From Natronomonas salinimetallica (GTDB taxonomy: Archaea; Halobacteriota; Halobacteria; Halobacteriales; Haloarculaceae), in NCBI RefSeq assembly GCF_013839515.1, contig NZ_JACDNQ010000010.1, positions 1-64,000 of the forward strand: 64,000 bases of DNA. The letters are read 5' to 3'. Below the pieces are notes generated by a model. The model made no database searches and had not been told where the DNA came from. It saw nothing but the letters and a program-made list of their open reading frames with translations. Position 1 is the first letter of the stretch. The number at the start of each line of letters is the position of its first letter. This document shows positions 1 to 64,000 of the stretch, in pieces. The position numbers and the translations under genes are program-made.

Positions 1-2874
1 AATAAACGACTCCAGTCGATCGATGAAGGTCTGCTGATCACTCTCTTCAATCTCACTATAAACGATGGCAACTGCCATCAAGTAGGACTGCCGATAATCG
101 GTTTCTGCACGTCGCGCCTCTTTCAAGCAGGTCTCAACAACCAAGGCCTGGCTTCCTCCGAAGCAATCTGGGACAGTGTTGAAGATGTCTGCCCCCAACT
201 TCCGTTCGTCATCATCGCGACTATCAACCAGCCGTTCTATGTGTTCATTCAGCTCCGGCTCAAAACGTGTCGAAAACTGCGATACAGCAGTACTAACTCT
301 ACTGCTGCTGGAAAACTTCTCTGGAACTTGAGGCATATAGGCTGTGAACACATTAGAATCACCAAATATAGCGTCGGTGTTATACTCATTTGCCCATTTC
401 AGAGCTTTCCGTGCATGCTTCGCACCCCAGTCCTCGATAAGAGTGGCCACGGAATCCCCAAATTGTTCTCGCGTCTCGTCCGACGCCGAATCGTAAAAAT
501 AGAACCCAGCTTCCATCATGTCGATCGCATTCGAGTCCTTCGAGTTCACGATATCTTGGATATGATCGTAGAATTTATCGGCAGAGGTTTCATCGATATC
601 TGATTCAATATCCAGTAGATGCTCCGATAGGGTGCTGTATGTGCGGCTCGCTCTGTTTTCGTTGCTCTGAGGGACGTATTCAATTAAGCGCTGCACAAAT
701 TGTCCCCGAATTTGAGGAGATGCTCCATTATCCAATTTGAGGAACAAATCCGCATTGATGAACTCCGATTCTTCTTCCTCGCGTTCAATCGAAACTATCA
801 ACGGCTTAAATAAGTCATCGGTGAGAAGTCCCCAAGCTGGTCCACCAGACCATATGAATTCAAGTGCTTCTCCGAAGGCAGAGTCTTGGAACTCTTCATT
901 GTCATTTCCTTGAGGAAGTTTCAATAATTGAGTCGATAAGGTCTGTTTTGCTCTCCGAGGAAGCGGGTGACGTGCTCGGTCATCGTTCTCGTCTTCATAC
1001 TTGTACGTGTGAGCAACAAATGCTTCAAGCCTATTTTGCTGCCATTCATCGTCAACTACAACGGTCTCTGCAAGTGCAGTGAAGAGATTTGTCCGGATTC
1101 CTCGTTCTGAAATCCGATCGAGAAGCCAGACAAGGTCGTACAAATTAAATCGTTCCACAAAACGACCACCAAGTCTTACAGTAAGAACTCCGGCAACTGA
1201 ATCCGCAATACGTTGTTGTGCAGTGTCGTCAAACCGGTCAAAGACCTCAAGGATACTCTCTATTGTACTGAATAGGGCCTGATCCCGTCCCTCCTGGTCA
1301 TATTCATCTAAGATGTTCTCGATAGCGGTACAATGCACTGCAAATGGCTCCTCTGACTCGTCGTCAACATCGTCCAGAAGCTGTTTGACTTCGTCGACCT
1401 GATTTGTACGCAATAACTGAACAAAGTTTGTGTCAAGAGCACCAGTATACCGCGGTTCACTCAAGTGCAGGAACGGCTTGATATCCGGGACAGAGGTTGG
1501 ACGGGTGGCCTTCAAGAAGGTACGCAAGTTAGAAACACCACTGGTCTCTGCCGAGGTATCCTCAAACAGCTGATCAACCTCTTCCTCACGGTCTTCGGGC
1601 AGATCTCCCGTGAAAAACCGATCAACGTCTTCCAGTAATCGAGGGTTCTCTTGTAACGCGTTATAGAAGTCCGGATAGTCTTCTTCAAGCACTGCAATCT
1701 TAGCCAAAAAGGCCGGATTTCCGCTGACTCGACCCTGTTCTAACCCTGCATCGCTATCTTCGATTTCGCCTGCAAGCATACGCAACGCAGTGACCCGATT
1801 GAGCCCTTGTTTAATACGACGTGGCGTTTTGATATACGCCTTAGTCAATACATCCAATACTTCAGGGTCATATGGTTGAGTTAGCCGTTCATTTTGCGTT
1901 TCTGCATATGCCTCAATATCGTCCGCAAGCATAGGAGGAATTCGAATTGTGGTCTGGAAGAACTTCCGTAAGAATTCTCGCGTATTCTGGCCTTCTTTGA
2001 AGTATGTCCCCTCTTCGTGGTCAATTTGTTGAATATGGCTTTTCAATGCGTTATCATCACAGGGAATAATGTAGATACACGGCGAAACATCCATGAACGT
2101 TTTTAATGAGACTAACACCTCGTAGACCGTTCGACTTTGACATCGGTCGAGGTTATCGATTGAGATGATAATTCGATCCGTTCCAGTCTCGTCTTGTACT
2201 CTATCGATCAGTTGATGGAAAATCCGCTCATAAGCGCCGGACCACTCCTTTCGGGGATATACAAATTTCCGTTGTAGAGTCGTAGTTGCCGTTTGTAACT
2301 GTTCAGCCATAAACACCAACAATGGGGCTGCAATCAAGATCAGGAGACTGGTCGAAATACTATCGAACCCTAGGAAGCTGGATGCGACTGCAGCAATAGC
2401 GAGAACCCCAATGATAAAAATGAGATGAGTTGAATGGGTGAGGAAGTTATAGACACCTTCAATGAGGCTGTCTGTCTCTGCTCGCTTCTGCTCGTCCACA
2501 TCGTAAAGCTGTCCGGTGATTTCATCTTCACCGATTAACCCATCCTCTATATTTGCATGCTCACCCAGTTCTTGGTCCAATGTGAGCAGGAGTTCTGTTC
2601 GAACAGAATCTTCAGCATGCTTCCACGCATCAAACTCAATACACACCGTTTCTCCGTTCGTATTCTGCTCTTCAATCCGATTGAACAGTAAACGGATAAT
2701 TGAAGTTTTACCAGAACCCCACTTTCCAAAAATCCCGATGTGCCACGGAGGTTCAACAGTGTCTAAAATTCGCTCAAGAGCATCAACATATTCTGTATGC
2801 TGAAACGCATCTTCCTCATCAGACGCAATCGGCTCATCCGACAGGAAATTCAAATCATCCGGTTGATTAGACAC
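1..2874 (-). CDS. KAP family P-loop NTPase, C-terminus beyond window
   Basis: A continuous reading frame of 958 codons starts at GTG 2874 and runs off the left edge. No in-frame ATG lies upstream and an in-frame TAA precedes the GTG, so this start is the best choice. The Walker A motif GKWGSGKT is at residues 50-57. Two adjacent hydrophobic segments follow at about residues 150-195, an insertion typical of KAP NTPases. A Walker B-like segment (IIISIDNLDRC) lies near residue 240. KAP NTPases are STAND-like ATPases, often membrane associated, and some take part in phage exclusion. The long helical, repeat-like region after the NTPase domain could be a sensor, but that is inference. The family call is firm; the biological role is unknown. 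Confidence 0.85.
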   Translation of the reverse strand, partial: MSNQPDDLNFLSDEPIASDEEDAFQHTEYVDALERILDTVEPPWHIGIFGKWGSGKTSIIRLLFNRIEEQNTNGETVCIEFDAWKHAEDSVRTELLLTLDQELGEHANIEDGLIGEDEITGQLYDVDEQKRAETDSLIEGVYNFLTHSTHLIFIIGVLAIAAVASSFLGFDSISTSLLILIAAPLLVFMAEQLQTATTTLQRKFVYPRKEWSGAYERIFHQLIDRVQDETGTDRIIISIDNLDRCQSRTVYEVLVSLKTFMDVSPCIYIIPCDDNALKSHIQQIDHEEGTYFKEGQNTREFLRKFFQTTIRIPPMLADDIEAYAETQNERLTQPYDPEVLDVLTKAYIKTPRRIKQGLNRVTALRMLAGEIEDSDAGLEQGRVSGNPAFLAKIAVLEEDYPDFYNALQENPRLLEDVDRFFTGDLPEDREEEVDQLFEDTSAETSGVSNLRTFLKATRPTSVPDIKPFLHLSEPRYTGALDTNFVQLLRTNQVDEVKQLLDDVDDESEEPFAVHCTAIENILDEYDQEGRDQALFSTIESILEVFDRFDDTAQQRIADSVAGVLTVRLGGRFVERFNLYDLVWLLDRISERGIRTNLFTALAETVVVDDEWQQNRLEAFVAHTYKYEDENDDRARHPLPRRAKQTLSTQLLKLPQGNDNEEFQDSAFGEALEFIWSGGPAWGLLTDDLFKPLIVSIEREEEESEFINADLFLKLDNGASPQIRGQFVQRLIEYVPQSNENRASRTYSTLSEHLLDIESDIDETSADKFYDHIQDIVNSKDSNAIDMMEAGFYFYDSASDETREQFGDSVATLIEDWGAKHARKALKWANEYNTDAIFGDSNVFTAYMPQVPEKFSSSSRVSTAVSQFSTRFEPELNEHIERLVDSRDDDERKLGADIFNTVPDCFGGSQALVVETCLKEARRAETDYRQSYLMAVAIVYSEIEESDQQTFIDRLESFI

Positions 2875-2899
2875 AATAAATTGTTCTTGTTACCCATTA

Positions 2900-2937
2900 T
2901 CAGGATTTCGATTGCTATCTTTAAACGACAATCCTGA
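2900..2937. promoter_or_regulatory. Inverted repeat around the KAP NTPase promoter
   Basis: TCAGGATT (2900-2907) and AATCCTGA (2930-2937) are perfect 8-bp arms separated by 22 bp. The spacer contains TTTAAA, a plausible archaeal TATA element for the leftward gene starting at 2874. A dimeric regulator binding both arms would bracket the promoter. The repeat is seen directly; operator function is inference. Confidence 0.4.
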
Positions 2938-3105
2938 ATTTAGTCTAGCGACTCTCTTAGCCCATTCTGTAGGTTGAGCAGTCGCTATAGAGATGGTTGT
3001 GGCTGCGCGCACAGCGACCAGAGGGAGCGAGCACGGAGCGGTGGGTGGGGAGGTGGGGTTTGGGTCGGTCCCGCACCCTCAAAAAAAGAAGACCGCAACT
3101 ACCCG

Positions 3106-4002
3106 CTAATCCTTCCACCACCGGCGCTCGCGCTCTGGGAACACGATCCGACTGTCGTAGGTCAACGCGAGACTGCAGCGCCCTTGGTACCAGTTCTTCT
3201 TTGCCCCCCACAACTGGATCCGATCGCCTTCTTTGACCCAGGGTTGGTCGCTTTTTGCCCACGAGGTGAACTTGATTTTCCCGCTATCATCTGCGATGAG
3301 GCCCACTTGGGCGATTGCTGGACTACTGGGTTCCCACAGCTCAATCACTGTCCCTTCGACGTTTATCTCTCCACCCGGAAGTTCGGGCACATCGGCAACC
3401 TCCAGGAGGGTACTGGGCATCAGCTTGACTCTCTCGAGCGTGTCAAATACTGCTTCCATCGTCGACTGACCATCTGCGATCCGTTCACCAAGCAGCCGTC
3501 CGATTGCGGCACGACTCGGGCCACCGTTCACTTTTTCAACGATCCGCTGGGCGTGTTGATTCACCGTCGCGAGTTCGTCCTGGGAGAGGCGCTCACGGGG
3601 ATCCGGCGTTGGCTCCACGTCCTGCCGACCCGTCTCTTCGACCGTCACCCGGCTCGTCCGGCGAACCTGCTCGGTGACGACCTTCCGCGTGCGCTTCGCC
3701 CGTCCCTCTTGCGTTCCGAGTTCGGCCTGGGCACTGATGTGTTCGAGTTCGGCTTCCCGGGCCCGAATGCGCTCCTCCTGGGCGAGGGTCACACCGTAGA
3801 TGCGATCATCGGCTTCCTGTGCGATCCCGTCCGGGTGATTGGCGTCCACTTTCGCCTGGATTTCCATGTTGACCGTCGGCTGGAACTCCGGGGTCTCGTC
3901 GACGACCTCGAACCCGTCCTCGTCGAGCTCCGGCTCCTCGAGTTGCTTGTAGGCCTGTTCATCGACCGAAATTTCATTACCGAATGCGTTCTTACTGGAC
4001 AT
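3106..4002 (-). CDS. RPA-like OB-fold single-stranded DNA-binding protein
   Basis: 298 residues with an acidic N-terminal half, a charged helical linker at about 85-140, and a C-terminal OB-fold-like region from about residue 200 (segments VEGTVIELWEP, KIKFTSWAKS and WVKEGDRIQLWGA). The alternation of strands with a conserved Trp is typical of RPA/nucleic-acid-binding OB folds. Proteins of this make-up are common on haloarchaeal plasmids and integrative elements and presumably coat ssDNA during replication or transfer. The ATG at 4002 sits just behind a small hairpin. The gene stands alone, with a long GC-rich gene-free stretch upstream. The OB-fold call is good; the exact role on the element is inferred. 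Confidence 0.7.
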   Translation of the reverse strand: MSSKNAFGNEISVDEQAYKQLEEPELDEDGFEVVDETPEFQPTVNMEIQAKVDANHPDGIAQEADDRIYGVTLAQEERIRAREAELEHISAQAELGTQEGRAKRTRKVVTEQVRRTSRVTVEETGRQDVEPTPDPRERLSQDELATVNQHAQRIVEKVNGGPSRAAIGRLLGERIADGQSTMEAVFDTLERVKLMPSTLLEVADVPELPGGEINVEGTVIELWEPSSPAIAQVGLIADDSGKIKFTSWAKSDQPWVKEGDRIQLWGAKKNWYQGRCSLALTYDSRIVFPERERRWWKD

Positions 4003-4003
4003 T

Positions 4004-4019
4004 GGAGTTCACTAACTCC
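4004..4019 (-). promoter_or_regulatory. Hairpin overlapping the ribosome-binding region of the OB-fold gene
   Basis: On the minus strand GGAGTT-AGTG-AACTCC ends two bases before the ATG at 4002. The 5' arm carries GGAG at Shine-Dalgarno distance, so a 6-bp stem could mask it. This suggests translational self-control by a nucleic-acid-binding protein, which is inference only. Confidence 0.3.
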
Positions 4020-4605
4020 GAAGGCGCTCACGCGCCACCACCCGCGTCTCCACCGCGGGTTTTCCACGACCGTCACCGACCAGAGTCATCTGCGCTCTCG
4101 CTCGCGCCTTCGCGCACGCCCTTGGCGGGCGCGAGCGAGAGCGCCTACACGACGGGACGCATCCAGCACCGCGCGCCGAACCGCCCGGAGCGAGCGGCCA
4201 GCGCATTCCCCGTTCGCCGCGACGCAACCACGTCCGTCGCGGTCGGCTTCGCCGAGGTCCGCAGGACCCGAACGGGAGAAGCGCTGGCGTCGAGGGCACA
4301 TGCACTTTAGCCCGGAACGGGCGCGGGCGGTGCGGAGAGCGCCCGCATGCCCGGAATGGTCGGTCGCGAGCGACGCGGAGGGCGGAACGCGGCGAGCGGG
4401 GCGTGCCGGTACGAAGCATCTGTCCAGCCGGTAACGCCGCTTGGCAACACAACCGCTATCCTGGCGGACTCAGAAAGGGCGAGGCCGTCTCGGTCGTCCC
4501 CCGACCCCGTAAGCACCGCAGGAACGAGGAGCGCAGCGGCGGTCGCGGGATGCCGAGCGGCCGAGGGCTTTCAGGGTGTGTTTCGGATGTCGACCGCGAT
4601 ACCGG
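4020..4605. other. GC-rich stretch without a convincing gene
   Basis: Open frames exist on both strands, but their products are Arg/Pro/Ala-rich and lack the acidic bias of neighbouring genes, so they are most likely by-products of high GC. Small hairpins occur at 4267-4276 (CCCG-aa-CGGG) and 4310-4322 (GCCCG-gaa-CGGGC). The right-hand part holds the long nested hairpin listed separately at 4473-4572. Confidence 0.5.
4473..4572. ncRNA. Candidate structured RNA, long nested hairpin
   Basis: Four co-linear complementary blocks nest inside one another. GAAAG (4473-4477) pairs with CTTTC (4568-4572). GGCC (4483-4486) pairs with GGCC (4559-4562). CTCGG (4489-4493) pairs with CCGAG (4553-4557). 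CGACC (4502-4506) pairs with GGTCG (4541-4545), and TCCC next to it can pair with GGGA (4547-4550). The apical region is about 34 nt. There is no credible gene here, so a structured transcript or a folded DNA element is plausible. The strand cannot be decided because the blocks pair on either strand. I cannot assign an RNA family. Confidence 0.4.
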
Positions 4606-4878
4606 CTACGGGTTTGGTGGACTGGACTCCTCGTCGATCAGGACGTCGACGCTCCCTGGCGTCACCGCAAGCCGAACCCCCTCCACTGTGAACTGTACTT
4701 CCACGTCCTCAGTCGACGAGTTCAAAAGCTGCTCGAGCGCCTCGATATCGATGGAGTCGTACAGCTGGTACTCATCCCGATTCACCCCACATGCTTCGAG
4801 CGTCTCGATGATGTCGACCAAGAGGTCTGCCGACCCCCCAGACCCAGTCGTTGATGAGCGATCCATTGTAACGTCCAA
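4606..4878 (-). CDS. Small HalOD1-type output domain protein
   Basis: 90 residues. The pattern of an N-terminal helix, then YDSIDIEALEQLL, then VQFTVEGVRLAVTPG matches the HalOD1 output domain, a small domain common in Halobacteria either alone or at the end of signalling proteins. Its molecular function is not established. The start may be ATG 4878 or the in-frame ATG at 4866. It is divergent from the winged-helix gene at 4982. Confidence 0.7.
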   Translation of the reverse strand: MDVTMDRSSTTGSGGSADLLVDIIETLEACGVNRDEYQLYDSIDIEALEQLLNSSTEDVEVQFTVEGVRLAVTPGSVDVLIDEESSPPNP

Positions 4879-4981
4879 AGCTTAGGACGGCAGGTGTTTA
4901 AAAGGTTAGGAGTCAACTGAAGTTGCTTATAGCTTCTCTAATTGACTTAGCGCGTTTGGGATAGCGTCGGCGCAACCAGAG

Positions 4982-5248
4982 ATGATTATGCGCTTTGACG
5001 CCGACTGGATGTCACGTGCCGATGATCGCATTCTGGAGCATCTTGCTGAAGAGGGCCCGGATACCCCGAAGGAAATGGCCGACAGTGACCGCGTCCGCTT
5101 CTCTCGACAGCACATCAACGCCCGCTGTAAAACACTCGTCACCTACGGTCTCCTCGTTCATCTCGGGAACGGTGTCTACGATATCACTTGTAAAGGGAAC
5201 CAGTATCTCGCCGGCGAACTCGACGCTCGTGACCTCAAGGGCGAATGA
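4982..5248 (+). CDS. Winged-helix regulator, PhiH1-repressor-like
   Basis: 88 residues forming a compact winged-helix fold. ADDRILEHLAEEG is the first helix, FSRQHINARCKTLVTYGLL the recognition-helix region, and VHLGNGVYDITCKGNQYLAGEL the wing and last helix. This pattern is shared with the PhiH1 phage repressor-like proteins of Halobacteria, which bind DNA as small dimers. The start may be 4982 or the Met codon six bases downstream. It likely controls genes of this element, perhaps the divergent HalOD1 gene; the target is inferred from position only. Confidence 0.75.
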   Translation: MIMRFDADWMSRADDRILEHLAEEGPDTPKEMADSDRVRFSRQHINARCKTLVTYGLLVHLGNGVYDITCKGNQYLAGELDARDLKGE

Positions 5249-5250
5249 AC

Positions 5251-5826
5251 CTACTCCTCCAGAAGTGCCACCAACTGGGCGACGTATGGGCTGTTGTCCC
5301 AGCTCCGGTGGGGGCTGATCGCGCTAAGTAGTGTTCGCGCCTCCTCGTGGGTCATATGGCCGTTCCGGGCGTGATCACAGATGAGCCGTGGTGTCGGGAC
5401 AATTCGCGGCCCCTGGAGTACTGCGTGAATAAGCGCGAAGTTCGTCCCACCAAACTCGTCGGTGAGAAAGCCGTCGACGTCGAGCGCGTTCGCGAGGACG
5501 ATGCCATCGGTTTCGCCGTCGTCGAGACCGAACGTCGGCCGCGAGTCCGGTGTCTCGTTACGCTCGTACGGATCGTCGACCGTGTAGTGATCACGGGCCG
5601 CGAGCACATTCGTTGCTGCGGCGCCGTGGATATCCTGATACTGCGTAATGTCACGGAGCTCTGCGACGACCTCTAGTGGCACGAACACGTCACACGAGGT
5701 GAGCAGATACTGAAGGGGATCGGGGGCGGTTTCAGTATCGTACGCTGCATCGGCGCGTGGCACGGCCAAACTGACCAGTGCGCTGGTGTCGGCCACGACT
5801 GTTCGCAGCTGTCGGCGACCGCTCAT
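5251..5826 (-). CDS. PIN-domain toxin of a VapBC-like pair
   Basis: 191 residues. The first conserved acidic residue is in VVADTSALVSL, the conserved Glu is in VVAELRDI, and the later acid cluster is in DGETDGIVLANAL and FLTDEFGG. This order is that of PIN-domain Mg-dependent RNases. The ATG at 5826 overlaps the stop of the upstream ribbon-helix-helix gene by four bases (ATGA), the translational coupling usual for toxin-antitoxin pairs. It probably cleaves RNA when free of its partner. It is longer than minimal VapC toxins, in line with larger haloarchaeal PIN proteins. Confidence 0.8.
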   Translation of the reverse strand: MSGRRQLRTVVADTSALVSLAVPRADAAYDTETAPDPLQYLLTSCDVFVPLEVVAELRDITQYQDIHGAAATNVLAARDHYTVDDPYERNETPDSRPTFGLDDGETDGIVLANALDVDGFLTDEFGGTNFALIHAVLQGPRIVPTPRLICDHARNGHMTHEEARTLLSAISPHRSWDNSPYVAQLVALLEE

Positions 5827-6191
5827 CGATCGTCGTCGGTCGCGGTGTCGACCGTTATCGCGTCGCCATCGTAGACGTCGACATCGTCGGGGGTAGCGAG
5901 ATCGAGTGGCTCGTCCTCGAGATCGGCTTTGAGGAGGCGGAGTCGCTGGGCGGTCTCGGCGCCGACCAGTTGCTTGACCGTCTCGAACTCGAGTTGGTCG
6001 TCGTAGTACTTCGTTGCGACCAGCTCTTGGAACGTCTCGCTGTCAGCGGTCTCTTCGATGTACTCGCGGATGGCCTCGACGAGGAGATCCGTCCGATCTT
6101 TGTCGAAGAGATCTGCGATCGCGTCAAGTCGGTCGACGAGATACTCCGGGGACTGGAAATGGACTCGGCGTGGATCATCGCTCGCGCTCAT
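5823..6191 (-). CDS. Ribbon-helix-helix antitoxin
   Basis: 122 residues from the ATG at 6191. VHFQSPEYLVDRLDAIAD followed by RTDLLVEAIREYI is a CopG/Arc-type ribbon-helix-helix DNA-binding module, followed by an acidic C-terminal tail that likely wraps the PIN toxin. I chose 6191 over the longer frame from 6290 because the fold starts directly after it and because the longer version would translate the two operator-like repeats. It overlaps the toxin gene by four bases. It is expected to repress its own promoter. Confidence 0.75.
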   Translation of the reverse strand: MSASDDPRRVHFQSPEYLVDRLDAIADLFDKDRTDLLVEAIREYIEETADSETFQELVATKYYDDQLEFETVKQLVGAETAQRLRLLKADLEDEPLDLATPDDVDVYDGDAITVDTATDDDR

Positions 6192-6193
6192 TC

Positions 6194-6254
6194 TATGTGC
6201 AAGTTTTGCATACAGAAGGATAACCGTTTCGGCATATGTGCATACCTTGCACAT
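6194..6254. promoter_or_regulatory. Two operator-like TATGTGCA sites before the antitoxin
   Basis: ATGTGCA (6236-6242), a 5-bp spacer and TGCACAT (6248-6254) form a perfect 7-bp inverted repeat. A degenerate second copy, TATGTGCAAGTTTTGCATA, occupies 6194-6212, almost touching the antitoxin start. Tandem palindromes upstream of an RHH antitoxin are the classic autoregulation layout. Confidence 0.5.
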
Positions 6255-6305
6255 TGTCTCAAGACTGAGCATAGGGCTCCGTCGAGTCACGGCGTGGAGT
6301 TTGCT

Positions 6306-6662
6306 TCAGTGCACGTCGACGTCGAGCGCTGCTCTCGGCGTCGCGACGACATGTTCCTCGAGGTCGCGCGTCCAGTACGTGGCAGGCCCACCGGGGCTAC
6401 AACGTGCGCACAGCTGGAGGGGTCCTTCGAGGTGACCGAGTTCCACCCGGAACCGCGTGAGTGCTGCGAGCGCGTCGACGACGAGTCCGCAGCCGTCGCA
6501 GGCGTGATGATCGCGTTTGTCGGGATCCGGTCGCGTCTGGATGGCACAGTCGACACAGATTGGGTGGGTGACCCGCTCGTCCTGCCCCCAGGTATGCGCC
6601 TCCCCAGCCTCGGTGCCGGGCGGAGCGTCACAGAAGGAACAGCCAACGAGCGTCTGCTGCAT
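6306..6662 (-). CDS. Small zinc-finger protein
   Basis: 118 residues with three Cys pairs, GCSFCDAP near the N-terminus, PICVDCAIQ and HACDGCGLV in the middle and QLCARCSPG later, enough to hold two or more zinc ions. It resembles small haloarchaeal zinc-ribbon proteins of unknown function that sit on plasmids. The start overlaps the stop of the 6662-6952 gene (TAATG), so the two are co-translated. Confidence 0.7.
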   Translation of the reverse strand: MQQTLVGCSFCDAPPGTEAGEAHTWGQDERVTHPICVDCAIQTRPDPDKRDHHACDGCGLVVDALAALTRFRVELGHLEGPLQLCARCSPGGPATYWTRDLEEHVVATPRAALDVDVH

Positions 6663-6952
6663 TACTTGCCCTCCTCGCCGCTTTCGCGAGCGGCCATCCA
6701 GCCGTTGTGGAAGACGGCCAACTGGGTGGTGGAGTCGAAAGCAGTGCTACTCGGCTCGTGGAAGAGAACTTGAGCCTCAGGAACGGGTGTAACGATTCCC
6801 GCATCGACGAGCTCACCGACGAGGTTGCGGGCTGTCGCGTCGTCGACGTCCGCTGTGGCGACGCCAGCGGCGTCGCGGTCCTGGGCGAGAAGCTCTTTCT
6901 CGAGCTGTTCGTAGTCGGTATTCGTGTCGTCGTGAGGATCGGGATCAACCAT
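6662..6952 (-). CDS. Conserved acidic hypothetical protein
   Basis: 96 residues with a highly acidic N-terminal 35, then a region rich in short helices (ARNLVGELVDAGIVTPV) that could be part of a winged helix. I recognise no named family. It is the first gene of a two-gene unit with the zinc-finger protein and overlaps it by one base. Function unknown. Confidence 0.6.
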   Translation of the reverse strand: MVDPDPHDDTNTDYEQLEKELLAQDRDAAGVATADVDDATARNLVGELVDAGIVTPVPEAQVLFHEPSSTAFDSTTQLAVFHNGWMAARESGEEGK

Positions 6953-7027
6953 GGTGAATCACGCCGCGCACGCTGTCGCGCGCCGCACGTTTCTCGGCGC
7001 GAACAAACAAAACCGTGTCAGCACGGC

Positions 7028-7601
7028 TCAGTCGGGTGTCGGAATTCGATACCCGATGACGGCGACGTCGTCGATGAACAGAATGCCCTTCATAAAGTCC
7101 AGCTTGGTCAAGCTGTGGCGATACAGGTTATCTCTCCCTCGGTAGTTTACTGGCACCACCAGGCAGCCGAATTCGATCTTCGGTCGCCCGTCTTTCTGGG
7201 TGCGATATCCTTTCTGGAACTTGAGCAGATCGTCGCTAATGCTTTTCCGCTCGCTTTTTTTCGACCTCGATCGCGATGCGCTCGTCAGGCTGGTACAGAT
7301 CAACGCTGTAGTTAAATCCCAAATGCGACCAGAGTTTGCAGTTGGGGTTATACCCGCCGGCGCGATCGCCTTCATATTCGTACTCTGGCAATCCTTCAGC
7401 GATTTCAGCATCAAATGCCCCAATCTCCGTATTCTTCGATGAGTTTCGGAAGAAATCCTCAGGTACCTGCTCGACCGCAGAGCGAATGGACGCTAACGTG
7501 TCACTTGGAAATGACTGAGATGAGGTTTGTTTCCGTCGTTCGCTCAACATTGATACACTCTCTACCTCGACCATCGTACATGGTGACTCATCACCGGACA
7601 T
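7028..7601 (-). pseudogene. PD-(D/E)XK restriction-endonuclease-like gene, frameshifted
   Basis: Two overlapping frames make one protein. The upstream frame (start 7601) gives the N-terminal part up to DERIAIEVEKK. The downstream frame continues with SERKSISDDLLKFQKGY and ends at 7028. The join is a run of seven A on the minus strand (7255-7261); removing one A restores the frame. An Asp followed by I-E-V-E-K is the PD-(D/E)XK active-site pattern of BglII-like type II enzymes. Either the gene is inactivated by a one-base insertion, or the run is a sequencing error, or a +1 slip is used. No methyltransferase lies beside it. Confidence 0.6.
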
Positions 7602-7755
7602 TCAAAACAGTATCCAGGTGTGTCTCCAACCTTCATGATGAGACCGTTGGGTGGCCCTCTGATATGCTTGGCCTGCGGCCTTGCATCTTGGCCCCTGTGG
7701 CCGCGAATAAAGGTTTGTGCCGCCACCCCCACCGTATATAGGTCGATTTTTCGGC

Positions 7756-7916
7756 TGTCAGGTGGCTGTTTTAGTCCATAAATCGCCAGACTGAGCCGCC
7801 TGACACCCAATTTCGTTGTCTGCTGGAAAACACACCTGCTCCCGTAACAGCTGTCAGGTACTGCTGTCTTGCGGTTTTGTAAGTTTAGGTGCAATCTGAT
7901 TTCGTCGGGTGTCAGG
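7756..7916. repeat. Four copies of TGTCAGG in a gene-free stretch
   Basis: Within the gene-free 7602-8037 region TGTCAGG occurs at 7756-7762, 7852-7858 and 7910-7916, and inverted as CCTGACA at 7799-7805. Most copies are extended as (G/C)TGTCAGGT. They could be protein-binding sites or iteron remnants. No gene is convincing here. Confidence 0.35.
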
Positions 7917-7998
7917 TGAAAGATCCAAGAGGTGGCCGAGGAAGTAGTTGAGCAGTACCTCGAAGAGCCAGAACATAAGGCAGGGTGTCGGGCTTCAC

Positions 7999-8020
7999 CC
8001 CCGACCGCAGTGAGTCGGGG
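7999..8020. terminator. Strong GC hairpin behind the small membrane gene
   Basis: CCCCGAC (7999-8005), an 8-base loop and GTCGGGG (8014-8020) form a perfect 7-bp stem. It lies 18 bases beyond the stop of the leftward membrane gene, so it may help end that transcript. A hairpin of this kind could also be the remnant of an IS200/IS605-type end. I cannot choose between these. Confidence 0.35.
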
Positions 8021-8037
8021 AACTTCCCCCTAAAGTT

Positions 8038-8256
8038 TCATCTTTTTCGGTACCGTTCTTGTCTTTTTCTTTCGAGGAGATGGTGGGTTCCCCAAATCAT
8101 CCATATAAATACAATCGAGGAAACGAGAAGTATTTCGAATCGAACTAGCGGAGTATTGTACACTTGAGAGATCACTACAGCTACACTCATCCACCCGAGC
8201 ACAACTAACAGCAGTTGGTTCGATGAGCTTGGTCGGAGTTTCTCCTTCAAATTCAT
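8038..8256 (-). CDS. Small two-helix membrane protein
   Basis: 72 residues with two hydrophobic segments (about 14-32 and 41-58) and a basic C-terminus (RKRQERYRKR), giving a likely hairpin topology with both ends in the cytoplasm. Its ATG overlaps the stop of the permease gene (TAATG), so it is translationally coupled to it and may be an accessory subunit of the transporter. No family recognised. Confidence 0.65.
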   Translation of the reverse strand: MNLKEKLRPSSSNQLLLVVLGWMSVAVVISQVYNTPLVRFEILLVSSIVFIWMIWGTHHLLERKRQERYRKR

Positions 8257-10520
8257 TAGTCTTCTAATATATCTCGGAGGTTCTCTCGGAGTGCTTCTCG
8301 TAATGTTCGCGGAGATCGATCCGCATCACGGGCGATCACCACCGTCCCGTCGCTTTCTTCGACAATCGTCTGTGGAATCGACCCATACAACGTTCGAGCC
8401 ACGAAACTTTCCCCGGTCGCTCCCACGCTCACGGTATCGTATTCGCGGACAGTGTTGAGGAGTGTTTCACGAACCGCCTCACTCACGATGACTTGCGACT
8501 CGTATTCGTCCTCGTCGAGTGCTGCTTTCGTGGCGACTCTCGAAATCGCTTCCTCACCTTCAGTTGTCGGACTTCCCTGCTCCTCAGGCTCTTCTTTTGC
8601 AGAGGCATTTTCCTCAGCCGGCGGTTGGACATTCAGCAACGTCAGTGACGCTTCGTTGAACGTGCGCGCGAGTTCTCCGGCACGCCGCGCAGCAATAGGG
8701 GCATTCGGTCCACCTCCGGCGAGTGCAACGATTCTACCTGGAGACCGACGCGGATTCGTCACTAACGTCACTTCACACGGGGCTCGCTCGATCACGGGAT
8801 CAAGCGTCGTCCCGAAGATGGCATCACGCCGACGAGACAAGCCTCCCCATCCCATCAGAACATGATCGGCATCCTCCTCCTCAATAACCGCGAGGAGCGC
8901 TCTACCGGCATCCCTACCGACTATCGCTCGCGTTCGGAGCGGAATATCCAACGTCTCAGCCGTCTCACGTGCACTCTCGAGCAGTTCCTGTTGACGTTCG
9001 ACACGTTCCTCTTCGAGTTCGATCTGTTCTGGGGACATCTGTGGCGGCACTTCGATCACGTTGACCGCAACGAGTTCCGTCTTCCCGTTATCGTGCCCGT
9101 AGGCGCTCGCTGCGGCATACCTGATCAATGTCTCCTCAGTCGCGGGGTTCGCCACCGGAACCACAACACGGTACACAGTCGCTTCGTCCTCAGTTTCAGA
9201 CTCAGGCGCGACCGCCTCACCGACAAGGCTCGTTGAAATCGCCCGGTCACGCGCATAGGCGAGATACCATACGACACCGATGCCAACGATCCCGAGACCG
9301 ATGAGCTGAACGATCGTCCGCATCTGAACCATCACGCCGATACAGGCCAGGCCACCGATGATCGGGACTGCTGGATAGAGACGGCCGGGAATACGGAAAT
9401 CCGGGTCGTAGTCTTCCGGGTCAGCGCGGCGGAGAACGATAACGGCAACGTGAACGAGTGCGTACGTGATGAGGAACGAAAAGGCTGCCACGTCTGCGAG
9501 CGTATCGATCGGGAGGGGCCCGGCGATTAACAGCAGAATCACCGCTCCTGTCGCCAGAATTGCCCGATAAGGTGTTCGAAAATTTGAGTGGATCTGATTC
9601 AGCCATTCAGATAGGAGTTTGTCTCGCCCCATTGCGAAGTTCACTCGTGCTGCGGATAGGATAGAGGCGTTCGCGGAGGAAACTGTCGCCAGCACTGCCC
9701 CGATAATCATCGCAAGCGAACCAACTGCACCGAGGTATTCGCCTGCAACGTCCGCAACCGGGATATTCGATGCTTCCAACACGTCCACGGGAAGAACGCC
9801 GGTCGAAACCAACATCACGAGCACGTAGAGGATGGTTGGCGTTACGACCGCCGCAATCATCGACAGTGGGAGGTTCCGTCCCGGATTTTTGATCTCTTCT
9901 GCGGACGTTGCGATCACCTCGAATCCGATGAACGTGACAAACACCGTCCCAGCAGTGAGCCCGACAGCACTCCACCCTTCAGGGGCGAACGGATCGAGCA
10001 AGGTTGGATCGATAGCCGCTAAGCCGAACGCTATGAATCCGATGATGAGAACGACGAGTAGAATGACGATGACGTTCTGTAATGATCCAGTTTCTTTGAC
10101 CCCACGGTAATTCACGAGTGTGAGGAGCGCACCCATTGCGAGAGCGGAAGCGATGATCGGGAATATTGGATGTAACCCGGCCAAATACTGGCCGAAGCCG
10201 AGCATATAGAAGGCAGTCGCAAACATCAAACCGGCCCACATCCCCCACCCGACGATACTACCGAAGAGGCCGCCAAGTGCCCGATTGACGTAGTAATAGC
10301 TCCCACCGGCTTTCGGCATCCCCGTAGCGAGTTCGGACAGCGAAAGAGCTGCCAGCAAGGCGACCGCACCGCCAATGAGAAACGACACCATGCTCGCTGG
10401 GCCAGCCCTACCCGCGACAATACCCGGCAGAACGAAGATACCGGCTCCGATCATCGTCCCGAGTCCTAACGTGTACGCTTCGAGAAAGCCGAGATCTCGA
10501 GCAAGCTCTTGCTCAGCCAT
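8256..10520 (-). CDS. APC-family amino acid permease with C-terminal Usp domains
   Basis: 754 residues. Residues 1-430 form a 12-helix APC transporter: FLEAYTLGLGTMIGAGIFVLPG is TM1 with the conserved unwound Gly segment, and FVTFIGFEVIATSAEEIKNP is the TM6 region. Residues about 455-740 are two universal-stress-protein domains, each with a nucleotide-binding-like tail (HVLMGWGG and SVGATGESF). The permease-Usp fusion is a known haloarchaeal arrangement for cation/amino-acid exchange, with the Usp part probably sensing adenine nucleotides. A GGAGG ribosome-binding site precedes ATG 10520. It is divergent from an Lrp-RCK regulator, which probably controls it. The substrate is not determinable from sequence. 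Confidence 0.88.
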   Translation of the reverse strand: MAEQELARDLGFLEAYTLGLGTMIGAGIFVLPGIVAGRAGPASMVSFLIGGAVALLAALSLSELATGMPKAGGSYYYVNRALGGLFGSIVGWGMWAGLMFATAFYMLGFGQYLAGLHPIFPIIASALAMGALLTLVNYRGVKETGSLQNVIVILLVVLIIGFIAFGLAAIDPTLLDPFAPEGWSAVGLTAGTVFVTFIGFEVIATSAEEIKNPGRNLPLSMIAAVVTPTILYVLVMLVSTGVLPVDVLEASNIPVADVAGEYLGAVGSLAMIIGAVLATVSSANASILSAARVNFAMGRDKLLSEWLNQIHSNFRTPYRAILATGAVILLLIAGPLPIDTLADVAAFSFLITYALVHVAVIVLRRADPEDYDPDFRIPGRLYPAVPIIGGLACIGVMVQMRTIVQLIGLGIVGIGVVWYLAYARDRAISTSLVGEAVAPESETEDEATVYRVVVPVANPATEETLIRYAAASAYGHDNGKTELVAVNVIEVPPQMSPEQIELEEERVERQQELLESARETAETLDIPLRTRAIVGRDAGRALLAVIEEEDADHVLMGWGGLSRRRDAIFGTTLDPVIERAPCEVTLVTNPRRSPGRIVALAGGGPNAPIAARRAGELARTFNEASLTLLNVQPPAEENASAKEEPEEQGSPTTEGEEAISRVATKAALDEDEYESQVIVSEAVRETLLNTVREYDTVSVGATGESFVARTLYGSIPQTIVEESDGTVVIARDADRSPRTLREALRENLRDILED

Positions 10521-10731
10521 TGCATCTAACCTCCGCGTTTACCGTCGAAGTCAACGCATTATGGCGGCGCGGCACTCGTCTACTCATACTTTAGCCTCAC
10601 GAGCAAACTCATATAAACTCCGCGATTGAATTTTTGATTCCGTAATTGAAGCCTCAGCATATTTTTGATTGAATAATACAGGGGTATTATATTGTCGGAG
10701 ACAGTAGCGTCTGTCAGGAGGAGATAGTGCT
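10521..10731. promoter_or_regulatory. Divergent promoter region, permease and Lrp-RCK regulator
   Basis: AT-rich spacer between the two divergent starts. TTTTTGATT occurs twice, at 10631-10639 and 10662-10670, a 31-bp period (three helical turns), next to TATA-like sequences (ATAATACAGG and TATTATATTG) for the rightward gene. The spacing suits an Lrp-type octamer, but the sites are inferred. Confidence 0.4.
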
Positions 10732-11505
10732 GTGTCACACACAATAAGTAACTATCGGCTCGACGACATCGACCGTCGTATCATCCATGCCCTTATGGCG
10801 GATGCACGGAACACGTCGGCTCCGATGATAGCCGAGCAGGTGAACGTCTCTCCTGCAACGATTAGGAACCGAATCAAACAGCTCGAAGAACAGGGGATCG
10901 TTAGAGGTTACTACGCAAGTATCGACTTCGAACGCGCAGAGGACAAACTCACCTATCTGTACATTTGTACCGTACCTGCAACTGACGTCGAACATCTCGC
11001 ACAAGAAATACGCAATATTCGGGGCGTCGTGAACGTTCGAGAATTAGTGAGCGGAACCCACAATCTTCACATAATGGCTGTCGGGGAAACCACGACAGAG
11101 TTCAAGCGGATCATGCGCTCACTCACGGAACTGAACATCGAAGTAGTAGAGAAAAGCCTCGTCCAGAACGAGGTTTTTGAGCCATACGCACAATACGGTG
11201 CTGATGATGCTGCACCGGCATGGGAGCCGACGGACTTTCTCCGACTCGCGGGTGGGACTGACGTTGTTGAGGTGTCGGTGAGTGAAAATGCCCCGATAGT
11301 CGATCTTTCGCTGGCAGAGGCTGCAGAACGCGACGTCATCGATGAAGATGCACTCGTGGTTGCTATCGAGCGTGACGGGCGAGTATTGACTCCACGAGGA
11401 GAGACAGTCATCCAACAAAACGACGTAATCACACTCATCTCTCGAGGAGATGAACCAAGCGAGGCTATCGAGGCGTTCCATACGGCTAACCAATCCCGGG
11501 TGTGA
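10732..11505 (+). CDS. Lrp/AsnC regulator with C-terminal RCK_C (TrkA-C) domain
   Basis: 257 residues starting at GTG. The N-terminal HTH spans about 8-57 (LDDIDRRIIHALMADAR; VSPATIRNRIKQLEEQGIV). A RAM/AsnC ligand domain follows at about 70-140, and a TrkA-C/RCK_C domain at about 172-250 (VVEVSVSENAPIVDLSLAEA ... VIQQNDVITLISRGDE). RCK_C domains bind small ligands such as cyclic dinucleotides and are usual in ion transport control. Divergent placement beside the permease-Usp gene makes that gene the likely target. It heads a run with two zinc ribbons and a Usp gene. Confidence 0.85.
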   Translation: MSHTISNYRLDDIDRRIIHALMADARNTSAPMIAEQVNVSPATIRNRIKQLEEQGIVRGYYASIDFERAEDKLTYLYICTVPATDVEHLAQEIRNIRGVVNVRELVSGTHNLHIMAVGETTTEFKRIMRSLTELNIEVVEKSLVQNEVFEPYAQYGADDAAPAWEPTDFLRLAGGTDVVEVSVSENAPIVDLSLAEAAERDVIDEDALVVAIERDGRVLTPRGETVIQQNDVITLISRGDEPSEAIEAFHTANQSRV

Positions 11506-11511
11506 CAGCCA

Positions 11512-11673
11512 ATGGTCTCATGCCCTCACTGCGAGTATGAAGGGCAGGCCGCGAGTTTTAATTTTGAAACGATCCGTGCTGATCAGCGGTATAGCAAGTC
11601 TGATACCGAGATCATTGCCTGTCCAAAATGCGGAGCTGCTTTAAGATACTCGCACAGGGAGGGAGAGCTATAA
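11512..11673 (+). CDS. Very small zinc-ribbon protein
   Basis: 53 residues with two CxxC pairs, SCPHCEYEG at the N-terminus and ACPKCGAAL near the C-terminus, the layout of a single zinc ribbon. The stop overlaps the next ATG (TAATG at 11671-11675). It lies between the Lrp-RCK regulator and two further coupled small genes. It may act as a transcription or protein-interaction factor; function unknown. Confidence 0.65.
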   Translation: MVSCPHCEYEGQAASFNFETIRADQRYSKSDTEIIACPKCGAALRYSHREGEL

Positions 11674-11825
11674 TGTTTCGACGGATGCTTCGTCGGTTTC
11701 GATTTAGAACGAAAGCTATCCACGAATGTCGAAACTGCGGGACTACAGTCGAAGATTCAGAGGTGGACTGTCCGAACTGCGGGTGTGAAGAGATCGCTAC
11801 GTATTGCTTAGAGGAGGAAATATAA
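11673..11825 (+). CDS. Second small zinc-ribbon protein
   Basis: 50 residues. The basic N-terminus (MFRRMLRRFRFRTKA) is followed by ECRNCGTTV and DCPNCGCEE, a zinc ribbon of the rubrerythrin/TFIIS-like kind. The ATG at 11673 overlaps the preceding stop and its own stop overlaps the next ATG at 11825, so three genes are chained by one-base overlaps. The basic leader suggests nucleic-acid or membrane contact. Role unknown. Confidence 0.68.
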   Translation: MFRRMLRRFRFRTKAIHECRNCGTTVEDSEVDCPNCGCEEIATYCLEEEI

Positions 11826-12271
11826 TGACACAACTTACAACACGGATGCTTCTCCCCGTTGTGCATGAGGAGGACACCAAACGGACGTGTAAAGCTCTTT
11901 TTGAACATCGCCCGGGCGAACCGGATTCGTCGAAGATAATTGTTGTTCACGCGATTGAGAAAGCAGGAGGCGCGCCGGACAAGGCACCGCTACCAGCGCG
12001 GGAGGAACAAGCCGAGCGGGTTTTTGCGCTTGCTGAACAGATACTTGGAGGCCGTGGCTACGAGGTTGAGACGCGGCTCATATACGCGACAGATGTCGTT
12101 GACGCTCTTTTTGATGTTGCACGCGAGGTAGAGGCCACTTCAATTGTATTTCTGCCCCGAGAAGGGGGTCGTTTGAGTCGGCTTTTGACGGGAAACCTTT
12201 CTACACGACTGGTCTTAGATTCTCCAATTCCCGTGATCACGCTGCCGCAAGTATCTGATGACGAAGAGTAG
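11825..12271 (+). CDS. UspA-type universal stress protein
   Basis: 148 residues. RMLLPVVHEEDTKRTCKALF opens the alpha/beta Usp fold, SKIIVVHAIEKAG is the second strand, and ATSIVFLPREGGRLSRLLTGN is the C-terminal nucleotide-site region. The usual G-2x-G-9x-G(S/T) motif is loosely kept, so ATP binding is uncertain. It is the last gene in the Lrp-RCK run and probably works with the Usp-tailed permease encoded on the other strand. It converges on the primase gene 63 bases away. Confidence 0.75.
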   Translation: MTQLTTRMLLPVVHEEDTKRTCKALFEHRPGEPDSSKIIVVHAIEKAGGAPDKAPLPAREEQAERVFALAEQILGGRGYEVETRLIYATDVVDALFDVAREVEATSIVFLPREGGRLSRLLTGNLSTRLVLDSPIPVITLPQVSDDEE

Positions 12272-12334
12272 ATGATAGAGTCAGATATTCTATAGAGGTT
12301 ACAGCCGAGTGCTTTGTCACGTGCGTGGAATACT

Positions 12335-14356
12335 TTACTGATCGAACAAAAGGAGCTGTTTCGCTCTGTCCAGTGCGGATCGGCTATTAGAGGTAGTCTC
12401 TGTCCCTTGGTCTGCATCTTGCTCGACTTCGCGCTCTTCGATAGCAGCTTCCAGTCGGTCACGTTCCGAGCGAACTGTTGTGAGTTCCGATTGTAGGCTC
12501 TGGATTTCAGCCTCAAGTTCCTCGACACGATCAATTTTTCCAGCCAACTCTGACTCCAGATGGTCGACCTTCGTTGACAGGAGTCGATTTTTTTCGTGGA
12601 GATGAACCCGATTAAGGTTAGAGGCCGTTTCATCAGTCTCGATCGAACCTCCTTCAGTCCCCTGTTCCTCATCTCTAGTCCCCTCATCCGGTATGATCGG
12701 CTCGCGTCTGTGCTTCAGACCGGCCTCCTCGATGGCAGCAAGTGTCTCGTTGTAGGTTTCGTAGTCGGGGAATCCCTCATAGGTTCCATCCTCACCCTCT
12801 CGATCGACGAACGCGTCCTCGGGACAGACTTCGAGAGCGATAGCCGCTTTTCGAACGGCCCAGAACGGCATCTGGTCGTAAGTACCGCCGTCGACACGGT
12901 CTGCGCCAGCCTCTGGAACCCATACGGGAATGTCGTAGCCAGCGCTACGCAGTTCGTCGACAGCAGCCCAGTAGTCCTCTCCATCGAGGTCTGCATCGGC
13001 GTCAGAGAGAATCCCAGTCGCGAGCGCCATCAGCTTCGCCGGCCCGCCGCCGGCGTTCACCTTCGAATCCCCGAAGGTGTTGGCCTGCTCGTCGACGAAA
13101 CAGGACTGGCCGCTTTCACTGTGTCGCCAGCACGGGTCAAACTGTGGTCGTGGCTGGTTCGGATCCGTATCGTAGTCATCGCTCGCGTAGTGGCGAGCGA
13201 TCTCGGTGATGTCGACGTTTTCGACGGCCTCGTAGACATCTTCTTTAAACGGGGTAATGGGCCGTCCTTCGAGGGTACCATCGAGTTCCTTCAGTCGCTC
13301 CTCGCGTCGCTGGAGCGCTGCCTCACGCTGTCGTTGTCGTTCCTGTTCCCGCTCGCGCTCCGCCTCGACCAACGCTGCTAGCGTGGCCTGCCACCCGTCG
13401 TGATCCTCGTAGAGGTCCGGCCAGAGCGTCGCGACCAGCGATTCGACGCAGTCCGTATGCTCGACCCGCGTGAGGTCGTCGGCCCAAGTGACTGCCTGCT
13501 CGATGAGAGTGTCGTCGACGGCCTCGAACGGACAGAGCTCGTACCGGACGTCGTCGGTCGCGATGGGGGTAACGACGGCGTCGTGATTTGCGTGAATCGA
13601 GAGTGGGGGCTTGTACTGACGGTTCTTGTTGTTCACCCAGTCGGGCTGGATGACATCCTTGGCACCGTCGACGCGTTCGTTCACTCGGGCCTCTGCTTCC
13701 TGGAGCCACGCGTTCGAGCGATCAAGGAACTCATCGAATACCCGTTCGAGTGCGTCCGGATCATCGCTGAAGTGATCTGCAATCGGAAGCGTGGCCTCCG
13801 GAGCACCGAACACGTACGCACCTCCCACCGAATCTAGCGCGTACACCGCGTCCCGAGTCCCGTAGAGTGTCGCGTACTCGTCGATGTAGGCGTCGAGGGT
13901 CTCCTCGACGAGTTGCTTGGTTTCGGCATCGAGGTCGCCGCGGTGTGGTTTGATGCTGTCGGCAAGGTCGATATCGCCCCACGCTGGAACTGCCCGGAGG
14001 TCGGTGTAACCAGGCGTCGGGGGCTCGTCCTGCCAGACCGTCATGCCTTCCGACTCGTCGTATCGACACGGTTCCCACCGCTGGAAGGCAGTTGACGTCT
14101 TGTAGGTGGTAACGGCATAGAGCGTTCGCTCGAGACGGCCGTGGATCTCGTCGTAGTCCCGATCGAGGCGGGCGACCCGACCACGCCGCGGATATCCCGC
14201 CTTGATCGCCTCGACGTCGTCGTGGTCACGCTTGATGTACCACCCGACGAAGTCGTTCAGGCCGATCGTGGGATAGTCGTCGACGGTCGCCAGCGCCTCG
14301 TAGACGGGTTTCGCACGGCGGTAGTGATCGTGGATGGCGGAGTTACTGAGCGTCAT
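12335..14356 (-). CDS. Primase-like replication protein of the mobile element
   Basis: 673 residues. WGDIDLAD has the D128-x-D130 metal motif of archaeo-eukaryotic primases, and the segment YALDSVGGAYVFGAPEA could hold the next active-site strand. A Lys/Arg/Glu-rich helix follows at about 335-365. The middle shares a CWRHSES / GGGPAKLMALATG pattern with haloarchaeal element-encoded primases, and the C-terminal 100 residues are coiled coil. It is the last gene of the conjugation operon and probably primes the transferred strand or element replication. The primase call rests mainly on the DxD context. Confidence 0.62.
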   Translation of the reverse strand: MTLSNSAIHDHYRRAKPVYEALATVDDYPTIGLNDFVGWYIKRDHDDVEAIKAGYPRRGRVARLDRDYDEIHGRLERTLYAVTTYKTSTAFQRWEPCRYDESEGMTVWQDEPPTPGYTDLRAVPAWGDIDLADSIKPHRGDLDAETKQLVEETLDAYIDEYATLYGTRDAVYALDSVGGAYVFGAPEATLPIADHFSDDPDALERVFDEFLDRSNAWLQEAEARVNERVDGAKDVIQPDWVNNKNRQYKPPLSIHANHDAVVTPIATDDVRYELCPFEAVDDTLIEQAVTWADDLTRVEHTDCVESLVATLWPDLYEDHDGWQATLAALVEAEREREQERQRQREAALQRREERLKELDGTLEGRPITPFKEDVYEAVENVDITEIARHYASDDYDTDPNQPRPQFDPCWRHSESGQSCFVDEQANTFGDSKVNAGGGPAKLMALATGILSDADADLDGEDYWAAVDELRSAGYDIPVWVPEAGADRVDGGTYDQMPFWAVRKAAIALEVCPEDAFVDREGEDGTYEGFPDYETYNETLAAIEEAGLKHRREPIIPDEGTRDEEQGTEGGSIETDETASNLNRVHLHEKNRLLSTKVDHLESELAGKIDRVEELEAEIQSLQSELTTVRSERDRLEAAIEEREVEQDADQGTETTSNSRSALDRAKQLLLFDQ

Positions 14357-14395
14357 CTGACGTCCACCTCCATCTCCTCTGTAGGAGTCAAACGA

Positions 14396-17300
14396 CTACG
14401 CCTCTCCATCGTTTGATCCCTCCGTGTAGGTGTCTCGAAGCTCGATCCCGACGTAACAGCGCTGGGTCTTCCCGTCCAACCACTTCTTGTCGCGCTCGAA
14501 ACCAACGTGCTCGCGAAGTGCCTGCGTGAACCGGGATTTCGGCTTCACGTCGTACTCTCCGGCTGACGCAAACTGTTCATAGGCATCGTAGACGTCGCCG
14601 ACCGGGACGATCCCGTCGTCACACTCGACAAGAGCATCGTGAACGAATGTACTGAGACCGAACGGATCGTCCTCTCCGTCTTCCCCTGCCGAGGGTTCTC
14701 CGTTGGCTGATTGATCGGGTTCCACTCCCGCGGGGTAGAGCTCGCCGTTCTGAACCCCCTCCACGAGTTCGGTACAGCTCTCGGTCGTCTCATTCGTCGG
14801 CTCATAGAGCTGAAGGCTGGGATCCTGACCGTCCTCGGTGACGATTCCAATTGCGTACGAGCTGTCCGTGTAGTCCGGAACAGGTAGGTCCGTCGTTGGA
14901 ACGAAAGGTCGCTTGATAGGCACCCACTCGGCCTCAAACGCGTCCTTTGAATCGTAGGTGGCGGGCAGTTCACCAGGCTGGAATACCGTGTACGCCCCTG
15001 CCGACTCGTCGTAACTGTAGGTTGCTGGGAACTGATCTTTGGAGATGGTCTCGAAGTCTGTGACCCGGACGTGGGTCTCTCCAGTGCTATCTTCGAGGGT
15101 GAATTCATCCGACTGTTTAACCCAGCGGGTCTGTCGGCTGTTGTCTGTGGCTCGACGTGCGGCAGTCACACCATCTGACGCGCTGGCACCACCGTTGAAG
15201 GTGATGTGCTCCGTCGTTGTGTACAGCCGCGTCTTACCAGACTTGAGTCGATTGACGGGCTCCTCGAGGATGTTGGAAACCCGTCGGGCGAGGTCACGCC
15301 CGTCTACATCGTCATCCCGTCCGTCCACGACGAAGAGCGGGATCTTCTCTGCGGCCTGTGCTTTCCGAAGATTGGCCAGTACCTTCGCCGGACGCGTGTG
15401 TGTCGTCGTTTCGATTTCGATCGTGAAGCTGGGATCGACGTCGGGATGGGTTGCCAAGCCATCCGGACGGTCTCTCCCGTCCTGATCCAAGACCTGCACC
15501 GAAAAGCCGAGCTCGCCCAGCAACTCCTCGACGGCAAACAACAGCCGATCGTGGCTCTCGCCACCACCAGTTGGCGAGTCGGTATCGGGTGTCGCGGCCT
15601 CTTCGCCCGTTGGGGTCAGTTGACAGACGACTTCGGTAGTTTCGGCGTCCAGATCTACCTCGATCAACGGTGAGCGCTCCCTGATGTCTGGGAAGGCTTC
15701 GACAGTGCGATCCTCGAGCGTTTCCTCATCGAGTCGAGCTAGCAGTTCGTCATCGACTGCTGAGACGGTCACCCAACCGTTCTCGTCGCGAACGCCGGCA
15801 TTAATCTGGACCGTCCGGATCGCTTGTGCCATGGCGACATCGAGTGGTTGGTCGTCGTCGGCCTCGGTCGCCACGGCCGGGGTGTGTTCCGGCGTCGACG
15901 TCGTCGAGTCCGATGCTACTCCGTAGCTGTCCCGTGTTCGTTCGTGAATCGCGTCGAGGGTCGTCTGGAAGTCCGTTTCCTCCCGTTCCGAGAGTGAATA
16001 CTCGCTTTCCAGATGCCCCGGTGGAATCGGGAGTGGAGCGAGACTGAACGGTTCCGGACCGGTTTCACCGAACGTCGGGCTCGGGAGCCGGGTGATCCAT
16101 TCACCGCGGGGAAGAGACCGAATGCGGTTCGCGAACGCTTCCGGATCCATATCCTCGTGGGCCATCACGCGAGCGATCTCCTGGTCGACGTGAATCTTTC
16201 CGACGATTGGACTGCCGACGTCATTCAACACGTTGAGGTAGACCTTCCGGTTACCTTCCGTTTCGAGCTGTTCTGGGAACTGTAGCGAGAGGCCGACCGA
16301 GAGTTGAAAGCTTCTGCCCTTCTCCAGCAGTGTATTCATTATGTCTGAGACGACGACACTGGAGGCCTCGTCGACGAGTAGATTCACAACGTAGTCATCG
16401 GGCTTCTGCTCGATGTCCTGTTTGCGCTGTTTGAGTGCGTCGTAGAGCATCGTCATGATCAGCCCGGTCATCACCTTTGCAGCGTCGTCGCGCAGATCGC
16501 CGAGTTCGAAGAGGATAACCATCCGGTCATCAAGCAATTCTCGGAAGTCGAACTGCGGATCCGTGTTATTGAAAATATGGCGTAAGTGCTCGTCCTGAGA
16601 GATGTAGTCGAAGCGGTTGCTCACACCACCCATTATCGTTGCGAACGTATTGGGATCGAGCTGGAGCTGTCGGTGAATTTTCTGGGCGACCTGCGGGTTC
16701 CTGGACCGGGGAGCAGCTCCTTCATCGACCTCTGGTGGACCTGCCTGCCAGAGTTGATCGAGGATGTGTTCGAGCTGATTGTGGCTGAAGTAGTTGACGC
16801 TCTCACGATAGAGGCCATTTTCGAGGCCGTATTCCTCGTCGTAGAGGATTTTGATGATGTACTTGATCAAGTTCGGCGCGACGACCGCCTGCTCGTAGCG
16901 CTCTTCGCCCATGACCATCTTGATGATGGTCTCATAGTGGTCGGCTTTGTCCTGTACTGCGTCGACACGATTGACGCCACTCCTCAGAGAGGGTTCGATG
17001 TTGAAAAACGCGAAGCCGGGGAGGATTTCGGGGATCGGAAAATGCAGGACGTTCTCCTCGAGGTCAGTCGTCCCAAACCGGCGAGCGTGGGCCCGCATAT
17101 AGTTCTGACACATCCCATCGCCCTTCGGATCGATAATGATGATTGGGCCATCGGTGGAGTCGTACAGGGACAGGGCATCGTTGATGCTGGCTTTCGATTT
17201 CCCGGCACCAGTCGTTCCGAACCGTGCAAAATGTGTGGTCAGCAGCGACGGCGGGACGCAGGTCGGCTCATCTTCGGGTTCACCGGTTTCATCGAGCGCA

Positions 17301-18748
17301 TAGCCGATTGTCATCCCGTTCCGAAACTCGTCCATTAGGTCGGGATGTGGGCGAGGGAGTGGATTTCGCGAGCGCTGTTCCGATCGGGTGCCACGACCCC
17401 CTTCGACGGTTAATTCCTCTGAGGAGGGGACAACGACAACATTGGCCAGCTCGTCGGCGTTGAAGACGAGATCCGGCTTTCGCTTCCCCCGGCCTGTGAC
17501 GATCTCGGAGTCTCGAACATGCTGTAAGAGACGCCGAGCCCGTTTCTGCTTCGTTGCTTGGCGGAACCCCTTCGCTCTGATACGCTCGCTGTCAAGCCCA
17601 TAAAACGGTCCATCGAGCGGATCGAGCGCTCGACTGAGTTGGTCGAGCCGTCGATCGAGGGACTCGAAAGTCCCTTCCATCGGGAGTGCAACCGCTCGAA
17701 CATTAACGGTGAACGTCCGTTTGGGGTGTTTGGCTTCGATCCGATCGAAGCGATTGGTCGCTGCGCTTCCGACCTGGTAGTTGCGGTCGTCATCCGGCCG
17801 GTTCTCCATCTCGAACATCGGTCCGAGATACCGCTGTGCGAAGGTATCGCGACCTTCCATCAGGTCTTCTTTACGAAGTGCCGCATCGTCCGACCAGTCG
17901 GATTTCCGCTGCCAGACGACCTGGAACGCAATGGGATGCTCCGCTTCGGTCAGATGGTCGATCAACACCGCGATCGGCTGTTGTTCAGCATCGTACTCGT
18001 TCGGATCTGGGTCGCGTTTAGCGTACGGTTTGATCGTCGTCATCCAGTCCCGCTTGCGCTCTGCCTGTCCGTACCACTGCACCCCGACCGGTTCCAGATC
18101 GTCAATCGTCGGCCGAGCGAATACCGTTCCACGTTCCGTCTCTGTGGGTCGATCGAGTGTCGTTAGGGGATCATCTATAGGGATTCGCTCCGGGGGATGG
18201 GGTGTGAATACCCCATCCTCGAGTTCGATAGCCTCGCTCTGTGGCGACCACGCTTCTTCAGTGTCGAAGTCGGCTACTGCATCACCTCCATCTGTCCGCT
18301 CTGAGGTGTGCCCCTCCCGTGAGTTATCGCTGACTCCAACGGGTGAGAGGTCCTCGGTATCTGGTTGATAGAGTAACTGTCCACGTTCGAGTCGGTCTTG
18401 GAACGCTTCCCGCGAAAATTCCATCGGAGGAATGAGCTTCTTTGTGAGTGTGAGATCGACGCGCTCGATGTCGAAGGTGTCGGGATAGATCGTCTTCAGC
18501 TGCTTTTCAAGCGTGTCCAGATGCATCGGCTGATCGATACCGTAGTAGAATTCGACAGGTTCGTCCGTCCCCTCGCTTATCGCGACGAACTCGAATGTGG
18601 GCGGAGATGTATCGACTAGTGGATTTACTCGGTTCGCTAGCTTCGACGTCGCCGGGTTGGACAGTTTGTGCAGACTTTCGAACGCCGCAGGGAGGTTCTC
18701 TTTCCGAAGACGCTCGGAGGTCGGCGTGACTCGCACGTACTCCGTCAT
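14396..18748 (-). CDS. VirD4/TraG-like conjugative coupling ATPase
   Basis: 1450 residues. Walker A is FGTTGAGKSK with K517 and Walker B is NLLVDEASS with D793-E794, in a HerA/TraG-type core at about 495-960. The first 490 residues are a haloarchaeal extension. The C-terminal 400 include a segment resembling a PD-(D/E)XK-like fold (DPSFTIEIETTTH ... IPLFVVDGR) and a winged-helix-like tail. Coupling proteins bring DNA to the type IV channel. Its start overlaps the VirB4 stop by four bases (ATGA). The ATPase class is sure; assigning it as the coupling protein is from context. Confidence 0.75.
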   Translation of the reverse strand: MTEYVRVTPTSERLRKENLPAAFESLHKLSNPATSKLANRVNPLVDTSPPTFEFVAISEGTDEPVEFYYGIDQPMHLDTLEKQLKTIYPDTFDIERVDLTLTKKLIPPMEFSREAFQDRLERGQLLYQPDTEDLSPVGVSDNSREGHTSERTDGGDAVADFDTEEAWSPQSEAIELEDGVFTPHPPERIPIDDPLTTLDRPTETERGTVFARPTIDDLEPVGVQWYGQAERKRDWMTTIKPYAKRDPDPNEYDAEQQPIAVLIDHLTEAEHPIAFQVVWQRKSDWSDDAALRKEDLMEGRDTFAQRYLGPMFEMENRPDDDRNYQVGSAATNRFDRIEAKHPKRTFTVNVRAVALPMEGTFESLDRRLDQLSRALDPLDGPFYGLDSERIRAKGFRQATKQKRARRLLQHVRDSEIVTGRGKRKPDLVFNADELANVVVVPSSEELTVEGGRGTRSEQRSRNPLPRPHPDLMDEFRNGMTIGYALDETGEPEDEPTCVPPSLLTTHFARFGTTGAGKSKASINDALSLYDSTDGPIIIIDPKGDGMCQNYMRAHARRFGTTDLEENVLHFPIPEILPGFAFFNIEPSLRSGVNRVDAVQDKADHYETIIKMVMGEERYEQAVVAPNLIKYIIKILYDEEYGLENGLYRESVNYFSHNQLEHILDQLWQAGPPEVDEGAAPRSRNPQVAQKIHRQLQLDPNTFATIMGGVSNRFDYISQDEHLRHIFNNTDPQFDFRELLDDRMVILFELGDLRDDAAKVMTGLIMTMLYDALKQRKQDIEQKPDDYVVNLLVDEASSVVVSDIMNTLLEKGRSFQLSVGLSLQFPEQLETEGNRKVYLNVLNDVGSPIVGKIHVDQEIARVMAHEDMDPEAFANRIRSLPRGEWITRLPSPTFGETGPEPFSLAPLPIPPGHLESEYSLSEREETDFQTTLDAIHERTRDSYGVASDSTTSTPEHTPAVATEADDDQPLDVAMAQAIRTVQINAGVRDENGWVTVSAVDDELLARLDEETLEDRTVEAFPDIRERSPLIEVDLDAETTEVVCQLTPTGEEAATPDTDSPTGGGESHDRLLFAVEELLGELGFSVQVLDQDGRDRPDGLATHPDVDPSFTIEIETTTHTRPAKVLANLRKAQAAEKIPLFVVDGRDDDVDGRDLARRVSNILEEPVNRLKSGKTRLYTTTEHITFNGGASASDGVTAARRATDNSRQTRWVKQSDEFTLEDSTGETHVRVTDFETISKDQFPATYSYDESAGAYTVFQPGELPATYDSKDAFEAEWVPIKRPFVPTTDLPVPDYTDSSYAIGIVTEDGQDPSLQLYEPTNETTESCTELVEGVQNGELYPAGVEPDQSANGEPSAGEDGEDDPFGLSTFVHDALVECDDGIVPVGDVYDAYEQFASAGEYDVKPKSRFTQALREHVGFERDKKWLDGKTQRCYVGIELRDTYTEGSNDGEA

Positions 18749-20952
18749 TGCGACTCTGCCTCCGGATCGCCGCCGTCGGTTTCCGTGGCCAACGACTGCG
18801 TGCGCTCATGCTGTTGCCCGTTTTGTTGAAGGTCGGGAATTGGCTCAGCGCCTGGTGTGCTTGCTTCCCCCTGATGTTGGGAACCTGAAGCACCGGGGAG
18901 GTCCTGAGATGACTGTTCCGTCGCGTCGAAGTCGATGACCTGCTTTTCCTTCTCCAGAGCTCGAACTTCGATTCCACGCCATTCACCATCGATCCCGACG
19001 AGTGCCTCGGAGTAGCCTGCTCGTTCGTTCCCCGGGACAGCGTCCTGGACGAAGCGCATTTGCGCCGAATTGAGCCCAAACTCGTTCGCCCAGTGTTCGT
19101 CCATTCCGTCGAGATGATGGAACTGCTTGATGGCGCACTGATCGAGGATTGCCTCCGCCTCCGGGTGCTGGAAGAACTCGTCGACGGTCTGCGTCAGCAA
19201 TCGGATCGAAAGATCGTGGTGGCGGTGATGTCTGAACACCGTTTCGAGGAACTCTAGATTCGCGGCTTCTTGGAGAACGTACCGTGCCTCGTCGATCACA
19301 AACACGACCTCGTCGACCTCCTTGGCCCGCTCATATACCAGCGTGATCAGCAGCTGCATCACGAGGCTGGTGCTGTCACCAAGACTGCCCTCTTGCTGGG
19401 CGAGATCGAGGTAGATGATCTTCTCGTCGCGAATGTCGAACTCCGTTCCGCGTCCGAGATTCTCATAGCGGCCATCCTCCGCGAAGGGTCGAAGCTGGTC
19501 GATCAACCAGGTGGCATCTGTCTGGATCTTTCCGGACTCCTCGTCGGTTCGCACGACGAATTCGTCTGGCTCGTCGACCATCTCCTCGAGGATATCGAGG
19601 ACGTCCCGCATCGTCGGGCTCTCGTTGTGATGCGTCGCGATGTCGTCGGTGATTCCGTTGCGAGCGTACGCCGTTTCGATGGCGTTTTCGAGCGTGGTTC
19701 GTTTGTCGCCGAGTCGAATGCCTCGGAGGGCGAAGTAGTTCGACAGGAAGCTCATCACGCTGTCGAGCTTTTCTCGATACGGACTGGCGTCTTCCCCCAT
19801 CGCCCGCTGGACGTGCTCAGGCGTGGGCTTGATTTCGAGCGGATTCAACCCCATATTCCCGCCGACCGTGATGCGTTTCGCGCCCAGCGCCTCGGAGACA
19901 CCAGTCCAGTTGTTCAGTGGTTCCAGGATGATACCGATACGATCCTTGCTCTGCTCGATCGATCGGATGAAGTTCTGTTTTGCACCGAAACTCTTGCCCG
20001 AACCGGGATCTCCGATCGTGAACATCGCGTAGCCGTTCTCCCGAGCGTACGGGTCGATGACGACCGGGCTATCGTTTCGCCAGTGAACGCCGAACTCGAC
20101 GCCCTCGTCCTCGAGGATGGTCGCGTTGTGCGGCGACGCCAGAACGGCTCCGACGGCGTCGCCCAGCGCGATCGCCTCCCGTCCGAAGGGATTGGGACCG
20201 ACTGGTGCAGCGGCCTGAATGGCGAGGTCTTGTTTGCAGATTGCGGTTTTCGGCGAGAGACCGGCCGGTTGCTCGCGAAGCCGACTGCGGACGGTACGGA
20301 CGGACTCCCGAAGCTCGTCCTTAGTGTCTGCCCGTACCGTAATGAACATCCCCTGATCGAACACGCGACTTCCGTTCTCGACGGCCGTGTAGGTCGCGAC
20401 GGCTTCGTTAGCCCGCCCTTGCAGGTACGCGCCACGAACGCTATTTTCGAGATCCGCATCGACCTGAAGGTCGTCAGCAACCCGCTGGAGCTCATCACGA
20501 GCCTGCTGCTGATTCTTGGGCGTGATATGGATCGTGAGATCGAACTCGACGTCGGTTAGCTCGAACAGTTCGTTCAAGTAGCCGTCCTTTGGATAATCTG
20601 GATAATCTGCGATATACAACGTCGAGGTCCACTGTTCCCCGACACGGGCGGCCCGGGTCTCCCACTCGACAGCAGCCGGTGCGATCACGCTTTTGTGTCG
20701 CTCGGCGAGATCATCGAGGAGTTCCCGCTCGGTTTCACCATCTGCCAGCGTCTCATCGTCGAGGAGTTCCGATAGATCGACCTCTTCTTCGGTGTCTCGA
20801 AGGCGGTCACGATAGAACTTCACGCCGAGAATAACGAGTATCAGGACTACGACGCCCACTATCGCGGCGTGGGTCGCGGTGAGATCACCAGTAGACGACG
20901 GGATGTTCAGACTCTGTAGCGGAAGGCCGACTTCCGTACTATGCATCGTCAT
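18745..20952 (-). CDS. VirB4-family type IV secretion ATPase
   Basis: 735 residues. One membrane helix near residues 30-48 (HAAIVGVVVLILVILGV) is followed by the VirB4 N-domain and a C-terminal ATPase with Walker A GDPGSGKS (K320) and Walker B VVFVIDEARYV. VirB4 powers pilus assembly and DNA transfer. The C-terminal tail is Gln/Glu rich. It overlaps the coupling ATPase by four bases and the upstream membrane gene by 14, within one operon. This is the most diagnostic gene of the conjugation module. Confidence 0.87.
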   Translation of the reverse strand: MTMHSTEVGLPLQSLNIPSSTGDLTATHAAIVGVVVLILVILGVKFYRDRLRDTEEEVDLSELLDDETLADGETERELLDDLAERHKSVIAPAAVEWETRAARVGEQWTSTLYIADYPDYPKDGYLNELFELTDVEFDLTIHITPKNQQQARDELQRVADDLQVDADLENSVRGAYLQGRANEAVATYTAVENGSRVFDQGMFITVRADTKDELRESVRTVRSRLREQPAGLSPKTAICKQDLAIQAAAPVGPNPFGREAIALGDAVGAVLASPHNATILEDEGVEFGVHWRNDSPVVIDPYARENGYAMFTIGDPGSGKSFGAKQNFIRSIEQSKDRIGIILEPLNNWTGVSEALGAKRITVGGNMGLNPLEIKPTPEHVQRAMGEDASPYREKLDSVMSFLSNYFALRGIRLGDKRTTLENAIETAYARNGITDDIATHHNESPTMRDVLDILEEMVDEPDEFVVRTDEESGKIQTDATWLIDQLRPFAEDGRYENLGRGTEFDIRDEKIIYLDLAQQEGSLGDSTSLVMQLLITLVYERAKEVDEVVFVIDEARYVLQEAANLEFLETVFRHHRHHDLSIRLLTQTVDEFFQHPEAEAILDQCAIKQFHHLDGMDEHWANEFGLNSAQMRFVQDAVPGNERAGYSEALVGIDGEWRGIEVRALEKEKQVIDFDATEQSSQDLPGASGSQHQGEASTPGAEPIPDLQQNGQQHERTQSLATETDGGDPEAESQ

Positions 20953-22054
20953 CCCTCCGTTCGTGGCTCATAACTGGTTGTTCGCGGATGGCGTTGGCTG
21001 CGTCGTCGTACTCATGTTCCTCGCCGTTCCAGAAGTCCATCGTGAGCAGGAACAACTCGACAGTACTCAGACGTCGAGCCGACCAGCCGGGAGCCTTCTG
21101 TACGAGTTCGCTCTGGACGGCTCGACATCGCTGATCGAGTTTCTCGAACATTTTTGCCCGAAGTTCGGCGTCACGGAGACTCTCACGTCTCGCGACGAAG
21201 GGATTGAACAGGAATCCGATGACCGGAAGGGTGGTCAGCTTCTCTGCGGGTGAATGCTCGTCTCGATACCGGTTGTAGACGTCCATCGGCGTCACCTGCA
21301 CGCCAATGAAGTAGCGAATCTGCTGGGTTCCCTCGAGTTCTCGTGGCCGTTGTTCTCGATATTCCGTGAGCAGCTCCTGGAAGACGGGGTTGTTCGCGAC
21401 GTCTTCGTCTCCGAGTCGCGTATCGATCTGCGTGAGCAGGTCTTCTACCGGAAATGAACGGGTTGTGGCGTGGAATTTCAGACTGTAATCGAGTTCCGTG
21501 TTCGCGAACTCGCCGGCGACCTCCTGAACGTGGGCCCAGTCACCCGACATGGCGAAATCCATGTTTCCCGGGTCGACCTCGAGGAACGCCTCCATGGTAC
21601 GGTCCGTCCGCTGAATCGTCCCGGCGCCGGGCCAAGCTCGTTCGATGTTCGTGAGGTCCTGTGTTCGTTCGTCCGGCGTGAAGGGGGTATAGTTGATGAG
21701 ACCTCCCTCGTTGCGCGTCGTATCGGTCGCTTCGTCGGTTGTGGCGTGGTCGGGAGCGCTATAGGTAAATCGAGGCCGTTTACAGTAGTAGCGATAGACG
21801 TCCGCGAGCCACGTTGATGCTGCAAGATGGGACGGGCTCGCGTATACAGCCGCCACACCGAGGATGATCCCCGTAAGAACGAACGGGAGGACGAGTGTAT
21901 CGCTCCCGACGAGGCCTGCGAGGAGCAGCCCTGCGATCGGGAAGCCGAACAACACGTAGACGTCGCCCTCGTCGACGTTAACGATGGGGATGCGGTTTTC
22001 TTCGCCCAGTTCGTCCATAATCCGTCGCGAAGCTGCTTCGTTGTCTGGTGCCAT
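20939..22054 (-). CDS. Conjugation membrane protein next to VirB4
   Basis: 371 residues. After a cytoplasmic N-terminus, two close hydrophobic helices (about 31-48 and 52-72; VYVLFGFPIAGLLLAGLVG) resemble VirB3/PrgI, which binds VirB4. About 290 soluble residues follow that look like a VirB4 N-terminal-domain relative (ERAWPGAGTIQRTDRT; SLKFHATTRSFPVEDL). The direct position before virB4 supports a scaffold role. No catalytic motif. The VirB3-like assignment is inference. Confidence 0.65.
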   Translation of the reverse strand: MAPDNEAASRRIMDELGEENRIPIVNVDEGDVYVLFGFPIAGLLLAGLVGSDTLVLPFVLTGIILGVAAVYASPSHLAASTWLADVYRYYCKRPRFTYSAPDHATTDEATDTTRNEGGLINYTPFTPDERTQDLTNIERAWPGAGTIQRTDRTMEAFLEVDPGNMDFAMSGDWAHVQEVAGEFANTELDYSLKFHATTRSFPVEDLLTQIDTRLGDEDVANNPVFQELLTEYREQRPRELEGTQQIRYFIGVQVTPMDVYNRYRDEHSPAEKLTTLPVIGFLFNPFVARRESLRDAELRAKMFEKLDQRCRAVQSELVQKAPGWSARRLSTVELFLLTMDFWNGEEHEYDDAANAIREQPVMSHERRDDDA

Positions 22055-22056
22055 GA

Positions 22057-23223
22057 TTAGTAGTATCCGGGATCGTTTTCGGTGCGTCTGTATTGCGGTA
22101 CACCCTGCTGGCCGTACGCATCGGTCACGACGTTATCATGGGTCGTTCCACCGCCACCTCCTCTGTTGCTCCCACCTCCACCGCTGTTTCCGGCTCCTCC
22201 GTCGCCTCGGTATGTAGGGCCTCCCCAGTGGTTTCCGAGACGTTGGGCGGCTGCGTGCCCTGCAGCTGCCTTTGGCCCCCATCGTGCTGCCGTCGCAGCG
22301 ATGGAGGGCCCTGCAACGTAGGCAGCGCCAGCGATCGCCCCGACACCGACTGCAGCCTTGGTGGTCCCTCCGATGAGCTTTGCAGTGACGGGGCTTGCGT
22401 ACTTGAACAGCTTCCAAATAATGATCAACGAGAGGACGGGGAGTGAGGCAGCCACAAGATAACTCAGGAACGCACTGTCGGGAGCGACGGCCGACTCGGT
22501 TCCGTTGGAAAACAGGAGTTCATACCCCTTGAAGAAAATCGCAACCGGAAGTGGCAGAATGGCAAGCGGGACGAACTTCATGCAAACAGCTTTGGCAACA
22601 CGAGATACTACCGGAATCCCGCCAAAGGCTACTGCAAGACCGATCGGCATCGCATACAAGTAGACGTACAGAAGAATTTCGCGGATGAAGAATAACGCTT
22701 GGAGAGCCCACATCGCAAATCCACCGATGGCGGCCATCAGTAGTGCGAGAGCAGGGTTTGTTACTGAAACCTCGAGAAAGTCAATCATCGCCCCCATGAG
22801 GACCTCGATCTCGGGGACTAGGGCGATCGTGAATCCATTCACTAGATATAGCGAGAGAACGGCGGCCCAATACCATACTACGATCAGGAACGCTCCGGTC
22901 CATGCACTCCGGCGCGTTTTCCGAGCTTCATAGGAACTCCCGATATCAAAAATACGGACGGTGTGACGGCCCTGAACGCAGATCAAGAGTAGAAGCAGAG
23001 CTAACAGCATAATCTCCCCGCCGACTAGAGATTCATACAATGCCACCCAAGGCTCGTTCTCAGGACGTCCAAAAACGAAGGTATCACTGGTTTCCGGGAC
23101 TGGCGTCCCAAACAAGCTCTCTGTGATTTCTCTGTAACCGTCACTCAGACCAGTCTGGAACCACTCAATAAGCGTCTCGACCGCATCCTCGAACCATTGA
23201 CGTCCGAAATCGACGAGATCCAT
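22057..23223 (-). CDS. VirB6/TrbL-like polytopic membrane protein
   Basis: 388 residues with about seven hydrophobic helices between 65 and 310 and a Gly/Asn/Ser-rich tail at about 335-365 (GGGGSNRGGGGG). The many helices, central loops and low-complexity tail fit the VirB6/TrbL inner channel subunit. The start codon overlaps the lipoprotein stop by one base. The tail may be exposed or bind a partner. Family placement is from topology and neighbours. Confidence 0.68.
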   Translation of the reverse strand: MDLVDFGRQWFEDAVETLIEWFQTGLSDGYREITESLFGTPVPETSDTFVFGRPENEPWVALYESLVGGEIMLLALLLLLICVQGRHTVRIFDIGSSYEARKTRRSAWTGAFLIVVWYWAAVLSLYLVNGFTIALVPEIEVLMGAMIDFLEVSVTNPALALLMAAIGGFAMWALQALFFIREILLYVYLYAMPIGLAVAFGGIPVVSRVAKAVCMKFVPLAILPLPVAIFFKGYELLFSNGTESAVAPDSAFLSYLVAASLPVLSLIIIWKLFKYASPVTAKLIGGTTKAAVGVGAIAGAAYVAGPSIAATAARWGPKAAAGHAAAQRLGNHWGGPTYRGDGGAGNSGGGGSNRGGGGGTTHDNVVTDAYGQQGVPQYRRTENDPGYY

Positions 23224-24044
23224 TACTGGGTCACCTCGACTTCGATATCACACTCGACTAAATCTTCTCCACTATACGCGACTGAGTACTGTTGTGATGG
23301 ATTGGGATCTTGAATAGCCGTTCTGATCACCACCTCGAACTCTCCTCGCTCCGTATCAGGTGAGCAGGACACGTTGTCACTCGCTGGATTAAACGGAGTA
23401 GAGTGACTGTATATCGTGACTGATCCTCCAGGTGGCAACCCGATCTGGTCGGCGTGTCCACCGAGGTCACTCTCCGTATCGTAGATCCCGCTCTCATCGT
23501 AATCATCTGGAGTTGGCCTAGGAACATCTCCACTGAACACGAGTCCGGAAGCAGTATCCGGACCACTGCCCGTGTTCTCGAGCGTGAGGATTACCTCCGT
23601 CTGAATAGTTCTCTCGCTGGCACCGTCATACATTTCATCAGGATGGTTTCTCCCGAGCAACAGTCCCGTAATCTGAGTATCTGGCCGTATCTCGATCGTC
23701 GACGATGACTGCTCCGTTCCTTCTGAAGATCCAATCACTTCGTATTCCCCAGGAACGTAATCGACTCCGAGTTCGACTGTTTCTCGGCTAACGCCCGTGG
23801 CTAATTCACGCTCGACGAATAGTTCCCCATCGGGTTGCACAACCGTCACCGCATTGAACGGGTGGTTCTCCTCGAATTCAAGGATGATCTCCGTTCCCTC
23901 GACTGTGACTCGTTCGAACCCCTCCGTGTCTTCCGGCTCTTCGTTACTCTCTTCGAATGCTGCGCAGCCACCGAGGCTAGCTACAGAGCTGGCAACGATA
24001 CCTCCGAGGACTTTTCGTCTGGTTACGGTGTTGATTCTCGTCAT
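23223..24044 (-). CDS. Tat-exported lipoprotein of the conjugation operon
   Basis: 273 residues from ATG 24044. The N-terminus has a twin-Arg signal (TVTRRKVLGG) and a lipobox ending at Cys (SLGGCAAFEE), so the mature protein is lipid-anchored outside the cell. The body is beta-rich (EGTEIILEFEENHPFNAVTV), like an Ig-like domain. A longer frame upstream of 24044 lacks signal features and overlaps the previous gene, so it is rejected. The start overlaps the upstream stop (ATGA). It may be a surface part of the transfer apparatus. Confidence 0.75.
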   Translation of the reverse strand: MTRINTVTRRKVLGGIVASSVASLGGCAAFEESNEEPEDTEGFERVTVEGTEIILEFEENHPFNAVTVVQPDGELFVERELATGVSRETVELGVDYVPGEYEVIGSSEGTEQSSSTIEIRPDTQITGLLLGRNHPDEMYDGASERTIQTEVILTLENTGSGPDTASGLVFSGDVPRPTPDDYDESGIYDTESDLGGHADQIGLPPGGSVTIYSHSTPFNPASDNVSCSPDTERGEFEVVIRTAIQDPNPSQQYSVAYSGEDLVECDIEVEVTQ

Positions 24045-25786
24045 CGGTGTTGATCCTCCGGAATTCGCAGGAATGAGCCAAGTTTGAGGCCCGCATACAG
24101 TGCTACCACGAACGGAATCGAGAATCGGACAACGTCGACGATCAGTGTCAGCCACCCGCTTATCGTCGACAGCGGATGCCATCCGACACTCGCACGATCT
24201 CCAACGTACGCAGGGTCGTGTGTTCGCCACGATCCCGGATGATATTCTGCAGTGTAGCTTCCCGGTGTGCGGATCGTAACGATCGCGACGCCCGAGGCGT
24301 TGGTTTCGACTCGCTGGTCACCGATCGTGATGTAACCGGAACGCTGTTCATGTCCTATTGGGGCAACACGCGGATGGTCTTCGAACGGGTTCTCAAGGGC
24401 GATCGGGGTACCGGTCTCGGCATCGCGGAGTTCGATACGGAGCGTTGCTTCTGTCTCGTTCTCTTCGACGGTTTCGACGGTGAGGTTGCTCTCACGGATT
24501 TCTCGCTCGGTTCCGCCATCGGGCTCGATGATATCTGCCGATTCACCGCGGACGATCCCCTGAACTTCGAGATGATCCCGGTCGATCTCGTCGTACCGAA
24601 CGGCAAGCCCGTATGAGCGGACGTACGGCTCGTCGACGATCCCGATTTCGACGTTTTCGTGCACCGTTGGTGCTGGTGATTCGCTTTCGAATCCCCACAC
24701 TTCGCGGATCTCTGGGCCGTCGCGAATCGGTTCAGCCCTAGGCCCAACTTCGGACGGGAATGCCCGCGTATACACTGGAAGCGCGTCGGAATGGACGACC
24801 TCCTCATCTGTCCGATTCGAGTGGACGAGATAATCCCAATCTGTGTCGCGAGCGGTGTAGTACCGCCAGACGCCTCGGACGGTTGCATCCCCGTCTTCAG
24901 TAAGTACGTAGCCATGCCACGGTTGCGTCTGATGGATAGCAACACCGGAATCGCCGTCCGGATATTCCGCGTGGTAGATGTACGCGGTGAGGTTGTAGAC
25001 GTCGACATCGAGTGTTTGTGAGACGGTTACGCTATCTGTCGGATACTCGTATCGTGTCCGGGTTTCGTTGCCAACTTGTTCAGTAATCTCCTTCTCCAGT
25101 TCGACCTCGATCTCAGCTTCGAAGGTTAGTGTGGATGAGCCTGCGCCAGCGAGTTCGTAGTCGAAGAGAGGAGTATGCTGGCCGTCCTGCTCGGCGATCA
25201 CGTCTCCGTCTTGTTTCACCCGGACCTCACTCACTTCGTGGTCGACAACCGACCACTCGACTGATTGATTGGATTCCGACTCATCATCTGGTACCGCAAC
25301 GCGGTAATCGACGAAACCGCGGAGCTCGCCGTCCGGTGCGAGGTACAGCGACGTTTCCTCGTCATCGAGGTGAACCATCGTGGACGGCTGCACAGCGAAG
25401 ATAGTCGCATGAGCGTCCTTGATGAACACCGAATCATTCAGCTCCGCGTTATCTGGGTATACAGACGTCTCACTGTCACCCGCCTCGAGAGATTCGAAAT
25501 CGTAGGCTGTCCAGTGTTCGGCTGTCTCAGGTGGCTCTTTGAACGTGATATCGGTGCAGTTGCCGAGGGCGTGCATGGACGTCCGCTCCTCACCATACCG
25601 TTCTTCGTACTCTGCATCGGTCAGGCACTCGTTGGGAGCTTTTGACCAGAGCGTCGCCGTCTCGTTTTCGCTGAGACCGCTGTCGTCACTTCCGGGGCGT
25701 GGCGGATGATCGGCGCTGGCAACGCTTACAAGACCTCCCACGAGGACGGTGAGAGCGAGCGCGAGGCCAAGTGTCGAGCGGCGCAT
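24041..25786 (-). CDS. Large secreted, membrane-anchored protein of the conjugation operon
   Basis: 581 residues with a Sec signal peptide (LALALTVLVGGLVSVASA), a long acidic beta-rich extracellular part with many N-glycosylation sequons (for example NQS, NLT and NRT), and a C-terminal membrane helix at about 551-573 before a short cytoplasmic end. The topology suits an S-layer-level adhesin or pilus base facing a mating partner. No family recognised. It is placed between the pilin-like gene and the lipoprotein. Confidence 0.68.
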   Translation of the reverse strand: MRRSTLGLALALTVLVGGLVSVASADHPPRPGSDDSGLSENETATLWSKAPNECLTDAEYEERYGEERTSMHALGNCTDITFKEPPETAEHWTAYDFESLEAGDSETSVYPDNAELNDSVFIKDAHATIFAVQPSTMVHLDDEETSLYLAPDGELRGFVDYRVAVPDDESESNQSVEWSVVDHEVSEVRVKQDGDVIAEQDGQHTPLFDYELAGAGSSTLTFEAEIEVELEKEITEQVGNETRTRYEYPTDSVTVSQTLDVDVYNLTAYIYHAEYPDGDSGVAIHQTQPWHGYVLTEDGDATVRGVWRYYTARDTDWDYLVHSNRTDEEVVHSDALPVYTRAFPSEVGPRAEPIRDGPEIREVWGFESESPAPTVHENVEIGIVDEPYVRSYGLAVRYDEIDRDHLEVQGIVRGESADIIEPDGGTEREIRESNLTVETVEENETEATLRIELRDAETGTPIALENPFEDHPRVAPIGHEQRSGYITIGDQRVETNASGVAIVTIRTPGSYTAEYHPGSWRTHDPAYVGDRASVGWHPLSTISGWLTLIVDVVRFSIPFVVALYAGLKLGSFLRIPEDQHR

Positions 25787-25821
25787 GGTTGATGTGACGA
25801 GTGAAGCGGAAGGTTCACCGA

Positions 25822-26223
25822 TTACCAGGGAACTAGGTCAACACATTCGGCGAGTGGAAGCCCCATCACGGAGCCAGCGACGGTGTACAAGGGGCCGAGT
25901 ACGAGCAGGACGACGGTGGATTTGAGGGCCGTTCGCTTGTGTCGCTTGAATCCCTTCTTTTGCTCGGGGCTCATCGTGAACATCTCGGCAAGGGAATCGG
26001 CCTGCCAGACGACGACAAGTCCGACGATCCCGAGAGCCGTCGTGATCTGGAAGAAGCCAGAGATCATGTCCGGCAGTCCCTCAGCATCACAGACGACTCC
26101 ATCCTGAGCCAGAGCGGGCTCGACAGCGATGATGCTCAGCACGATCACTGCAGTGACCGTCTGGCGAATGGCTGGTCGATTAAAGGTCGATTCAGTGGTC
26201 TCTGGTGGATCGTTGTCGCTCAT
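25822..26223 (-). CDS. Small membrane protein, VirB2-like pilin candidate
   Basis: 133 residues: a signal-like helix (VTAVIVLSIIAVEPALAQ), then two hydrophobic helices (about 57-72 and 100-118) separated by a basic loop (KKGFKRHKRTALK). Cleavage after AQ would leave a short protein with the hairpin topology of VirB2/TrbC pilins. Two Cys (VVCDAEG and AECVDL) could bond. Its position near the operon head, as in bacterial vir operons, supports the pilin idea. Topology only; no direct homology claimed. Confidence 0.55.
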   Translation of the reverse strand: MSDNDPPETTESTFNRPAIRQTVTAVIVLSIIAVEPALAQDGVVCDAEGLPDMISGFFQITTALGIVGLVVVWQADSLAEMFTMSPEQKKGFKRHKRTALKSTVVLLVLGPLYTVAGSVMGLPLAECVDLVPW

Positions 26224-26540
26224 TGGTGCGTCTCGTTTTGGGGTGTTTCGCTGCGTTCCGTGGTCGATGTCTCGGGTACGTTTCCATCAGGAGTCCCAGC
26301 AGTATCGTCGACGAGTGCTTGGAGGTCGCTCAATCGGTTTGTTTCCTCGGCGATGTCTTCGAACGAGTACCCCTGCTCCTGTGCACGTTCAAGGAGATCC
26401 CGAAATTCGTGGGGATCAATGTCACGAACAGCCATCTCCTCGCGAAGCGCCTGCCGGTACAGTGCGGAGGCGTTGATGTAGTCAAACCACTCCAGGAACA
26501 GCTGATCGATTTCCTCGATGGTGACCTGTCGGGTTTTCAT
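26220..26540 (-). CDS. Small helical protein, first gene of conjugation operon
   Basis: 106 residues. A mostly helical N-terminal 75 (EEIDQLFLEWFDYINASALY; FRDLLERAQEQGYSFEDIAEE) precedes a disordered acidic Thr/Glu-rich tail. The LLERAQEQGYSFEDIA segment could be a helix-turn-helix-like pair. Its stop overlaps the pilin-like start (ATGA). As the first gene it may regulate the operon or be a cytosolic accessory; unrecognised. Confidence 0.62.
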   Translation of the reverse strand: MKTRQVTIEEIDQLFLEWFDYINASALYRQALREEMAVRDIDPHEFRDLLERAQEQGYSFEDIAEETNRLSDLQALVDDTAGTPDGNVPETSTTERSETPQNETHQ

Positions 26541-26734
26541 GTGTCTGCACGTGGATTTGTGATGATTGAATCCCGGTTCATAGCATACACTTGCCGAATA
26601 CCTTCGGGAGGTGTGTTATACTCACCCGTGATTACACTGTCAAACGGTGTGAACAGTCACAGGCAATTATGTTATAACTCAGCAACAAATTCAAAGAAGG
26701 AAAACCACGGAAGACCTCTTCAAATCGCTTTGAT
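26541..26734 (-). promoter_or_regulatory. Promoter region of the conjugation operon
   Basis: AT-rich spacer upstream of the operon. It contains an imperfect inverted repeat, TTACAC near 26632 and GTGTGA near 26652, and TATA-like TTATAACATAATTG on the minus strand near 26665-26678. The operon's only sizeable upstream gap lies here, so transcription of about 14 kb probably starts in it. Confidence 0.35.
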
Positions 26735-28174
26735 CTAGCGCTGACAAATCTTCAGCGGGATGCCCTCTTTGGATCGGGTTGTAACTCGAGGCTCGAGGTT
26801 GATTTCGTCCTTCTTTCCCCACTCGAACTGGAATTTCTGTCCGATCGTCGCCAGAACTACTTTCGCTTCTAAGAGAGCGAATTCCCGGCCAATACAGGTT
26901 CGACGTCCGCCACCAAACGGGATGTATGCAAAGTCGTGGAGCTCCCCTTCAAACTCGTTGGTCCATCGCTCGGGACGGAATTCCAGTGGATCCTCGTAGA
27001 ACTGCTCATCCCGATGGACGTGAATAATTGATAGGTGGATCTCATGTCCCTCCGGAATTCGATACCCGCCGACTTCGACATCGGTTATCGTCTGACGGGG
27101 GATTGTATGAATCGGTGGGTAGAGTCGCAATGCCTCCGTAATTATCTGGTCCGTGAACTCCAAGTTCTGGAGATTGTCGTAGGTAGGTCGCCCTCCATCA
27201 AGAACCGTATCCAGTTCCTCTTGGAATTGCTCTCGGATGTCTGATTGTGTCGCAATCACGTACCAGGTGAACGCGAGGGCAGCAGCGGTCGTCTCGTGCC
27301 CCGCAAAAACCATCGTGATCAGCTGATCTTCAATTTCTTCGGTTGTGAATTGCGGTCCATCTTCCCTATTACGCGCTTGTTGGAGCTGTGTCAGTAGATC
27401 CGGCGTCGTCGAGGCAGCTGCTGTCTGTTCAGGGATTGATTGTACGTTCGATCCGCTTGGCTCGTTAATAGATGGGGAAACTCCTGTCTGGTCGCTTCCT
27501 TCCTCGAGTAGCCTTCGAACCTCCTGGCGGAGACGCTTCGTTGATTGGTCGAACCGTCGCCGGGCAGGTGTCGGTACCCACGGTGGCAGAATCCATGAAG
27601 ACGGTGTGAACCATTCGTTGAGTCCGTCGGCAGCGTCACGGAGATCTTGATCCTCCCCAGGAACCAATGCACGACCGAACAGTGTGGAAAAGAGAATCTC
27701 GAGAGTGAGGTTCTTCATCTCCGGCTCCAGATCCAGTGTTTCTCCCTCCTTCCACGTCTCGAGGCGTCGCTCAGTACATGCGACCATTTGATCCGTGTAG
27801 CCCTTGATTTGCTCGCGGTAGAACAGCGGTTGCAGCATCTCACGCTGGTGACTCCACTGCTGTCCCTCAACCGAAAGGAGGCCGTGCCCGAATGCCCGCT
27901 GATAGTCCTCAGTCTTCCCGAACGCGTCGATGTCGGAAACGAGAACACGGTCAAAATAATCCGGGTGGGCAAAGACAAATACATCGTCAACTGCCGGGAG
28001 GTCCATCCGATAGATGTCGCCACACTCCGACGTGGCACGCTCCACAAACTCAAACGGATCGCGAGCGAACTGCACGGCGTTTTTGAGAACCGGATACCCG
28101 GATGGCGCTGGTGGTAGTTTGGAGCTCACGATAGTCGGTCTTTGTGGGAATACCTGTAAAAAGTACCGTCGCAA
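26735..28174 (-). CDS. Cytochrome P450 monooxygenase
   Basis: 479 residues. The I-helix oxygen motif is AGHETTAAAL, the ExxR motif is in TEALRLYPP, and the haem-binding loop is FGGGRRTCIGRE with the thiolate Cys. These three in order define a P450. There is no membrane anchor, so it is soluble and needs ferredoxin-type partners encoded elsewhere. Substrate unknown. ATG 28174 gives the longest frame, but GTG at 28129 (followed by SSKLPPAP) fits the usual P450 start better, because an inverted repeat abuts 28177. It is divergent from a FilR1-type regulator. Confidence 0.92.
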   Translation of the reverse strand: MRRYFLQVFPQRPTIVSSKLPPAPSGYPVLKNAVQFARDPFEFVERATSECGDIYRMDLPAVDDVFVFAHPDYFDRVLVSDIDAFGKTEDYQRAFGHGLLSVEGQQWSHQREMLQPLFYREQIKGYTDQMVACTERRLETWKEGETLDLEPEMKNLTLEILFSTLFGRALVPGEDQDLRDAADGLNEWFTPSSWILPPWVPTPARRRFDQSTKRLRQEVRRLLEEGSDQTGVSPSINEPSGSNVQSIPEQTAAASTTPDLLTQLQQARNREDGPQFTTEEIEDQLITMVFAGHETTAAALAFTWYVIATQSDIREQFQEELDTVLDGGRPTYDNLQNLEFTDQIITEALRLYPPIHTIPRQTITDVEVGGYRIPEGHEIHLSIIHVHRDEQFYEDPLEFRPERWTNEFEGELHDFAYIPFGGGRRTCIGREFALLEAKVVLATIGQKFQFEWGKKDEINLEPRVTTRSKEGIPLKICQR

Positions 28175-28176
28175 GG

Positions 28177-28227
28177 AACGAACTATTTGTGATTTTGAAT
28201 GAGATGCGTGTATCCAATCAGTTCGTT
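28177..28227. promoter_or_regulatory. Inverted repeat between P450 and its divergent regulator
   Basis: AACGAACT (28177-28184) and AGTTCGTT (28220-28227) are perfect 8-bp arms around a 35-bp AT-rich spacer. The position between divergent genes makes this a candidate operator for the FilR1-type protein. It also argues that the P450 starts downstream at 28129. Confidence 0.42.
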
Positions 28228-28295
28228 TCGATACCAGATTTGTACGATATATTCATAGCATTGGGAACGATAGCTTATCAAATGGGTGAGATTGA

Positions 28296-29384
28296 GTGAC
28301 ACACCCCGGACTTGTGGCAAAAAACCCGCTTACGGACGAACAGATTGTCGTCCGTGAATTCATCAGTGATCTTACTGGCTCTACCTCTCTGGATGTGCTT
28401 CGTTCACTCGACGAGGCACCCATGACGGCGTCGACCATCGCAGACTCCAGTCAAATTACCCGACAGACTGCATCGAGACATCTCGCTCGACTCACGGACT
28501 GGGGGCTGACGAAATCGGCTGTTACTGGCGGGTATGAACTTACAGCAGGCGGAAAAATTGTCCTTGAAGCCTTTGAAGCGTGTCCTGATGGTCTCGATCG
28601 CGAGCCACTCACCCAGCTAACTCGGTCAAAACACACCATCCCACTCTTACAAACGCTTTCAGAACAGCCTAGCCGCCCAAGCGAGCTAACAGGTACAGCT
28701 GACGGGTCTCCCTCACGTGCCACTGTTCGGAGAGCATTGCGAATGTTCGAGACTGAAGGGTGGTGTGAAGAGGCAGACGGTAAGCACAGACTCACGTCCA
28801 CCGGGGAGCATACATTAGAACGGTACGAGGAACTGGCCGAAACAATTGAGCAGGTGCTGGAGAAAGCACCCTGGTTTCAACGACTCAGTCCAATTAGAAC
28901 AGATATCCCGGTTCGGGCCCTCGCTGACGCAGAGCTGTATGTCTCCTCACCTCACTCACCTGGGATCGTCCTCGCAACGGCTCTCAAACTCTGCGACCCG
29001 CGGCTTGACAACTTCCGTGTGTTGACGTCAATCTTCAACCCGACACTCTTTACCGCATACGATAAGCTGCTCAAACTGGGTCTCAAGGGCGAAGCAATCG
29101 TCGATTCCTCGCTCTACGAGCGACTCCATGAAGAAGAAATGGAGTACTTCCTAGACGATTCAAACTACGGCAACTTTCAGATTTTTTGTCTCGAAGAGCC
29201 ACTGACGCTCGGTATTGGGATCTACGATGGGAAGCAGATCGCGATTGGCGCGTACAATGATACCGGAGAGGGAGAACATATCGCGATGATCCTCAGCTCA
29301 AACAAGGCTGTAGTCAAATGGGGAGAGGATCTCTATAACTGCTATCGTAAACGAGCCCGGGATCCTACAGAGATCAAGCCATAG
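28296..29384 (+). CDS. FilR1-domain winged-helix regulator
   Basis: 362 residues from GTG. Two winged-helix modules lie at about 25-95 (APMTASTIADSSQITRQTAS) and 110-180 (QPSRPSELTGTADGSPSRAT). A C-terminal domain follows (DAELYVSSPHSPGIVLATAL; SLYERLHEEEMEYFLDD) that matches the FilR1/DUF1724 family known from methanogen and haloarchaeal regulators. The C-domain probably binds an effector. It is divergent from the cytochrome P450, the likely target. It keeps normal length and all domains. Confidence 0.85.
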   Translation: MTHPGLVAKNPLTDEQIVVREFISDLTGSTSLDVLRSLDEAPMTASTIADSSQITRQTASRHLARLTDWGLTKSAVTGGYELTAGGKIVLEAFEACPDGLDREPLTQLTRSKHTIPLLQTLSEQPSRPSELTGTADGSPSRATVRRALRMFETEGWCEEADGKHRLTSTGEHTLERYEELAETIEQVLEKAPWFQRLSPIRTDIPVRALADAELYVSSPHSPGIVLATALKLCDPRLDNFRVLTSIFNPTLFTAYDKLLKLGLKGEAIVDSSLYERLHEEEMEYFLDDSNYGNFQIFCLEEPLTLGIGIYDGKQIAIGAYNDTGEGEHIAMILSSNKAVVKWGEDLYNCYRKRARDPTEIKP

Positions 29385-29510
29385 TGTGAATGGGAACCAC
29401 CCCACTTCCCAGACATACCAAGAAGAGAAGTACGACTATTCCTTGTAGGAACAGGTTCGTTGGCAGGGTAAAATCTAAGCGCCTAGCCAATCGAATGAAG
29501 ATATATTACC

Positions 29511-29936
29511 ATGGTGCTCCGCGGAGTCCTCGCAGGGTATCTCCTGGGATCTGCGTACAAGCGTCGATCGCTCCGACGCAATGCACTCCGTGACTCCGGT
29601 ACGGATACGTATAATCTAAAACCGGGCTATCCTGAGCCCATTCCTATCCACTTGGATACTGATGGCCAAATCCAGTATTCGATGAAGGTCTTGGACGGGC
29701 CACCTGTAGACTGTGTGCTGATGGACGATCGGAACTTCGCGTACTATACGGACGGGCTCGATTGCGAGTGCTACGAGCGAGGAACCGTGTACTGTGCGAA
29801 AGCTGCGGAGATTTCCTTTCAGCTCCCCGCAGGACAATATACGCTGCTGGTTAGACAAGCCCCCGAAGCGAGTGAAGAGACCACTACGCCAGGCGACTCC
29901 CGTGTGGAGTTTGCATACAGTATCGACGCCACATAA
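29511..29936 (+). CDS. Hypothetical beta-rich protein
   Basis: 141 residues. A short basic N-terminal helix (GYLLGSAYKRRSLRRNALR) is followed by beta strands with a lone acidic Cys pair (DCECYERGTVYC) that may bind a metal or form a disulphide. No family recognised. It ends two bases before the next membrane gene, so the two are probably co-transcribed. Confidence 0.55.
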   Translation: MVLRGVLAGYLLGSAYKRRSLRRNALRDSGTDTYNLKPGYPEPIPIHLDTDGQIQYSMKVLDGPPVDCVLMDDRNFAYYTDGLDCECYERGTVYCAKAAEISFQLPAGQYTLLVRQAPEASEETTTPGDSRVEFAYSIDAT

Positions 29937-29938
29937 CG

Positions 29939-30727
29939 ATGCAAGAGATCCACCGCAAACCAGTGCCCTCTCGACTTGCTCAGACCACCGAGTTCCTGGT
30001 TTATTTGTTGGCGGTCATCGGTGGCGTCGTCTTCATCGCCGGCGCCAGCTACGTCTTCATTCCCACGATGATGTGGGCTGTTGTACCGTTCTCCCTCGGC
30101 CTATACGCTCTCTATCGGATCCACACGATCACAGACATTATAGGGGGAGCAGATAGTTCCAGACCAAGCGTTCTCGAACAACTGGTGACGAGAGTACTGT
30201 TCGGCAGTATAATCGCCGCTGCTGTGGGCGCTGGTCTCACAATAACGGGAACGCCTGCGATCGGCTTCCCGATAGTGCTCGTGGCGTTTCCGGTTGTCTT
30301 CCTCGCCTTTGGAATCAAACTCGAGTGGGTAGCACGACGGGGAGGCCGTCGATCACTGCTCGTGTGGGATCTCCTCGGTCGAGGATCACTCCTTACTTTT
30401 GGAGTCTGGATTACCCTCGAAATGGTCCTCGTTATTGGTGGTGAAGGCGCCCTTGGGATTCCGACGTTTGTAGGCAATATTTTGGCTGTAGTTGGTATTG
30501 CAGTTCCACTGCTCTACCTGTTGTTGGAACGCCCGATTGTCCGTAGACCGCTTGTGCAGATTGACCTCAAGCCAATCGGAAGCATCGTCACGCTGGTTCC
30601 GGTGCTCGAATACTGGACGCCGCTAGAACCATTGGAGGGGGAGTCCTGGCGTCGCGTGACAAAACCCGACGATGCACCCTCCGTTAGTGACAAACCTTCG
30701 AACCGCCGGTACAGCGCAAACCGGTAG
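29939..30727 (+). CDS. Hypothetical polytopic membrane protein
   Basis: 262 residues with about six hydrophobic helices up to residue 200 and a soluble C-terminal tail of about 60. Basic loops such as RRGGRRS lie on the cytoplasmic side by the positive-inside rule. No transport motif seen. Pairs with the preceding beta-rich protein. Confidence 0.62.
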   Translation: MQEIHRKPVPSRLAQTTEFLVYLLAVIGGVVFIAGASYVFIPTMMWAVVPFSLGLYALYRIHTITDIIGGADSSRPSVLEQLVTRVLFGSIIAAAVGAGLTITGTPAIGFPIVLVAFPVVFLAFGIKLEWVARRGGRRSLLVWDLLGRGSLLTFGVWITLEMVLVIGGEGALGIPTFVGNILAVVGIAVPLLYLLLERPIVRRPLVQIDLKPIGSIVTLVPVLEYWTPLEPLEGESWRRVTKPDDAPSVSDKPSNRRYSANR

Positions 30728-30996
30728 ATTGGCTGTAACAGGTGTTTGATCCTGAATTAGGTAGAATCCTGTATAACCGAAGACGTAATTCGGTCGAATG
30801 TGAGTCCTGCTCAAGAGCGACTTCTGTCGGACGGTGATAACAATCCCTCGGCATAGATAGAACAGCTTCATGATCTTAACCAACATACATCTCCCACTAA
30901 TTCGAGAGTGTTGGTTAATCCTGTACAAGGTGATGGATTCCTGTCTAAGAGCGTACTGAACAGAAAACCACGGCTTCTCAATATGCCTGTAGACCG

Positions 30997-31164
30997 CTAC
31001 AGGTCCCGTGGCTGTACCGTCTTCCGATCGTTCGCTTCAGCTCGCTGAGCGGCGTCTTCAAGCAGTTCGGAAACTTCCTCGTTGAGGGCGTCGTAGAAAT
31101 CCGCCGATACGTTCTGTTCCGATAGTGCATCCTTCACAGCTGCTTTGACAATCAGGTCAGACAT
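30997..31164 (-). CDS. Small histone-fold protein, DUF1931-like
   Basis: 55 residues from ATG 31164. LIVKAAVKDAL, then VSADFYDALNEEVSELLEDA, then RAEANDRKTVQPRDL is the helix-long-helix-helix pattern of a histone fold ending with the TVQPRDL motif common in haloarchaeal DUF1931 proteins. A GGAG lies 13 bases upstream of this start; the longer frame to 31233 adds residues that do not fit the fold. It may bind DNA as a dimer. Divergent from PadR. Confidence 0.72.
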   Translation of the reverse strand: MSDLIVKAAVKDALSEQNVSADFYDALNEEVSELLEDAAQRAEANDRKTVQPRDL

Positions 31165-31299
31165 TTCATTGCAAAGTTCTCCTGTCGCCCACATAAAGGT
31201 TCTAAGTTCCTCAAACGGAATTACGGTTGTCACTTTTAAGACACGCGTTGGAGACCAGGGAGAACTTATTCAACCCCGTAAAAACAGAGAAACGGACGA

Positions 31300-31599
31300 A
31301 TGTACGATCTGACAGGCTTCCAGCGTGATATCTTGTACGTGATCGTCGGACTCGAGGAGCCGCACGGGCTCGCAGTAAAGGCTGAGCTCGACGACTACTA
31401 CGAACAGGAGATCAACCATGGTCGGCTCTATCCAAACCTCGACGATCTCGTCGACAAAGGACTCCTCAAGAAGGGTGAACTCGATAAACGAACGAATATG
31501 TACACAGTCACCCAGCGTGGACTGCGAGAAATAGAGGCACGGAGAAACTGGGAGGACGAATATTTAGGAGCTATAGAAGAGCTCTCCACGTCGGCCTAG
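31300..31599 (+). CDS. PadR-family transcriptional regulator
   Basis: 99 residues. GFQRDILYVIVGLEEPHGLA, then INHGRLYPNLDDLVDKGLL and a wing (RTNMYTVTQRGLREIEARRNWE) match the PadR winged helix, lacking the longer C-terminal dimer helix of some members. Small PadR proteins regulate stress or efflux genes. It is divergent from the histone-fold gene; its target is unknown. Confidence 0.85.
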   Translation: MYDLTGFQRDILYVIVGLEEPHGLAVKAELDDYYEQEINHGRLYPNLDDLVDKGLLKKGELDKRTNMYTVTQRGLREIEARRNWEDEYLGAIEELSTSA

Positions 31600-31626
31600 A
31601 TGCCTGTTGTGGTTCAATCATTCCGA

Positions 31627-31731
31627 TCAGTCACGAAGCTTTGCGACGGACTTTCCAACCTCGCGGACGTGTTCGCTACGCTCCAGATCCAGCTCCTCGG
31701 CGAGATAATCAACTGTTTCTTCGAGATCCAT
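31627..31731 (-). CDS. Possible 34-residue small protein
   Basis: ATG 31731 to TGA 31627. The product is a single acidic amphipathic helix (LEETVDYLAEELDLERSEHV followed by REVGKSVAKL). Codon use and acidity resemble local genes. It lies opposite the sequence just after the PadR gene and 52 bases beyond the DUF6338-like stop. Too short to assign; it may be chance. Confidence 0.3.
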   Translation of the reverse strand: MDLEETVDYLAEELDLERSEHVREVGKSVAKLRD

Positions 31732-31782
31732 GTTCAATTAGAGCCCATCATGACGTATGAATCTAGTACTCAATCATCTTGT

Positions 31783-32388
31783 CTACACGTCTAATTCTGT
31801 TTCGTAGTAGATTTCAGAGATTTGGTCTCCTGAAAGGTAGACGTACTTATCAAGGTCAATTCGTTTCCATATTTTCCCCTCCCGCCGAATGAGTTGTTGG
31901 GGCCATCGAAGGATCAAATCACTCCCTTGAATTGCTGAGTCATCCACGTATATTTCTCCCCAAATCTCGTTCCCGTTTTCCATCACAACACGAACCTGAG
32001 CTGGCTCTTCACGATTTTCTGACTGGAGATCCCAGACTGGGGGTCCCCGGACATCCAAATCCTTGTGTACGAATCGATCAATTGCCTCTCCTGAGACGAA
32101 TCCTAATGCAACAGAAGAGACAAGTGCCAAAACATAAATTAGCCCTATTTCGAGAGGGGCATACGCACCTTCGATACGAATGTGAAGATCTAGCGTTAGG
32201 AGATGAAACAACAATAATCCCGAGACCAGAGTAAGACCTGATCCACCGACCGTGTAAATCCCTTTATCAAACTGATCGTCCGAGGAAACAACAGGACCGA
32301 AGTATTTTGCTAGTTTGTAAGTGATAAATCCTGGCAGAAGAAAGGCTAGCGCGTAGATTACGCTAAAAGAAGAGAAGGGGCCCACCAT
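31783..32388 (-). CDS. DUF6338-like membrane protein
   Basis: 201 residues. Three hydrophobic helices up to about residue 105 (VIYALAFLLPGFITYKLAK first) are followed by a soluble domain with QVRVVMENGNEIWGEIYVDD and YLSGDQISEIYYE. The order of YKLA helix, conserved Trp and G-x-x-x-G strand pattern agrees with DUF6338 proteins, whose role is unknown, though some occur near defence genes. It begins 11 bases after the small gene 32400-32558, so it is probably in the same unit as the recombinase. Confidence 0.58.
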   Translation of the reverse strand: MVGPFSSFSVIYALAFLLPGFITYKLAKYFGPVVSSDDQFDKGIYTVGGSGLTLVSGLLLFHLLTLDLHIRIEGAYAPLEIGLIYVLALVSSVALGFVSGEAIDRFVHKDLDVRGPPVWDLQSENREEPAQVRVVMENGNEIWGEIYVDDSAIQGSDLILRWPQQLIRREGKIWKRIDLDKYVYLSGDQISEIYYETELDV

Positions 32389-32399
32389 AAGAAGTAACG

Positions 32400-32558
32400 C
32401 TAATTGTCAGAGGATTCTGAATCGCTTTTACCCGTACTTTGCATTTCGATCCGAGGATCCTCTTCTGACGTCTTGGCAACCTTAGCGTTCTGTTCTATAT
32501 ATCGGGATATGTCAGCCACTCCATCGACATCCATCGCTTGGTATAGCCCCTTACTCAT
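32400..32558 (-). CDS. Small hypothetical protein with TSEEDPR motif
   Basis: 52 residues. A short helix (DGVADISRYIEQNAKVAK) is followed by TSEEDPRIEMQS and an acidic Ser-rich end. Its ATG at 32558 overlaps the stop of the upstream small gene, and the TSEEDPR motif occurs in both. It lies between the recombinase and the DUF6338-like gene. No family recognised. Confidence 0.42.
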   Translation of the reverse strand: MSKGLYQAMDVDGVADISRYIEQNAKVAKTSEEDPRIEMQSTGKSDSESSDN

Positions 32559-32670
32559 CGTCGCTTCCGCCACGTCGTGGGTCTTCTTCAGAGGTTTCTG
32601 CCGCATAGGATTTCTCTCGTTTCGGGGATGTACTGTTCGACTTTTTAGAGTCCTTTCGGTCGTCCGCCAT
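32551..32670 (-). CDS. Tiny hypothetical protein with TSEEDPR motif
   Basis: 39 residues, all charged and probably disordered (MADDRKDSKKSN ... AAETSEEDPRRGG). Start chosen at ATG 32670. It overlaps the next gene by eight bases. The shared TSEEDPR with that gene could reflect a local duplication. It lies 90 bases after the recombinase stop. Low certainty. Confidence 0.35.
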   Translation of the reverse strand: MADDRKDSKKSNSTSPKREKSYAAETSEEDPRRGGSDDE

Positions 32671-32760
32671 ATCAATAATCGATACGAAATAGAACATAAT
32701 AAGGGTTCTCTGACCGGGGTGAAAGTGGTGCAATTTGTCCCACTTGGAGACAGACTACGC

Positions 32761-34002
32761 CTAGCTGTCAATTTCATTAAGAGCTTCTGTCGCCACATCA
32801 CCGAGTTCACCGGCCTCGATGTGGGAGTAGCGCTCACGCACCATTTCTTCGGAGTTGTCGAGATAACGGGCAGCAACCGTGTACCCGAATGCTCGAACGA
32901 GAACCTCACCCATCCCACGTCGACCGCCGTGGGGTGCGAGATAATTGTGTTTCGGGTGGTTGATGTCGATTTCCGCTTCTTCTGAGAGTCGTTGGAGAAT
33001 CGACCGAGCGCCGTCCGTCGTGATCGATGGAGGTCGAACGTCTTCGTCGAGAGCCAGCAAGAGGTCACGAGCGTAATTCTCACGCCGCTCGTCGATTACA
33101 TTCGATTGTTCCCCTCGGTCGGCCAATTCGTTCCGGACTAGCGTCGCGAGTGTCCGCTGGTCGAACGTCGGAAACACTGGCCACCGCTGCGTCGGTGGGT
33201 CCATCAGCTTTCGATAGTTTCGAAGCGGAGCGATTGTCGGATCGGGGAGACTCGCAGCGTCCCACTGCTGTTTCTTCCGATAGACATCCATACTTCCGTC
33301 CTCAAGCGAGATCTCCTCCCACCGGACCCCGCGGCGGCGCGGGTCGTTCGGGTCTCGAAGGAGTTCACCGACGCGGACGGCGGTGTACGCAAGGACGAAC
33401 ACGAGGGCGCGGTCACGGCCCGCCTTCAGCGCCTCGTAGCGCGCTCGCTGCTTGTCGAGGGGGTCAGTATCCTCCGGGAGGGTCGTGTACGTCTCGATAG
33501 CGTCGCGGGCTCGCTCGTCGACGTGGCGGGTGAGCACGTGGCGCTGCTCAGACGTCCAGGCCTGCTGGTCGCCGGGCTTGCGGCCATCGTCATCCGGCAG
33601 CGGCGCCATCGCACTCGCCCGCTGCGCGTAGTGCGCCTCGAGATATCCTTCGTTGACGCACCAGCCACACCATGCAGAGATATAGCGGTAATAGGTTTGT
33701 ACCGTGTTCTGCTTGAGTCCCCGATCGCCGGCGAGATGCCGGGCATATTCCCGGAAGACGCGTTCGTCGAGGTCCTCGAAGGTCGGCTCGCGGTCGACAT
33801 CGTCCGGTACGATTCCGATAGAGTCGTCGCTGCCGCGGTCGCCGGCGGCCCAATCAGCGAACCGCTCGAGTTCGCGGGCTGCGTTACGTCGATAGTTCCC
33901 GCCGTCGCCACCGCGGCCCTTCCCCTTGTCCTGGAGGTAGCGCTCGAAGCTGTCGTCGAGTGGCGTCGAAAGCGCTCGATCAGGCATCCACCGGCCCTCC
34001 AC
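32761..34002 (-). CDS. Tyrosine recombinase/integrase, XerC/D-like
   Basis: 413 residues. An N-terminal core-binding domain spans about 12-150 with helix TVQTYYRYISAWCGWCV. The catalytic domain has the first Arg in YTAVRVGELL, then PHGGRRG (His-x-x-Arg) and the nucleophile Tyr392 in RERYSHIE. The usual LGH before the Tyr is LDN here, so the third conserved His is absent. The family cuts and joins DNA at inverted-repeat sites. ATG 33987 is an alternative start giving MPDRAL. A 14/6/14-bp inverted repeat lies about 100 bp upstream. It probably integrates or resolves the element. Confidence 0.9.
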   Translation of the reverse strand: MEGRWMPDRALSTPLDDSFERYLQDKGKGRGGDGGNYRRNAARELERFADWAAGDRGSDDSIGIVPDDVDREPTFEDLDERVFREYARHLAGDRGLKQNTVQTYYRYISAWCGWCVNEGYLEAHYAQRASAMAPLPDDDGRKPGDQQAWTSEQRHVLTRHVDERARDAIETYTTLPEDTDPLDKQRARYEALKAGRDRALVFVLAYTAVRVGELLRDPNDPRRRGVRWEEISLEDGSMDVYRKKQQWDAASLPDPTIAPLRNYRKLMDPPTQRWPVFPTFDQRTLATLVRNELADRGEQSNVIDERRENYARDLLLALDEDVRPPSITTDGARSILQRLSEEAEIDINHPKHNYLAPHGGRRGMGEVLVRAFGYTVAARYLDNSEEMVRERYSHIEAGELGDVATEALNEIDS

Positions 34003-34102
34003 CGTCCTGCGGGCCCGGTCTCGGTGCCTCTACCCCGGGGGAAGCGCCGTCGTGAGGCGGTTGCAGCATCCGTGCTTCACCGACGGCGTCGGGGTACTTC
34101 AA

Positions 34103-34136
34103 ACTGGTCGTGATTACGGGCATAATCACGACCAGT
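34103..34136. repeat. Perfect 14-bp inverted repeat with 6-bp spacer upstream of the recombinase
   Basis: ACTGGTCGTGATTA (34103-34116), spacer CGGGCA (34117-34122), and TAATCACGACCAGT (34123-34136). Arms of 11-14 bp around a 6-8-bp spacer are the architecture of tyrosine recombinase crossover sites such as dif, loxP and FRT. It could instead be an operator for the recombinase gene. No tRNA gene is adjacent. Confidence 0.5.
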
Positions 34137-34262
34137 AGTTGGGAAAGTCTCATAGCCAATATTTCCACGTTAGGAGGGCTCTATCTCCAGATCTACGGAT
34201 CTGGTTGCTATTATATACTGTATGCCGCTATACTAAAATAGAAACCGTGGAAGTTGAGACTA

Positions 34263-36183
34263 CAGTGGGTTTAGCGGACCTGTGATGCGTGGTTTTGGCC
34301 GGACCAGTGAACGGAAACTGCCTCAGATTGTTCTCCAAACGGCCACTTTTGTTGACCAACCAACCATACCCGCGAATTTCGACGACTTCCGGCAGCGTAG
34401 CCACTCAGACGCCGGGCTATCACGGGGTGAGTCCCGTTACTATCCGATTCCGGTTTCCTTCTTCAACAGCGTCAGCGTATTGTCCGCTGTCACGATTGGT
34501 GAATGCTCATACTCTCCGGTCAACTCCACCTGGACCAGGAGATCCACCGCTCGCCAGATCGAGTAGAGCAGACACGCAAACGCGAAATAGAAGAATCGGA
34601 GTCCAAAATGCTTCGATGTCGTCGCGGCCATGAATCGCTTGATGGACTTGTAACCACTCTCGATCTCCCAGCGGTAGCCGTACTCAGTGAGGTGCCCGCT
34701 CCCTCGATTCGTCATGAACACAGAGTACTGCCGGTGATCGTCGTGCTCGGAGTTCTCCTTCCGTCGGTAGATCAGCGTCGTCTGGTGCCACTCGTTGTTC
34801 CCGAGGTGAAGCTTCCGGTCGGTTTCATACCGGTCTTGGTCCCGCTGGAGCAAACGCTTCGCTTGGGCTTTCTCGCTGGTCTGCATCCGCTTTGGCACGA
34901 CGTAGGAGTGCCCGCGCTCGCTGACCATCTCCAGGACGTGCTGGCTATCGAACTCCCGGTCCATCAGGACGTTATCGACGTGAACAAGTTCTTCAGCCGA
35001 CTCCAGTAAGTCCTCGACGATCTCTTTTCGTGACTCGCCTTTCCGCACCGGGCGAGCATCGAGGACGAGCGGGACCGCATTGCCGACCAGTTGCACTGTC
35101 GCCCACTGGTACGCGTACTCGTCGGTCTTCTCTTTCGTTCCGATGATTTCCTCTTCGTGGCCGGTGCGGTCGCCGGTGAAGGGATCGGCTTCAGTAATAT
35201 CGATTGCGACGATACCCGCCCGAAAAAACTCTTCAGTCTCTGCGACCTCATCCAGCAGTCGACCGACCGCTTGTCGGTACATCTCCCGAATCGCCGGTAT
35301 CGAGAGGTCACGAATGTGGTCACGGTGGGCGTGACCCATCGGTGTCCGGTTCCGCTTCGACTCGTGAATGAAGCTCCGTGCCCCTTCATTTGCAGCCAGA
35401 TTCTCACGAAGCCCGAGATACATCTGTAAATCCCAGTATGCGTTCTCGTGGATCTCACAGCCATCCCCACGCTCTAGCGAGAACACGGGGTAAACAATGC
35501 GACCGACATGATCAGTGATCTTCTCTGCTTCCCGCAGGATGGTGTGAGCGTCTGGTTCTGACGCCCTGAACGAGTCCTCGTGGACCCGGAGTTTTGGGTT
35601 TGGCTCACGTGGGACCGCGACATCCGCGTTCTGGGCGCTGATGAGGACCGTCCGCGCTGCTGACTCGACGGTCTCACGAAGATCAGCTGTAAACCGATTG
35701 TGCCAACTGCGCCATAGTGTCGACTGATCTGGAATTGATTCCAAGTCGAGCTGTTCGCAGAGCTTCGAATGTCGATACAAATACTCAACGAGGGCTGTTT
35801 CGTGAGCCCAACCGTGGAGTTCTTTCAACAAGAATGTCCGAAAGAGAGTGTCTAACTCGTAGCGCGTCGAGCCAGCGTAGCAGTCGTGGATTCCGAAATC
35901 GACGTAGTTGAGTGGGTACTGGCAGACAAATTGCTCGACTGAGTGGTGTTCCTCGTGTTCGAACCACCGACGTGAAATAGTTCTGATATCTGCTTGCAGG
36001 GCCTCAAGAGAACTGCGGTCGTACAGAGGTGTTGAGTCGTACACTGGCCAATCGACAGTTGATTTTTCGGCAATGTGCCGGAATACATCTCTTCGAGAGG
36101 TTCTTGTTTGTGTCATCTTGTTGGGAGGAGTATCGAAGGAGGTCGGATTCCTGCGTCCAGAGAAGGGTCAGAGCAGCCCACTG
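34263..36183 (-). mobile_element. IS4-type insertion sequence, about 1.92 kb
   Basis: The element encloses one transposase. Probable ends: CAGTGGG at 34263-34269 and its complement CCCACTG at 36177-36183. Extending both inward gives about 12 of 18 matching bases (CAGTGGG...GACC). No clear target duplication was found at the flanks, so the ends are tentative. It sits between the recombinase and the dabA stop. Confidence 0.5.
34440..36116 (-). CDS. IS4-family DDE transposase
   Basis: 558 residues. Catalytic acids D306 (VAIDITEAD), D386 (VLMDREFDS) and E486 are present, the last inside the YREK signature Y-2x-R-3x-E-6x-K (YGYRWEIESGYKSIK) of the IS4 group. The N-terminal 160 residues are helical and hold a DNA-binding region. 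The frame is complete with no internal stop, so the element may be active. It is larger than many IS4 transposases, as several haloarchaeal ones are. The family is sure; the named IS is not determined. Confidence 0.88.
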   Translation of the reverse strand: MTQTRTSRRDVFRHIAEKSTVDWPVYDSTPLYDRSSLEALQADIRTISRRWFEHEEHHSVEQFVCQYPLNYVDFGIHDCYAGSTRYELDTLFRTFLLKELHGWAHETALVEYLYRHSKLCEQLDLESIPDQSTLWRSWHNRFTADLRETVESAARTVLISAQNADVAVPREPNPKLRVHEDSFRASEPDAHTILREAEKITDHVGRIVYPVFSLERGDGCEIHENAYWDLQMYLGLRENLAANEGARSFIHESKRNRTPMGHAHRDHIRDLSIPAIREMYRQAVGRLLDEVAETEEFFRAGIVAIDITEADPFTGDRTGHEEEIIGTKEKTDEYAYQWATVQLVGNAVPLVLDARPVRKGESRKEIVEDLLESAEELVHVDNVLMDREFDSQHVLEMVSERGHSYVVPKRMQTSEKAQAKRLLQRDQDRYETDRKLHLGNNEWHQTTLIYRRKENSEHDDHRQYSVFMTNRGSGHLTEYGYRWEIESGYKSIKRFMAATTSKHFGLRFFYFAFACLLYSIWRAVDLLVQVELTGEYEHSPIVTADNTLTLLKKETGIG

Positions 36184-36212
36184 CTTCCCGTCCAGTACGG
36201 GTTCCCGAGCGG

Positions 36213-38615
36213 CTAGTCGTCTGCGACAGCCTGAGTGTTCGGCATCTCCGGATGTGCTTCGGTCTGTTCGGACACTGCCATCCACTCCAAGGACTCCTCG
36301 TAGTGGAAGACGCGGTGATCCTGAGTCGGATCGACGACTGTCAGTGAGAGCCAGTTGTTGTCCAGAATTTCGGTCAGTTCCTCGTGGTCGGCCACGATGT
36401 CGGTGACGCGCTCGACTGGCGCGTGGATGATCGTCGAGAGGCGGAGCGGTTGGTGATACGGTTCGTCGTCTGCGATCATCAGCGACTGGAGCGGGAGCCC
36501 GGCCATCAGATCGCCGCCGTTGCCCTGATAGACACCGACGTTGCCGACTGGGTTCTGGGTCACCTTCGACCCGCTGCCGTAGACGGCGTTGTCGACCGTC
36601 GAGAAGTAGTACTGGGTGTTGATCCACTGGGTGACGACCATGGGGCCAGTCAAGATGGCCTCCAGCGCGTCTCCGTCGGGGTCAGTCGACCAGTCGTACG
36701 AGTGGAGGAATGCACGCCCGTCGAGATCGCAGCCGCTGGTCAACTCGCGGGGGCCGATCACGAAGCCAGCGTTGCCAGCCAGCCCCCACTCGGGACGCGT
36801 CTCGGCCCAGTCGGCGGCACGACGTTCCGTCTCGGTGACGCCGGCAGAGCCGTCGGCCCCCATCGCCTCGGCGCGTTCGGCCGTCGCGTACTCGCGAGCC
36901 GTCGCAAGATCCGCCCGCAACTGGTCAAGGTCGTCCGCGTGGCTCTCGGGCACGTCGTCCGCGAACAGGTCCACTTCGTCGGTCGTCGTGTTGTGCTGAC
37001 CGGCGATGAAGACCGTATCCTCGGGGATGTCGAACCCACGCTCACGGAGATCAGTCTTGACGGAGTCGTCGTTACAGATCTTCGCGAGAACGCGGGCACT
37101 CGGGCCGCCGGGGTTGCCCGCACAGGCACCGCAGTCCAGACTCGAGTCGTAGGGGTTGTTTGCCGTCTCGCTGGCGTGCCCCGCGAAGACGACGAGACGA
37201 CCGAACTCCTCGAACCCCATCAACTCGAAGGCAGTTGCGGCGTATTCGACTTTCTCCTCGGTGGTCAACCCCACCGGCAGGTCGCCGGAGTAGGTGTACT
37301 GGTGGTGGATCAGCGGCTCACAGAACTCGTGGTCGTCGGGCACCAACTCAGCGGCAGCGTCGATCAGGTCGTGGACGCGCCCTGGAACGAGCGTCCGAGC
37401 CGCGAGTGAGAGCCCATACCCGCTTCCGGCAGTCTCGACGTATCCGTAGGCGGTGGCCGCGTTGGCCTCCAGTATCTCGATGACTTCGTCGGCGGCCGCA
37501 CGCATGCCGGACCAGCGGTCGTGGCGCGCCTGCGTGTCGTCGTCGGTCGGGAAGTCGGTGATGTGATGCTGTGGGTCGAGGATCGGTGGACAGGCATCGA
37601 CCGACACGTCATCGTCGTATCCCTGATACTCCATCGGGATGCCAAAGAAGCCAGCGTACCCGTGGGTCTTGTAGTTGCCCGTTGTTTCGATGTGACGACG
37701 GATGACCTCCGAGCGGGTGTCGATACAGAAGACCAACTGGGCATCCGGGCGGCCCGACGTATCGCTGTCGTACATCGACTGACTCTGGGCCGCGACGGTC
37801 CCGACGAGGTCTTCGCGGTAGGTCGCTTCCCACGCACGCAGGAACGCCTGAGCGAGGTCATCCGCCGGGTTCACGTCGCCGTCGTCGTCCGGCTTGATGT
37901 CGGCGTCGGCAGCATCCAGCAGTGCCAGACGCGCCGCAAGGTATCCCTCCAGCGAAATCGGGTACGTCGACTGCCATACACCCTCGTCCTCGGCGCGTTG
38001 CTTGATGAACCCGGTCCAACCCGGGAGCGCAGCCAGCTGTTCCTCGAGGATGGGCACCCACTGACTCTCAGGGTACGACTTCAGGACCGCCTCAATAGCC
38101 TCGATTGGCGCTTCGGGCAGGTCGACGACGACCCCCTCGTCGGGGATGTCGCTGTCGTATTCGGCCATTCCACGGAAGGCGGTGTAGAACCCTGCCTCAC
38201 GGTTCGGCATCGACCAGTGGGCGCTCCCCTCGTCGAGAAAGGCTGACAACCACTTCGTCAACACCCTGTCGACGTGGTCCGTGGCGGTGTCCGTGTCACT
38301 GTTCTCAGCACCGGCCTCGTCGGCCATACGGTCGAGTAACGTCGCTGGGTCATTCTCGTAGCCTGCTTCAGCGAGCTCCGCCTCAAGGAGTTCCCGGTCG
38401 ATCTGGCCGCGTTCCAGCGCCGTTCCGAACGTCTCGGCGCTGGGGTAGCCACGGCCGCCCAATAAAGTAGCGGCCTGTTCGACAGCCTCTCCAAACGGCC
38501 GGTCCTCGAACCCCGAGAGGGGGTTTGCCGTCACGAACGAGTGAATGGGCCAGAGGGAACCGACGGTGGTCGCAGCTTCGTCGATGCTGTCTCGGATGGC
38601 GGATTCAGTACTCAT
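36213..38615 (-). CDS. dabA: DabA, inorganic carbon uptake subunit (DUF2309)
   Basis: 800 residues. The zinc ligands are all present: C297 and D299 in FCIDTRSE, H480 in AGHASET, and C495 in DCGACAGNP, with the His-to-Cys distance of 15 as in characterised DabA. DabA is a cytoplasmic beta-carbonic-anhydrase-like subunit that hydrates CO2 one way, using the ion gradient of membrane partner DabB to store bicarbonate. Its start overlaps the dabB stop by 11 bases, so they form one operon. The stop at 36213 is 30 bases from the insertion sequence end, so the gene is intact. Confidence 0.9.
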   Translation of the reverse strand: MSTESAIRDSIDEAATTVGSLWPIHSFVTANPLSGFEDRPFGEAVEQAATLLGGRGYPSAETFGTALERGQIDRELLEAELAEAGYENDPATLLDRMADEAGAENSDTDTATDHVDRVLTKWLSAFLDEGSAHWSMPNREAGFYTAFRGMAEYDSDIPDEGVVVDLPEAPIEAIEAVLKSYPESQWVPILEEQLAALPGWTGFIKQRAEDEGVWQSTYPISLEGYLAARLALLDAADADIKPDDDGDVNPADDLAQAFLRAWEATYREDLVGTVAAQSQSMYDSDTSGRPDAQLVFCIDTRSEVIRRHIETTGNYKTHGYAGFFGIPMEYQGYDDDVSVDACPPILDPQHHITDFPTDDDTQARHDRWSGMRAAADEVIEILEANAATAYGYVETAGSGYGLSLAARTLVPGRVHDLIDAAAELVPDDHEFCEPLIHHQYTYSGDLPVGLTTEEKVEYAATAFELMGFEEFGRLVVFAGHASETANNPYDSSLDCGACAGNPGGPSARVLAKICNDDSVKTDLRERGFDIPEDTVFIAGQHNTTTDEVDLFADDVPESHADDLDQLRADLATAREYATAERAEAMGADGSAGVTETERRAADWAETRPEWGLAGNAGFVIGPRELTSGCDLDGRAFLHSYDWSTDPDGDALEAILTGPMVVTQWINTQYYFSTVDNAVYGSGSKVTQNPVGNVGVYQGNGGDLMAGLPLQSLMIADDEPYHQPLRLSTIIHAPVERVTDIVADHEELTEILDNNWLSLTVVDPTQDHRVFHYEESLEWMAVSEQTEAHPEMPNTQAVADD

Positions 38616-40092
38616 TGTAATCCTCCGTGGAAGTCAGTAAGGTGTTCGATGACGGTTGGGTGGCGTTCAGCAGTGCCACGTAGAGCCGCTGGCTGTGTTC
38701 GTGGATCCCGGTCTCGATGGCGACATAGATGCCGACGAAGCCGACGGCGATGACCACGTGGAGCAGAGTCAGTTCGGTCGTTGCCGTGCCGACTGCCAAG
38801 AGGCCCGAGACACCTTCGTAGACAACGGCGTAGACGACGATGGCCGGGAAGAACACCAGCGGGACGGCCCCATAGCGGGCGAGCGTCGGAAGTGAGGTGT
38901 GCTGGACCGCGCTACGGGCCGCGTGGAGCGTGGTGAAGACGACGAAGAAGGTCAACAGGAGGCCGCTGTCGACGCTTGCTCCCTTTCCCGTCAGCACCGT
39001 GAACACCACCCCACCGGCGAGACCGGTCAGCAACGCCACGACAAAGCCGACGGCACTCGTCATACGGCCGATCGTGTGCTCGGTGGTCTCGCTCGGACTC
39101 GTGTGTTCGACCTGTTCGCCCGAACTGAGGAACTGATAGGCCTTGTAGAATCCGTGTAGGATGAGATGGGTGATCGCAGCCCCGAAAAAACCGAGGCCGG
39201 CCTGCATGATCATAAAGCCCATCTGACCGACCGTCGAGCAGCCGAGCTTTCCTTTGATATCCGTCTGGACGGACTTCAGGAGCTTCCCGCCGCCAGCACT
39301 CGCCGCGCCGACGGCGACCACTCCGAGCATGAGCGTGGAATCGACCGTAATAACCGGGGCAAAGCGAGTCAACAGGATGCCGCCCGCGTTGACGAACCCG
39401 GCGTGCATCAGCGCGGACGCCGGCGTCGGTGCGGTCATCGAGGAGAGCAGCCAGTTGTGGAACGGGATGAGGGCGGACTGGATCATTGCCGCGAGCACAA
39501 GCGCACCGGCTGCGACCAGCAACACCGAACCACCGAGCGTGTCGGCGGCCGCGCCAATTCCGGAGACCGTCGTCGAGCCGGTCGCCCACCACAGCGCCGT
39601 CAGCGCAATCCCAAGGAGTACGCTACTGGCGATAAAGTACTTACGAGCGACCGTCGCGGCGGCCTGTGCCTGTTTCCAGCCCTCGGTGATGCCGATGAGT
39701 TCGGCCATCACCAGACCCATCGCCACCCACAGGAATCCGAACAGTGCGATGTGGTCGGCCGCGACGAGTGCCATCACGGCTGCGGTGAACCCGAACATAG
39801 CGAGGAAGAACCCCGTTTTGTGGGTGCTACCGGCCATGTAACGGCGCGAGTAGCTGTGAACGATACCGCTGAAGAAGGTGACCACCACCCACATCAGCAC
39901 AGTCAGGCCGTCGATGGCAACCAATCCAGGGACTTCCCATGCGGCACCAAACCGGATTCTGGCGATGAGGACGACGATACTCGCGACGAACAGCGACCAC
40001 ACGAGCCACGTTAGTGCAACGGGCACGAACGGCGAATCCGCCGTCGTGTCCCGGAGCGCTCCCACCGTCGGTTTCGAACTGTGTTCTGACAT
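38605..40092 (-). CDS. dabB: DabB, proton/sodium-conducting membrane subunit
   Basis: 495 residues with about 13 hydrophobic helices of the NuoL/MrpA (proton-conducting) family. The conserved TM7-8 region SALIPFHNWLLSSMTAPTPA and HAGFVNAGGILLTRF are present, as is KLLKSVQTDIKGKLGCSTVG. DabB drives DabA through ion flow. It is the first gene of the dabBA operon; a perfect inverted repeat lies 82-124 bases upstream of its ATG. Together these suggest CO2/bicarbonate supply in a heterotrophic halophile, probably for anaplerotic carboxylation. Confidence 0.88.
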   Translation of the reverse strand: MSEHSSKPTVGALRDTTADSPFVPVALTWLVWSLFVASIVVLIARIRFGAAWEVPGLVAIDGLTVLMWVVVTFFSGIVHSYSRRYMAGSTHKTGFFLAMFGFTAAVMALVAADHIALFGFLWVAMGLVMAELIGITEGWKQAQAAATVARKYFIASSVLLGIALTALWWATGSTTVSGIGAAADTLGGSVLLVAAGALVLAAMIQSALIPFHNWLLSSMTAPTPASALMHAGFVNAGGILLTRFAPVITVDSTLMLGVVAVGAASAGGGKLLKSVQTDIKGKLGCSTVGQMGFMIMQAGLGFFGAAITHLILHGFYKAYQFLSSGEQVEHTSPSETTEHTIGRMTSAVGFVVALLTGLAGGVVFTVLTGKGASVDSGLLLTFFVVFTTLHAARSAVQHTSLPTLARYGAVPLVFFPAIVVYAVVYEGVSGLLAVGTATTELTLLHVVIAVGFVGIYVAIETGIHEHSQRLYVALLNATQPSSNTLLTSTEDYNEY

Positions 40093-40173
40093 CGTTCAGC
40101 CCATCGTACGACTTATTGCGGCACCCGAGGCGGTCCCAACGGGTCCGATTCTGGTCGCTTTCACCCCTTAATT

Positions 40174-40216
40174 GAACAGAATGGTTGTTAAATCTATCTA
40201 TATTCACATTCTGTTC
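40174..40216. promoter_or_regulatory. 10-bp inverted repeat around the dabBA promoter
   Basis: GAACAGAATG (40174-40183) and CATTCTGTTC (40207-40216) are perfectly complementary, with a 23-bp AT-rich spacer that on the minus strand contains TATA-like sequence (ATATAGATAGATTTA). The design matches that at 2900-2937: two arms bracketing the TATA element. It is a strong candidate operator for dabBA. Confidence 0.5.
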
Positions 40217-40280
40217 GGTATACGGGAATTATAGAACATTATGATTGTCCAGCGGTGCACAGAGTCGCCTGGTAGAGGAG

Positions 40281-40976
40281 TCAGGTCAGGAGGCTTGCGA
40301 CACGTATCGACGCATCGTCGGGGAGACGAGCCCGGATTGTGGTCGGGTCTGTCGCACCATCGAGGGCGACCAGATACCGCTTGTCTGGGAACGAACTGTA
40401 CGCACCGTCCTGATCGTAAACGTAGCCAGCGACCGTCACCGACAAGGGGAGTGCCTGCTGGAGAAATTGGACCTGTTGGCGAACATTGTACTCGGCGAGT
40501 CGGTGCTGTACCGTCTGAAGCGGCAACGATTCCGTCACGACTCCCTCCTCGAACGCTTCTCCGACGAGCGAGCGGAGCGGATCCAACCGTACTTCGATCC
40601 CGACAGGTGACTCTGCATCGGGTGCAACCCACCGCTCATAGGCGTCTTCGAGAACCTCACAACTCGTGTGTCCCACAACGATGACCGCTGTGATGTCGTG
40701 CTGGGTTCTGAGGTGTTCGATGGTGCTGTCTGGAACCGTTTGTTCCTCGTATCGTTCCTGTGTCTGATTCCCGAGAGTCTCGACGCTAACGACGTTCCAG
40801 GTAGCGTCAACCGGCCACAGCGGCCCCCGGCGCTTGCAACTGCTCATCGAGCACGAGACGACGAGTGCCGTCTGCGCATCCGATTCGTGTCCCATGTCGC
40901 TTTGAGGCCCGGCCCAGTCTTGAACCGACTCGATGACAGATTCGAGATCGTTCCCGTTCATTCTACGCTGTGCCAC
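40281..40976 (-). CDS. Beta-carbonic-anhydrase-like protein with altered active site
   Basis: 231 residues. The zinc-site half VVGHTSC (H103, C106) and the first Cys (C42 in VVSCSMSSC) are kept. The usual C-x-D-x-R dyad is replaced by C42-S-M44-S-S46, so the catalytic Asp and Arg are missing; C47 is extra. It may be a non-enzymatic bicarbonate sensor or a divergent enzyme. It is upstream of dabB in the same direction, 189 bases away, which supports a role in inorganic carbon. It is longer at the C-terminus than small beta-CAs. Confidence 0.68.
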   Translation of the reverse strand: MAQRRMNGNDLESVIESVQDWAGPQSDMGHESDAQTALVVSCSMSSCKRRGPLWPVDATWNVVSVETLGNQTQERYEEQTVPDSTIEHLRTQHDITAVIVVGHTSCEVLEDAYERWVAPDAESPVGIEVRLDPLRSLVGEAFEEGVVTESLPLQTVQHRLAEYNVRQQVQFLQQALPLSVTVAGYVYDQDGAYSSFPDKRYLVALDGATDPTTIRARLPDDASIRVASLLT

Positions 40977-41107
40977 CTCCGCTCGGACCTATTACTGCCG
41001 CCAGCGGGTTCCTTCGACCATTTTGGTCCCCAATCAACATTGCTTTACCGGAACGTTCGATATACCCGTACAAAAAACCATATCGTTATTGACGTGGAGG
41101 TGCTGGT

Positions 41108-42124
41108 ATGGAAGCACTCTCGGGAACTCTCCTCGTCGGCCGGTCGTTCGAGCCGATGCGGGGTCGTGTTGTTATCGAGGACGGTCAGATCGAGCGTATC
41201 GAGGAGACAGAAATGACATCGACCGATATCATACTGCCGGCGTTCGTCAACGCTCACACGCATCTGGGTGACTCCGTCGCGAAGGAAGCAGCTGTAGGGC
41301 TATCGCTCAACGAAGCAGTGGCACCGCCGGACAGTCTGAAACACCGACGATTGGCGGCTGCCGACCGTTCCGACCTCGTATCAGCGATGCGCCGGACGCT
41401 CCGATTTATGGAGCGAACTGGGACGGTCTCCTGTTTGGACTTCCGGGAGTCCGGAGCTGCCGGGGCACGCGCGCTCCGTGAGGCGGCTGCGTCCGTTTCC
41501 CTCGACCCGTTCATCTTCGGGAGCGGAACGCAGTCCGTCCTCGATGTTGCCGACGGGTACGGCGGCTCCGGGGCAAACGACGGCGACTTCACCGAACAGC
41601 GTGCTGCCTGCCGGAAACACGACGTGCCCTTTGCGATCCACGCTGGCGAACCCGACGCGACTGACATCCATCCGGCACTCGATCTGGAGCCGAACCTCCT
41701 CGTCCACATGGTGCACGCAGAACAGGACCACCTGCAGCGAGTTACAGAGCAGTCAGTCCCGGTGGCGGTCTGTCCGCGCGCGAACACTGTTCTCGACGTT
41801 GGAACCCCTCCAGTACGGGAATTGCTCGATCACACGACAGTCGCACTCGGGACTGACAACGTCATGCTGAATCCCCCGTCGATGTTTCGGGAGATGGCGT
41901 ACACGGTGAAACAGTTCGACGTGACTGCCCGAGAGGTGTTACGGATGGCGACGACGGCCGGTGCCGATATCGTTGGACTCGGTTGTGGTGTCATCGCTCC
42001 CGGCCGGCGCGCAGCACTCCTCGTCCTCGACGGTGACTCGGACAATCTGACGGGCTCTGTTGATCCAGTACAGGCAGTCGTTCGTCGCGCGACCGAGGTG
42101 GACGTCAAACGTGTCCTCGTCTAG
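41108..42124 (+). CDS. Amidohydrolase-superfamily deaminase-like enzyme
   Basis: 338 residues. Metal ligands: HxH in NAHTHLGD, His in AIHAGEPD, His in HMVHAEQD and Asp in ALGTDNVM. This set and order match the cytosine deaminase/chlorohydrolase branch of amidohydrolases, which hydrolyse amine or amide groups on rings. The ribosome site GGAGGTG precedes the ATG. It is somewhat short (usual 400-450), missing part of the N-terminal beta sandwich. Substrate not determinable. Its stop overlaps the convergent Lrp stop at the palindrome CTAG. Confidence 0.8.
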   Translation: MEALSGTLLVGRSFEPMRGRVVIEDGQIERIEETEMTSTDIILPAFVNAHTHLGDSVAKEAAVGLSLNEAVAPPDSLKHRRLAAADRSDLVSAMRRTLRFMERTGTVSCLDFRESGAAGARALREAAASVSLDPFIFGSGTQSVLDVADGYGGSGANDGDFTEQRAACRKHDVPFAIHAGEPDATDIHPALDLEPNLLVHMVHAEQDHLQRVTEQSVPVAVCPRANTVLDVGTPPVRELLDHTTVALGTDNVMLNPPSMFREMAYTVKQFDVTAREVLRMATTAGADIVGLGCGVIAPGRRAALLVLDGDSDNLTGSVDPVQAVVRRATEVDVKRVLV

Positions 42125-42606
42125 GAATCGTCGCCTGTCTGAGTCTTGGAATTGAACTTTCCGAAGGGCGTCGTCTCGTGACTCCGAACGAGGACTTCGT
42201 CGGCAACGGTGAGCCCCATATCGAGAAGTTCCTGTGCAACGGGTGTAATGTCGCTGTCCGTCTCGCCGACTGCAGTGACGAGGAGGTTTTGTTCACCAGT
42301 GACCAACTCCTGAACTGATACCACGCCATCGATGTCCAGAATATCGGGGACGAGGTCACCACGTTCGGGAATCGCAGCGGTACAGTAAAGCAGCATTCGG
42401 AGCGGATAACCTGATTTCTGATAGTCGACCCTAGCGCTGTATCCTTTGATTACGCCGTCGGATTCGAGACGCTGAATGCGCTTGCGGACAGTACTGTCAG
42501 AGGTACCGGTCCGCTCCGCGATGTCTCCGGACGACATGTTTCGAGCGTCTTCTTGGAGTGCATACAGGATCGCTTTGTCGACATCGTCGATCTCCTCGTT
42601 AGTCAT
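42121..42606 (-). CDS. Lrp/AsnC-family regulator
   Basis: 161 residues. The helix-turn-helix spans about 8-58 (EEIDDVDKAILYALQEDARN; TSDSTVRKRIQRLESDGVI), with a RAM ligand-binding domain at about 70-145 (VVSVQELVTGEQNLLVTAVG). It is of the full length expected for haloarchaeal Lrp. It converges with the amidohydrolase gene, with a four-base CTAG overlap that ends both genes. An inverted repeat ahead of its start suggests autoregulation. Confidence 0.9.
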   Translation of the reverse strand: MTNEEIDDVDKAILYALQEDARNMSSGDIAERTGTSDSTVRKRIQRLESDGVIKGYSARVDYQKSGYPLRMLLYCTAAIPERGDLVPDILDIDGVVSVQELVTGEQNLLVTAVGETDSDITPVAQELLDMGLTVADEVLVRSHETTPFGKFNSKTQTGDDS

Positions 42607-42621
42607 ATCAGTGTGTCCGCG

Positions 42622-42642
42622 ACAAAGCCACTTTACCTTTGT
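42622..42642. promoter_or_regulatory. Inverted repeat before the Lrp gene
   Basis: ACAAAG (42622-42627) and CTTTGT (42637-42642) are 6-bp arms with a 9-bp spacer, 16 bases upstream of the Lrp start. Lrp proteins often bind short palindromes of this size near their own promoters. Confidence 0.35.
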
Positions 42643-42793
42643 ACGTTGTTAGGGCATTCAACAGAACTCTCTGCTCTTTCTTCCCTGTGCCTCCCAACAG
42701 AGTCTATGCATTGAGAAGGCCGGCCTCAACTTCCAAGAAACCGGTGTCGGTATCCAGTGCAAAGAATAATCGCAAGACAGCAAGCAGATGGAC

Positions 42794-42825
42794 ATTTACA
42801 TTACCTACATTATGTACAATGTGTC
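42794..42825. repeat. TACATT-rich site downstream of the par genes
   Basis: ACATTTACATTACCTACATTATGTACAATGTG holds repeated TACATT units and a near-palindrome (ACATTATGTACAATGT). The same units occur upstream of parA at 44244-44574, and TATCCAAAT follows here as TATCCAAAT does near 44571. Sites on both sides of a par operon suggest a centromere. Confidence 0.42.
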
Positions 42826-42864
42826 CGATATCCAAATGATGGAGAAAATCGGTGGGATCCAAGA

Positions 42865-43350
42865 TTAGTCGTTTATAGCCTGGTCACTCAGCATCGCCAC
42901 AATTTCCTGAACACGGTCCTCATCAGCTTCGATACCACGTTCTCGGAGTATCTGGAGAGCAACCTCGTCACCGTGATCTGCAATCACTCGTAGACACGCA
43001 TCTTGGAACTCTCTTCCCTCAAACTCGGGGACATCAAACATTGAGCACGCGGCAGTTACTGAAGATCGCATCCGGGTAACGCCATCCCACGTCTCATCCC
43101 GGACGTAGAAACCGTGCATATCGGTCTCGTCAAAGGAGAAGGCCGGTCCACCAGTGGATTCGTCCACATCCTCCTCATCCTGATCAGGTACGGACTCAGT
43201 CCCCGACTCTGTGTCTTCAGTAGTTATCTCCTCCTCCGCTTGCGGTTCATCCTCGGTATCAGTACGTTCGTCGTCGTCCGATTCTACTCCTTCTTCCGTC
43301 TGTTTGAGCTGTTCAGCGACGTCCCCGAAGCGCTCATCCTCATTAGGCAT
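42865..43350 (-). CDS. ParA partner, probable centromere-binding protein
   Basis: 161 residues. The first 70 are highly acidic and disordered, as in many ParA-linked adaptors. The C-terminal 90 (FYVRDETWDGVTRMRSSVTA; ACLRVIADHGDEVALQILRE) are helical and could bind DNA. The start overlaps the parA stop by eight bases, the standard parA-parB coupling. It is not a classical ParB (no CTPase motif), so the partner role rests on context. Confidence 0.6.
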   Translation of the reverse strand: MPNEDERFGDVAEQLKQTEEGVESDDDERTDTEDEPQAEEEITTEDTESGTESVPDQDEEDVDESTGGPAFSFDETDMHGFYVRDETWDGVTRMRSSVTAACSMFDVPEFEGREFQDACLRVIADHGDEVALQILRERGIEADEDRVQEIVAMLSDQAIND

Positions 43351-44215
43351 GGCTTTGTTCCTCCACGAGATCCGCTAAGTGGTCGAAATTCGGGATTTGG
43401 TCACAATCTTCGTCGAACTCCGAGACGGGCATTCCTTGCTTGAAAGCGCGAGAGATCGCGGTTCGTTCGCGAATTCCTGGCTTCGGAATACTCTCGATGG
43501 TGCGTCCCGAGTCATCGAGGGCATCGAAGATTTCCGGGTCCACACGAGCGTACTCAGGGACGAACGAACCGAACTCTCGGTTAAGATTTTCAACGAGAGT
43601 CCGGTGCTCGTTGCGTTGCCCCATTGTTTCTCGAATCATATTTGGGGTAACTGCGAGAATATCTAACCCGATATTCTGCCGAATTGGAGAAATCTGGCGT
43701 TCAATCATCTTGTTGAGGCCGTTAATCGACCCAGCACGTGGGATCAACGGGATTATGACGCGCTGGACGGCGATGAGGGCATTATCGGAGAGTTTCCCAC
43801 GGCCGCCTGCGGCATCGATTATCACGTAGTCGTATCCGTTTTGGATGAGCGGATCGACGACGTTCCTCCGAAGCTTCACGTCTGCGAACCGTTCGTCCTT
43901 CAGCCTCGTCTCAACGTTCTCGAGCTCGTTGCTCGACGGGAGGAGGTGAACACCGAAGTCCGTCTCAATAAGCAGTTCTTCGGGATTTTCACCATCGATA
44001 AGGGCGTCACCGAGGTTAGCATCTCGGTCGTACGCATCGTCGTACCCAAGCTGGGTCGTCATGTGCCCGTCCTTATCCAGATCCAGTAGTACCGTCTCAT
44101 GGCCGCGAGCAGCGAGTCGGTCAGCGATGTTGAGTGCGATCGTGGATTTTCCTACGCCGCCCTTAAGCAACGAGACTGCTGCTCCGGGAAGTCCTTCAAA
44201 CTCGTCAGCACTCAT
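43343..44215 (-). CDS. parA: ParA-family partition ATPase
   Basis: 290 residues. The deviant Walker A KGGVGKST (residues 18-25) with signature Lys, TVLLDLDKDGHMTTQLG as the A' motif, and DYVIIDAAGGRG as Walker B define a ParA/Soj ATPase. It segregates low-copy replicons by ATP-driven binding to the nucleoid. Coupled to the small acidic partner gene. TACATT-rich repeats flank the pair on both sides. This supports a plasmid or megaplasmid origin for the window. Length and motifs are complete. Confidence 0.9.
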   Translation of the reverse strand: MSADEFEGLPGAAVSLLKGGVGKSTIALNIADRLAARGHETVLLDLDKDGHMTTQLGYDDAYDRDANLGDALIDGENPEELLIETDFGVHLLPSSNELENVETRLKDERFADVKLRRNVVDPLIQNGYDYVIIDAAGGRGKLSDNALIAVQRVIIPLIPRAGSINGLNKMIERQISPIRQNIGLDILAVTPNMIRETMGQRNEHRTLVENLNREFGSFVPEYARVDPEIFDALDDSGRTIESIPKPGIRERTAISRAFKQGMPVSEFDEDCDQIPNFDHLADLVEEQSHA

Positions 44216-44243
44216 GGGTCAGCACCCCGCAAAAGGTGGATTT

Positions 44244-44574
44244 TGCACATTTTGTAGGCAGTTTGCATTGTGTAGATATTGAAGGTTGCGCGTTTCGTTG
44301 ATAATGTGAGTTTTGTCCTGCTCATACGCGGCAAATGAAGCTCACCCACCATAATTCTGCGTCAGACAAATTGGGTGCGCCATCCACACAACCCACATTT
44401 TGTACATTATGTGGATTGTTCACCCAACCTTCATTCGCCCCCGATCTCTACCAACTACACGCAATCTACATAATCTGCATTATCTACAATTCGTTCAAAT
44501 CCATCACAATTATCGCTACCTCCATTAAGCGCCAATGAGCGCAATACATGCAACCTACATTGTTTACATTATCC
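44244..44574. repeat. Cluster of TACATT-rich repeats upstream of parA
   Basis: Copies seen: TGCACATTTTGTAGG (44244-44258), TGCATTGTGTAGAT (44264-44277), the inverted repeat CCACAT-10 bp-ATGTGG with core TTTTGTACATTA (44393-44414), CTACATAATCTGCATTATC (44466-44484) continuing to 44491, and CCTACATTGTTTACATTATC (44554-44573). The shared unit is near (C)TACATTnT, often in pairs about 9 bp apart. Irregular spacing rules out CRISPR. Best explained as a partition site and/or parA operator. Confidence 0.48.
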
Positions 44575-44825
44575 AAATTATGCAGAGAGCGTGAGATATC
44601 GACATAGTCTAGCCATTCATTATGAGAAAACGGTAGAGATTCACAGCAACAGTCAGTCTTCTCTTCAGCAGCGTGGGAGAAATGCCGTGCAGCGAAAGAC
44701 CCCTTCAGGCGATGAGAGTCGCGAATCTTCAACTGATCGCCGCACTTCGGGTACTCGAGGAGATCCCCTTTCTGTACCTGATTCGGAATGACCTCGGTAC
44801 CGTCGTGGAGGCCCAAGAACGGCAT
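44484..44825 (-). pseudogene. Truncated CoiA-like zinc-motif gene
   Basis: From ATG 44825 the frame encodes LLEYPKCGDQLKIRDSHRL, then AARHFSHAAEEKTDCC and SLPFSHNEW, matching the N-terminal zinc domain of CoiA-like proteins (Cys pair, HFAH, Cys, ESxxH). One Cys of the first pair seems to be lost. After about 44615 the similarity stops and the frame runs into the par repeats, so only the N-terminal fragment survives. It begins 22 bases after the dptH-like stop and so may once have been the next gene of that cluster. Confidence 0.5.
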
Positions 44826-44846
44826 TTAAATTCTACATTCTTAGGC

Positions 44847-47800
44847 TCACCGGTATTGGCTTATAAGTTCGCGGATGTCGTCAGAGTCTACATAGAAGCC
44901 TTGAAGCCTAGTAGTTCTGTCTGCTTCTTTAAGTAGCATGTCTCCGTCTCCACCAAGTTCCTCTGCTCCACCTTCGTCAATTAGGATTCGAGAGTCAGAC
45001 TGCTTTGGCAGCCGGAAAGCTACCCGAGTATCCAAATTAGCACGGAGGTCCGTGTCGATAGCTTCGTGGGAAGGTCGTTGGGTAGAGATGACGAGATGGA
45101 TACCCTGTGCCCGTGCGATTTGAGCGATGCGGCGCACGTTATCCTCGGTGTCATCAGCGTCTTCTCCAAGTTGCTGGAGTAGGTCGCTGTATTCATCGAT
45201 GATGACGACAATCGGCTTCATCTGGTCATCCGGATTCTGTTCGTTGTACTCCCCAATGTCACGGCAGACGCTTTCGCGCAGCAGCTGTTTTCTACGCGGG
45301 ATTTCATCCTCGACGAGCCACTCGAACAGGTTGGCAGCTTCTTCGGCGCCAGTGATCACTTCACCGTTAGAAAGGTTCGGCAGAGCATCGAAGAAGATGA
45401 AGTCGGTCTCCTTCGGATCAACCAAGGCGAACTCGACGTTGTCTTCGCCTTTCTGCTCCATGAAGTTCATAATCAGGGAGTACAGGAACACGGTCTTCCC
45501 GCTACCTGTTGCTCCGCCGACCAACATGTGCGGTGCTTCAGAGAGGTCAGAACGGTAGACATCGCCGTCTGGTGTAATGCCTGCTAGGAAGGGTAATGAA
45601 GATGTCTCGATTTCGCCGGGCGGTTTGTACCGGTCTTTGTAATCGCGTTGAGGTACCACGACGTTGTGTTCCCGAGGAACGTCAAGAGCTACGTACTCTG
45701 TTCCAGGCAGTCGCTGGACGATTGGTTCTTTCTCGAACGCCATTTCTCGGGCGATGTCCTCTGTACGTTGCTCTAGGGAACTCTGTTTCTCGCCTGGTGC
45801 CAAACGGATCTTGAAGCGGACTACGTTTGGTCCGACATCAATATCGTCGGGATCGATATTTCGGATGTTGATCTTGAACTCGTTGAGAACCCGTTTCAGG
45901 GTTTCTACCAGGTCAGTGTATTCTTCGGGATCGCCGAACCGGTCAGCAGATTCTTTGTTGACGTCTGTCTTTTCCGCGTCGCTGACGGTGTCTCTCCCGC
46001 CGGTTTCCTCCTCGTCCGCTTCCGGCTTGGTTTCGTCGACCTCGTCCGTTTCCTCTTCTGCGACAGCTTCTTCTTCAGCATCCTGTTCCAGCCTCTGGTT
46101 CTCTCGGTCTTCGATGCCGCTGACGATCAACCGCTTAATTGACTGGCGGGGAAGCTTGTCGACCCTAATGGACTGGGCGTTCGTAGTTACGCCGTTAATT
46201 CGTTCGTCCGACGTGGCTTCGCTGGTGACTTCGACCGATACGATCCTCGGGTTGATCTCGATTTGAGCATCCCCGTTGAATACGTTATTAATCCGGTCTG
46301 CCCACTCCTGCTTACCCTCCATCCCTTCGGCGGAGGTCAGTTCGTAGTACAGTTGTTCGCGGAGAGCCTCTTTCCGGGGCGACGTGGTGAGGTTTTTCTG
46401 GCCAGTGAACAGGCCACGGATTGTGTCTGTCGTCTCGAAGACTTGGTCGACGGCATTCCCTTCCACGACCTTGGTGCCATCTTCGTCTTTGACGGTGTAG
46501 GCACCGCTAGTTTCTTCCAGAGTCTTGATTTCGATGATGTCGAGGATAAGGCCACCATCGTCGTCGAACTGGACGGTAAGGATGTCGGCCCGGCTCTCGC
46601 TGTCTCCCAGATTCAGCCATTCCCGGGTGCGTGGGTTGTCGATGGAGAAGATCAGCTTGGGGTCGGCCAGCGTTTGTTGCAGCCACTGGACGGCGATAAT
46701 CGAGCCAAGCAAGCCTTTTGTGTTTCTGGATTTTCCGCTGCCGAGGGTTTCCCGGGTGATGAGGCGGAGAAGGCCGCTTTGCTGCAGGTCAGCGATTCTC
46801 TCTGCGATATCCTCCAAATCGGTGTCGTCAGGCGCGAGACGGTATTCGGTGATGATCCGGCGGAGGACCCGTCGGAAGTAATCGATATCCTCAGAGTACG
46901 TGGCGAAGTCGCGTTCGCCGCGTCTTTCTCTAGAAATTAGGTTGTCCTTCCAGAACGGGTTACCATTCATCGGCGGTGAGGAGATTGAGATCCAGATCAC
47001 GGAGTCGAGGAGTTCGTCGATAGTCTCTTTCTTGACGTTAAGTTCGTTGACCTCGGCGTTGTGGATGGCCTGCCGCTGGTTATACAGTTGGTTGATCAGG
47101 TCCTGGTACTCGGAGAAGAGGACTCCTTCCTTCGACGGTGAGATATTTATTTTGTCCTCGAGTAGGTCGTAGTCGAACTCTTTCGGGACGTATAGCGGGT
47201 GGATTGTGGTCTCGGCATCACGCTCGAAGGTCTGGATGCTGAAGTTGCTCTGGTCGTTAATCAGGATAAAATGCTGTGGGTCGCCTTTCAGGCCCTCAGC
47301 GTATGAGTCGTAGCTGGAGTGTTCGGTTGTAACGATCTCGAACTCCCCAGAGTCGTTGTCCGGGCCGAACAGGTTGATGATGTCCTCGGATACGCTAGGT
47401 GAGACAGTTCCGTTGAGGACAGGTTTCTCTTCGTCTTCGATAAAGGCAAACTCCACTGTCGCGCCTTGGATTTCTTCTTTCTCAGCCAGATGAGCGATAT
47501 CAGAGAGAAGGTTCACAGGATCTAGTGGGTCGATGACGCTGATCTTAAGGTGGCGTCTGGACGGAGGGTATGCTGACGTGAATTTGTCGAGTACGTAGTC
47601 GTAGAACTTGGAGTTCGTGCCTTCTGCAGCGTTCTCGATCCGGGTGTAGACTGGCAGCCTGTCGAGCTCCGCGGATTGTACGAGATAAGTCTCATCCGCC
47701 AGTCGGTAGTTCCCGCCCACGTGGATGCTACGGAGGACGTGTGGCTGTTCTTCGACGCTGTTGATGAGGAAGTTGCGTTCTTCCTCGGTCAGCGACTCTT

Positions 47801-49448
47801 TTTCGTCCTTCATCTCCCGCGCCAGTTCGGAGTACTTCCAGAGGTGGAGCGGGTGGAGTGGGGAGAGGACGAGTTCTCTGTCATCTTCGTATTCGAGGAT
47901 GACGGTGTCGAATAGGAGGAAGTCGGAGAGGAGTTTGGAGGAGCCTTCGGAGCTGACGTCCTGAATCTCTCGGTACTTCTTGTCCAGTTTGTCCTGGACT
48001 TCGCGGTATGCATCTATGTAGTCTTCTGCGGATTTTAGCAGGCCTTCGTCTCCGAGAAGGCGGATGAGCGGTGCGGATAGCAGTCCTGGTAGGGCGTAGA
48101 CAAGTTCGCTACGGGCTGTTACGTATCGGTCGATGGATTCGACTAAGTCCTCGAACTTGCCGCTGTTCTCAGCCACTCCACGGAGTTTTTCGAAGGTGCT
48201 ATCTTCGCCTCGTGGTTGGAACTTCTCAGTTCTCAGAGCTTGGAAGTTCTTGATCGCACTTTGCCTGTCCTCTGGGTTGTGAATGATACCGCCGAAGGAA
48301 TCCTCGGTAACGAAGTGATCGATGAAGTAGTAGAGGTCGTCGTTGACGTCGAAGGCCAACTGCTCATCCCCGGTGAACTCCATATCGACCCGGTTTTCTT
48401 CTTCCTCGACGGCTTCTCGGTACTGGTCATCGAACTCTTCTGAAAGCCGTTCCAGTTCTTCATCGTTGTCATCGAAGACTGCTTCCACGCTGGCAGATTC
48501 GACATCTCTCCGGGTGCTAGTGGTTGAACGTCGTTGGCTGGACTGGCCAGCGGTGGAGAATATTTCGTTGACCTCGTTGTACTTCAGGTCGGCGAGGATC
48601 TCCGAGTCGCCTGTTCGTTCGAACCGGCGAAGCTTGGCTACGGATTGTTCCCGTTCTTCCCTTTCGCTGTTGTCGACTTTGGTGACGCTGTTAGTGAGGC
48701 GACGTCGATCCCTATTCGACATGTGAGAGACCCGCAGTACAAGGTCCAGGTTGTCGGAAAGTCTGTCAGGGATTTTGTCGGGGTTGTTGAGCCCCGGATC
48801 GTTGAACAGCCGCAGTCTGTAGAGTTCGGTTCCAAGGGCGTCGAGTGAGGCTTGTTCTGATTCTTTGAGCGTCGAAGTTGCGTAGTCAGCTACTGCAGGG
48901 ATTTCGAATCTATCGTAGAGGTCGGATCCAAGGGTTTTCCAGATGGCTTGAGCTGGGGGACTGTCGGCGAACTGTTTCTTGGCCTTCATCTGGTCGGTGA
49001 TTTCTCGCGTGATTTCTGCCAGAGGCAGGTCGACCATGCCCTCGAAATCTTTCATCGAGTTCAGACGGGCGTGGTCTCCCCGGACCAGAATCACCAGTTT
49101 CTCTGGTTCGATTCGCCCGTCCCATTCGAATCCGGTGTCGGTGCCGTTCCGCCAGTTGACGGCGACACTGACTTTGTCCGTGAGTCTGACGGAGGAGTCC
49201 TCCGTCCGTGACTGAAGATCGTCAATGTCTGCTTCATCGATGCTGACCATTGCGAGGCCAACATCGTACCGTGCATTACTGCAGAGGATATCGACAAATT
49301 CCCCAGCGTCGAACCGGGGCGGCGATTCGATGATAATACCGATGTTTTCGTCGGTCAGTTGGTCGACTGTCTCGTTGGCGATTGCTTTGCCGATCAGATC
49401 CTCGTTGCTCTCGTATGAGCTGTCTTGTGTCTGTGTGGTTTCGCTCAT
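44847..49448 (-). CDS. DptH-like protein with C-terminal FtsK/HerA translocase
   Basis: 1533 residues. The last 270 form an FtsK/SpoIIIE/HerA ATPase: GGATGSGKTVF with K1318 as Walker A, VVIIDEYSDLL with D1418 as Walker B, and VISTQRPS as the following sensor region. The upstream 1250 residues contain the LSPLHPLHLWKYSEL block that I associate with DptH proteins, and a PD-(D/E)XK-like segment (LILDIIEIKT) near residue 970 that deserves attention. A Glu-rich linker spans about 1120-1170. DptH belongs to phosphorothioation-dependent restriction. It overlaps the upstream gene stop by four bases. The identity as DptH is by architecture and order. Confidence 0.7.
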   Translation of the reverse strand: MSETTQTQDSSYESNEDLIGKAIANETVDQLTDENIGIIIESPPRFDAGEFVDILCSNARYDVGLAMVSIDEADIDDLQSRTEDSSVRLTDKVSVAVNWRNGTDTGFEWDGRIEPEKLVILVRGDHARLNSMKDFEGMVDLPLAEITREITDQMKAKKQFADSPPAQAIWKTLGSDLYDRFEIPAVADYATSTLKESEQASLDALGTELYRLRLFNDPGLNNPDKIPDRLSDNLDLVLRVSHMSNRDRRRLTNSVTKVDNSEREEREQSVAKLRRFERTGDSEILADLKYNEVNEIFSTAGQSSQRRSTTSTRRDVESASVEAVFDDNDEELERLSEEFDDQYREAVEEEENRVDMEFTGDEQLAFDVNDDLYYFIDHFVTEDSFGGIIHNPEDRQSAIKNFQALRTEKFQPRGEDSTFEKLRGVAENSGKFEDLVESIDRYVTARSELVYALPGLLSAPLIRLLGDEGLLKSAEDYIDAYREVQDKLDKKYREIQDVSSEGSSKLLSDFLLFDTVILEYEDDRELVLSPLHPLHLWKYSELAREMKDEKESLTEEERNFLINSVEEQPHVLRSIHVGGNYRLADETYLVQSAELDRLPVYTRIENAAEGTNSKFYDYVLDKFTSAYPPSRRHLKISVIDPLDPVNLLSDIAHLAEKEEIQGATVEFAFIEDEEKPVLNGTVSPSVSEDIINLFGPDNDSGEFEIVTTEHSSYDSYAEGLKGDPQHFILINDQSNFSIQTFERDAETTIHPLYVPKEFDYDLLEDKINISPSKEGVLFSEYQDLINQLYNQRQAIHNAEVNELNVKKETIDELLDSVIWISISSPPMNGNPFWKDNLISRERRGERDFATYSEDIDYFRRVLRRIITEYRLAPDDTDLEDIAERIADLQQSGLLRLITRETLGSGKSRNTKGLLGSIIAVQWLQQTLADPKLIFSIDNPRTREWLNLGDSESRADILTVQFDDDGGLILDIIEIKTLEETSGAYTVKDEDGTKVVEGNAVDQVFETTDTIRGLFTGQKNLTTSPRKEALREQLYYELTSAEGMEGKQEWADRINNVFNGDAQIEINPRIVSVEVTSEATSDERINGVTTNAQSIRVDKLPRQSIKRLIVSGIEDRENQRLEQDAEEEAVAEEETDEVDETKPEADEEETGGRDTVSDAEKTDVNKESADRFGDPEEYTDLVETLKRVLNEFKINIRNIDPDDIDVGPNVVRFKIRLAPGEKQSSLEQRTEDIAREMAFEKEPIVQRLPGTEYVALDVPREHNVVVPQRDYKDRYKPPGEIETSSLPFLAGITPDGDVYRSDLSEAPHMLVGGATGSGKTVFLYSLIMNFMEQKGEDNVEFALVDPKETDFIFFDALPNLSNGEVITGAEEAANLFEWLVEDEIPRRKQLLRESVCRDIGEYNEQNPDDQMKPIVVIIDEYSDLLQQLGEDADDTEDNVRRIAQIARAQGIHLVISTQRPSHEAIDTDLRANLDTRVAFRLPKQSDSRILIDEGGAEELGGDGDMLLKEADRTTRLQGFYVDSDDIRELISQYR

Positions 49449-50947
49449 ATTTCCTCCTCGGGGACAGAGACGATGGTGACGCCGTCCGCGTATTCCTCAG
49501 CGTATCCAAGCCTGGATACTGCTTCTTTGAAACCCTCGTAGTTCTGGTTATTCAGCGGATCACTTTCGGATGCGCTGGCACCGAGGCGGATGTCCCACTC
49601 CGTCAGGTGGCTGCGGTCCTGTTCAGTTCCGCCTACGATGATTCCGTACCGTTCCCGGAGTTCTTCTGAGAGATCTTGGAGAGACATACTCGTGCCTGGT
49701 TCGATTACGGAGAGTAGGATGGGTTCCAGCATCTCGGGGTCAGGCCGATATCTGCGTTTGTTCGCCCGATTTCCTCGTGGTTTGAGGATTCCGGCACGCC
49801 AGGCGAATGTCTGGGCTGTGGACTGCGGTGTGTACGTGTCGAACCGGTTCGAGAAGTCGTGGATGACGTTGCTGACAGCGTCCACCAGCCTGTAGAAGGT
49901 GGTATCCTGTTCGGGATCCCGAGAAGCCCGGAACACCTGCTCGAATTTTTCGTAGTCCTGCTCGATCTTGTCCTCCTTATTCCGGTTCAGTTCCAGGAAA
50001 TTGTGGTTCTCGATCTCTCGGAGGACGTCTTCCTCGCTAAAGTCTTTGTAGCCCTGCAGGTCGAGGACGTGTTTTACGCCGAGCCGGGTGGCTAACTGAA
50101 TCTCTGACCCGACGACGCGGAATGATTCGAGGCTGGCGTTGGCTACCGGGTTGTCCCTATTCCCGGTATAGTTCAGAACGAGTGGGACGGGTTCGTTTTT
50201 GCCCCCGTCTTCTCGAATCTCATTGTGTCGGTTGGCCATGTAGACGTAGAGTAGAAACCCGCCAAATTTGATGGTGCGGCGAAGGTCACGGGCGTAGTTC
50301 AGGTCATAGTCGCCGTTGGAGTCTTTCAGATGCTTCGACAGGGTTTCGAAGCCTTCGACGAACTCTTCCGCAATCTTCTTGCCCCCGAATGCGTCTCCGA
50401 GGACCGGTTCTTCCCAAGGCGAGACCGTGACATTGCCTTTTTTCCCGTCTTTGGCGAGTGGTCGGAACAGGAGAGAGATAGCGTCGTGGTGATCCTGAAG
50501 TTGGTCGGTCAGCTTCAGGTTGATGTCGCTGTCGGATTCGTCCAGTACGGTGTAGATGAACTGAGAGGGTGTTACACCGATTCGGCGGTAGGCGACGAAC
50601 CAGTCGCTCATAGAGGTCATCGCAGAATGTCGTGGACTACTTGCGTACAGGGCGTTGTCGTTGTCCAGAACTTTCCTTATCCTGTATCGAAGATTGTCCA
50701 TTTGTTCGTCACTGAGATCACGAGAGGACTCGAACAGGCCGTGGTATTTCTCGTCCAAGTCGCTGGAAGGGGTTTTCCCAGGTTTCTCGACGAACTTGAA
50801 CAGGTCCTCCGACTGATGAGTAGATCCCAGGACGTTACTGAAGACGACCTGGGAGAGGTGCACCGGTTTTAGAGAGGCAGAGGTTGCTTTGAATCCGAAC
50901 GCGGCTTCCGATGCGTCGGAGTTGACGTCGTTAAGTCTCATTGGCAT
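49445..50947 (-). CDS. Unrecognised 500-residue protein in the DptG position
   Basis: 500 residues with no P-loop or nuclease motif seen. The N-terminal half is mixed alpha/beta with a DLRRTIKFGGFLLYVYMANR helix at about 228-248. The C-terminal 90 look like a winged helix (SLQDLSEELRERYGIIVGG; YEGFKEAVSRLGYAEEYADG). It lies between the small ATPase and the FtsK-like gene, exactly where dptG stands in dptFGH operons, and starts six bases after the ATPase stop. The function is unknown; DptG-like is inference from order and size. Confidence 0.55.
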   Translation of the reverse strand: MPMRLNDVNSDASEAAFGFKATSASLKPVHLSQVVFSNVLGSTHQSEDLFKFVEKPGKTPSSDLDEKYHGLFESSRDLSDEQMDNLRYRIRKVLDNDNALYASSPRHSAMTSMSDWFVAYRRIGVTPSQFIYTVLDESDSDINLKLTDQLQDHHDAISLLFRPLAKDGKKGNVTVSPWEEPVLGDAFGGKKIAEEFVEGFETLSKHLKDSNGDYDLNYARDLRRTIKFGGFLLYVYMANRHNEIREDGGKNEPVPLVLNYTGNRDNPVANASLESFRVVGSEIQLATRLGVKHVLDLQGYKDFSEEDVLREIENHNFLELNRNKEDKIEQDYEKFEQVFRASRDPEQDTTFYRLVDAVSNVIHDFSNRFDTYTPQSTAQTFAWRAGILKPRGNRANKRRYRPDPEMLEPILLSVIEPGTSMSLQDLSEELRERYGIIVGGTEQDRSHLTEWDIRLGASASESDPLNNQNYEGFKEAVSRLGYAEEYADGVTIVSVPEEEI

Positions 50948-50953
50948 CGGTGT

Positions 50954-52513
50954 TCACCTCCGCTCCATCTGGTATCGGTCATCGTTGACTGTCAGGATCT
51001 CGAGTTCGCCGGTTTCCGTGTCCATAATGTGGACGGTGCCGTAGTCCTCATCATGGCTTTCCCTATACTCGATTTCTTCCATAAATTCTAGCAACTGCTG
51101 TTCTTCCTCTCTGCCGCGTAGGATGTAGGGGATATTGCCTTCCAGGGCACCGAGTGTTTCTGATAGATCTGGATCAATCCGTAGTCTGACTGTTGAGTCA
51201 CGGCCTTCGTATTCGAGAACGTGGTGGTCGTGGTTGTAGTCCATTGCATCTCTGATTTCGGGATGGAGCTGCGGGACTCGGCGGTTCAACTCACGTTTGG
51301 GAATTTCTGTCCGGGAGATCAGGGATAGGGAGCTTTTAGATCGATAGTTATGGGAGAGCCAGACTCGGAGGTCGGAACCTTTGGAAGAATCTGGCATGAA
51401 ATAGCTGTTAATCATCTCTATGACATCCTCTTTCACGCTTTCGTCCGAACGATCCCTGTTCCGCTGGTTATGGAAAGAGTAGTTGGTCTCATGGTAGAGG
51501 TCGCGGGCGTCGTAGTCTTTGATGACTACGTCCTCAAAGTAGAACTGGCGTTTCTTTTCGATGAAGCGTTGGTCGACTTCTTCCTCTGAATCTTCTTCGT
51601 CTCTCCGTGAAATCTCTTCTTCAGCGTCTGCCCAGAGCTTGCTGTCAATGAATGGATGGGTGAGGTTGCGGGGATGGAAGTGTTCGTTCAGGAGGGTGAA
51701 GATCTTCCCGCTGCCACTGAACGCGAGGTTATAGTATTTCAGGTCTTCATCAAAGTTGGAGACGCTCTTTTCTTTGGCTCCAGTGATACAGTAGGCGAGG
51801 AAGTTTAGCAGGTCACGAACGGTTACGTGGGCATCCAACTGGCCAACTGACTGTAAGAGACGAATGGTATTTTCTCTGACACGATTGTTCCTCATCTTGT
51901 CTATGTTGTAGGCGATGTGGCCGTCAATGTCGTCACCGTTGTTCTCTTTCAGGAATTTGTTCGAAGTTAGGTTCTCGATGGCCTGACCGATGACCTTGCG
52001 AGTTAGGATATTCCTGTTGTTGAGGTCGATGACGACGATAGAGTCGAAGTCAGCATTCTCGGCTTGGTCTTCGTCGTAGATGATCTGGTTCTGGAACTGG
52101 CTTCGAACTTTTTTCAGGAATGGACAGTCGTCGGCGTGCCGGGTGGTCATCTCGTAAAGAGGGCCGTCGTTGATAGCGAGGATACCAGGCCGACCGTCAT
52201 CGAGGGCGTCTTTCCATTTGTCGAGTAGAATGGTGTAGTCGTCGTATTCTGAGGCGTCCGAGAGATAGAAATAATCGGGGTCCGGATACTCAGGTTTCAT
52301 CTGCAGGATGTACTGGGTTTTTCCGTCTCCAGGGTTCCCGGTGAGAACGACCTGTTTCCCGTCTTCCAGTGCGTCCTGTAGGTATTCCTCTCCGTCCAAG
52401 CGGGTTGTTATGTGTATCTCTCTACGTTGTTCGTCAGTGAGCTGTTCAGCGAAGCCTCCCTGTGCGAGTTGCGAAAGAAATCGCAGATCCAGCGTTGATG
52501 CTTCAATTCCCAT
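50954..52513 (-). CDS. DptF-like P-loop ATPase
   Basis: 519 residues. Walker A is TGNPGDGKTQY (residues 58-68, K65). A Walker B-like strand is IVVIDLNNRN near 165. The VRDLLNFLAYCITGAKEKS segment near 230 is a pattern I associate with DptF. It is a single-domain AAA+/STAND-like ATPase with a helical C-terminal half. In dptFGH systems DptF acts with DptG and DptH to attack DNA that lacks phosphorothioate marks. Order DptF-G-H is kept here. Confidence 0.65.
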   Translation of the reverse strand: MGIEASTLDLRFLSQLAQGGFAEQLTDEQRREIHITTRLDGEEYLQDALEDGKQVVLTGNPGDGKTQYILQMKPEYPDPDYFYLSDASEYDDYTILLDKWKDALDDGRPGILAINDGPLYEMTTRHADDCPFLKKVRSQFQNQIIYDEDQAENADFDSIVVIDLNNRNILTRKVIGQAIENLTSNKFLKENNGDDIDGHIAYNIDKMRNNRVRENTIRLLQSVGQLDAHVTVRDLLNFLAYCITGAKEKSVSNFDEDLKYYNLAFSGSGKIFTLLNEHFHPRNLTHPFIDSKLWADAEEEISRRDEEDSEEEVDQRFIEKKRQFYFEDVVIKDYDARDLYHETNYSFHNQRNRDRSDESVKEDVIEMINSYFMPDSSKGSDLRVWLSHNYRSKSSLSLISRTEIPKRELNRRVPQLHPEIRDAMDYNHDHHVLEYEGRDSTVRLRIDPDLSETLGALEGNIPYILRGREEEQQLLEFMEEIEYRESHDEDYGTVHIMDTETGELEILTVNDDRYQMERR

Positions 52514-52552
52514 ATTTACCTTTGATGTTGATGACCGAGTAATCCTGGCATG

Positions 52553-54670
52553 TTAACTATTACTTATAATAAACTCACTGAGGCTGGCCTGTCGTTTGTC
52601 AAAATCAATCTCACTGCTCAGTTTGAATTCTTGCTTGTCAAATTCCCGGATATTCTCGAGCACACGCTGTTTCTGGACTCTCATACTTGCCCACCGGTCT
52701 ATCCAGTAATTGTAGATGGACTGCTGCTCTTTCTCAGGATCATCAAAATTCCAGTAGTAATCGGGCTCTCCATTGATGCCAAGGAGATACTCTTGAGTGT
52801 TTTCTGCGAGGTTAACTCCGTAGACGATTCGTCGGGATTCGTGCTTCAATAGATCCGTTTCCAGTCCGCAGTTCTTCAAACCGCGACGGATTTTACGGAT
52901 TCGTGGAGACACGCCTTCCCCAAATCGACCTCTGACTACTTTTCGACCTTCCTCAAATTGTGTGACTTGGCTTAACCGTTTCCGTGTTTCAGGGCCAAAC
53001 TGAATCGTACCATACCCCTCTGTATATCCGATCTGATCGTATTCGATCCGGCCGTTTCCAGTAGGGACTCTGATACGGTCGTACTGAGCACTACCGATTT
53101 CAAACAGCCCGGTAGTATCGAGGAACACCAACTCGTTTTGTTTGGTCACCGGCTCGCCTTTCATCGAGCTGGCGATTTCACTCTGATAGTCGCCATACTT
53201 ATGCTGGTACATATTGATGACCTGAGGACCGGTCAAGGCCATTGCCACAAGTTTTCCGCCGAGAATGCGGTTGTAGGGAGGGATAGCGCCGCAAACCATG
53301 ATGTTCATCATTCCGGCTCCGACTCTCTCCTTCTTGATTTCTTTCAGCGCGGTTTTGATAGCTCGTCGTCCTGAATCGTTATTTAGACCAGTGCGAATGA
53401 ACTCCTCATCGCCCTCCTCGCTATGTTCTTGGAAATACTTCCGGTCCCGAAGCAGTTTCTGAAGCGCTCTAGCACGCTTCTTCCTGAATAATGCAGTTTC
53501 GCTTCTCTCCATCCACGACTCCATCTTCTCTGGGTTCTCGTCTTCACCATTTTCGATGGTCTGCTCAGCCTCGGTCTCGATATCTTCGAGAATCTCAATT
53601 ACACGACCATTCGGGTTATTGAACCGCTCTTGCGACAATTCATCGTATTCGTCAACGAAGTCGTCGTAGCGGATGTCCTCAATAGCGTCCCTAATTGACT
53701 GTTCTAAGGCTTGCCGTATATCCGAACAGAATCGGCTGACTCTCTGCTGATACTCTTCTTCCGATTCAAGCCACTCTGTTTGAGTTACTGCTCGTGTTTT
53801 TTTATCCGGCGTCCGCTTCTCTGCCGGTAATTGCTCCTCATATTCATGGATCTGTTTCTTCCGCTGCAGTGTCTCTTCAATGGCCTCAATCCTCCATCCG
53901 ATGTAGTTGTCTCGGACGGACATATTCATCATCGGACTCGCAAGCGTCGCGATCCCCATTACGGGATCTTTTGGCTTTGCAGCATTTCTAATAAGGAAGT
54001 TGATATTTCTCCCAGGGACTGTATTATACGGAGTTAGCCAAGTATATCGGAAGTAGCGCCAGATATCCATCAAATCCAAACCGGTATGTTGGCATTTCTG
54101 GCCCTTCTCGACTTTTTGTATATATGGTTGGACGATGTCGTGTAGTTCCTCCACAATCTCCTCTTGGTTTTGATCTAGAAGCGGCGCTAAGTCTCCATAG
54201 AGTTGTTCTCCTTCAGTTATGAGTTCGAGGACACTTCTCCCACCATTAGTGTTGCGGCGGGTATCACGTTCCATTTTCCGGATAAACTCGCGGACACTTT
54301 CCTCTTTGAATTGCGCTCGACGTTCCTTCTGAAGAATTGTTCTCTCTTGTTCTTTGAATTCCTCCGGGTTGTCCTTGTAGCGATCCGGGTCTGGTCGGAC
54401 GACATGTAGATCAGAGTTTTTCCGGATGTCATAGTTGATTTCAATGAGATCCAAGAGGACTTCTAACGCAGCGAGATATCGAATCTGGCCCTCAGTTACT
54501 TCGTCTTCTATTTCACTCTCAATAGATCGAATCTCATCTTTGATGGCAACTTCTCTATCGAGTTCTTCCTGAAATTCGATTAGTTCATCGGTTAGAGCGT
54601 CAAATCGCCGTTGGAACTGATCTGGGAGATTAGGCGAAAAATCAACTTCTCGTTTAGAATTCGCACCCAT
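52553..54670 (-). CDS. DruA/DUF4338-domain protein, first gene of leftward defence cluster
   Basis: 705 residues from ATG 54670 (GANSKREVDF); an open frame extends to 54808, but the added part is not conserved-looking. A split DUF4338-like core is seen: GRNINFLIRNAAKPKDPVMG and NMSVRDNYIGWRIEA, then, after a long helical insert, ILGGKLVAMALTGPQVINMY, LVFLDTTGLFEIGSAQYDRI and YTEGYGTIQFG. This RDxxIGW ... GGKLVA ... SxQYxR order is that of Druantia DruA. The insert has coiled coil. DruA proteins are found in anti-phage systems; its biochemical role is unknown. Its stop is 39 bases before the DptF-like gene. Confidence 0.62.
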   Translation of the reverse strand: MGANSKREVDFSPNLPDQFQRRFDALTDELIEFQEELDREVAIKDEIRSIESEIEDEVTEGQIRYLAALEVLLDLIEINYDIRKNSDLHVVRPDPDRYKDNPEEFKEQERTILQKERRAQFKEESVREFIRKMERDTRRNTNGGRSVLELITEGEQLYGDLAPLLDQNQEEIVEELHDIVQPYIQKVEKGQKCQHTGLDLMDIWRYFRYTWLTPYNTVPGRNINFLIRNAAKPKDPVMGIATLASPMMNMSVRDNYIGWRIEAIEETLQRKKQIHEYEEQLPAEKRTPDKKTRAVTQTEWLESEEEYQQRVSRFCSDIRQALEQSIRDAIEDIRYDDFVDEYDELSQERFNNPNGRVIEILEDIETEAEQTIENGEDENPEKMESWMERSETALFRKKRARALQKLLRDRKYFQEHSEEGDEEFIRTGLNNDSGRRAIKTALKEIKKERVGAGMMNIMVCGAIPPYNRILGGKLVAMALTGPQVINMYQHKYGDYQSEIASSMKGEPVTKQNELVFLDTTGLFEIGSAQYDRIRVPTGNGRIEYDQIGYTEGYGTIQFGPETRKRLSQVTQFEEGRKVVRGRFGEGVSPRIRKIRRGLKNCGLETDLLKHESRRIVYGVNLAENTQEYLLGINGEPDYYWNFDDPEKEQQSIYNYWIDRWASMRVQKQRVLENIREFDKQEFKLSSEIDFDKRQASLSEFIISNS

Positions 54671-54820
54671 AGTAATCTGGTTAACGTGGCAAATCGTTCT
54701 CTGCTGAAATCCAAAAGAGTATCGACTCGACTCAGTCTTCACCCCCCTAAACGACCCAGGAAATTCACTCATAATTATTTGGAAAATTATATGTTTGTAG
54801 TTATTCAATAGATTTAATCT

Positions 54821-54835
54821 ACCTGTCGATCAGGT
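54821..54835. promoter_or_regulatory. Palindrome in the shared control region of the defence island
   Basis: ACCTG-TCGAT-CAGGT (54821-54835) is the clearest symmetric element between the leftward and rightward clusters. A second perfect palindrome, GGAGGCCTCC (54876-54885), overlaps the ribosome site of the rightward gene. The region is AT rich with TATA-like stretches (GATTTAATC). One regulator could govern both sides. Confidence 0.35.
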
Positions 54836-54894
54836 TTGATAACATATGCGTAAGGGGATTATCAGGACTAGAATCGGAGGCCTCCAAACCACCC

Positions 54895-56349
54895 GTGAGT
54901 AAACTTTCTATCCCCTTCGGGCTCAACCCAGAGGGAACAAAAACTCCAATCGAGGAGGCACAACGGAAGACAGACTACTATCGATGCCCAGAATGTGGTG
55001 AGTTTCTAACCCCTCGTATTGGCACTCAGCGCCAGTACTTTGCTCATAAGCAAGGTGTCCTGGAGGACATTTCCTGTTCACTCTCCAGCGACGAGGGTGT
55101 CGAAAAGATGATCGAGGATCTCCGTACTTCGGACATCGAAGAGGACGAGCGTGAGCGGTCGATTCGAACTTATCTCGGGCAACGCCATAATAGCGCAATC
55201 GAATTATTTGGTATCGTTCCATCACTCGATTGGGATCAAATCCAAGAAAATGAGGACGTAGACACGCTCTTAGAAAAGGTCGAAATCGAGGCATCAGGAA
55301 TTACCCATCCACCAGTACCGAGTAACTTCCACCCATCGGAAGCAGAGGTCACGCTTGATCTCGACCCGTCAGCGGACAGGTACAAACTCCAAATCAAAGG
55401 TCCAGATATCCTCGGAAGTATCACCGGCACTTGGACTACTTCAGGGCTCCATCACGGTGACCTCTTTATTGGTGACGAAACTCGGGCGCAACGATATAAT
55501 TCGGAGCGCCAAGTGCGCAAAGATACGTGGGTATATCTGGTTTCAAAGAATCCCCCAAAATCCGAAGTATCGTTCGTTGACGTCTACGACTTCGCGGATG
55601 TAGCCTTAGTCGGGTTCCGGGCTTCCGAAAAGACAGAGCCCTTCCTCGATCGTTATGGAGGAGGTCTTAGTACAGAAAACTACGGATTCGATGCTGACGT
55701 TGTATTACCTGCACACGCAAATCCAACTGTCGAGGCACCCCTATACGCGCCACCAGAGGAATCAGTTCTCGTAGGGGTTACTCCCTCCGAGGAAATCGAC
55801 CCAATATTCGAGGTTGTTTCCATCCCCAAAGATGCAAACGACACAGTCGAAATCGACCGGACTGGGCCTGGTAACCCCCGTTACTACAAAACCGAGGTAC
55901 CCCCAGGTGGATCGCGGCGTGTAAGTATTCATCAGCGGAACTCCGATCGTCATCGCCTGATCCACCTCCATCCGTCTGAAGAATCGTCGACCATCGACAC
56001 TCTAGAGCCGGGATCACGGCGAATCGGTATCGAAATCCAAGATGAGAACCATCGTGAATTACTCACACCGATCGGAGACCAGTCTTCGAAGCATATGCCC
56101 GTTGATTTTAATCCTCATTTATTACACACGACCCTCGGATATGTCGGGCCAGAAGATCTCGAATTGGAAGTGATCGCCACGTTTGCTGAAGGCGCATCTT
56201 TCGGGCCAACAATCAGCCGGGACGTAACAACAATCAGTGACATGATCTCGGAAATCGTCCATTGGGTAGAGTGCGGCTGTATTGAACTTGAAATCCGATT
56301 CAATGGTATTGGGACCGTTTCAATCCGATTTCCCCAGGAGGAACAATGA
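54895..56349 (+). CDS. Protein with N-terminal CoiA-like zinc motif, defence island
   Basis: 484 residues from GTG 54895 with GGAGG upstream. YRCPECGEFLTPR, then QYFAHKQG and SCSLSSDE form a CoiA-like zinc-finger half-domain (Cys pair, FAH, Cys). The rest is beta-rich with many Pro, resembling tandem Ig-like or jelly-roll domains; no nuclease motif is seen after it. It overlaps the next gene (ATGA). It may recognise DNA ends or phage parts; unassigned. Confidence 0.6.
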   Translation: MSKLSIPFGLNPEGTKTPIEEAQRKTDYYRCPECGEFLTPRIGTQRQYFAHKQGVLEDISCSLSSDEGVEKMIEDLRTSDIEEDERERSIRTYLGQRHNSAIELFGIVPSLDWDQIQENEDVDTLLEKVEIEASGITHPPVPSNFHPSEAEVTLDLDPSADRYKLQIKGPDILGSITGTWTTSGLHHGDLFIGDETRAQRYNSERQVRKDTWVYLVSKNPPKSEVSFVDVYDFADVALVGFRASEKTEPFLDRYGGGLSTENYGFDADVVLPAHANPTVEAPLYAPPEESVLVGVTPSEEIDPIFEVVSIPKDANDTVEIDRTGPGNPRYYKTEVPPGGSRRVSIHQRNSDRHRLIHLHPSEESSTIDTLEPGSRRIGIEIQDENHRELLTPIGDQSSKHMPVDFNPHLLHTTLGYVGPEDLELEVIATFAEGASFGPTISRDVTTISDMISEIVHWVECGCIELEIRFNGIGTVSIRFPQEEQ

Positions 56350-58172
56350 ATCTGAAACCCGGTGACGAGTTTACAGCGGAAGTAGACAAGATTACGAAAC
56401 GTGGAACCTGCACCGTCAAATACGATGGACAAGGAATTAATATCGGACCGGTCACGTGCGAACCCGGTCGTTCGGTTCGATTGCGGTACCTCGGGGCAGA
56501 TTCAGTAGCTGGAACATCGATACGTTTCGCGCTTTGCCTGACCGATGAGGTCCTCGCGGAGAATTACAAAGACCACATTCGACGCCATGTAAGTGGTCTT
56601 CTTCCTGACCAACCACCACAAGAGGGAGAACAAACCTACATAGAGGTAGAGAAGATCGATGAGTACGGCCTCGGACTCTCGGTTGCTGGAGATGAAGTCG
56701 TCGAACTCGGACCAGTACAAGCTGACGAAGGCGACTTAGTGCATGTTGTCGGACGAGAACCGGGATATGCAGAGGTACTGAACGCAAGAGCACGTGGGAA
56801 ACGTTACAGGATACGCTTTGATATCCTCCGAGAGCGCTGGGACAAACTCCCTGTCAAAAAGAATGAATCATTCATGGCAACGATAGATGATACTGATGGG
56901 AGGAATCTCATCGCGTATGTCGACGGGTTGCCAGTATATTTCTCAGGGGGCAAAGCCCGAATCGGACAAAAAATCGAAGGGGAAATCATCAGATTCCACC
57001 GGGGGCGCGGGATTGGGAACGTGACAAGAGTCTATGATTCGGTAGGTGACATCGAAGACCCAAATCATGGCACCCGGATGCAACAGCTTCAGCAGGCTGG
57101 GTTCAGCCAAGAACCGTTTTGTGAATTCGCCACGCGGTTTACTGGTGCGAGTGACGAACAACTACCATCGACTGAAATCGGTATCCGAAACGCCATAATC
57201 GGTGAGGCAATCCGGCTCGGTCTTGCTGAGAAAGCTGAGTCGGGGGGCCAGCAGTATCCACAGGCACACATCACCGCAATCCGACATTGGGTTGTGCATA
57301 AGCTTGCGGCCATTCTGGGACAGCCAGCTGCTGACGGTGACACGACACCCGATGACGTCGGGTGGTTCCGAGCAGCATTAACAGAGCGTACCGGTCCCAC
57401 AATCACGTTCCTCGGAGATGTGCTACAGCTCTCACAAGGGTACTATGCTCCAGCCCCGACGCGGGCTGTAATGATCTCCGAATCCGAAGCCGTACTCGTT
57501 TCAGGGGATCCAAGTCATCCATTCCATGAGTCCGGCTTGGATATCGAATTCCGAGGATTGACACGGATCCTTACTGACATCAGTGAATCAAAATTGCGTT
57601 CAAGAAAAATTCCCGTTCAATCCAAAAATGAATACATCGGTCTGGGCGAGGCGCCTATCACGACGCCCACCACACTACGTGAGTACATCGAACATCGACC
57701 AAAGGTGTCGTGGGAACCGGAGGAAGATTGGGCACCATACACTGGACAGTACTATGGCTTCAGCTTAGACGGTGAGCCGCTCGTTATTGAAGAGGCCGAT
57801 GGAACTGCGCTCAGCTTGTGGCGAGTTCCAGTCGAATACGGAGCTGACACCTACCAATTAAAAATTCGATCGGGTGACGTCGAAACAAAGGCCGTCACAG
57901 TCTCACCGAAATACCGCAAGCATGCGTGCCTAATCCTCGACTCAATGGCCGAGGACCCACAGACAGTTGAACTCACCGCATATGACGACGAGGTCTTATT
58001 GAGTTGTGACTTTGCGCCGCCGCGAGCACAGATGCGCTGGCTGTATGCAGTCGGAGCAGAGTGGCTTGAGACATCGTCGTATCAACTTCAATGGCGAATT
58101 TCGGACACCGATGCCGATTCGGTACGGGAAGTCTTCGACGAACTGCCCGTGACCATCATCGACAACACATAA
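56346..58172 (+). CDS. Protein with three TRAM/OB-like repeats, defence island
   Basis: 608 residues with GGAGGA before the ATG. Three similar beta-barrel units: LKPGDEFTAEVDKITKRGTC at 4-60, QTYIEVEKIDEYGLGLSVAG at 95-145 and KKNESFMATIDDTDGRNLIA at 174-235. The G-x-x-x-x-x-V-x-x-I/D pattern is that of TRAM/S1-like OB folds, which bind RNA or DNA. The C-terminal 350 residues are unrecognised. It ends one base before the helicase ATG. Likely a nucleic-acid-binding partner of the helicase. Confidence 0.6.
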   Translation: MNLKPGDEFTAEVDKITKRGTCTVKYDGQGINIGPVTCEPGRSVRLRYLGADSVAGTSIRFALCLTDEVLAENYKDHIRRHVSGLLPDQPPQEGEQTYIEVEKIDEYGLGLSVAGDEVVELGPVQADEGDLVHVVGREPGYAEVLNARARGKRYRIRFDILRERWDKLPVKKNESFMATIDDTDGRNLIAYVDGLPVYFSGGKARIGQKIEGEIIRFHRGRGIGNVTRVYDSVGDIEDPNHGTRMQQLQQAGFSQEPFCEFATRFTGASDEQLPSTEIGIRNAIIGEAIRLGLAEKAESGGQQYPQAHITAIRHWVVHKLAAILGQPAADGDTTPDDVGWFRAALTERTGPTITFLGDVLQLSQGYYAPAPTRAVMISESEAVLVSGDPSHPFHESGLDIEFRGLTRILTDISESKLRSRKIPVQSKNEYIGLGEAPITTPTTLREYIEHRPKVSWEPEEDWAPYTGQYYGFSLDGEPLVIEEADGTALSLWRVPVEYGADTYQLKIRSGDVETKAVTVSPKYRKHACLILDSMAEDPQTVELTAYDDEVLLSCDFAPPRAQMRWLYAVGAEWLETSSYQLQWRISDTDADSVREVFDELPVTIIDNT

Positions 58173-58173
58173 C

Positions 58174-61100
58174 ATGAAATCAATAAAAGAAGTCTCGGAA
58201 GAGCTCGAGAACGACCTTCAACAGTATATCGAATCACGTTACCACCTTCACCATCCGCGGCTTCTCAAGGAACGTCGTGCCTTGATGGACGAGGGAGAGA
58301 CAGCCACCGAACCATGGGTCGAGGCAACACCGACTTATGTCTCGGGTGAACCCCTCAGAGAATTGGGCCTGCCGAGCGAAGTTGTCGATTTGCTAAAAGG
58401 TCTCGAAAGCGACGATCTCGATATCTTCGATCCGCCGTACAAACATCAGGCCGACGCCCTCCAATCGTTCTTCAACGACGAGGACGATCTCATCGTATCC
58501 ACCGGAACAGGGTCCGGGAAAACCGAAATTTTCCTCTACTCAATTCTGGGTCAGCTCGCCCAAGAGGCAGCGCGAGGAGAGACAGCTGACCAACGTGGGA
58601 TGCGGACATTAGTTCTCTATCCGATGAACGCCCTCGTCGCGGATCAACTCTCCCGGATGCGTCTACTCTTTGGTGACGAGGACGGTGCAGATACACTTGA
58701 GGACTACATGGGCCGGCGTGTACAGTTCGGGATGTACACGAGTCGTACACCCTATCACGGGGAGTACGACAAGAGTAAGAACGATAATCTGGTCAAGCCG
58801 GTCATCAACCGGTATCTCAAGTTAGAGGAAGAACAGCCGGACCTCTACGAACAACTCAAACAAAAAGGCCGTATTCCAGCCAAGGATCTCGAAGGGTTCC
58901 GGAACAAGAATAAGAAAAAGGAGACTCACTTCCGTACCCAACCTGGCGACACCGAACTTTTCACGCGTCAGGAAATGCACACCCGCGATGGAAGCAATCC
59001 CCATGGCGGGACGCCGGATCTCCTGATCACGAACTACTCGATGCTGGAGTATATGCTACTCCGGCCGATCGAACAGCCCCTTTTCGAGGATACCCGTGAG
59101 TGGCTTGCCGAAGACGAAGAGAACGAATTGAATATCGTTCTCGACGAAGCTCACCTCTACCGGGGCGCACAAGGGGCAGAGGTTGCGCTCCTCTTGAGCC
59201 GCTTGCTCCAGAAACTCGGGATATCTCGCGATCGTGTGCGCTTCATTCTCACGAGTGCGACGATGGGCGAAAACGTAGAGGAAGCAGCCCCAGACTTTGC
59301 GGCCCAGCTCACAACCGGAGATCCGGACGATTTCTCAGTGGTTACGGGAGAGCAGGTGGAGTACGAAGGTGGAGAGCCAAGCAAAAAACGTACGGCGCAA
59401 CTCCTAGAACGGGTTCGCTACCAACTAGAGGACCCATCGAAGATTCGCAACGTTGCGAGCGAAAGAGGCTGGGACCCTCTCGAAAGTGATGACGTTGAAT
59501 CGGTCCGTTCGTACCTCGCCGACCAATTAGTCGAAGATCCACTCTTCAAATTGGCGCACGAATACCTTCGTGAAGAGCCACTGCGCCTATCAGCGCTTGC
59601 CGAAGAGTTGTTCGAGGACATCGATCAGGATTTGGCTCGTGAGGCGACAGGCAACCTCCTGTACCTTTGTACAGAAGCACGTCAGGGAGAGGAACAGGCG
59701 TTGCTCCCGACGCGTCTCCATATGTTCCTCAAAGGGCTCCCCGCCCAGTACGCGTGTGTCAATCCCGAGTGTAGCGGCCGTCGCGTTACTGAGGGAGAGA
59801 ACCTCCTCGGACGCATCTACAGTAATCCGCACACGACCTGTGAGGCCTGTGGCAGTCGGGTCTTCGAACTGATTAGCCACCGCACCTGTGGGGCAGCATA
59901 TCTTCGAGCGTATCGACGGTCTGACGACGACCGCGGGCCGACGTTCCTATGGTCAGATCCCGAGAGCAGCGAGGACTTGGACGAACTCCACCTGTTAGTT
60001 GAGGACCCTCGTGATGACCCGAACCCGGACCACGAACACGGCCGTTCGCTCGCCGAGACGACGGCCTCACGAAATCTCTCGATTACCTCCGGGCACCTTG
60101 TTGACGATCGCCACGTTGACGGCGAAGGGTCAACCACTCATATCGAGGTTCAGGTCCCGACTGAAGAGCCTCCGGATGAGGACGGGGCGTGGAGTTGGAC
60201 TCAATGCCCGGCGTGCGGTATCAAAGAGCGGCGCCGTCCGAATGGTGACACGAAGATTGAAGATCTGGTCACCAAAGGAGAGGAACCATTTGCGCACAGC
60301 GTCCGGTCGATGTTCGGTATCCAGCCGACCGATCCACTCAAAGATGAGTTCCCCAACGAGGGGCGGAAGGTATTGTGCTTCTCTGACGGGCGACAGAAGG
60401 CGGCCCGCTTAGCTCGAGATCTCCAATCGAACGTTGAATCTGACTCGTTCCGCGAGGTCTTAACCGACATTATCGGATCCGCGGACGGTGAAATCACGAT
60501 GGATCGGTTATTCGCCGAGTTCGCAGTCTACTGTGCGAAAAACAACATCGTATTCTTCGACGACAGCGACCAGTACACGAATCAGTCGGGTGTCGTGTAC
60601 AAGGGGTCACGCTCCCACTTCGAGGATATTCGTGGGAACCTATCCGACATCGTCAATGAGTACTACCTCGAGTCCATCGAGGATATACCTGAGGTACCAG
60701 CCGCACGCAATGCGTTGTCGGAGCGTCCCCGCCAGTATGAGGAACTTCTCCTCCGATCGTTGGGCGATGAACAGTACTCCATCACCGGCGCCCTCGTCGG
60801 GTACATTACGCCGTCCGAGGAGGTGTTTGAGAAAATTGATGAAGCTGTCCCTGAAATTGAGACAGACCAACTCAAGAGCATCCTCATCGAGGCGCTTCGT
60901 CATGCCTGCGAGGAACGAGCATTTGATTCAAGTATTGAAGCCAGACGACGTTCGAACTCCTACTCCTACCAAAATTGGATTGACCCGGACGAGACGGGGC
61001 TCCCCCACAGCGAAATAATCCCTGAATATATTGTAGAATCACTCGACGACGAAGTGCCGGAAGGGGCGTGGAATAGTCTGAGACGGGCGTTGATGACGAC

Positions 61101-63597
61101 AGAGCCTGTATTGTTTGGGGCCTCTCACGGCAATTACTTCGCCAATCCGAAAGCAACGACAATCGATCTCCGACTCGACGACGATTGGTACCGGTGCGAA
61201 GGGTGTCGCCGGTTCTCGGTCGTGTCACTCAATGATTCGTGCCCATACGATGGTTGCCGGGGGACCCTCAGTGCGGTAAGCGATGATGATATCCATCTCC
61301 AAGCACGCAAGAACTTCCTCCGGAACCCCCCACGCGAAGTGCTCCATGGTGAACGGGACCCGCTCACGCTCCGTTCAGAAGAGCACTCGGCACAACTGAG
61401 TGCAAAGGACAACTCCGAGGCGTTTGCACGTTCCGAAGAGTACGAATTGCTCTTTCAGGACATCCTCGTCGGGGACTCAGAGGCCGATCAGCCGATCGAC
61501 GTTTTAAGCTGTACGACCACGATGGAAGTCGGCATTGATATCGGTAGCCTCACTGGTGTCGCCATGCGGACGGTCCCGCCAGGACCAGAGAATTATGAGC
61601 AACGTGCTGGCCGGGCAGGGCGTCGCGGAGCCGGGCTTTCAACGATAGTTACCTTCGCGGATAACTCCCCTCACGAGTCACACTACTTCGAGAATCCTGA
61701 AGAGATGATCACGAGCGAGGGGAATGCACCGGTCATCTACGCCGGCAACGAAAAGATTGCCCGACGGCACATCAACGCCTCGCTGCTTGCTCGGTTCTTC
61801 GATCCATCGGCCGTCGAGACGGAAGCTGCCGTATTCCGCTCGCTCAAAGGTACAGCCGAGTTCTTTGAAGGAGAAGGCGACCAAACGCTCGCCGCGTTCG
61901 AAGACTGGCTGGACGAAGAGATCTTCGCCGATTCATCGTCGACGCTCGAGCAATTGAGTGCCCTCCTTCCGGATGCACTAGGAAAGGGACGTTCATCTGA
62001 CTGGGAGGTCGCATTAGTCCGCGACACCGCTACAGAGTTCTTAAACGAACTCCAGGAGCTACAAGCCAAAACAGAATGGGAAGATCAATCCACGGAGGAC
62101 GACGACCTACTTTCCGTCCTTTTGGACGCAGCCCTACTTCCGACGTTCTCGTTCCCAACTGATGTGGCCGATTTCGTCGTACGCGAAAATGAACCCGGGT
62201 CGTCACAGCCGAAGAACAAGTACCAGATGTCTCGGGATCTGAAGCAGGCACTCTCAACGTACGTTCCAGGCCGGGAAATCGTCGTTGACAAGAAAACCTA
62301 CGAGTCCTACGGCGTATATGTCAAATTTCCAGATAATCCGAAGAACCGAGTGGCTGGCGAAGACTGGAGAGACCTTGATTGGTTGAACTGGTGTGACGTC
62401 TGTAAGACGGTCTTTGACGAGCATGATGAGAGTCTCGCAGCCAAGGATATGGAGTGTCCTGTCTGTGAGGGAGCGACGGTCAGTTCACTACAGATGTACA
62501 CTCCAGAGGCGTTTGCACCGAAAGTCGATGAGACAGGTGCAGCTGAGAAAGGATCGGACTACAACGAGAACCGGGCCTACGCAACACAGCCTAAATACCC
62601 GCTTACGTCGACTTCTCACGAGAGTGAGAACGCTAGCGAGATGGCAGAGGAGAAATCCATTGGCCATTCGGTAGTAGGGAAGATGAATGACGAACAGCTT
62701 CTTGTCGCTAACTTTGGGGCTGACGAGGATGGGTTCGAGATCTGCACCGATTGTGGGGCCGTTAGCCGCGATGGCCCACTCTCAAATCCACACGCACGTC
62801 CCTATCCCAAGGACCTCCGATTCGTTGGTGAATATGACTGGGATGACCAGTGTACCGGTTCGACAGTCACGACGAGTTTCAGCCATCGCTTCCCTAGTGA
62901 TTTGACTGTCCTCCAAATCCCGTTGAGTGATGAGATGGAGTTCGTCCCATCGGAAGCATGGTTCGAGACACCGGGCCAGTCACTTGCGGAAGCATTAGTC
63001 ATGGGTGCATCCCGTGCGCTGGGAATCGAAGATGATGAACTCGAGGGAGGGTTCCGTACTCGATCGGCAGAACATGCCGATATCAACGCTCAAGGCGTTA
63101 TTGAGGTCTTCCTCTTCGATACAACCGCCGGTGGTGCCGGGTTCTCATCTCGCGTTTGGGAAGAATTCGACGCTGTGTGTGCAGAAGCCCGCACGATTCT
63201 CGAGAGTTGTTCATGCGATACGGCGTGCCACAACTGCCTGCGCCGCTATCAGAACCGGCATCTCCACGGCTCGTTGAATCGCCACGAAGGCCTCGCCTTG
63301 CTCGATTATTCACAGACAGGGATGCCCCCGACGCTTCGTCCCGCAAAGGCACAGAGCCTGATCCAGCAACTCGAACGTGCCCTGGAGTTGAAGGAAGAGG
63401 ACGTCGTACTCAGGGCGATTGACGACGATAAATGGAAAATCGAAATCGATGGGACGACGATGACGTTCGGTGTCCGCTCTAGTCTGCGGCGTTCACGTGC
63501 GCCTGAGTCGCCAACGTACGACGAAGACTACTCAGACTACGAATTGTCCCAACGGTTGCCAGAGGTGGCTCACTCGATCGTCGATAAACTCCAATAG
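58174..63597 (+). CDS. DEAH helicase with C-terminal DUF1998, DruE/DISARM-like
   Basis: 1807 residues. Helicase motif I is GTGSGKT (111-117), motif II is DEAH (324-327), motif III SAT follows near 359, and motif VI is QRAGRAGRR (about 1143-1151). Between lobes lie several Cys-rich zinc knots (near 527-565 and 1010-1030) and more in the C-half. The end (about 1645-1720) is DUF1998: FDTTAGGAGF and CSCDTACHNCLRRYQNR. A single large helicase with both parts is the hallmark of Druantia DruE; DISARM splits these into DrmA and DrmB. It probably translocates on invading DNA. Complete frame. Confidence 0.85.
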   Translation: MKSIKEVSEELENDLQQYIESRYHLHHPRLLKERRALMDEGETATEPWVEATPTYVSGEPLRELGLPSEVVDLLKGLESDDLDIFDPPYKHQADALQSFFNDEDDLIVSTGTGSGKTEIFLYSILGQLAQEAARGETADQRGMRTLVLYPMNALVADQLSRMRLLFGDEDGADTLEDYMGRRVQFGMYTSRTPYHGEYDKSKNDNLVKPVINRYLKLEEEQPDLYEQLKQKGRIPAKDLEGFRNKNKKKETHFRTQPGDTELFTRQEMHTRDGSNPHGGTPDLLITNYSMLEYMLLRPIEQPLFEDTREWLAEDEENELNIVLDEAHLYRGAQGAEVALLLSRLLQKLGISRDRVRFILTSATMGENVEEAAPDFAAQLTTGDPDDFSVVTGEQVEYEGGEPSKKRTAQLLERVRYQLEDPSKIRNVASERGWDPLESDDVESVRSYLADQLVEDPLFKLAHEYLREEPLRLSALAEELFEDIDQDLAREATGNLLYLCTEARQGEEQALLPTRLHMFLKGLPAQYACVNPECSGRRVTEGENLLGRIYSNPHTTCEACGSRVFELISHRTCGAAYLRAYRRSDDDRGPTFLWSDPESSEDLDELHLLVEDPRDDPNPDHEHGRSLAETTASRNLSITSGHLVDDRHVDGEGSTTHIEVQVPTEEPPDEDGAWSWTQCPACGIKERRRPNGDTKIEDLVTKGEEPFAHSVRSMFGIQPTDPLKDEFPNEGRKVLCFSDGRQKAARLARDLQSNVESDSFREVLTDIIGSADGEITMDRLFAEFAVYCAKNNIVFFDDSDQYTNQSGVVYKGSRSHFEDIRGNLSDIVNEYYLESIEDIPEVPAARNALSERPRQYEELLLRSLGDEQYSITGALVGYITPSEEVFEKIDEAVPEIETDQLKSILIEALRHACEERAFDSSIEARRRSNSYSYQNWIDPDETGLPHSEIIPEYIVESLDDEVPEGAWNSLRRALMTTEPVLFGASHGNYFANPKATTIDLRLDDDWYRCEGCRRFSVVSLNDSCPYDGCRGTLSAVSDDDIHLQARKNFLRNPPREVLHGERDPLTLRSEEHSAQLSAKDNSEAFARSEEYELLFQDILVGDSEADQPIDVLSCTTTMEVGIDIGSLTGVAMRTVPPGPENYEQRAGRAGRRGAGLSTIVTFADNSPHESHYFENPEEMITSEGNAPVIYAGNEKIARRHINASLLARFFDPSAVETEAAVFRSLKGTAEFFEGEGDQTLAAFEDWLDEEIFADSSSTLEQLSALLPDALGKGRSSDWEVALVRDTATEFLNELQELQAKTEWEDQSTEDDDLLSVLLDAALLPTFSFPTDVADFVVRENEPGSSQPKNKYQMSRDLKQALSTYVPGREIVVDKKTYESYGVYVKFPDNPKNRVAGEDWRDLDWLNWCDVCKTVFDEHDESLAAKDMECPVCEGATVSSLQMYTPEAFAPKVDETGAAEKGSDYNENRAYATQPKYPLTSTSHESENASEMAEEKSIGHSVVGKMNDEQLLVANFGADEDGFEICTDCGAVSRDGPLSNPHARPYPKDLRFVGEYDWDDQCTGSTVTTSFSHRFPSDLTVLQIPLSDEMEFVPSEAWFETPGQSLAEALVMGASRALGIEDDELEGGFRTRSAEHADINAQGVIEVFLFDTTAGGAGFSSRVWEEFDAVCAEARTILESCSCDTACHNCLRRYQNRHLHGSLNRHEGLALLDYSQTGMPPTLRPAKAQSLIQQLERALELKEEDVVLRAIDDDKWKIEIDGTTMTFGVRSSLRRSRAPESPTYDEDYSDYELSQRLPEVAHSIVDKLQ

Positions 63598-63601
63598 CGG
63601 A

Positions 63602-64000
63602 ATGGATGGGTCAGAGCAGTTTTCACACGTAAACTGGTCGGCGTCGGCAGCGCAGCTGTTCCAAGAGTGCCCACGGCGGTTCTTTTATCGATACCAACAG
63701 ACCGAGTCTACCGGGGACTATAGTGAGTATACACCGTCGCCCGGAGCCTATCTGGGAACAGTCGTACACGAATCTCTCGCGGGGCAGGTTGCACGGTGGG
63801 CTCGGGGTAAGAACATCCATCTCCAGACTGCAACCGATTACGCGAAAGACGAACTTGAGAGGTATGTGGAAGTGAATGCTGAGACGATTGCAGATTGGAT
63901 TGACCATACGGATGAGGAAACCTTCGATAGCGATTCGTTCACGCGGTCATTAGTTCGTACAGCCCGTAATCACATCAGACAGTTCTTCCGGGTGATTTGG
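63602..64000 (+). CDS. RecB/Cas4-like PD-(D/E)XK nuclease, truncated by the window
   Basis: 133 codons are visible from ATG 63602, five bases after the helicase stop. SASAAQLFQECPRRFFYRY is the opening motif of PDDEXK_1 (RecB/AddB/Cas4-like) nucleases, with the first Cys of the possible iron-sulphur cluster. AYLGTVVHESL is the next helix with the conserved His. The active Asp, Glu and Lys lie beyond the right edge. It is probably the DNA-cutting subunit of the rightward cluster. Confidence 0.75.
   Translation, partial: MDGSEQFSHVNWSASAAQLFQECPRRFFYRYQQTESTGDYSEYTPSPGAYLGTVVHESLAGQVARWARGKNIHLQTATDYAKDELERYVEVNAETIADWIDHTDEETFDSDSFTRSLVRTARNHIRQFFRVIW

Follow-up and report, generated by a model that had tools for sequence, protein, structure and literature searches.

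We analyzed a 64,000-nucleotide stretch of DNA from the haloarchaeon Natronomonas salinimetallica (hereafter the window). An earlier interpretation made from the letters alone (the sequence-only reading) had described four leftward and at least four rightward genes diverging from a short control region. All eight open reading frames (ORFs) are present where that reading placed them, and they are real and conserved (Table 1). The control region is also there, and its length was corrected by moving the start of DruA from TTG 54808 to the conserved M47 (54670). The TTG start is an overlong call because stop codons interrupt that upstream stretch in five relatives. Aligning the loci of seven haloarchaeal genomes revealed invariant blocks and partial conservation across the control region. 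The locus sits on a 97.7-kb contig, and several of its relatives are named plasmids, so a plasmid origin is likely.

Table 1. Features of the N. salinimetallica locus, by window position unless marked as contig
Feature	Position	Strand	Description
H	44847..49448	-	Nuclease and FtsK-type translocase, SspH-like
G	49445..50947	-	DndG/SspG-like DNA-binding subunit
F	50954..52513	-	SspF/DndF-like P-loop protein
Long DruA	52556..54670	-	705 aa from conserved M47; DUF4338/DruA in C-terminal half, predicted GNAT-like fold
Divergent control region, common to both arms	54671..54894		224 bp; aligned across 7 loci
R1	54895..56349	+	CoiA_N zinc-domain protein, DruB-like at N-terminus only
R2	56346..58172	+	OB-like repeats N-terminal, then DruD
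DruE1	58174..63597	+	YprA-family helicase
R4	63602..64465 (past window end, 64000)	+	PD-(D/E)XK (Cas4/DruK-like) nuclease, 287 aa
Mom-like gene	contig 64538-65038 (L002:2538-3038)	-	166 aa; about 540 bp beyond window end

Other ORFs in the window were also noted. A 113-aa ORF after H (44484-44825) matches, over its first ~65 residues, a 368-aa zinc-ribbon gene that occupies the same place in genomes G172 and G389 and is present as a cut copy in G332; the ORF is possibly a decayed gene. An ORF at 43343-44215 shares 46% identity with a Halobaculum plasmid protein annotated as ParA family. At 14399-20952, a leftward gene run includes two large ORFs that match mad8 (HerA/FtsK-type) weakly.

Gene content of the two arms

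The left arm is composed of a long DruA and a DndFGH/SspFGH-class set. The DruA-like call of the sequence-only reading held, with matches to PADLOC DruA1 (1.7e-147) and Pfam DruA (6.4e-36). Its leftward P-loop gene (F) matches PADLOC SspF (1.6e-14) and retains a Walker A motif (NPGDGKT), N115, and DLN163-165 in 38 relatives, features that fit the published description of DndF (Walker A, Asn/ND; PMC10853773). The FtsK-ending giant (H) likewise proved to be what its name implied, matching SspH (1.3e-67), FtsK_SpoIIIE (6.7e-33), and FtsK_alpha (2.8e-12). The residues of its PD-(D/E)xK motif (D955, E973, and K975) are kept in 45-46 of 46 relatives, as are Walker A and B. The third leftward gene (G) had been left unrecognised. 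That gene is real, and it codes for a DndG/SspG relative: it matches PADLOC SspG (4.1e-11), and its AF2 model (pLDDT 82.5) matches DndG in 7exx with a Z of 16.3 (378 residues aligned; rmsd 7.4), against Z 4.4 for the second-best structure.

The fold of DruA is predicted to be GNAT-like. Neither DruA nor F matched the sequences of solved structures. The DruA AF2 model is confident (pLDDT 88.8, pTM 0.85), but Foldseek gave no match for it at E<=0.001. We therefore base the GNAT assignment on structural neighbors in VIA and on a published statement. Most VIA neighbors of the model are GNAT acyltransferases, the toxins AtaT and KacT among them, with Z values of about 5-8, a range that can reflect a common arrangement. 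Independently, Rakesh, Aravind and Krishnan (2024, PMC10853773) assigned DUF4338 to the GNAT domains and reported its fusion to DndF.

We rejected the left arm as a Pbe or Dnd phosphorothioation system. The sequence-only reading had offered PbeABCD as a comparison, and none of the four left-arm proteins matched a PADLOC Pbe model. DndC (TIGR03183), a requirement of phosphorothioation systems, was found in none of the 10 carrier genomes, using a model that may miss a divergent SspD. Judged from this gene content, the usual phosphorothioate mark is unlikely in the carriers.

The right arm represents a variant of Druantia type I made up of a CoiA_N protein, an OB-DruD protein, a full-length DruE1, and a PD-(D/E)XK nuclease, and it lacks DruC. 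The predicted DruE-like helicase was upheld: it contains DEAD, Helicase_C, and MZB (MrfA/YprA-type zinc) domains and aligns with PADLOC DruE1 over residues 2-1806 of 1807 (1566 bits). Its relatives by sequence among solved structures are 9tu7 and 9wae. R1 is CoiA-like as described, with a CoiA_N match (2.3e-5) slightly under the Pfam cut-off, and Pseudomonas putida DruB carries CoiA_N too. The likeness of R1 to DruB is confined to this end (~50 residues); its homolog in genome G250 matches DruB1 (1.3e-5) over residues 9-58 only. R2 had been described as a triple-OB protein. Of its three N-terminal repeats, two align better than shuffled sequences do (p 0.002) and the third no better; the C-terminal half is DruD (DruD1 8.5e-7; hhalign to bacterial DruD 98.5%, E 1.5e-15). 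The RecB-like nuclease (R4) belongs to the PD-(D/E)XK family (PDDEXK_1 8.6e-23; DruK 2e-6), with its start corrected to ATG 63602 and its end placed past the window. PADLOC matched no window protein to DruC, and hhalign rejected both R1 and R2 as DruC (under 1%).

Certain Bacillota (L117, L123, and L150) contain a DruC-like gene, DruD, and DruE followed by a long DruA, with no DruB seen. This arrangement is another Druantia type I variant.

Linkage of the arms and the association of DruA with FGH

We examined how often the two arms occur together in a sample of 391 Halobacteria genomes. Full-length DruE1 is present in nine, and the left arm is adjacent in all nine. A tenth composite locus, carrying both arms, is found on a plasmid of Natribaculum longum. 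The arms are divergent in eight of the 10 composites and tail-to-tail in two (G266 and Natribaculum). Left arms without a right arm occur as four copies in three genomes (one each in G169 and Halosimplex L089, and two in Halobaculum litoreum, both damaged), and DruE was not found in these three genomes by searches that recovered the positive controls G000 and G266. The proposal that Druantia components occur together with a dptFGH-like set is borne out, and the two co-occur well beyond chance. Trees for the left and right arms conflict (AU p 7.5e-6 and 1e-4), though the conflict rests partly on weak branches within a close clade. Together with the rearranged arms, these trees suggest that the pairing persisted or re-formed and that linkage outlived rearrangement. 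Seven of the 10 composites are closely related to one another, with identities of about 90% or higher, and several have flanking genes in common, so the set represents only about four independent lineages.

The left arm has a separate existence in bacteria. We scanned 84,980 species genomes and recovered 79 long-DruA loci. In ~36 bacterial loci, including one on a Hymenobacter plasmid, G or H lies beside DruA with no DruE within <=10 kb on each side, a count that leaves out separate-strand cases such as L154. The sequence-only reading had proposed that arms usually found apart would be independent systems, and the answer splits by domain of life: every DruE1 in the sampled Halobacteria has the left arm beside it, the haloarchaeal left arm also occurs alone, and the DruA-FGH arm stands alone in the bacterial loci.

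Two further gene associations were seen among the long-DruA loci. An SfsA-family nuclease gene follows H in many of the ~36 loci and is a frequent fifth gene of DruA-FGH operons (for example L104:11620-12309, about 229 aa). A GHKL (MzaB-like) ATPase gene precedes DruA in about 30 of the long-DruA cases (L119:8240-11851 and similar), and DruE is close by in roughly a dozen of these. One proteobacterial metagenome-assembled genome (L132:156-15874) brings together DndH-type FGH, GHKL ATPase-DruA, a DruK-like nuclease, and DruE, and so parallels in a bacterium the composite seen in haloarchaea.

DruA is also fused directly to F, which is joined to its C-terminus in 18 ORFs (17 from the species-genome scan and one from the Hymenobacter plasmid) that include two near-identical pairs. 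The F profile drifts into DruA and inflates fusion labels; the figure of 18 comes from a separate fusion count.

We lean towards the interpretation that the locus is one composite restriction-type system directed against viruses or other elements, probably plasmid-borne, in which DruA is common to two DNA-destroying engines. This interpretation is supported by the left arm beside every full-length DruE1 of the sampled Halobacteria, the pairing kept or regained despite rearranged arms and conflicting trees, the DruA-F fusions, the DndG fold of G, the conserved nuclease and motor motifs of H, and the failure to find DndC in the 10 carrier genomes. Several points count against it. DruA-FGH stands alone elsewhere and so can do without the right arm, unrelated systems accumulate in defence islands, the composites reduce to few lineages, R1 resembles DruB over only ~50 residues, and the locus has no DruC.

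An alternative with a substantial minority chance of being correct is that DruA-FGH and a Druantia variant of DruB-like, DruD, DruE, and nuclease proteins are two complete, independent systems, placed side by side on a mobile island of defence genes and linked by nothing more than shared inheritance. Such independence would account for the solitary DruA-FGH copies in bacteria and haloarchaea, for the conflict between the arm trees, and for flanking plasmid genes that travel with the block. It fits poorly with the sampled Halobacteria, which never show DruE1 without the left arm, with linkage kept in two rearranged loci, and with a right arm that has no DruA of its own, whereas type I Druantia has one.

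A further reading, that DruA acts as a toxin or backup effector of GNAT type joined to DndF, is doubtful. PMC10853773 lists the DUF4338 GNAT among DndF fusions and proposes a backup-effector role, and the DruA model resembles GNATs that include toxins. Yet every one of these operons has DruA, which turns up again with DruE and with GHKL ATPases, and this suits a core targeting or regulatory subunit better than a variable accessory.

A Mom-like gene beside the locus

The gene that follows R4 belongs to the family of phage Mu Mom and the halovirus Mom-like protein. It matches the PHROG Mom-like profile (7.5e-12) and NCBIfam XF1762 (52.6 bits; cut-off 50) and is 37.7% identical to gene 44 of halovirus HHTV-1. 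Its Pfam Mom match falls below the cut-off, and that of a longer relative lies above it. Longer Mom-like proteins (308-523 aa; L200:8164-9564 and similar) occur in haloarchaea away from the composite system.

Nine of the 10 composites contain the Mom-like gene, counting G266, where a 58-residue C-terminal match lies at the contig end. Searches at E 0.01 found none in composite G250 or, genome-wide, in left-only G169, and none was found in the stretches around the left-only copies of Halosimplex L089 and Halobaculum litoreum.

Whether this gene takes part in the composite system is evenly balanced against the possibility that it is an anti-restriction gene of plasmid or viral origin, a chance neighbor with no role there. 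Mom-like/XF1762 genes appear on 18 plasmid records and in one tailed virus, mostly away from the composite system, and among the composites G250 has none and G266 shows just the C-terminal match, all of which would be expected of a passenger. A passenger explains less readily why the gene is found in 8 of 9 sampled genomes with the composite and in 17 of the 373 without it (Fisher p 9e-10, a test that ignores shared ancestry), or why the copies at composite loci form a supported clade (97/99). Natribaculum also argues for a role: its copy has a different position, upstream of R1, and is 74.7% identical, against about 35% for R1 and R2. Searches in the neighborhoods of other Mom-like genes found no restriction genes.

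SspFGH is reported to damage DNA that lacks its mark and to be toxic without the marking enzymes (PMC8092258). The Mom-like gene could code for a candidate self-marking enzyme, and it opens a way to ask how a DndFGH-like complex that has no phosphorothioation leaves the DNA of its own cell intact. In a stronger version, base modification by the Mom-like protein, and perhaps also by the GNAT-like DruA, would mark self DNA, and the DndFGH-type and Druantia-type engines would destroy unmarked DNA. We consider this version improbable; if true, it would describe a hypermodification-based restriction system built from Druantia.

A proposed composite system and its relation to known systems

In the composite system that we favor, the left engine would couple DruA physically to nucleotide-binding F, DNA-reading G, and the nuclease-translocase H, and would attach to invading DNA, move along it, and cleave it. 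The right engine would use the Druantia type I-like helicase DruE, OB-DruD, and the CoiA_N protein to open DNA. Because the Vsr nuclease of type I DruE is predicted to be inactive (PMC12458937), R4, a separate PD-(D/E)XK protein, would cut the DNA once it has been opened. In Druantia III, DruE has been assigned the role of a helicase-nuclease acting on DNA that contains ssDNA (PMC13192584). Since no phosphorothioation enzyme was found, the system would protect its host either by gated activation or by base marking through the adjoining Mom-like enzyme.

The fusion of a DUF4338 GNAT domain to DndF is already known (PMC10853773). The link of DruA-F and DruA-FGH to Druantia and the haloarchaeal composite appear to be new. 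In the literature covered, outside which most subscription papers lie, DruA is assigned no partner or role, and we found no full text naming both 'Druantia' and 'DptFGH'. Its fusion to DndF-like proteins and its place at the head of DndFGH-class operons across bacteria provide a direct lead to DruA function and join two defence families so far treated separately.

We compared the locus with the systems it most resembles. The left arm shares with the DndFGH/SspFGH module the P-loop signature of F, the DndG fold of G, and the PD-(D/E)xK nuclease and FtsK motor of H. It differs in having DruA as its first gene or as an N-terminal fusion, and in the absence of a detectable DndC from ten genomes. 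The bacterial DruA-F fusions correspond to the DndF with fused DUF4338 GNAT of PMC10853773, but the main text of that paper does not mention Druantia, and the literature covered contains no description of a haloarchaeal composite that includes DruE. The Mom-like protein, here a candidate modification enzyme, differs from phage Mu Mom and its halovirus counterpart in adjoining a cellular defence locus. BRIGADE (PMC12458937) is likewise a haloarchaeal YprA-helicase system with a proposed pairing to base hypermodification. It usually has two YprA helicases and Dpd-like genes, whereas this locus has a single YprA-family helicase among its eight genes, with DruE1 as its best match, and a Mom-like candidate. 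Druantia type I (DruABCDE) shares full-length DruE1, DruA, and DruD, and its DruB resembles the CoiA_N protein at the N-terminal end only. In the locus described here, the long DruA lies on the opposite strand in a separate divergent operon, DruD carries an OB extension, DruC is absent, and a PD-(D/E)XK nuclease and an FGH set are added.
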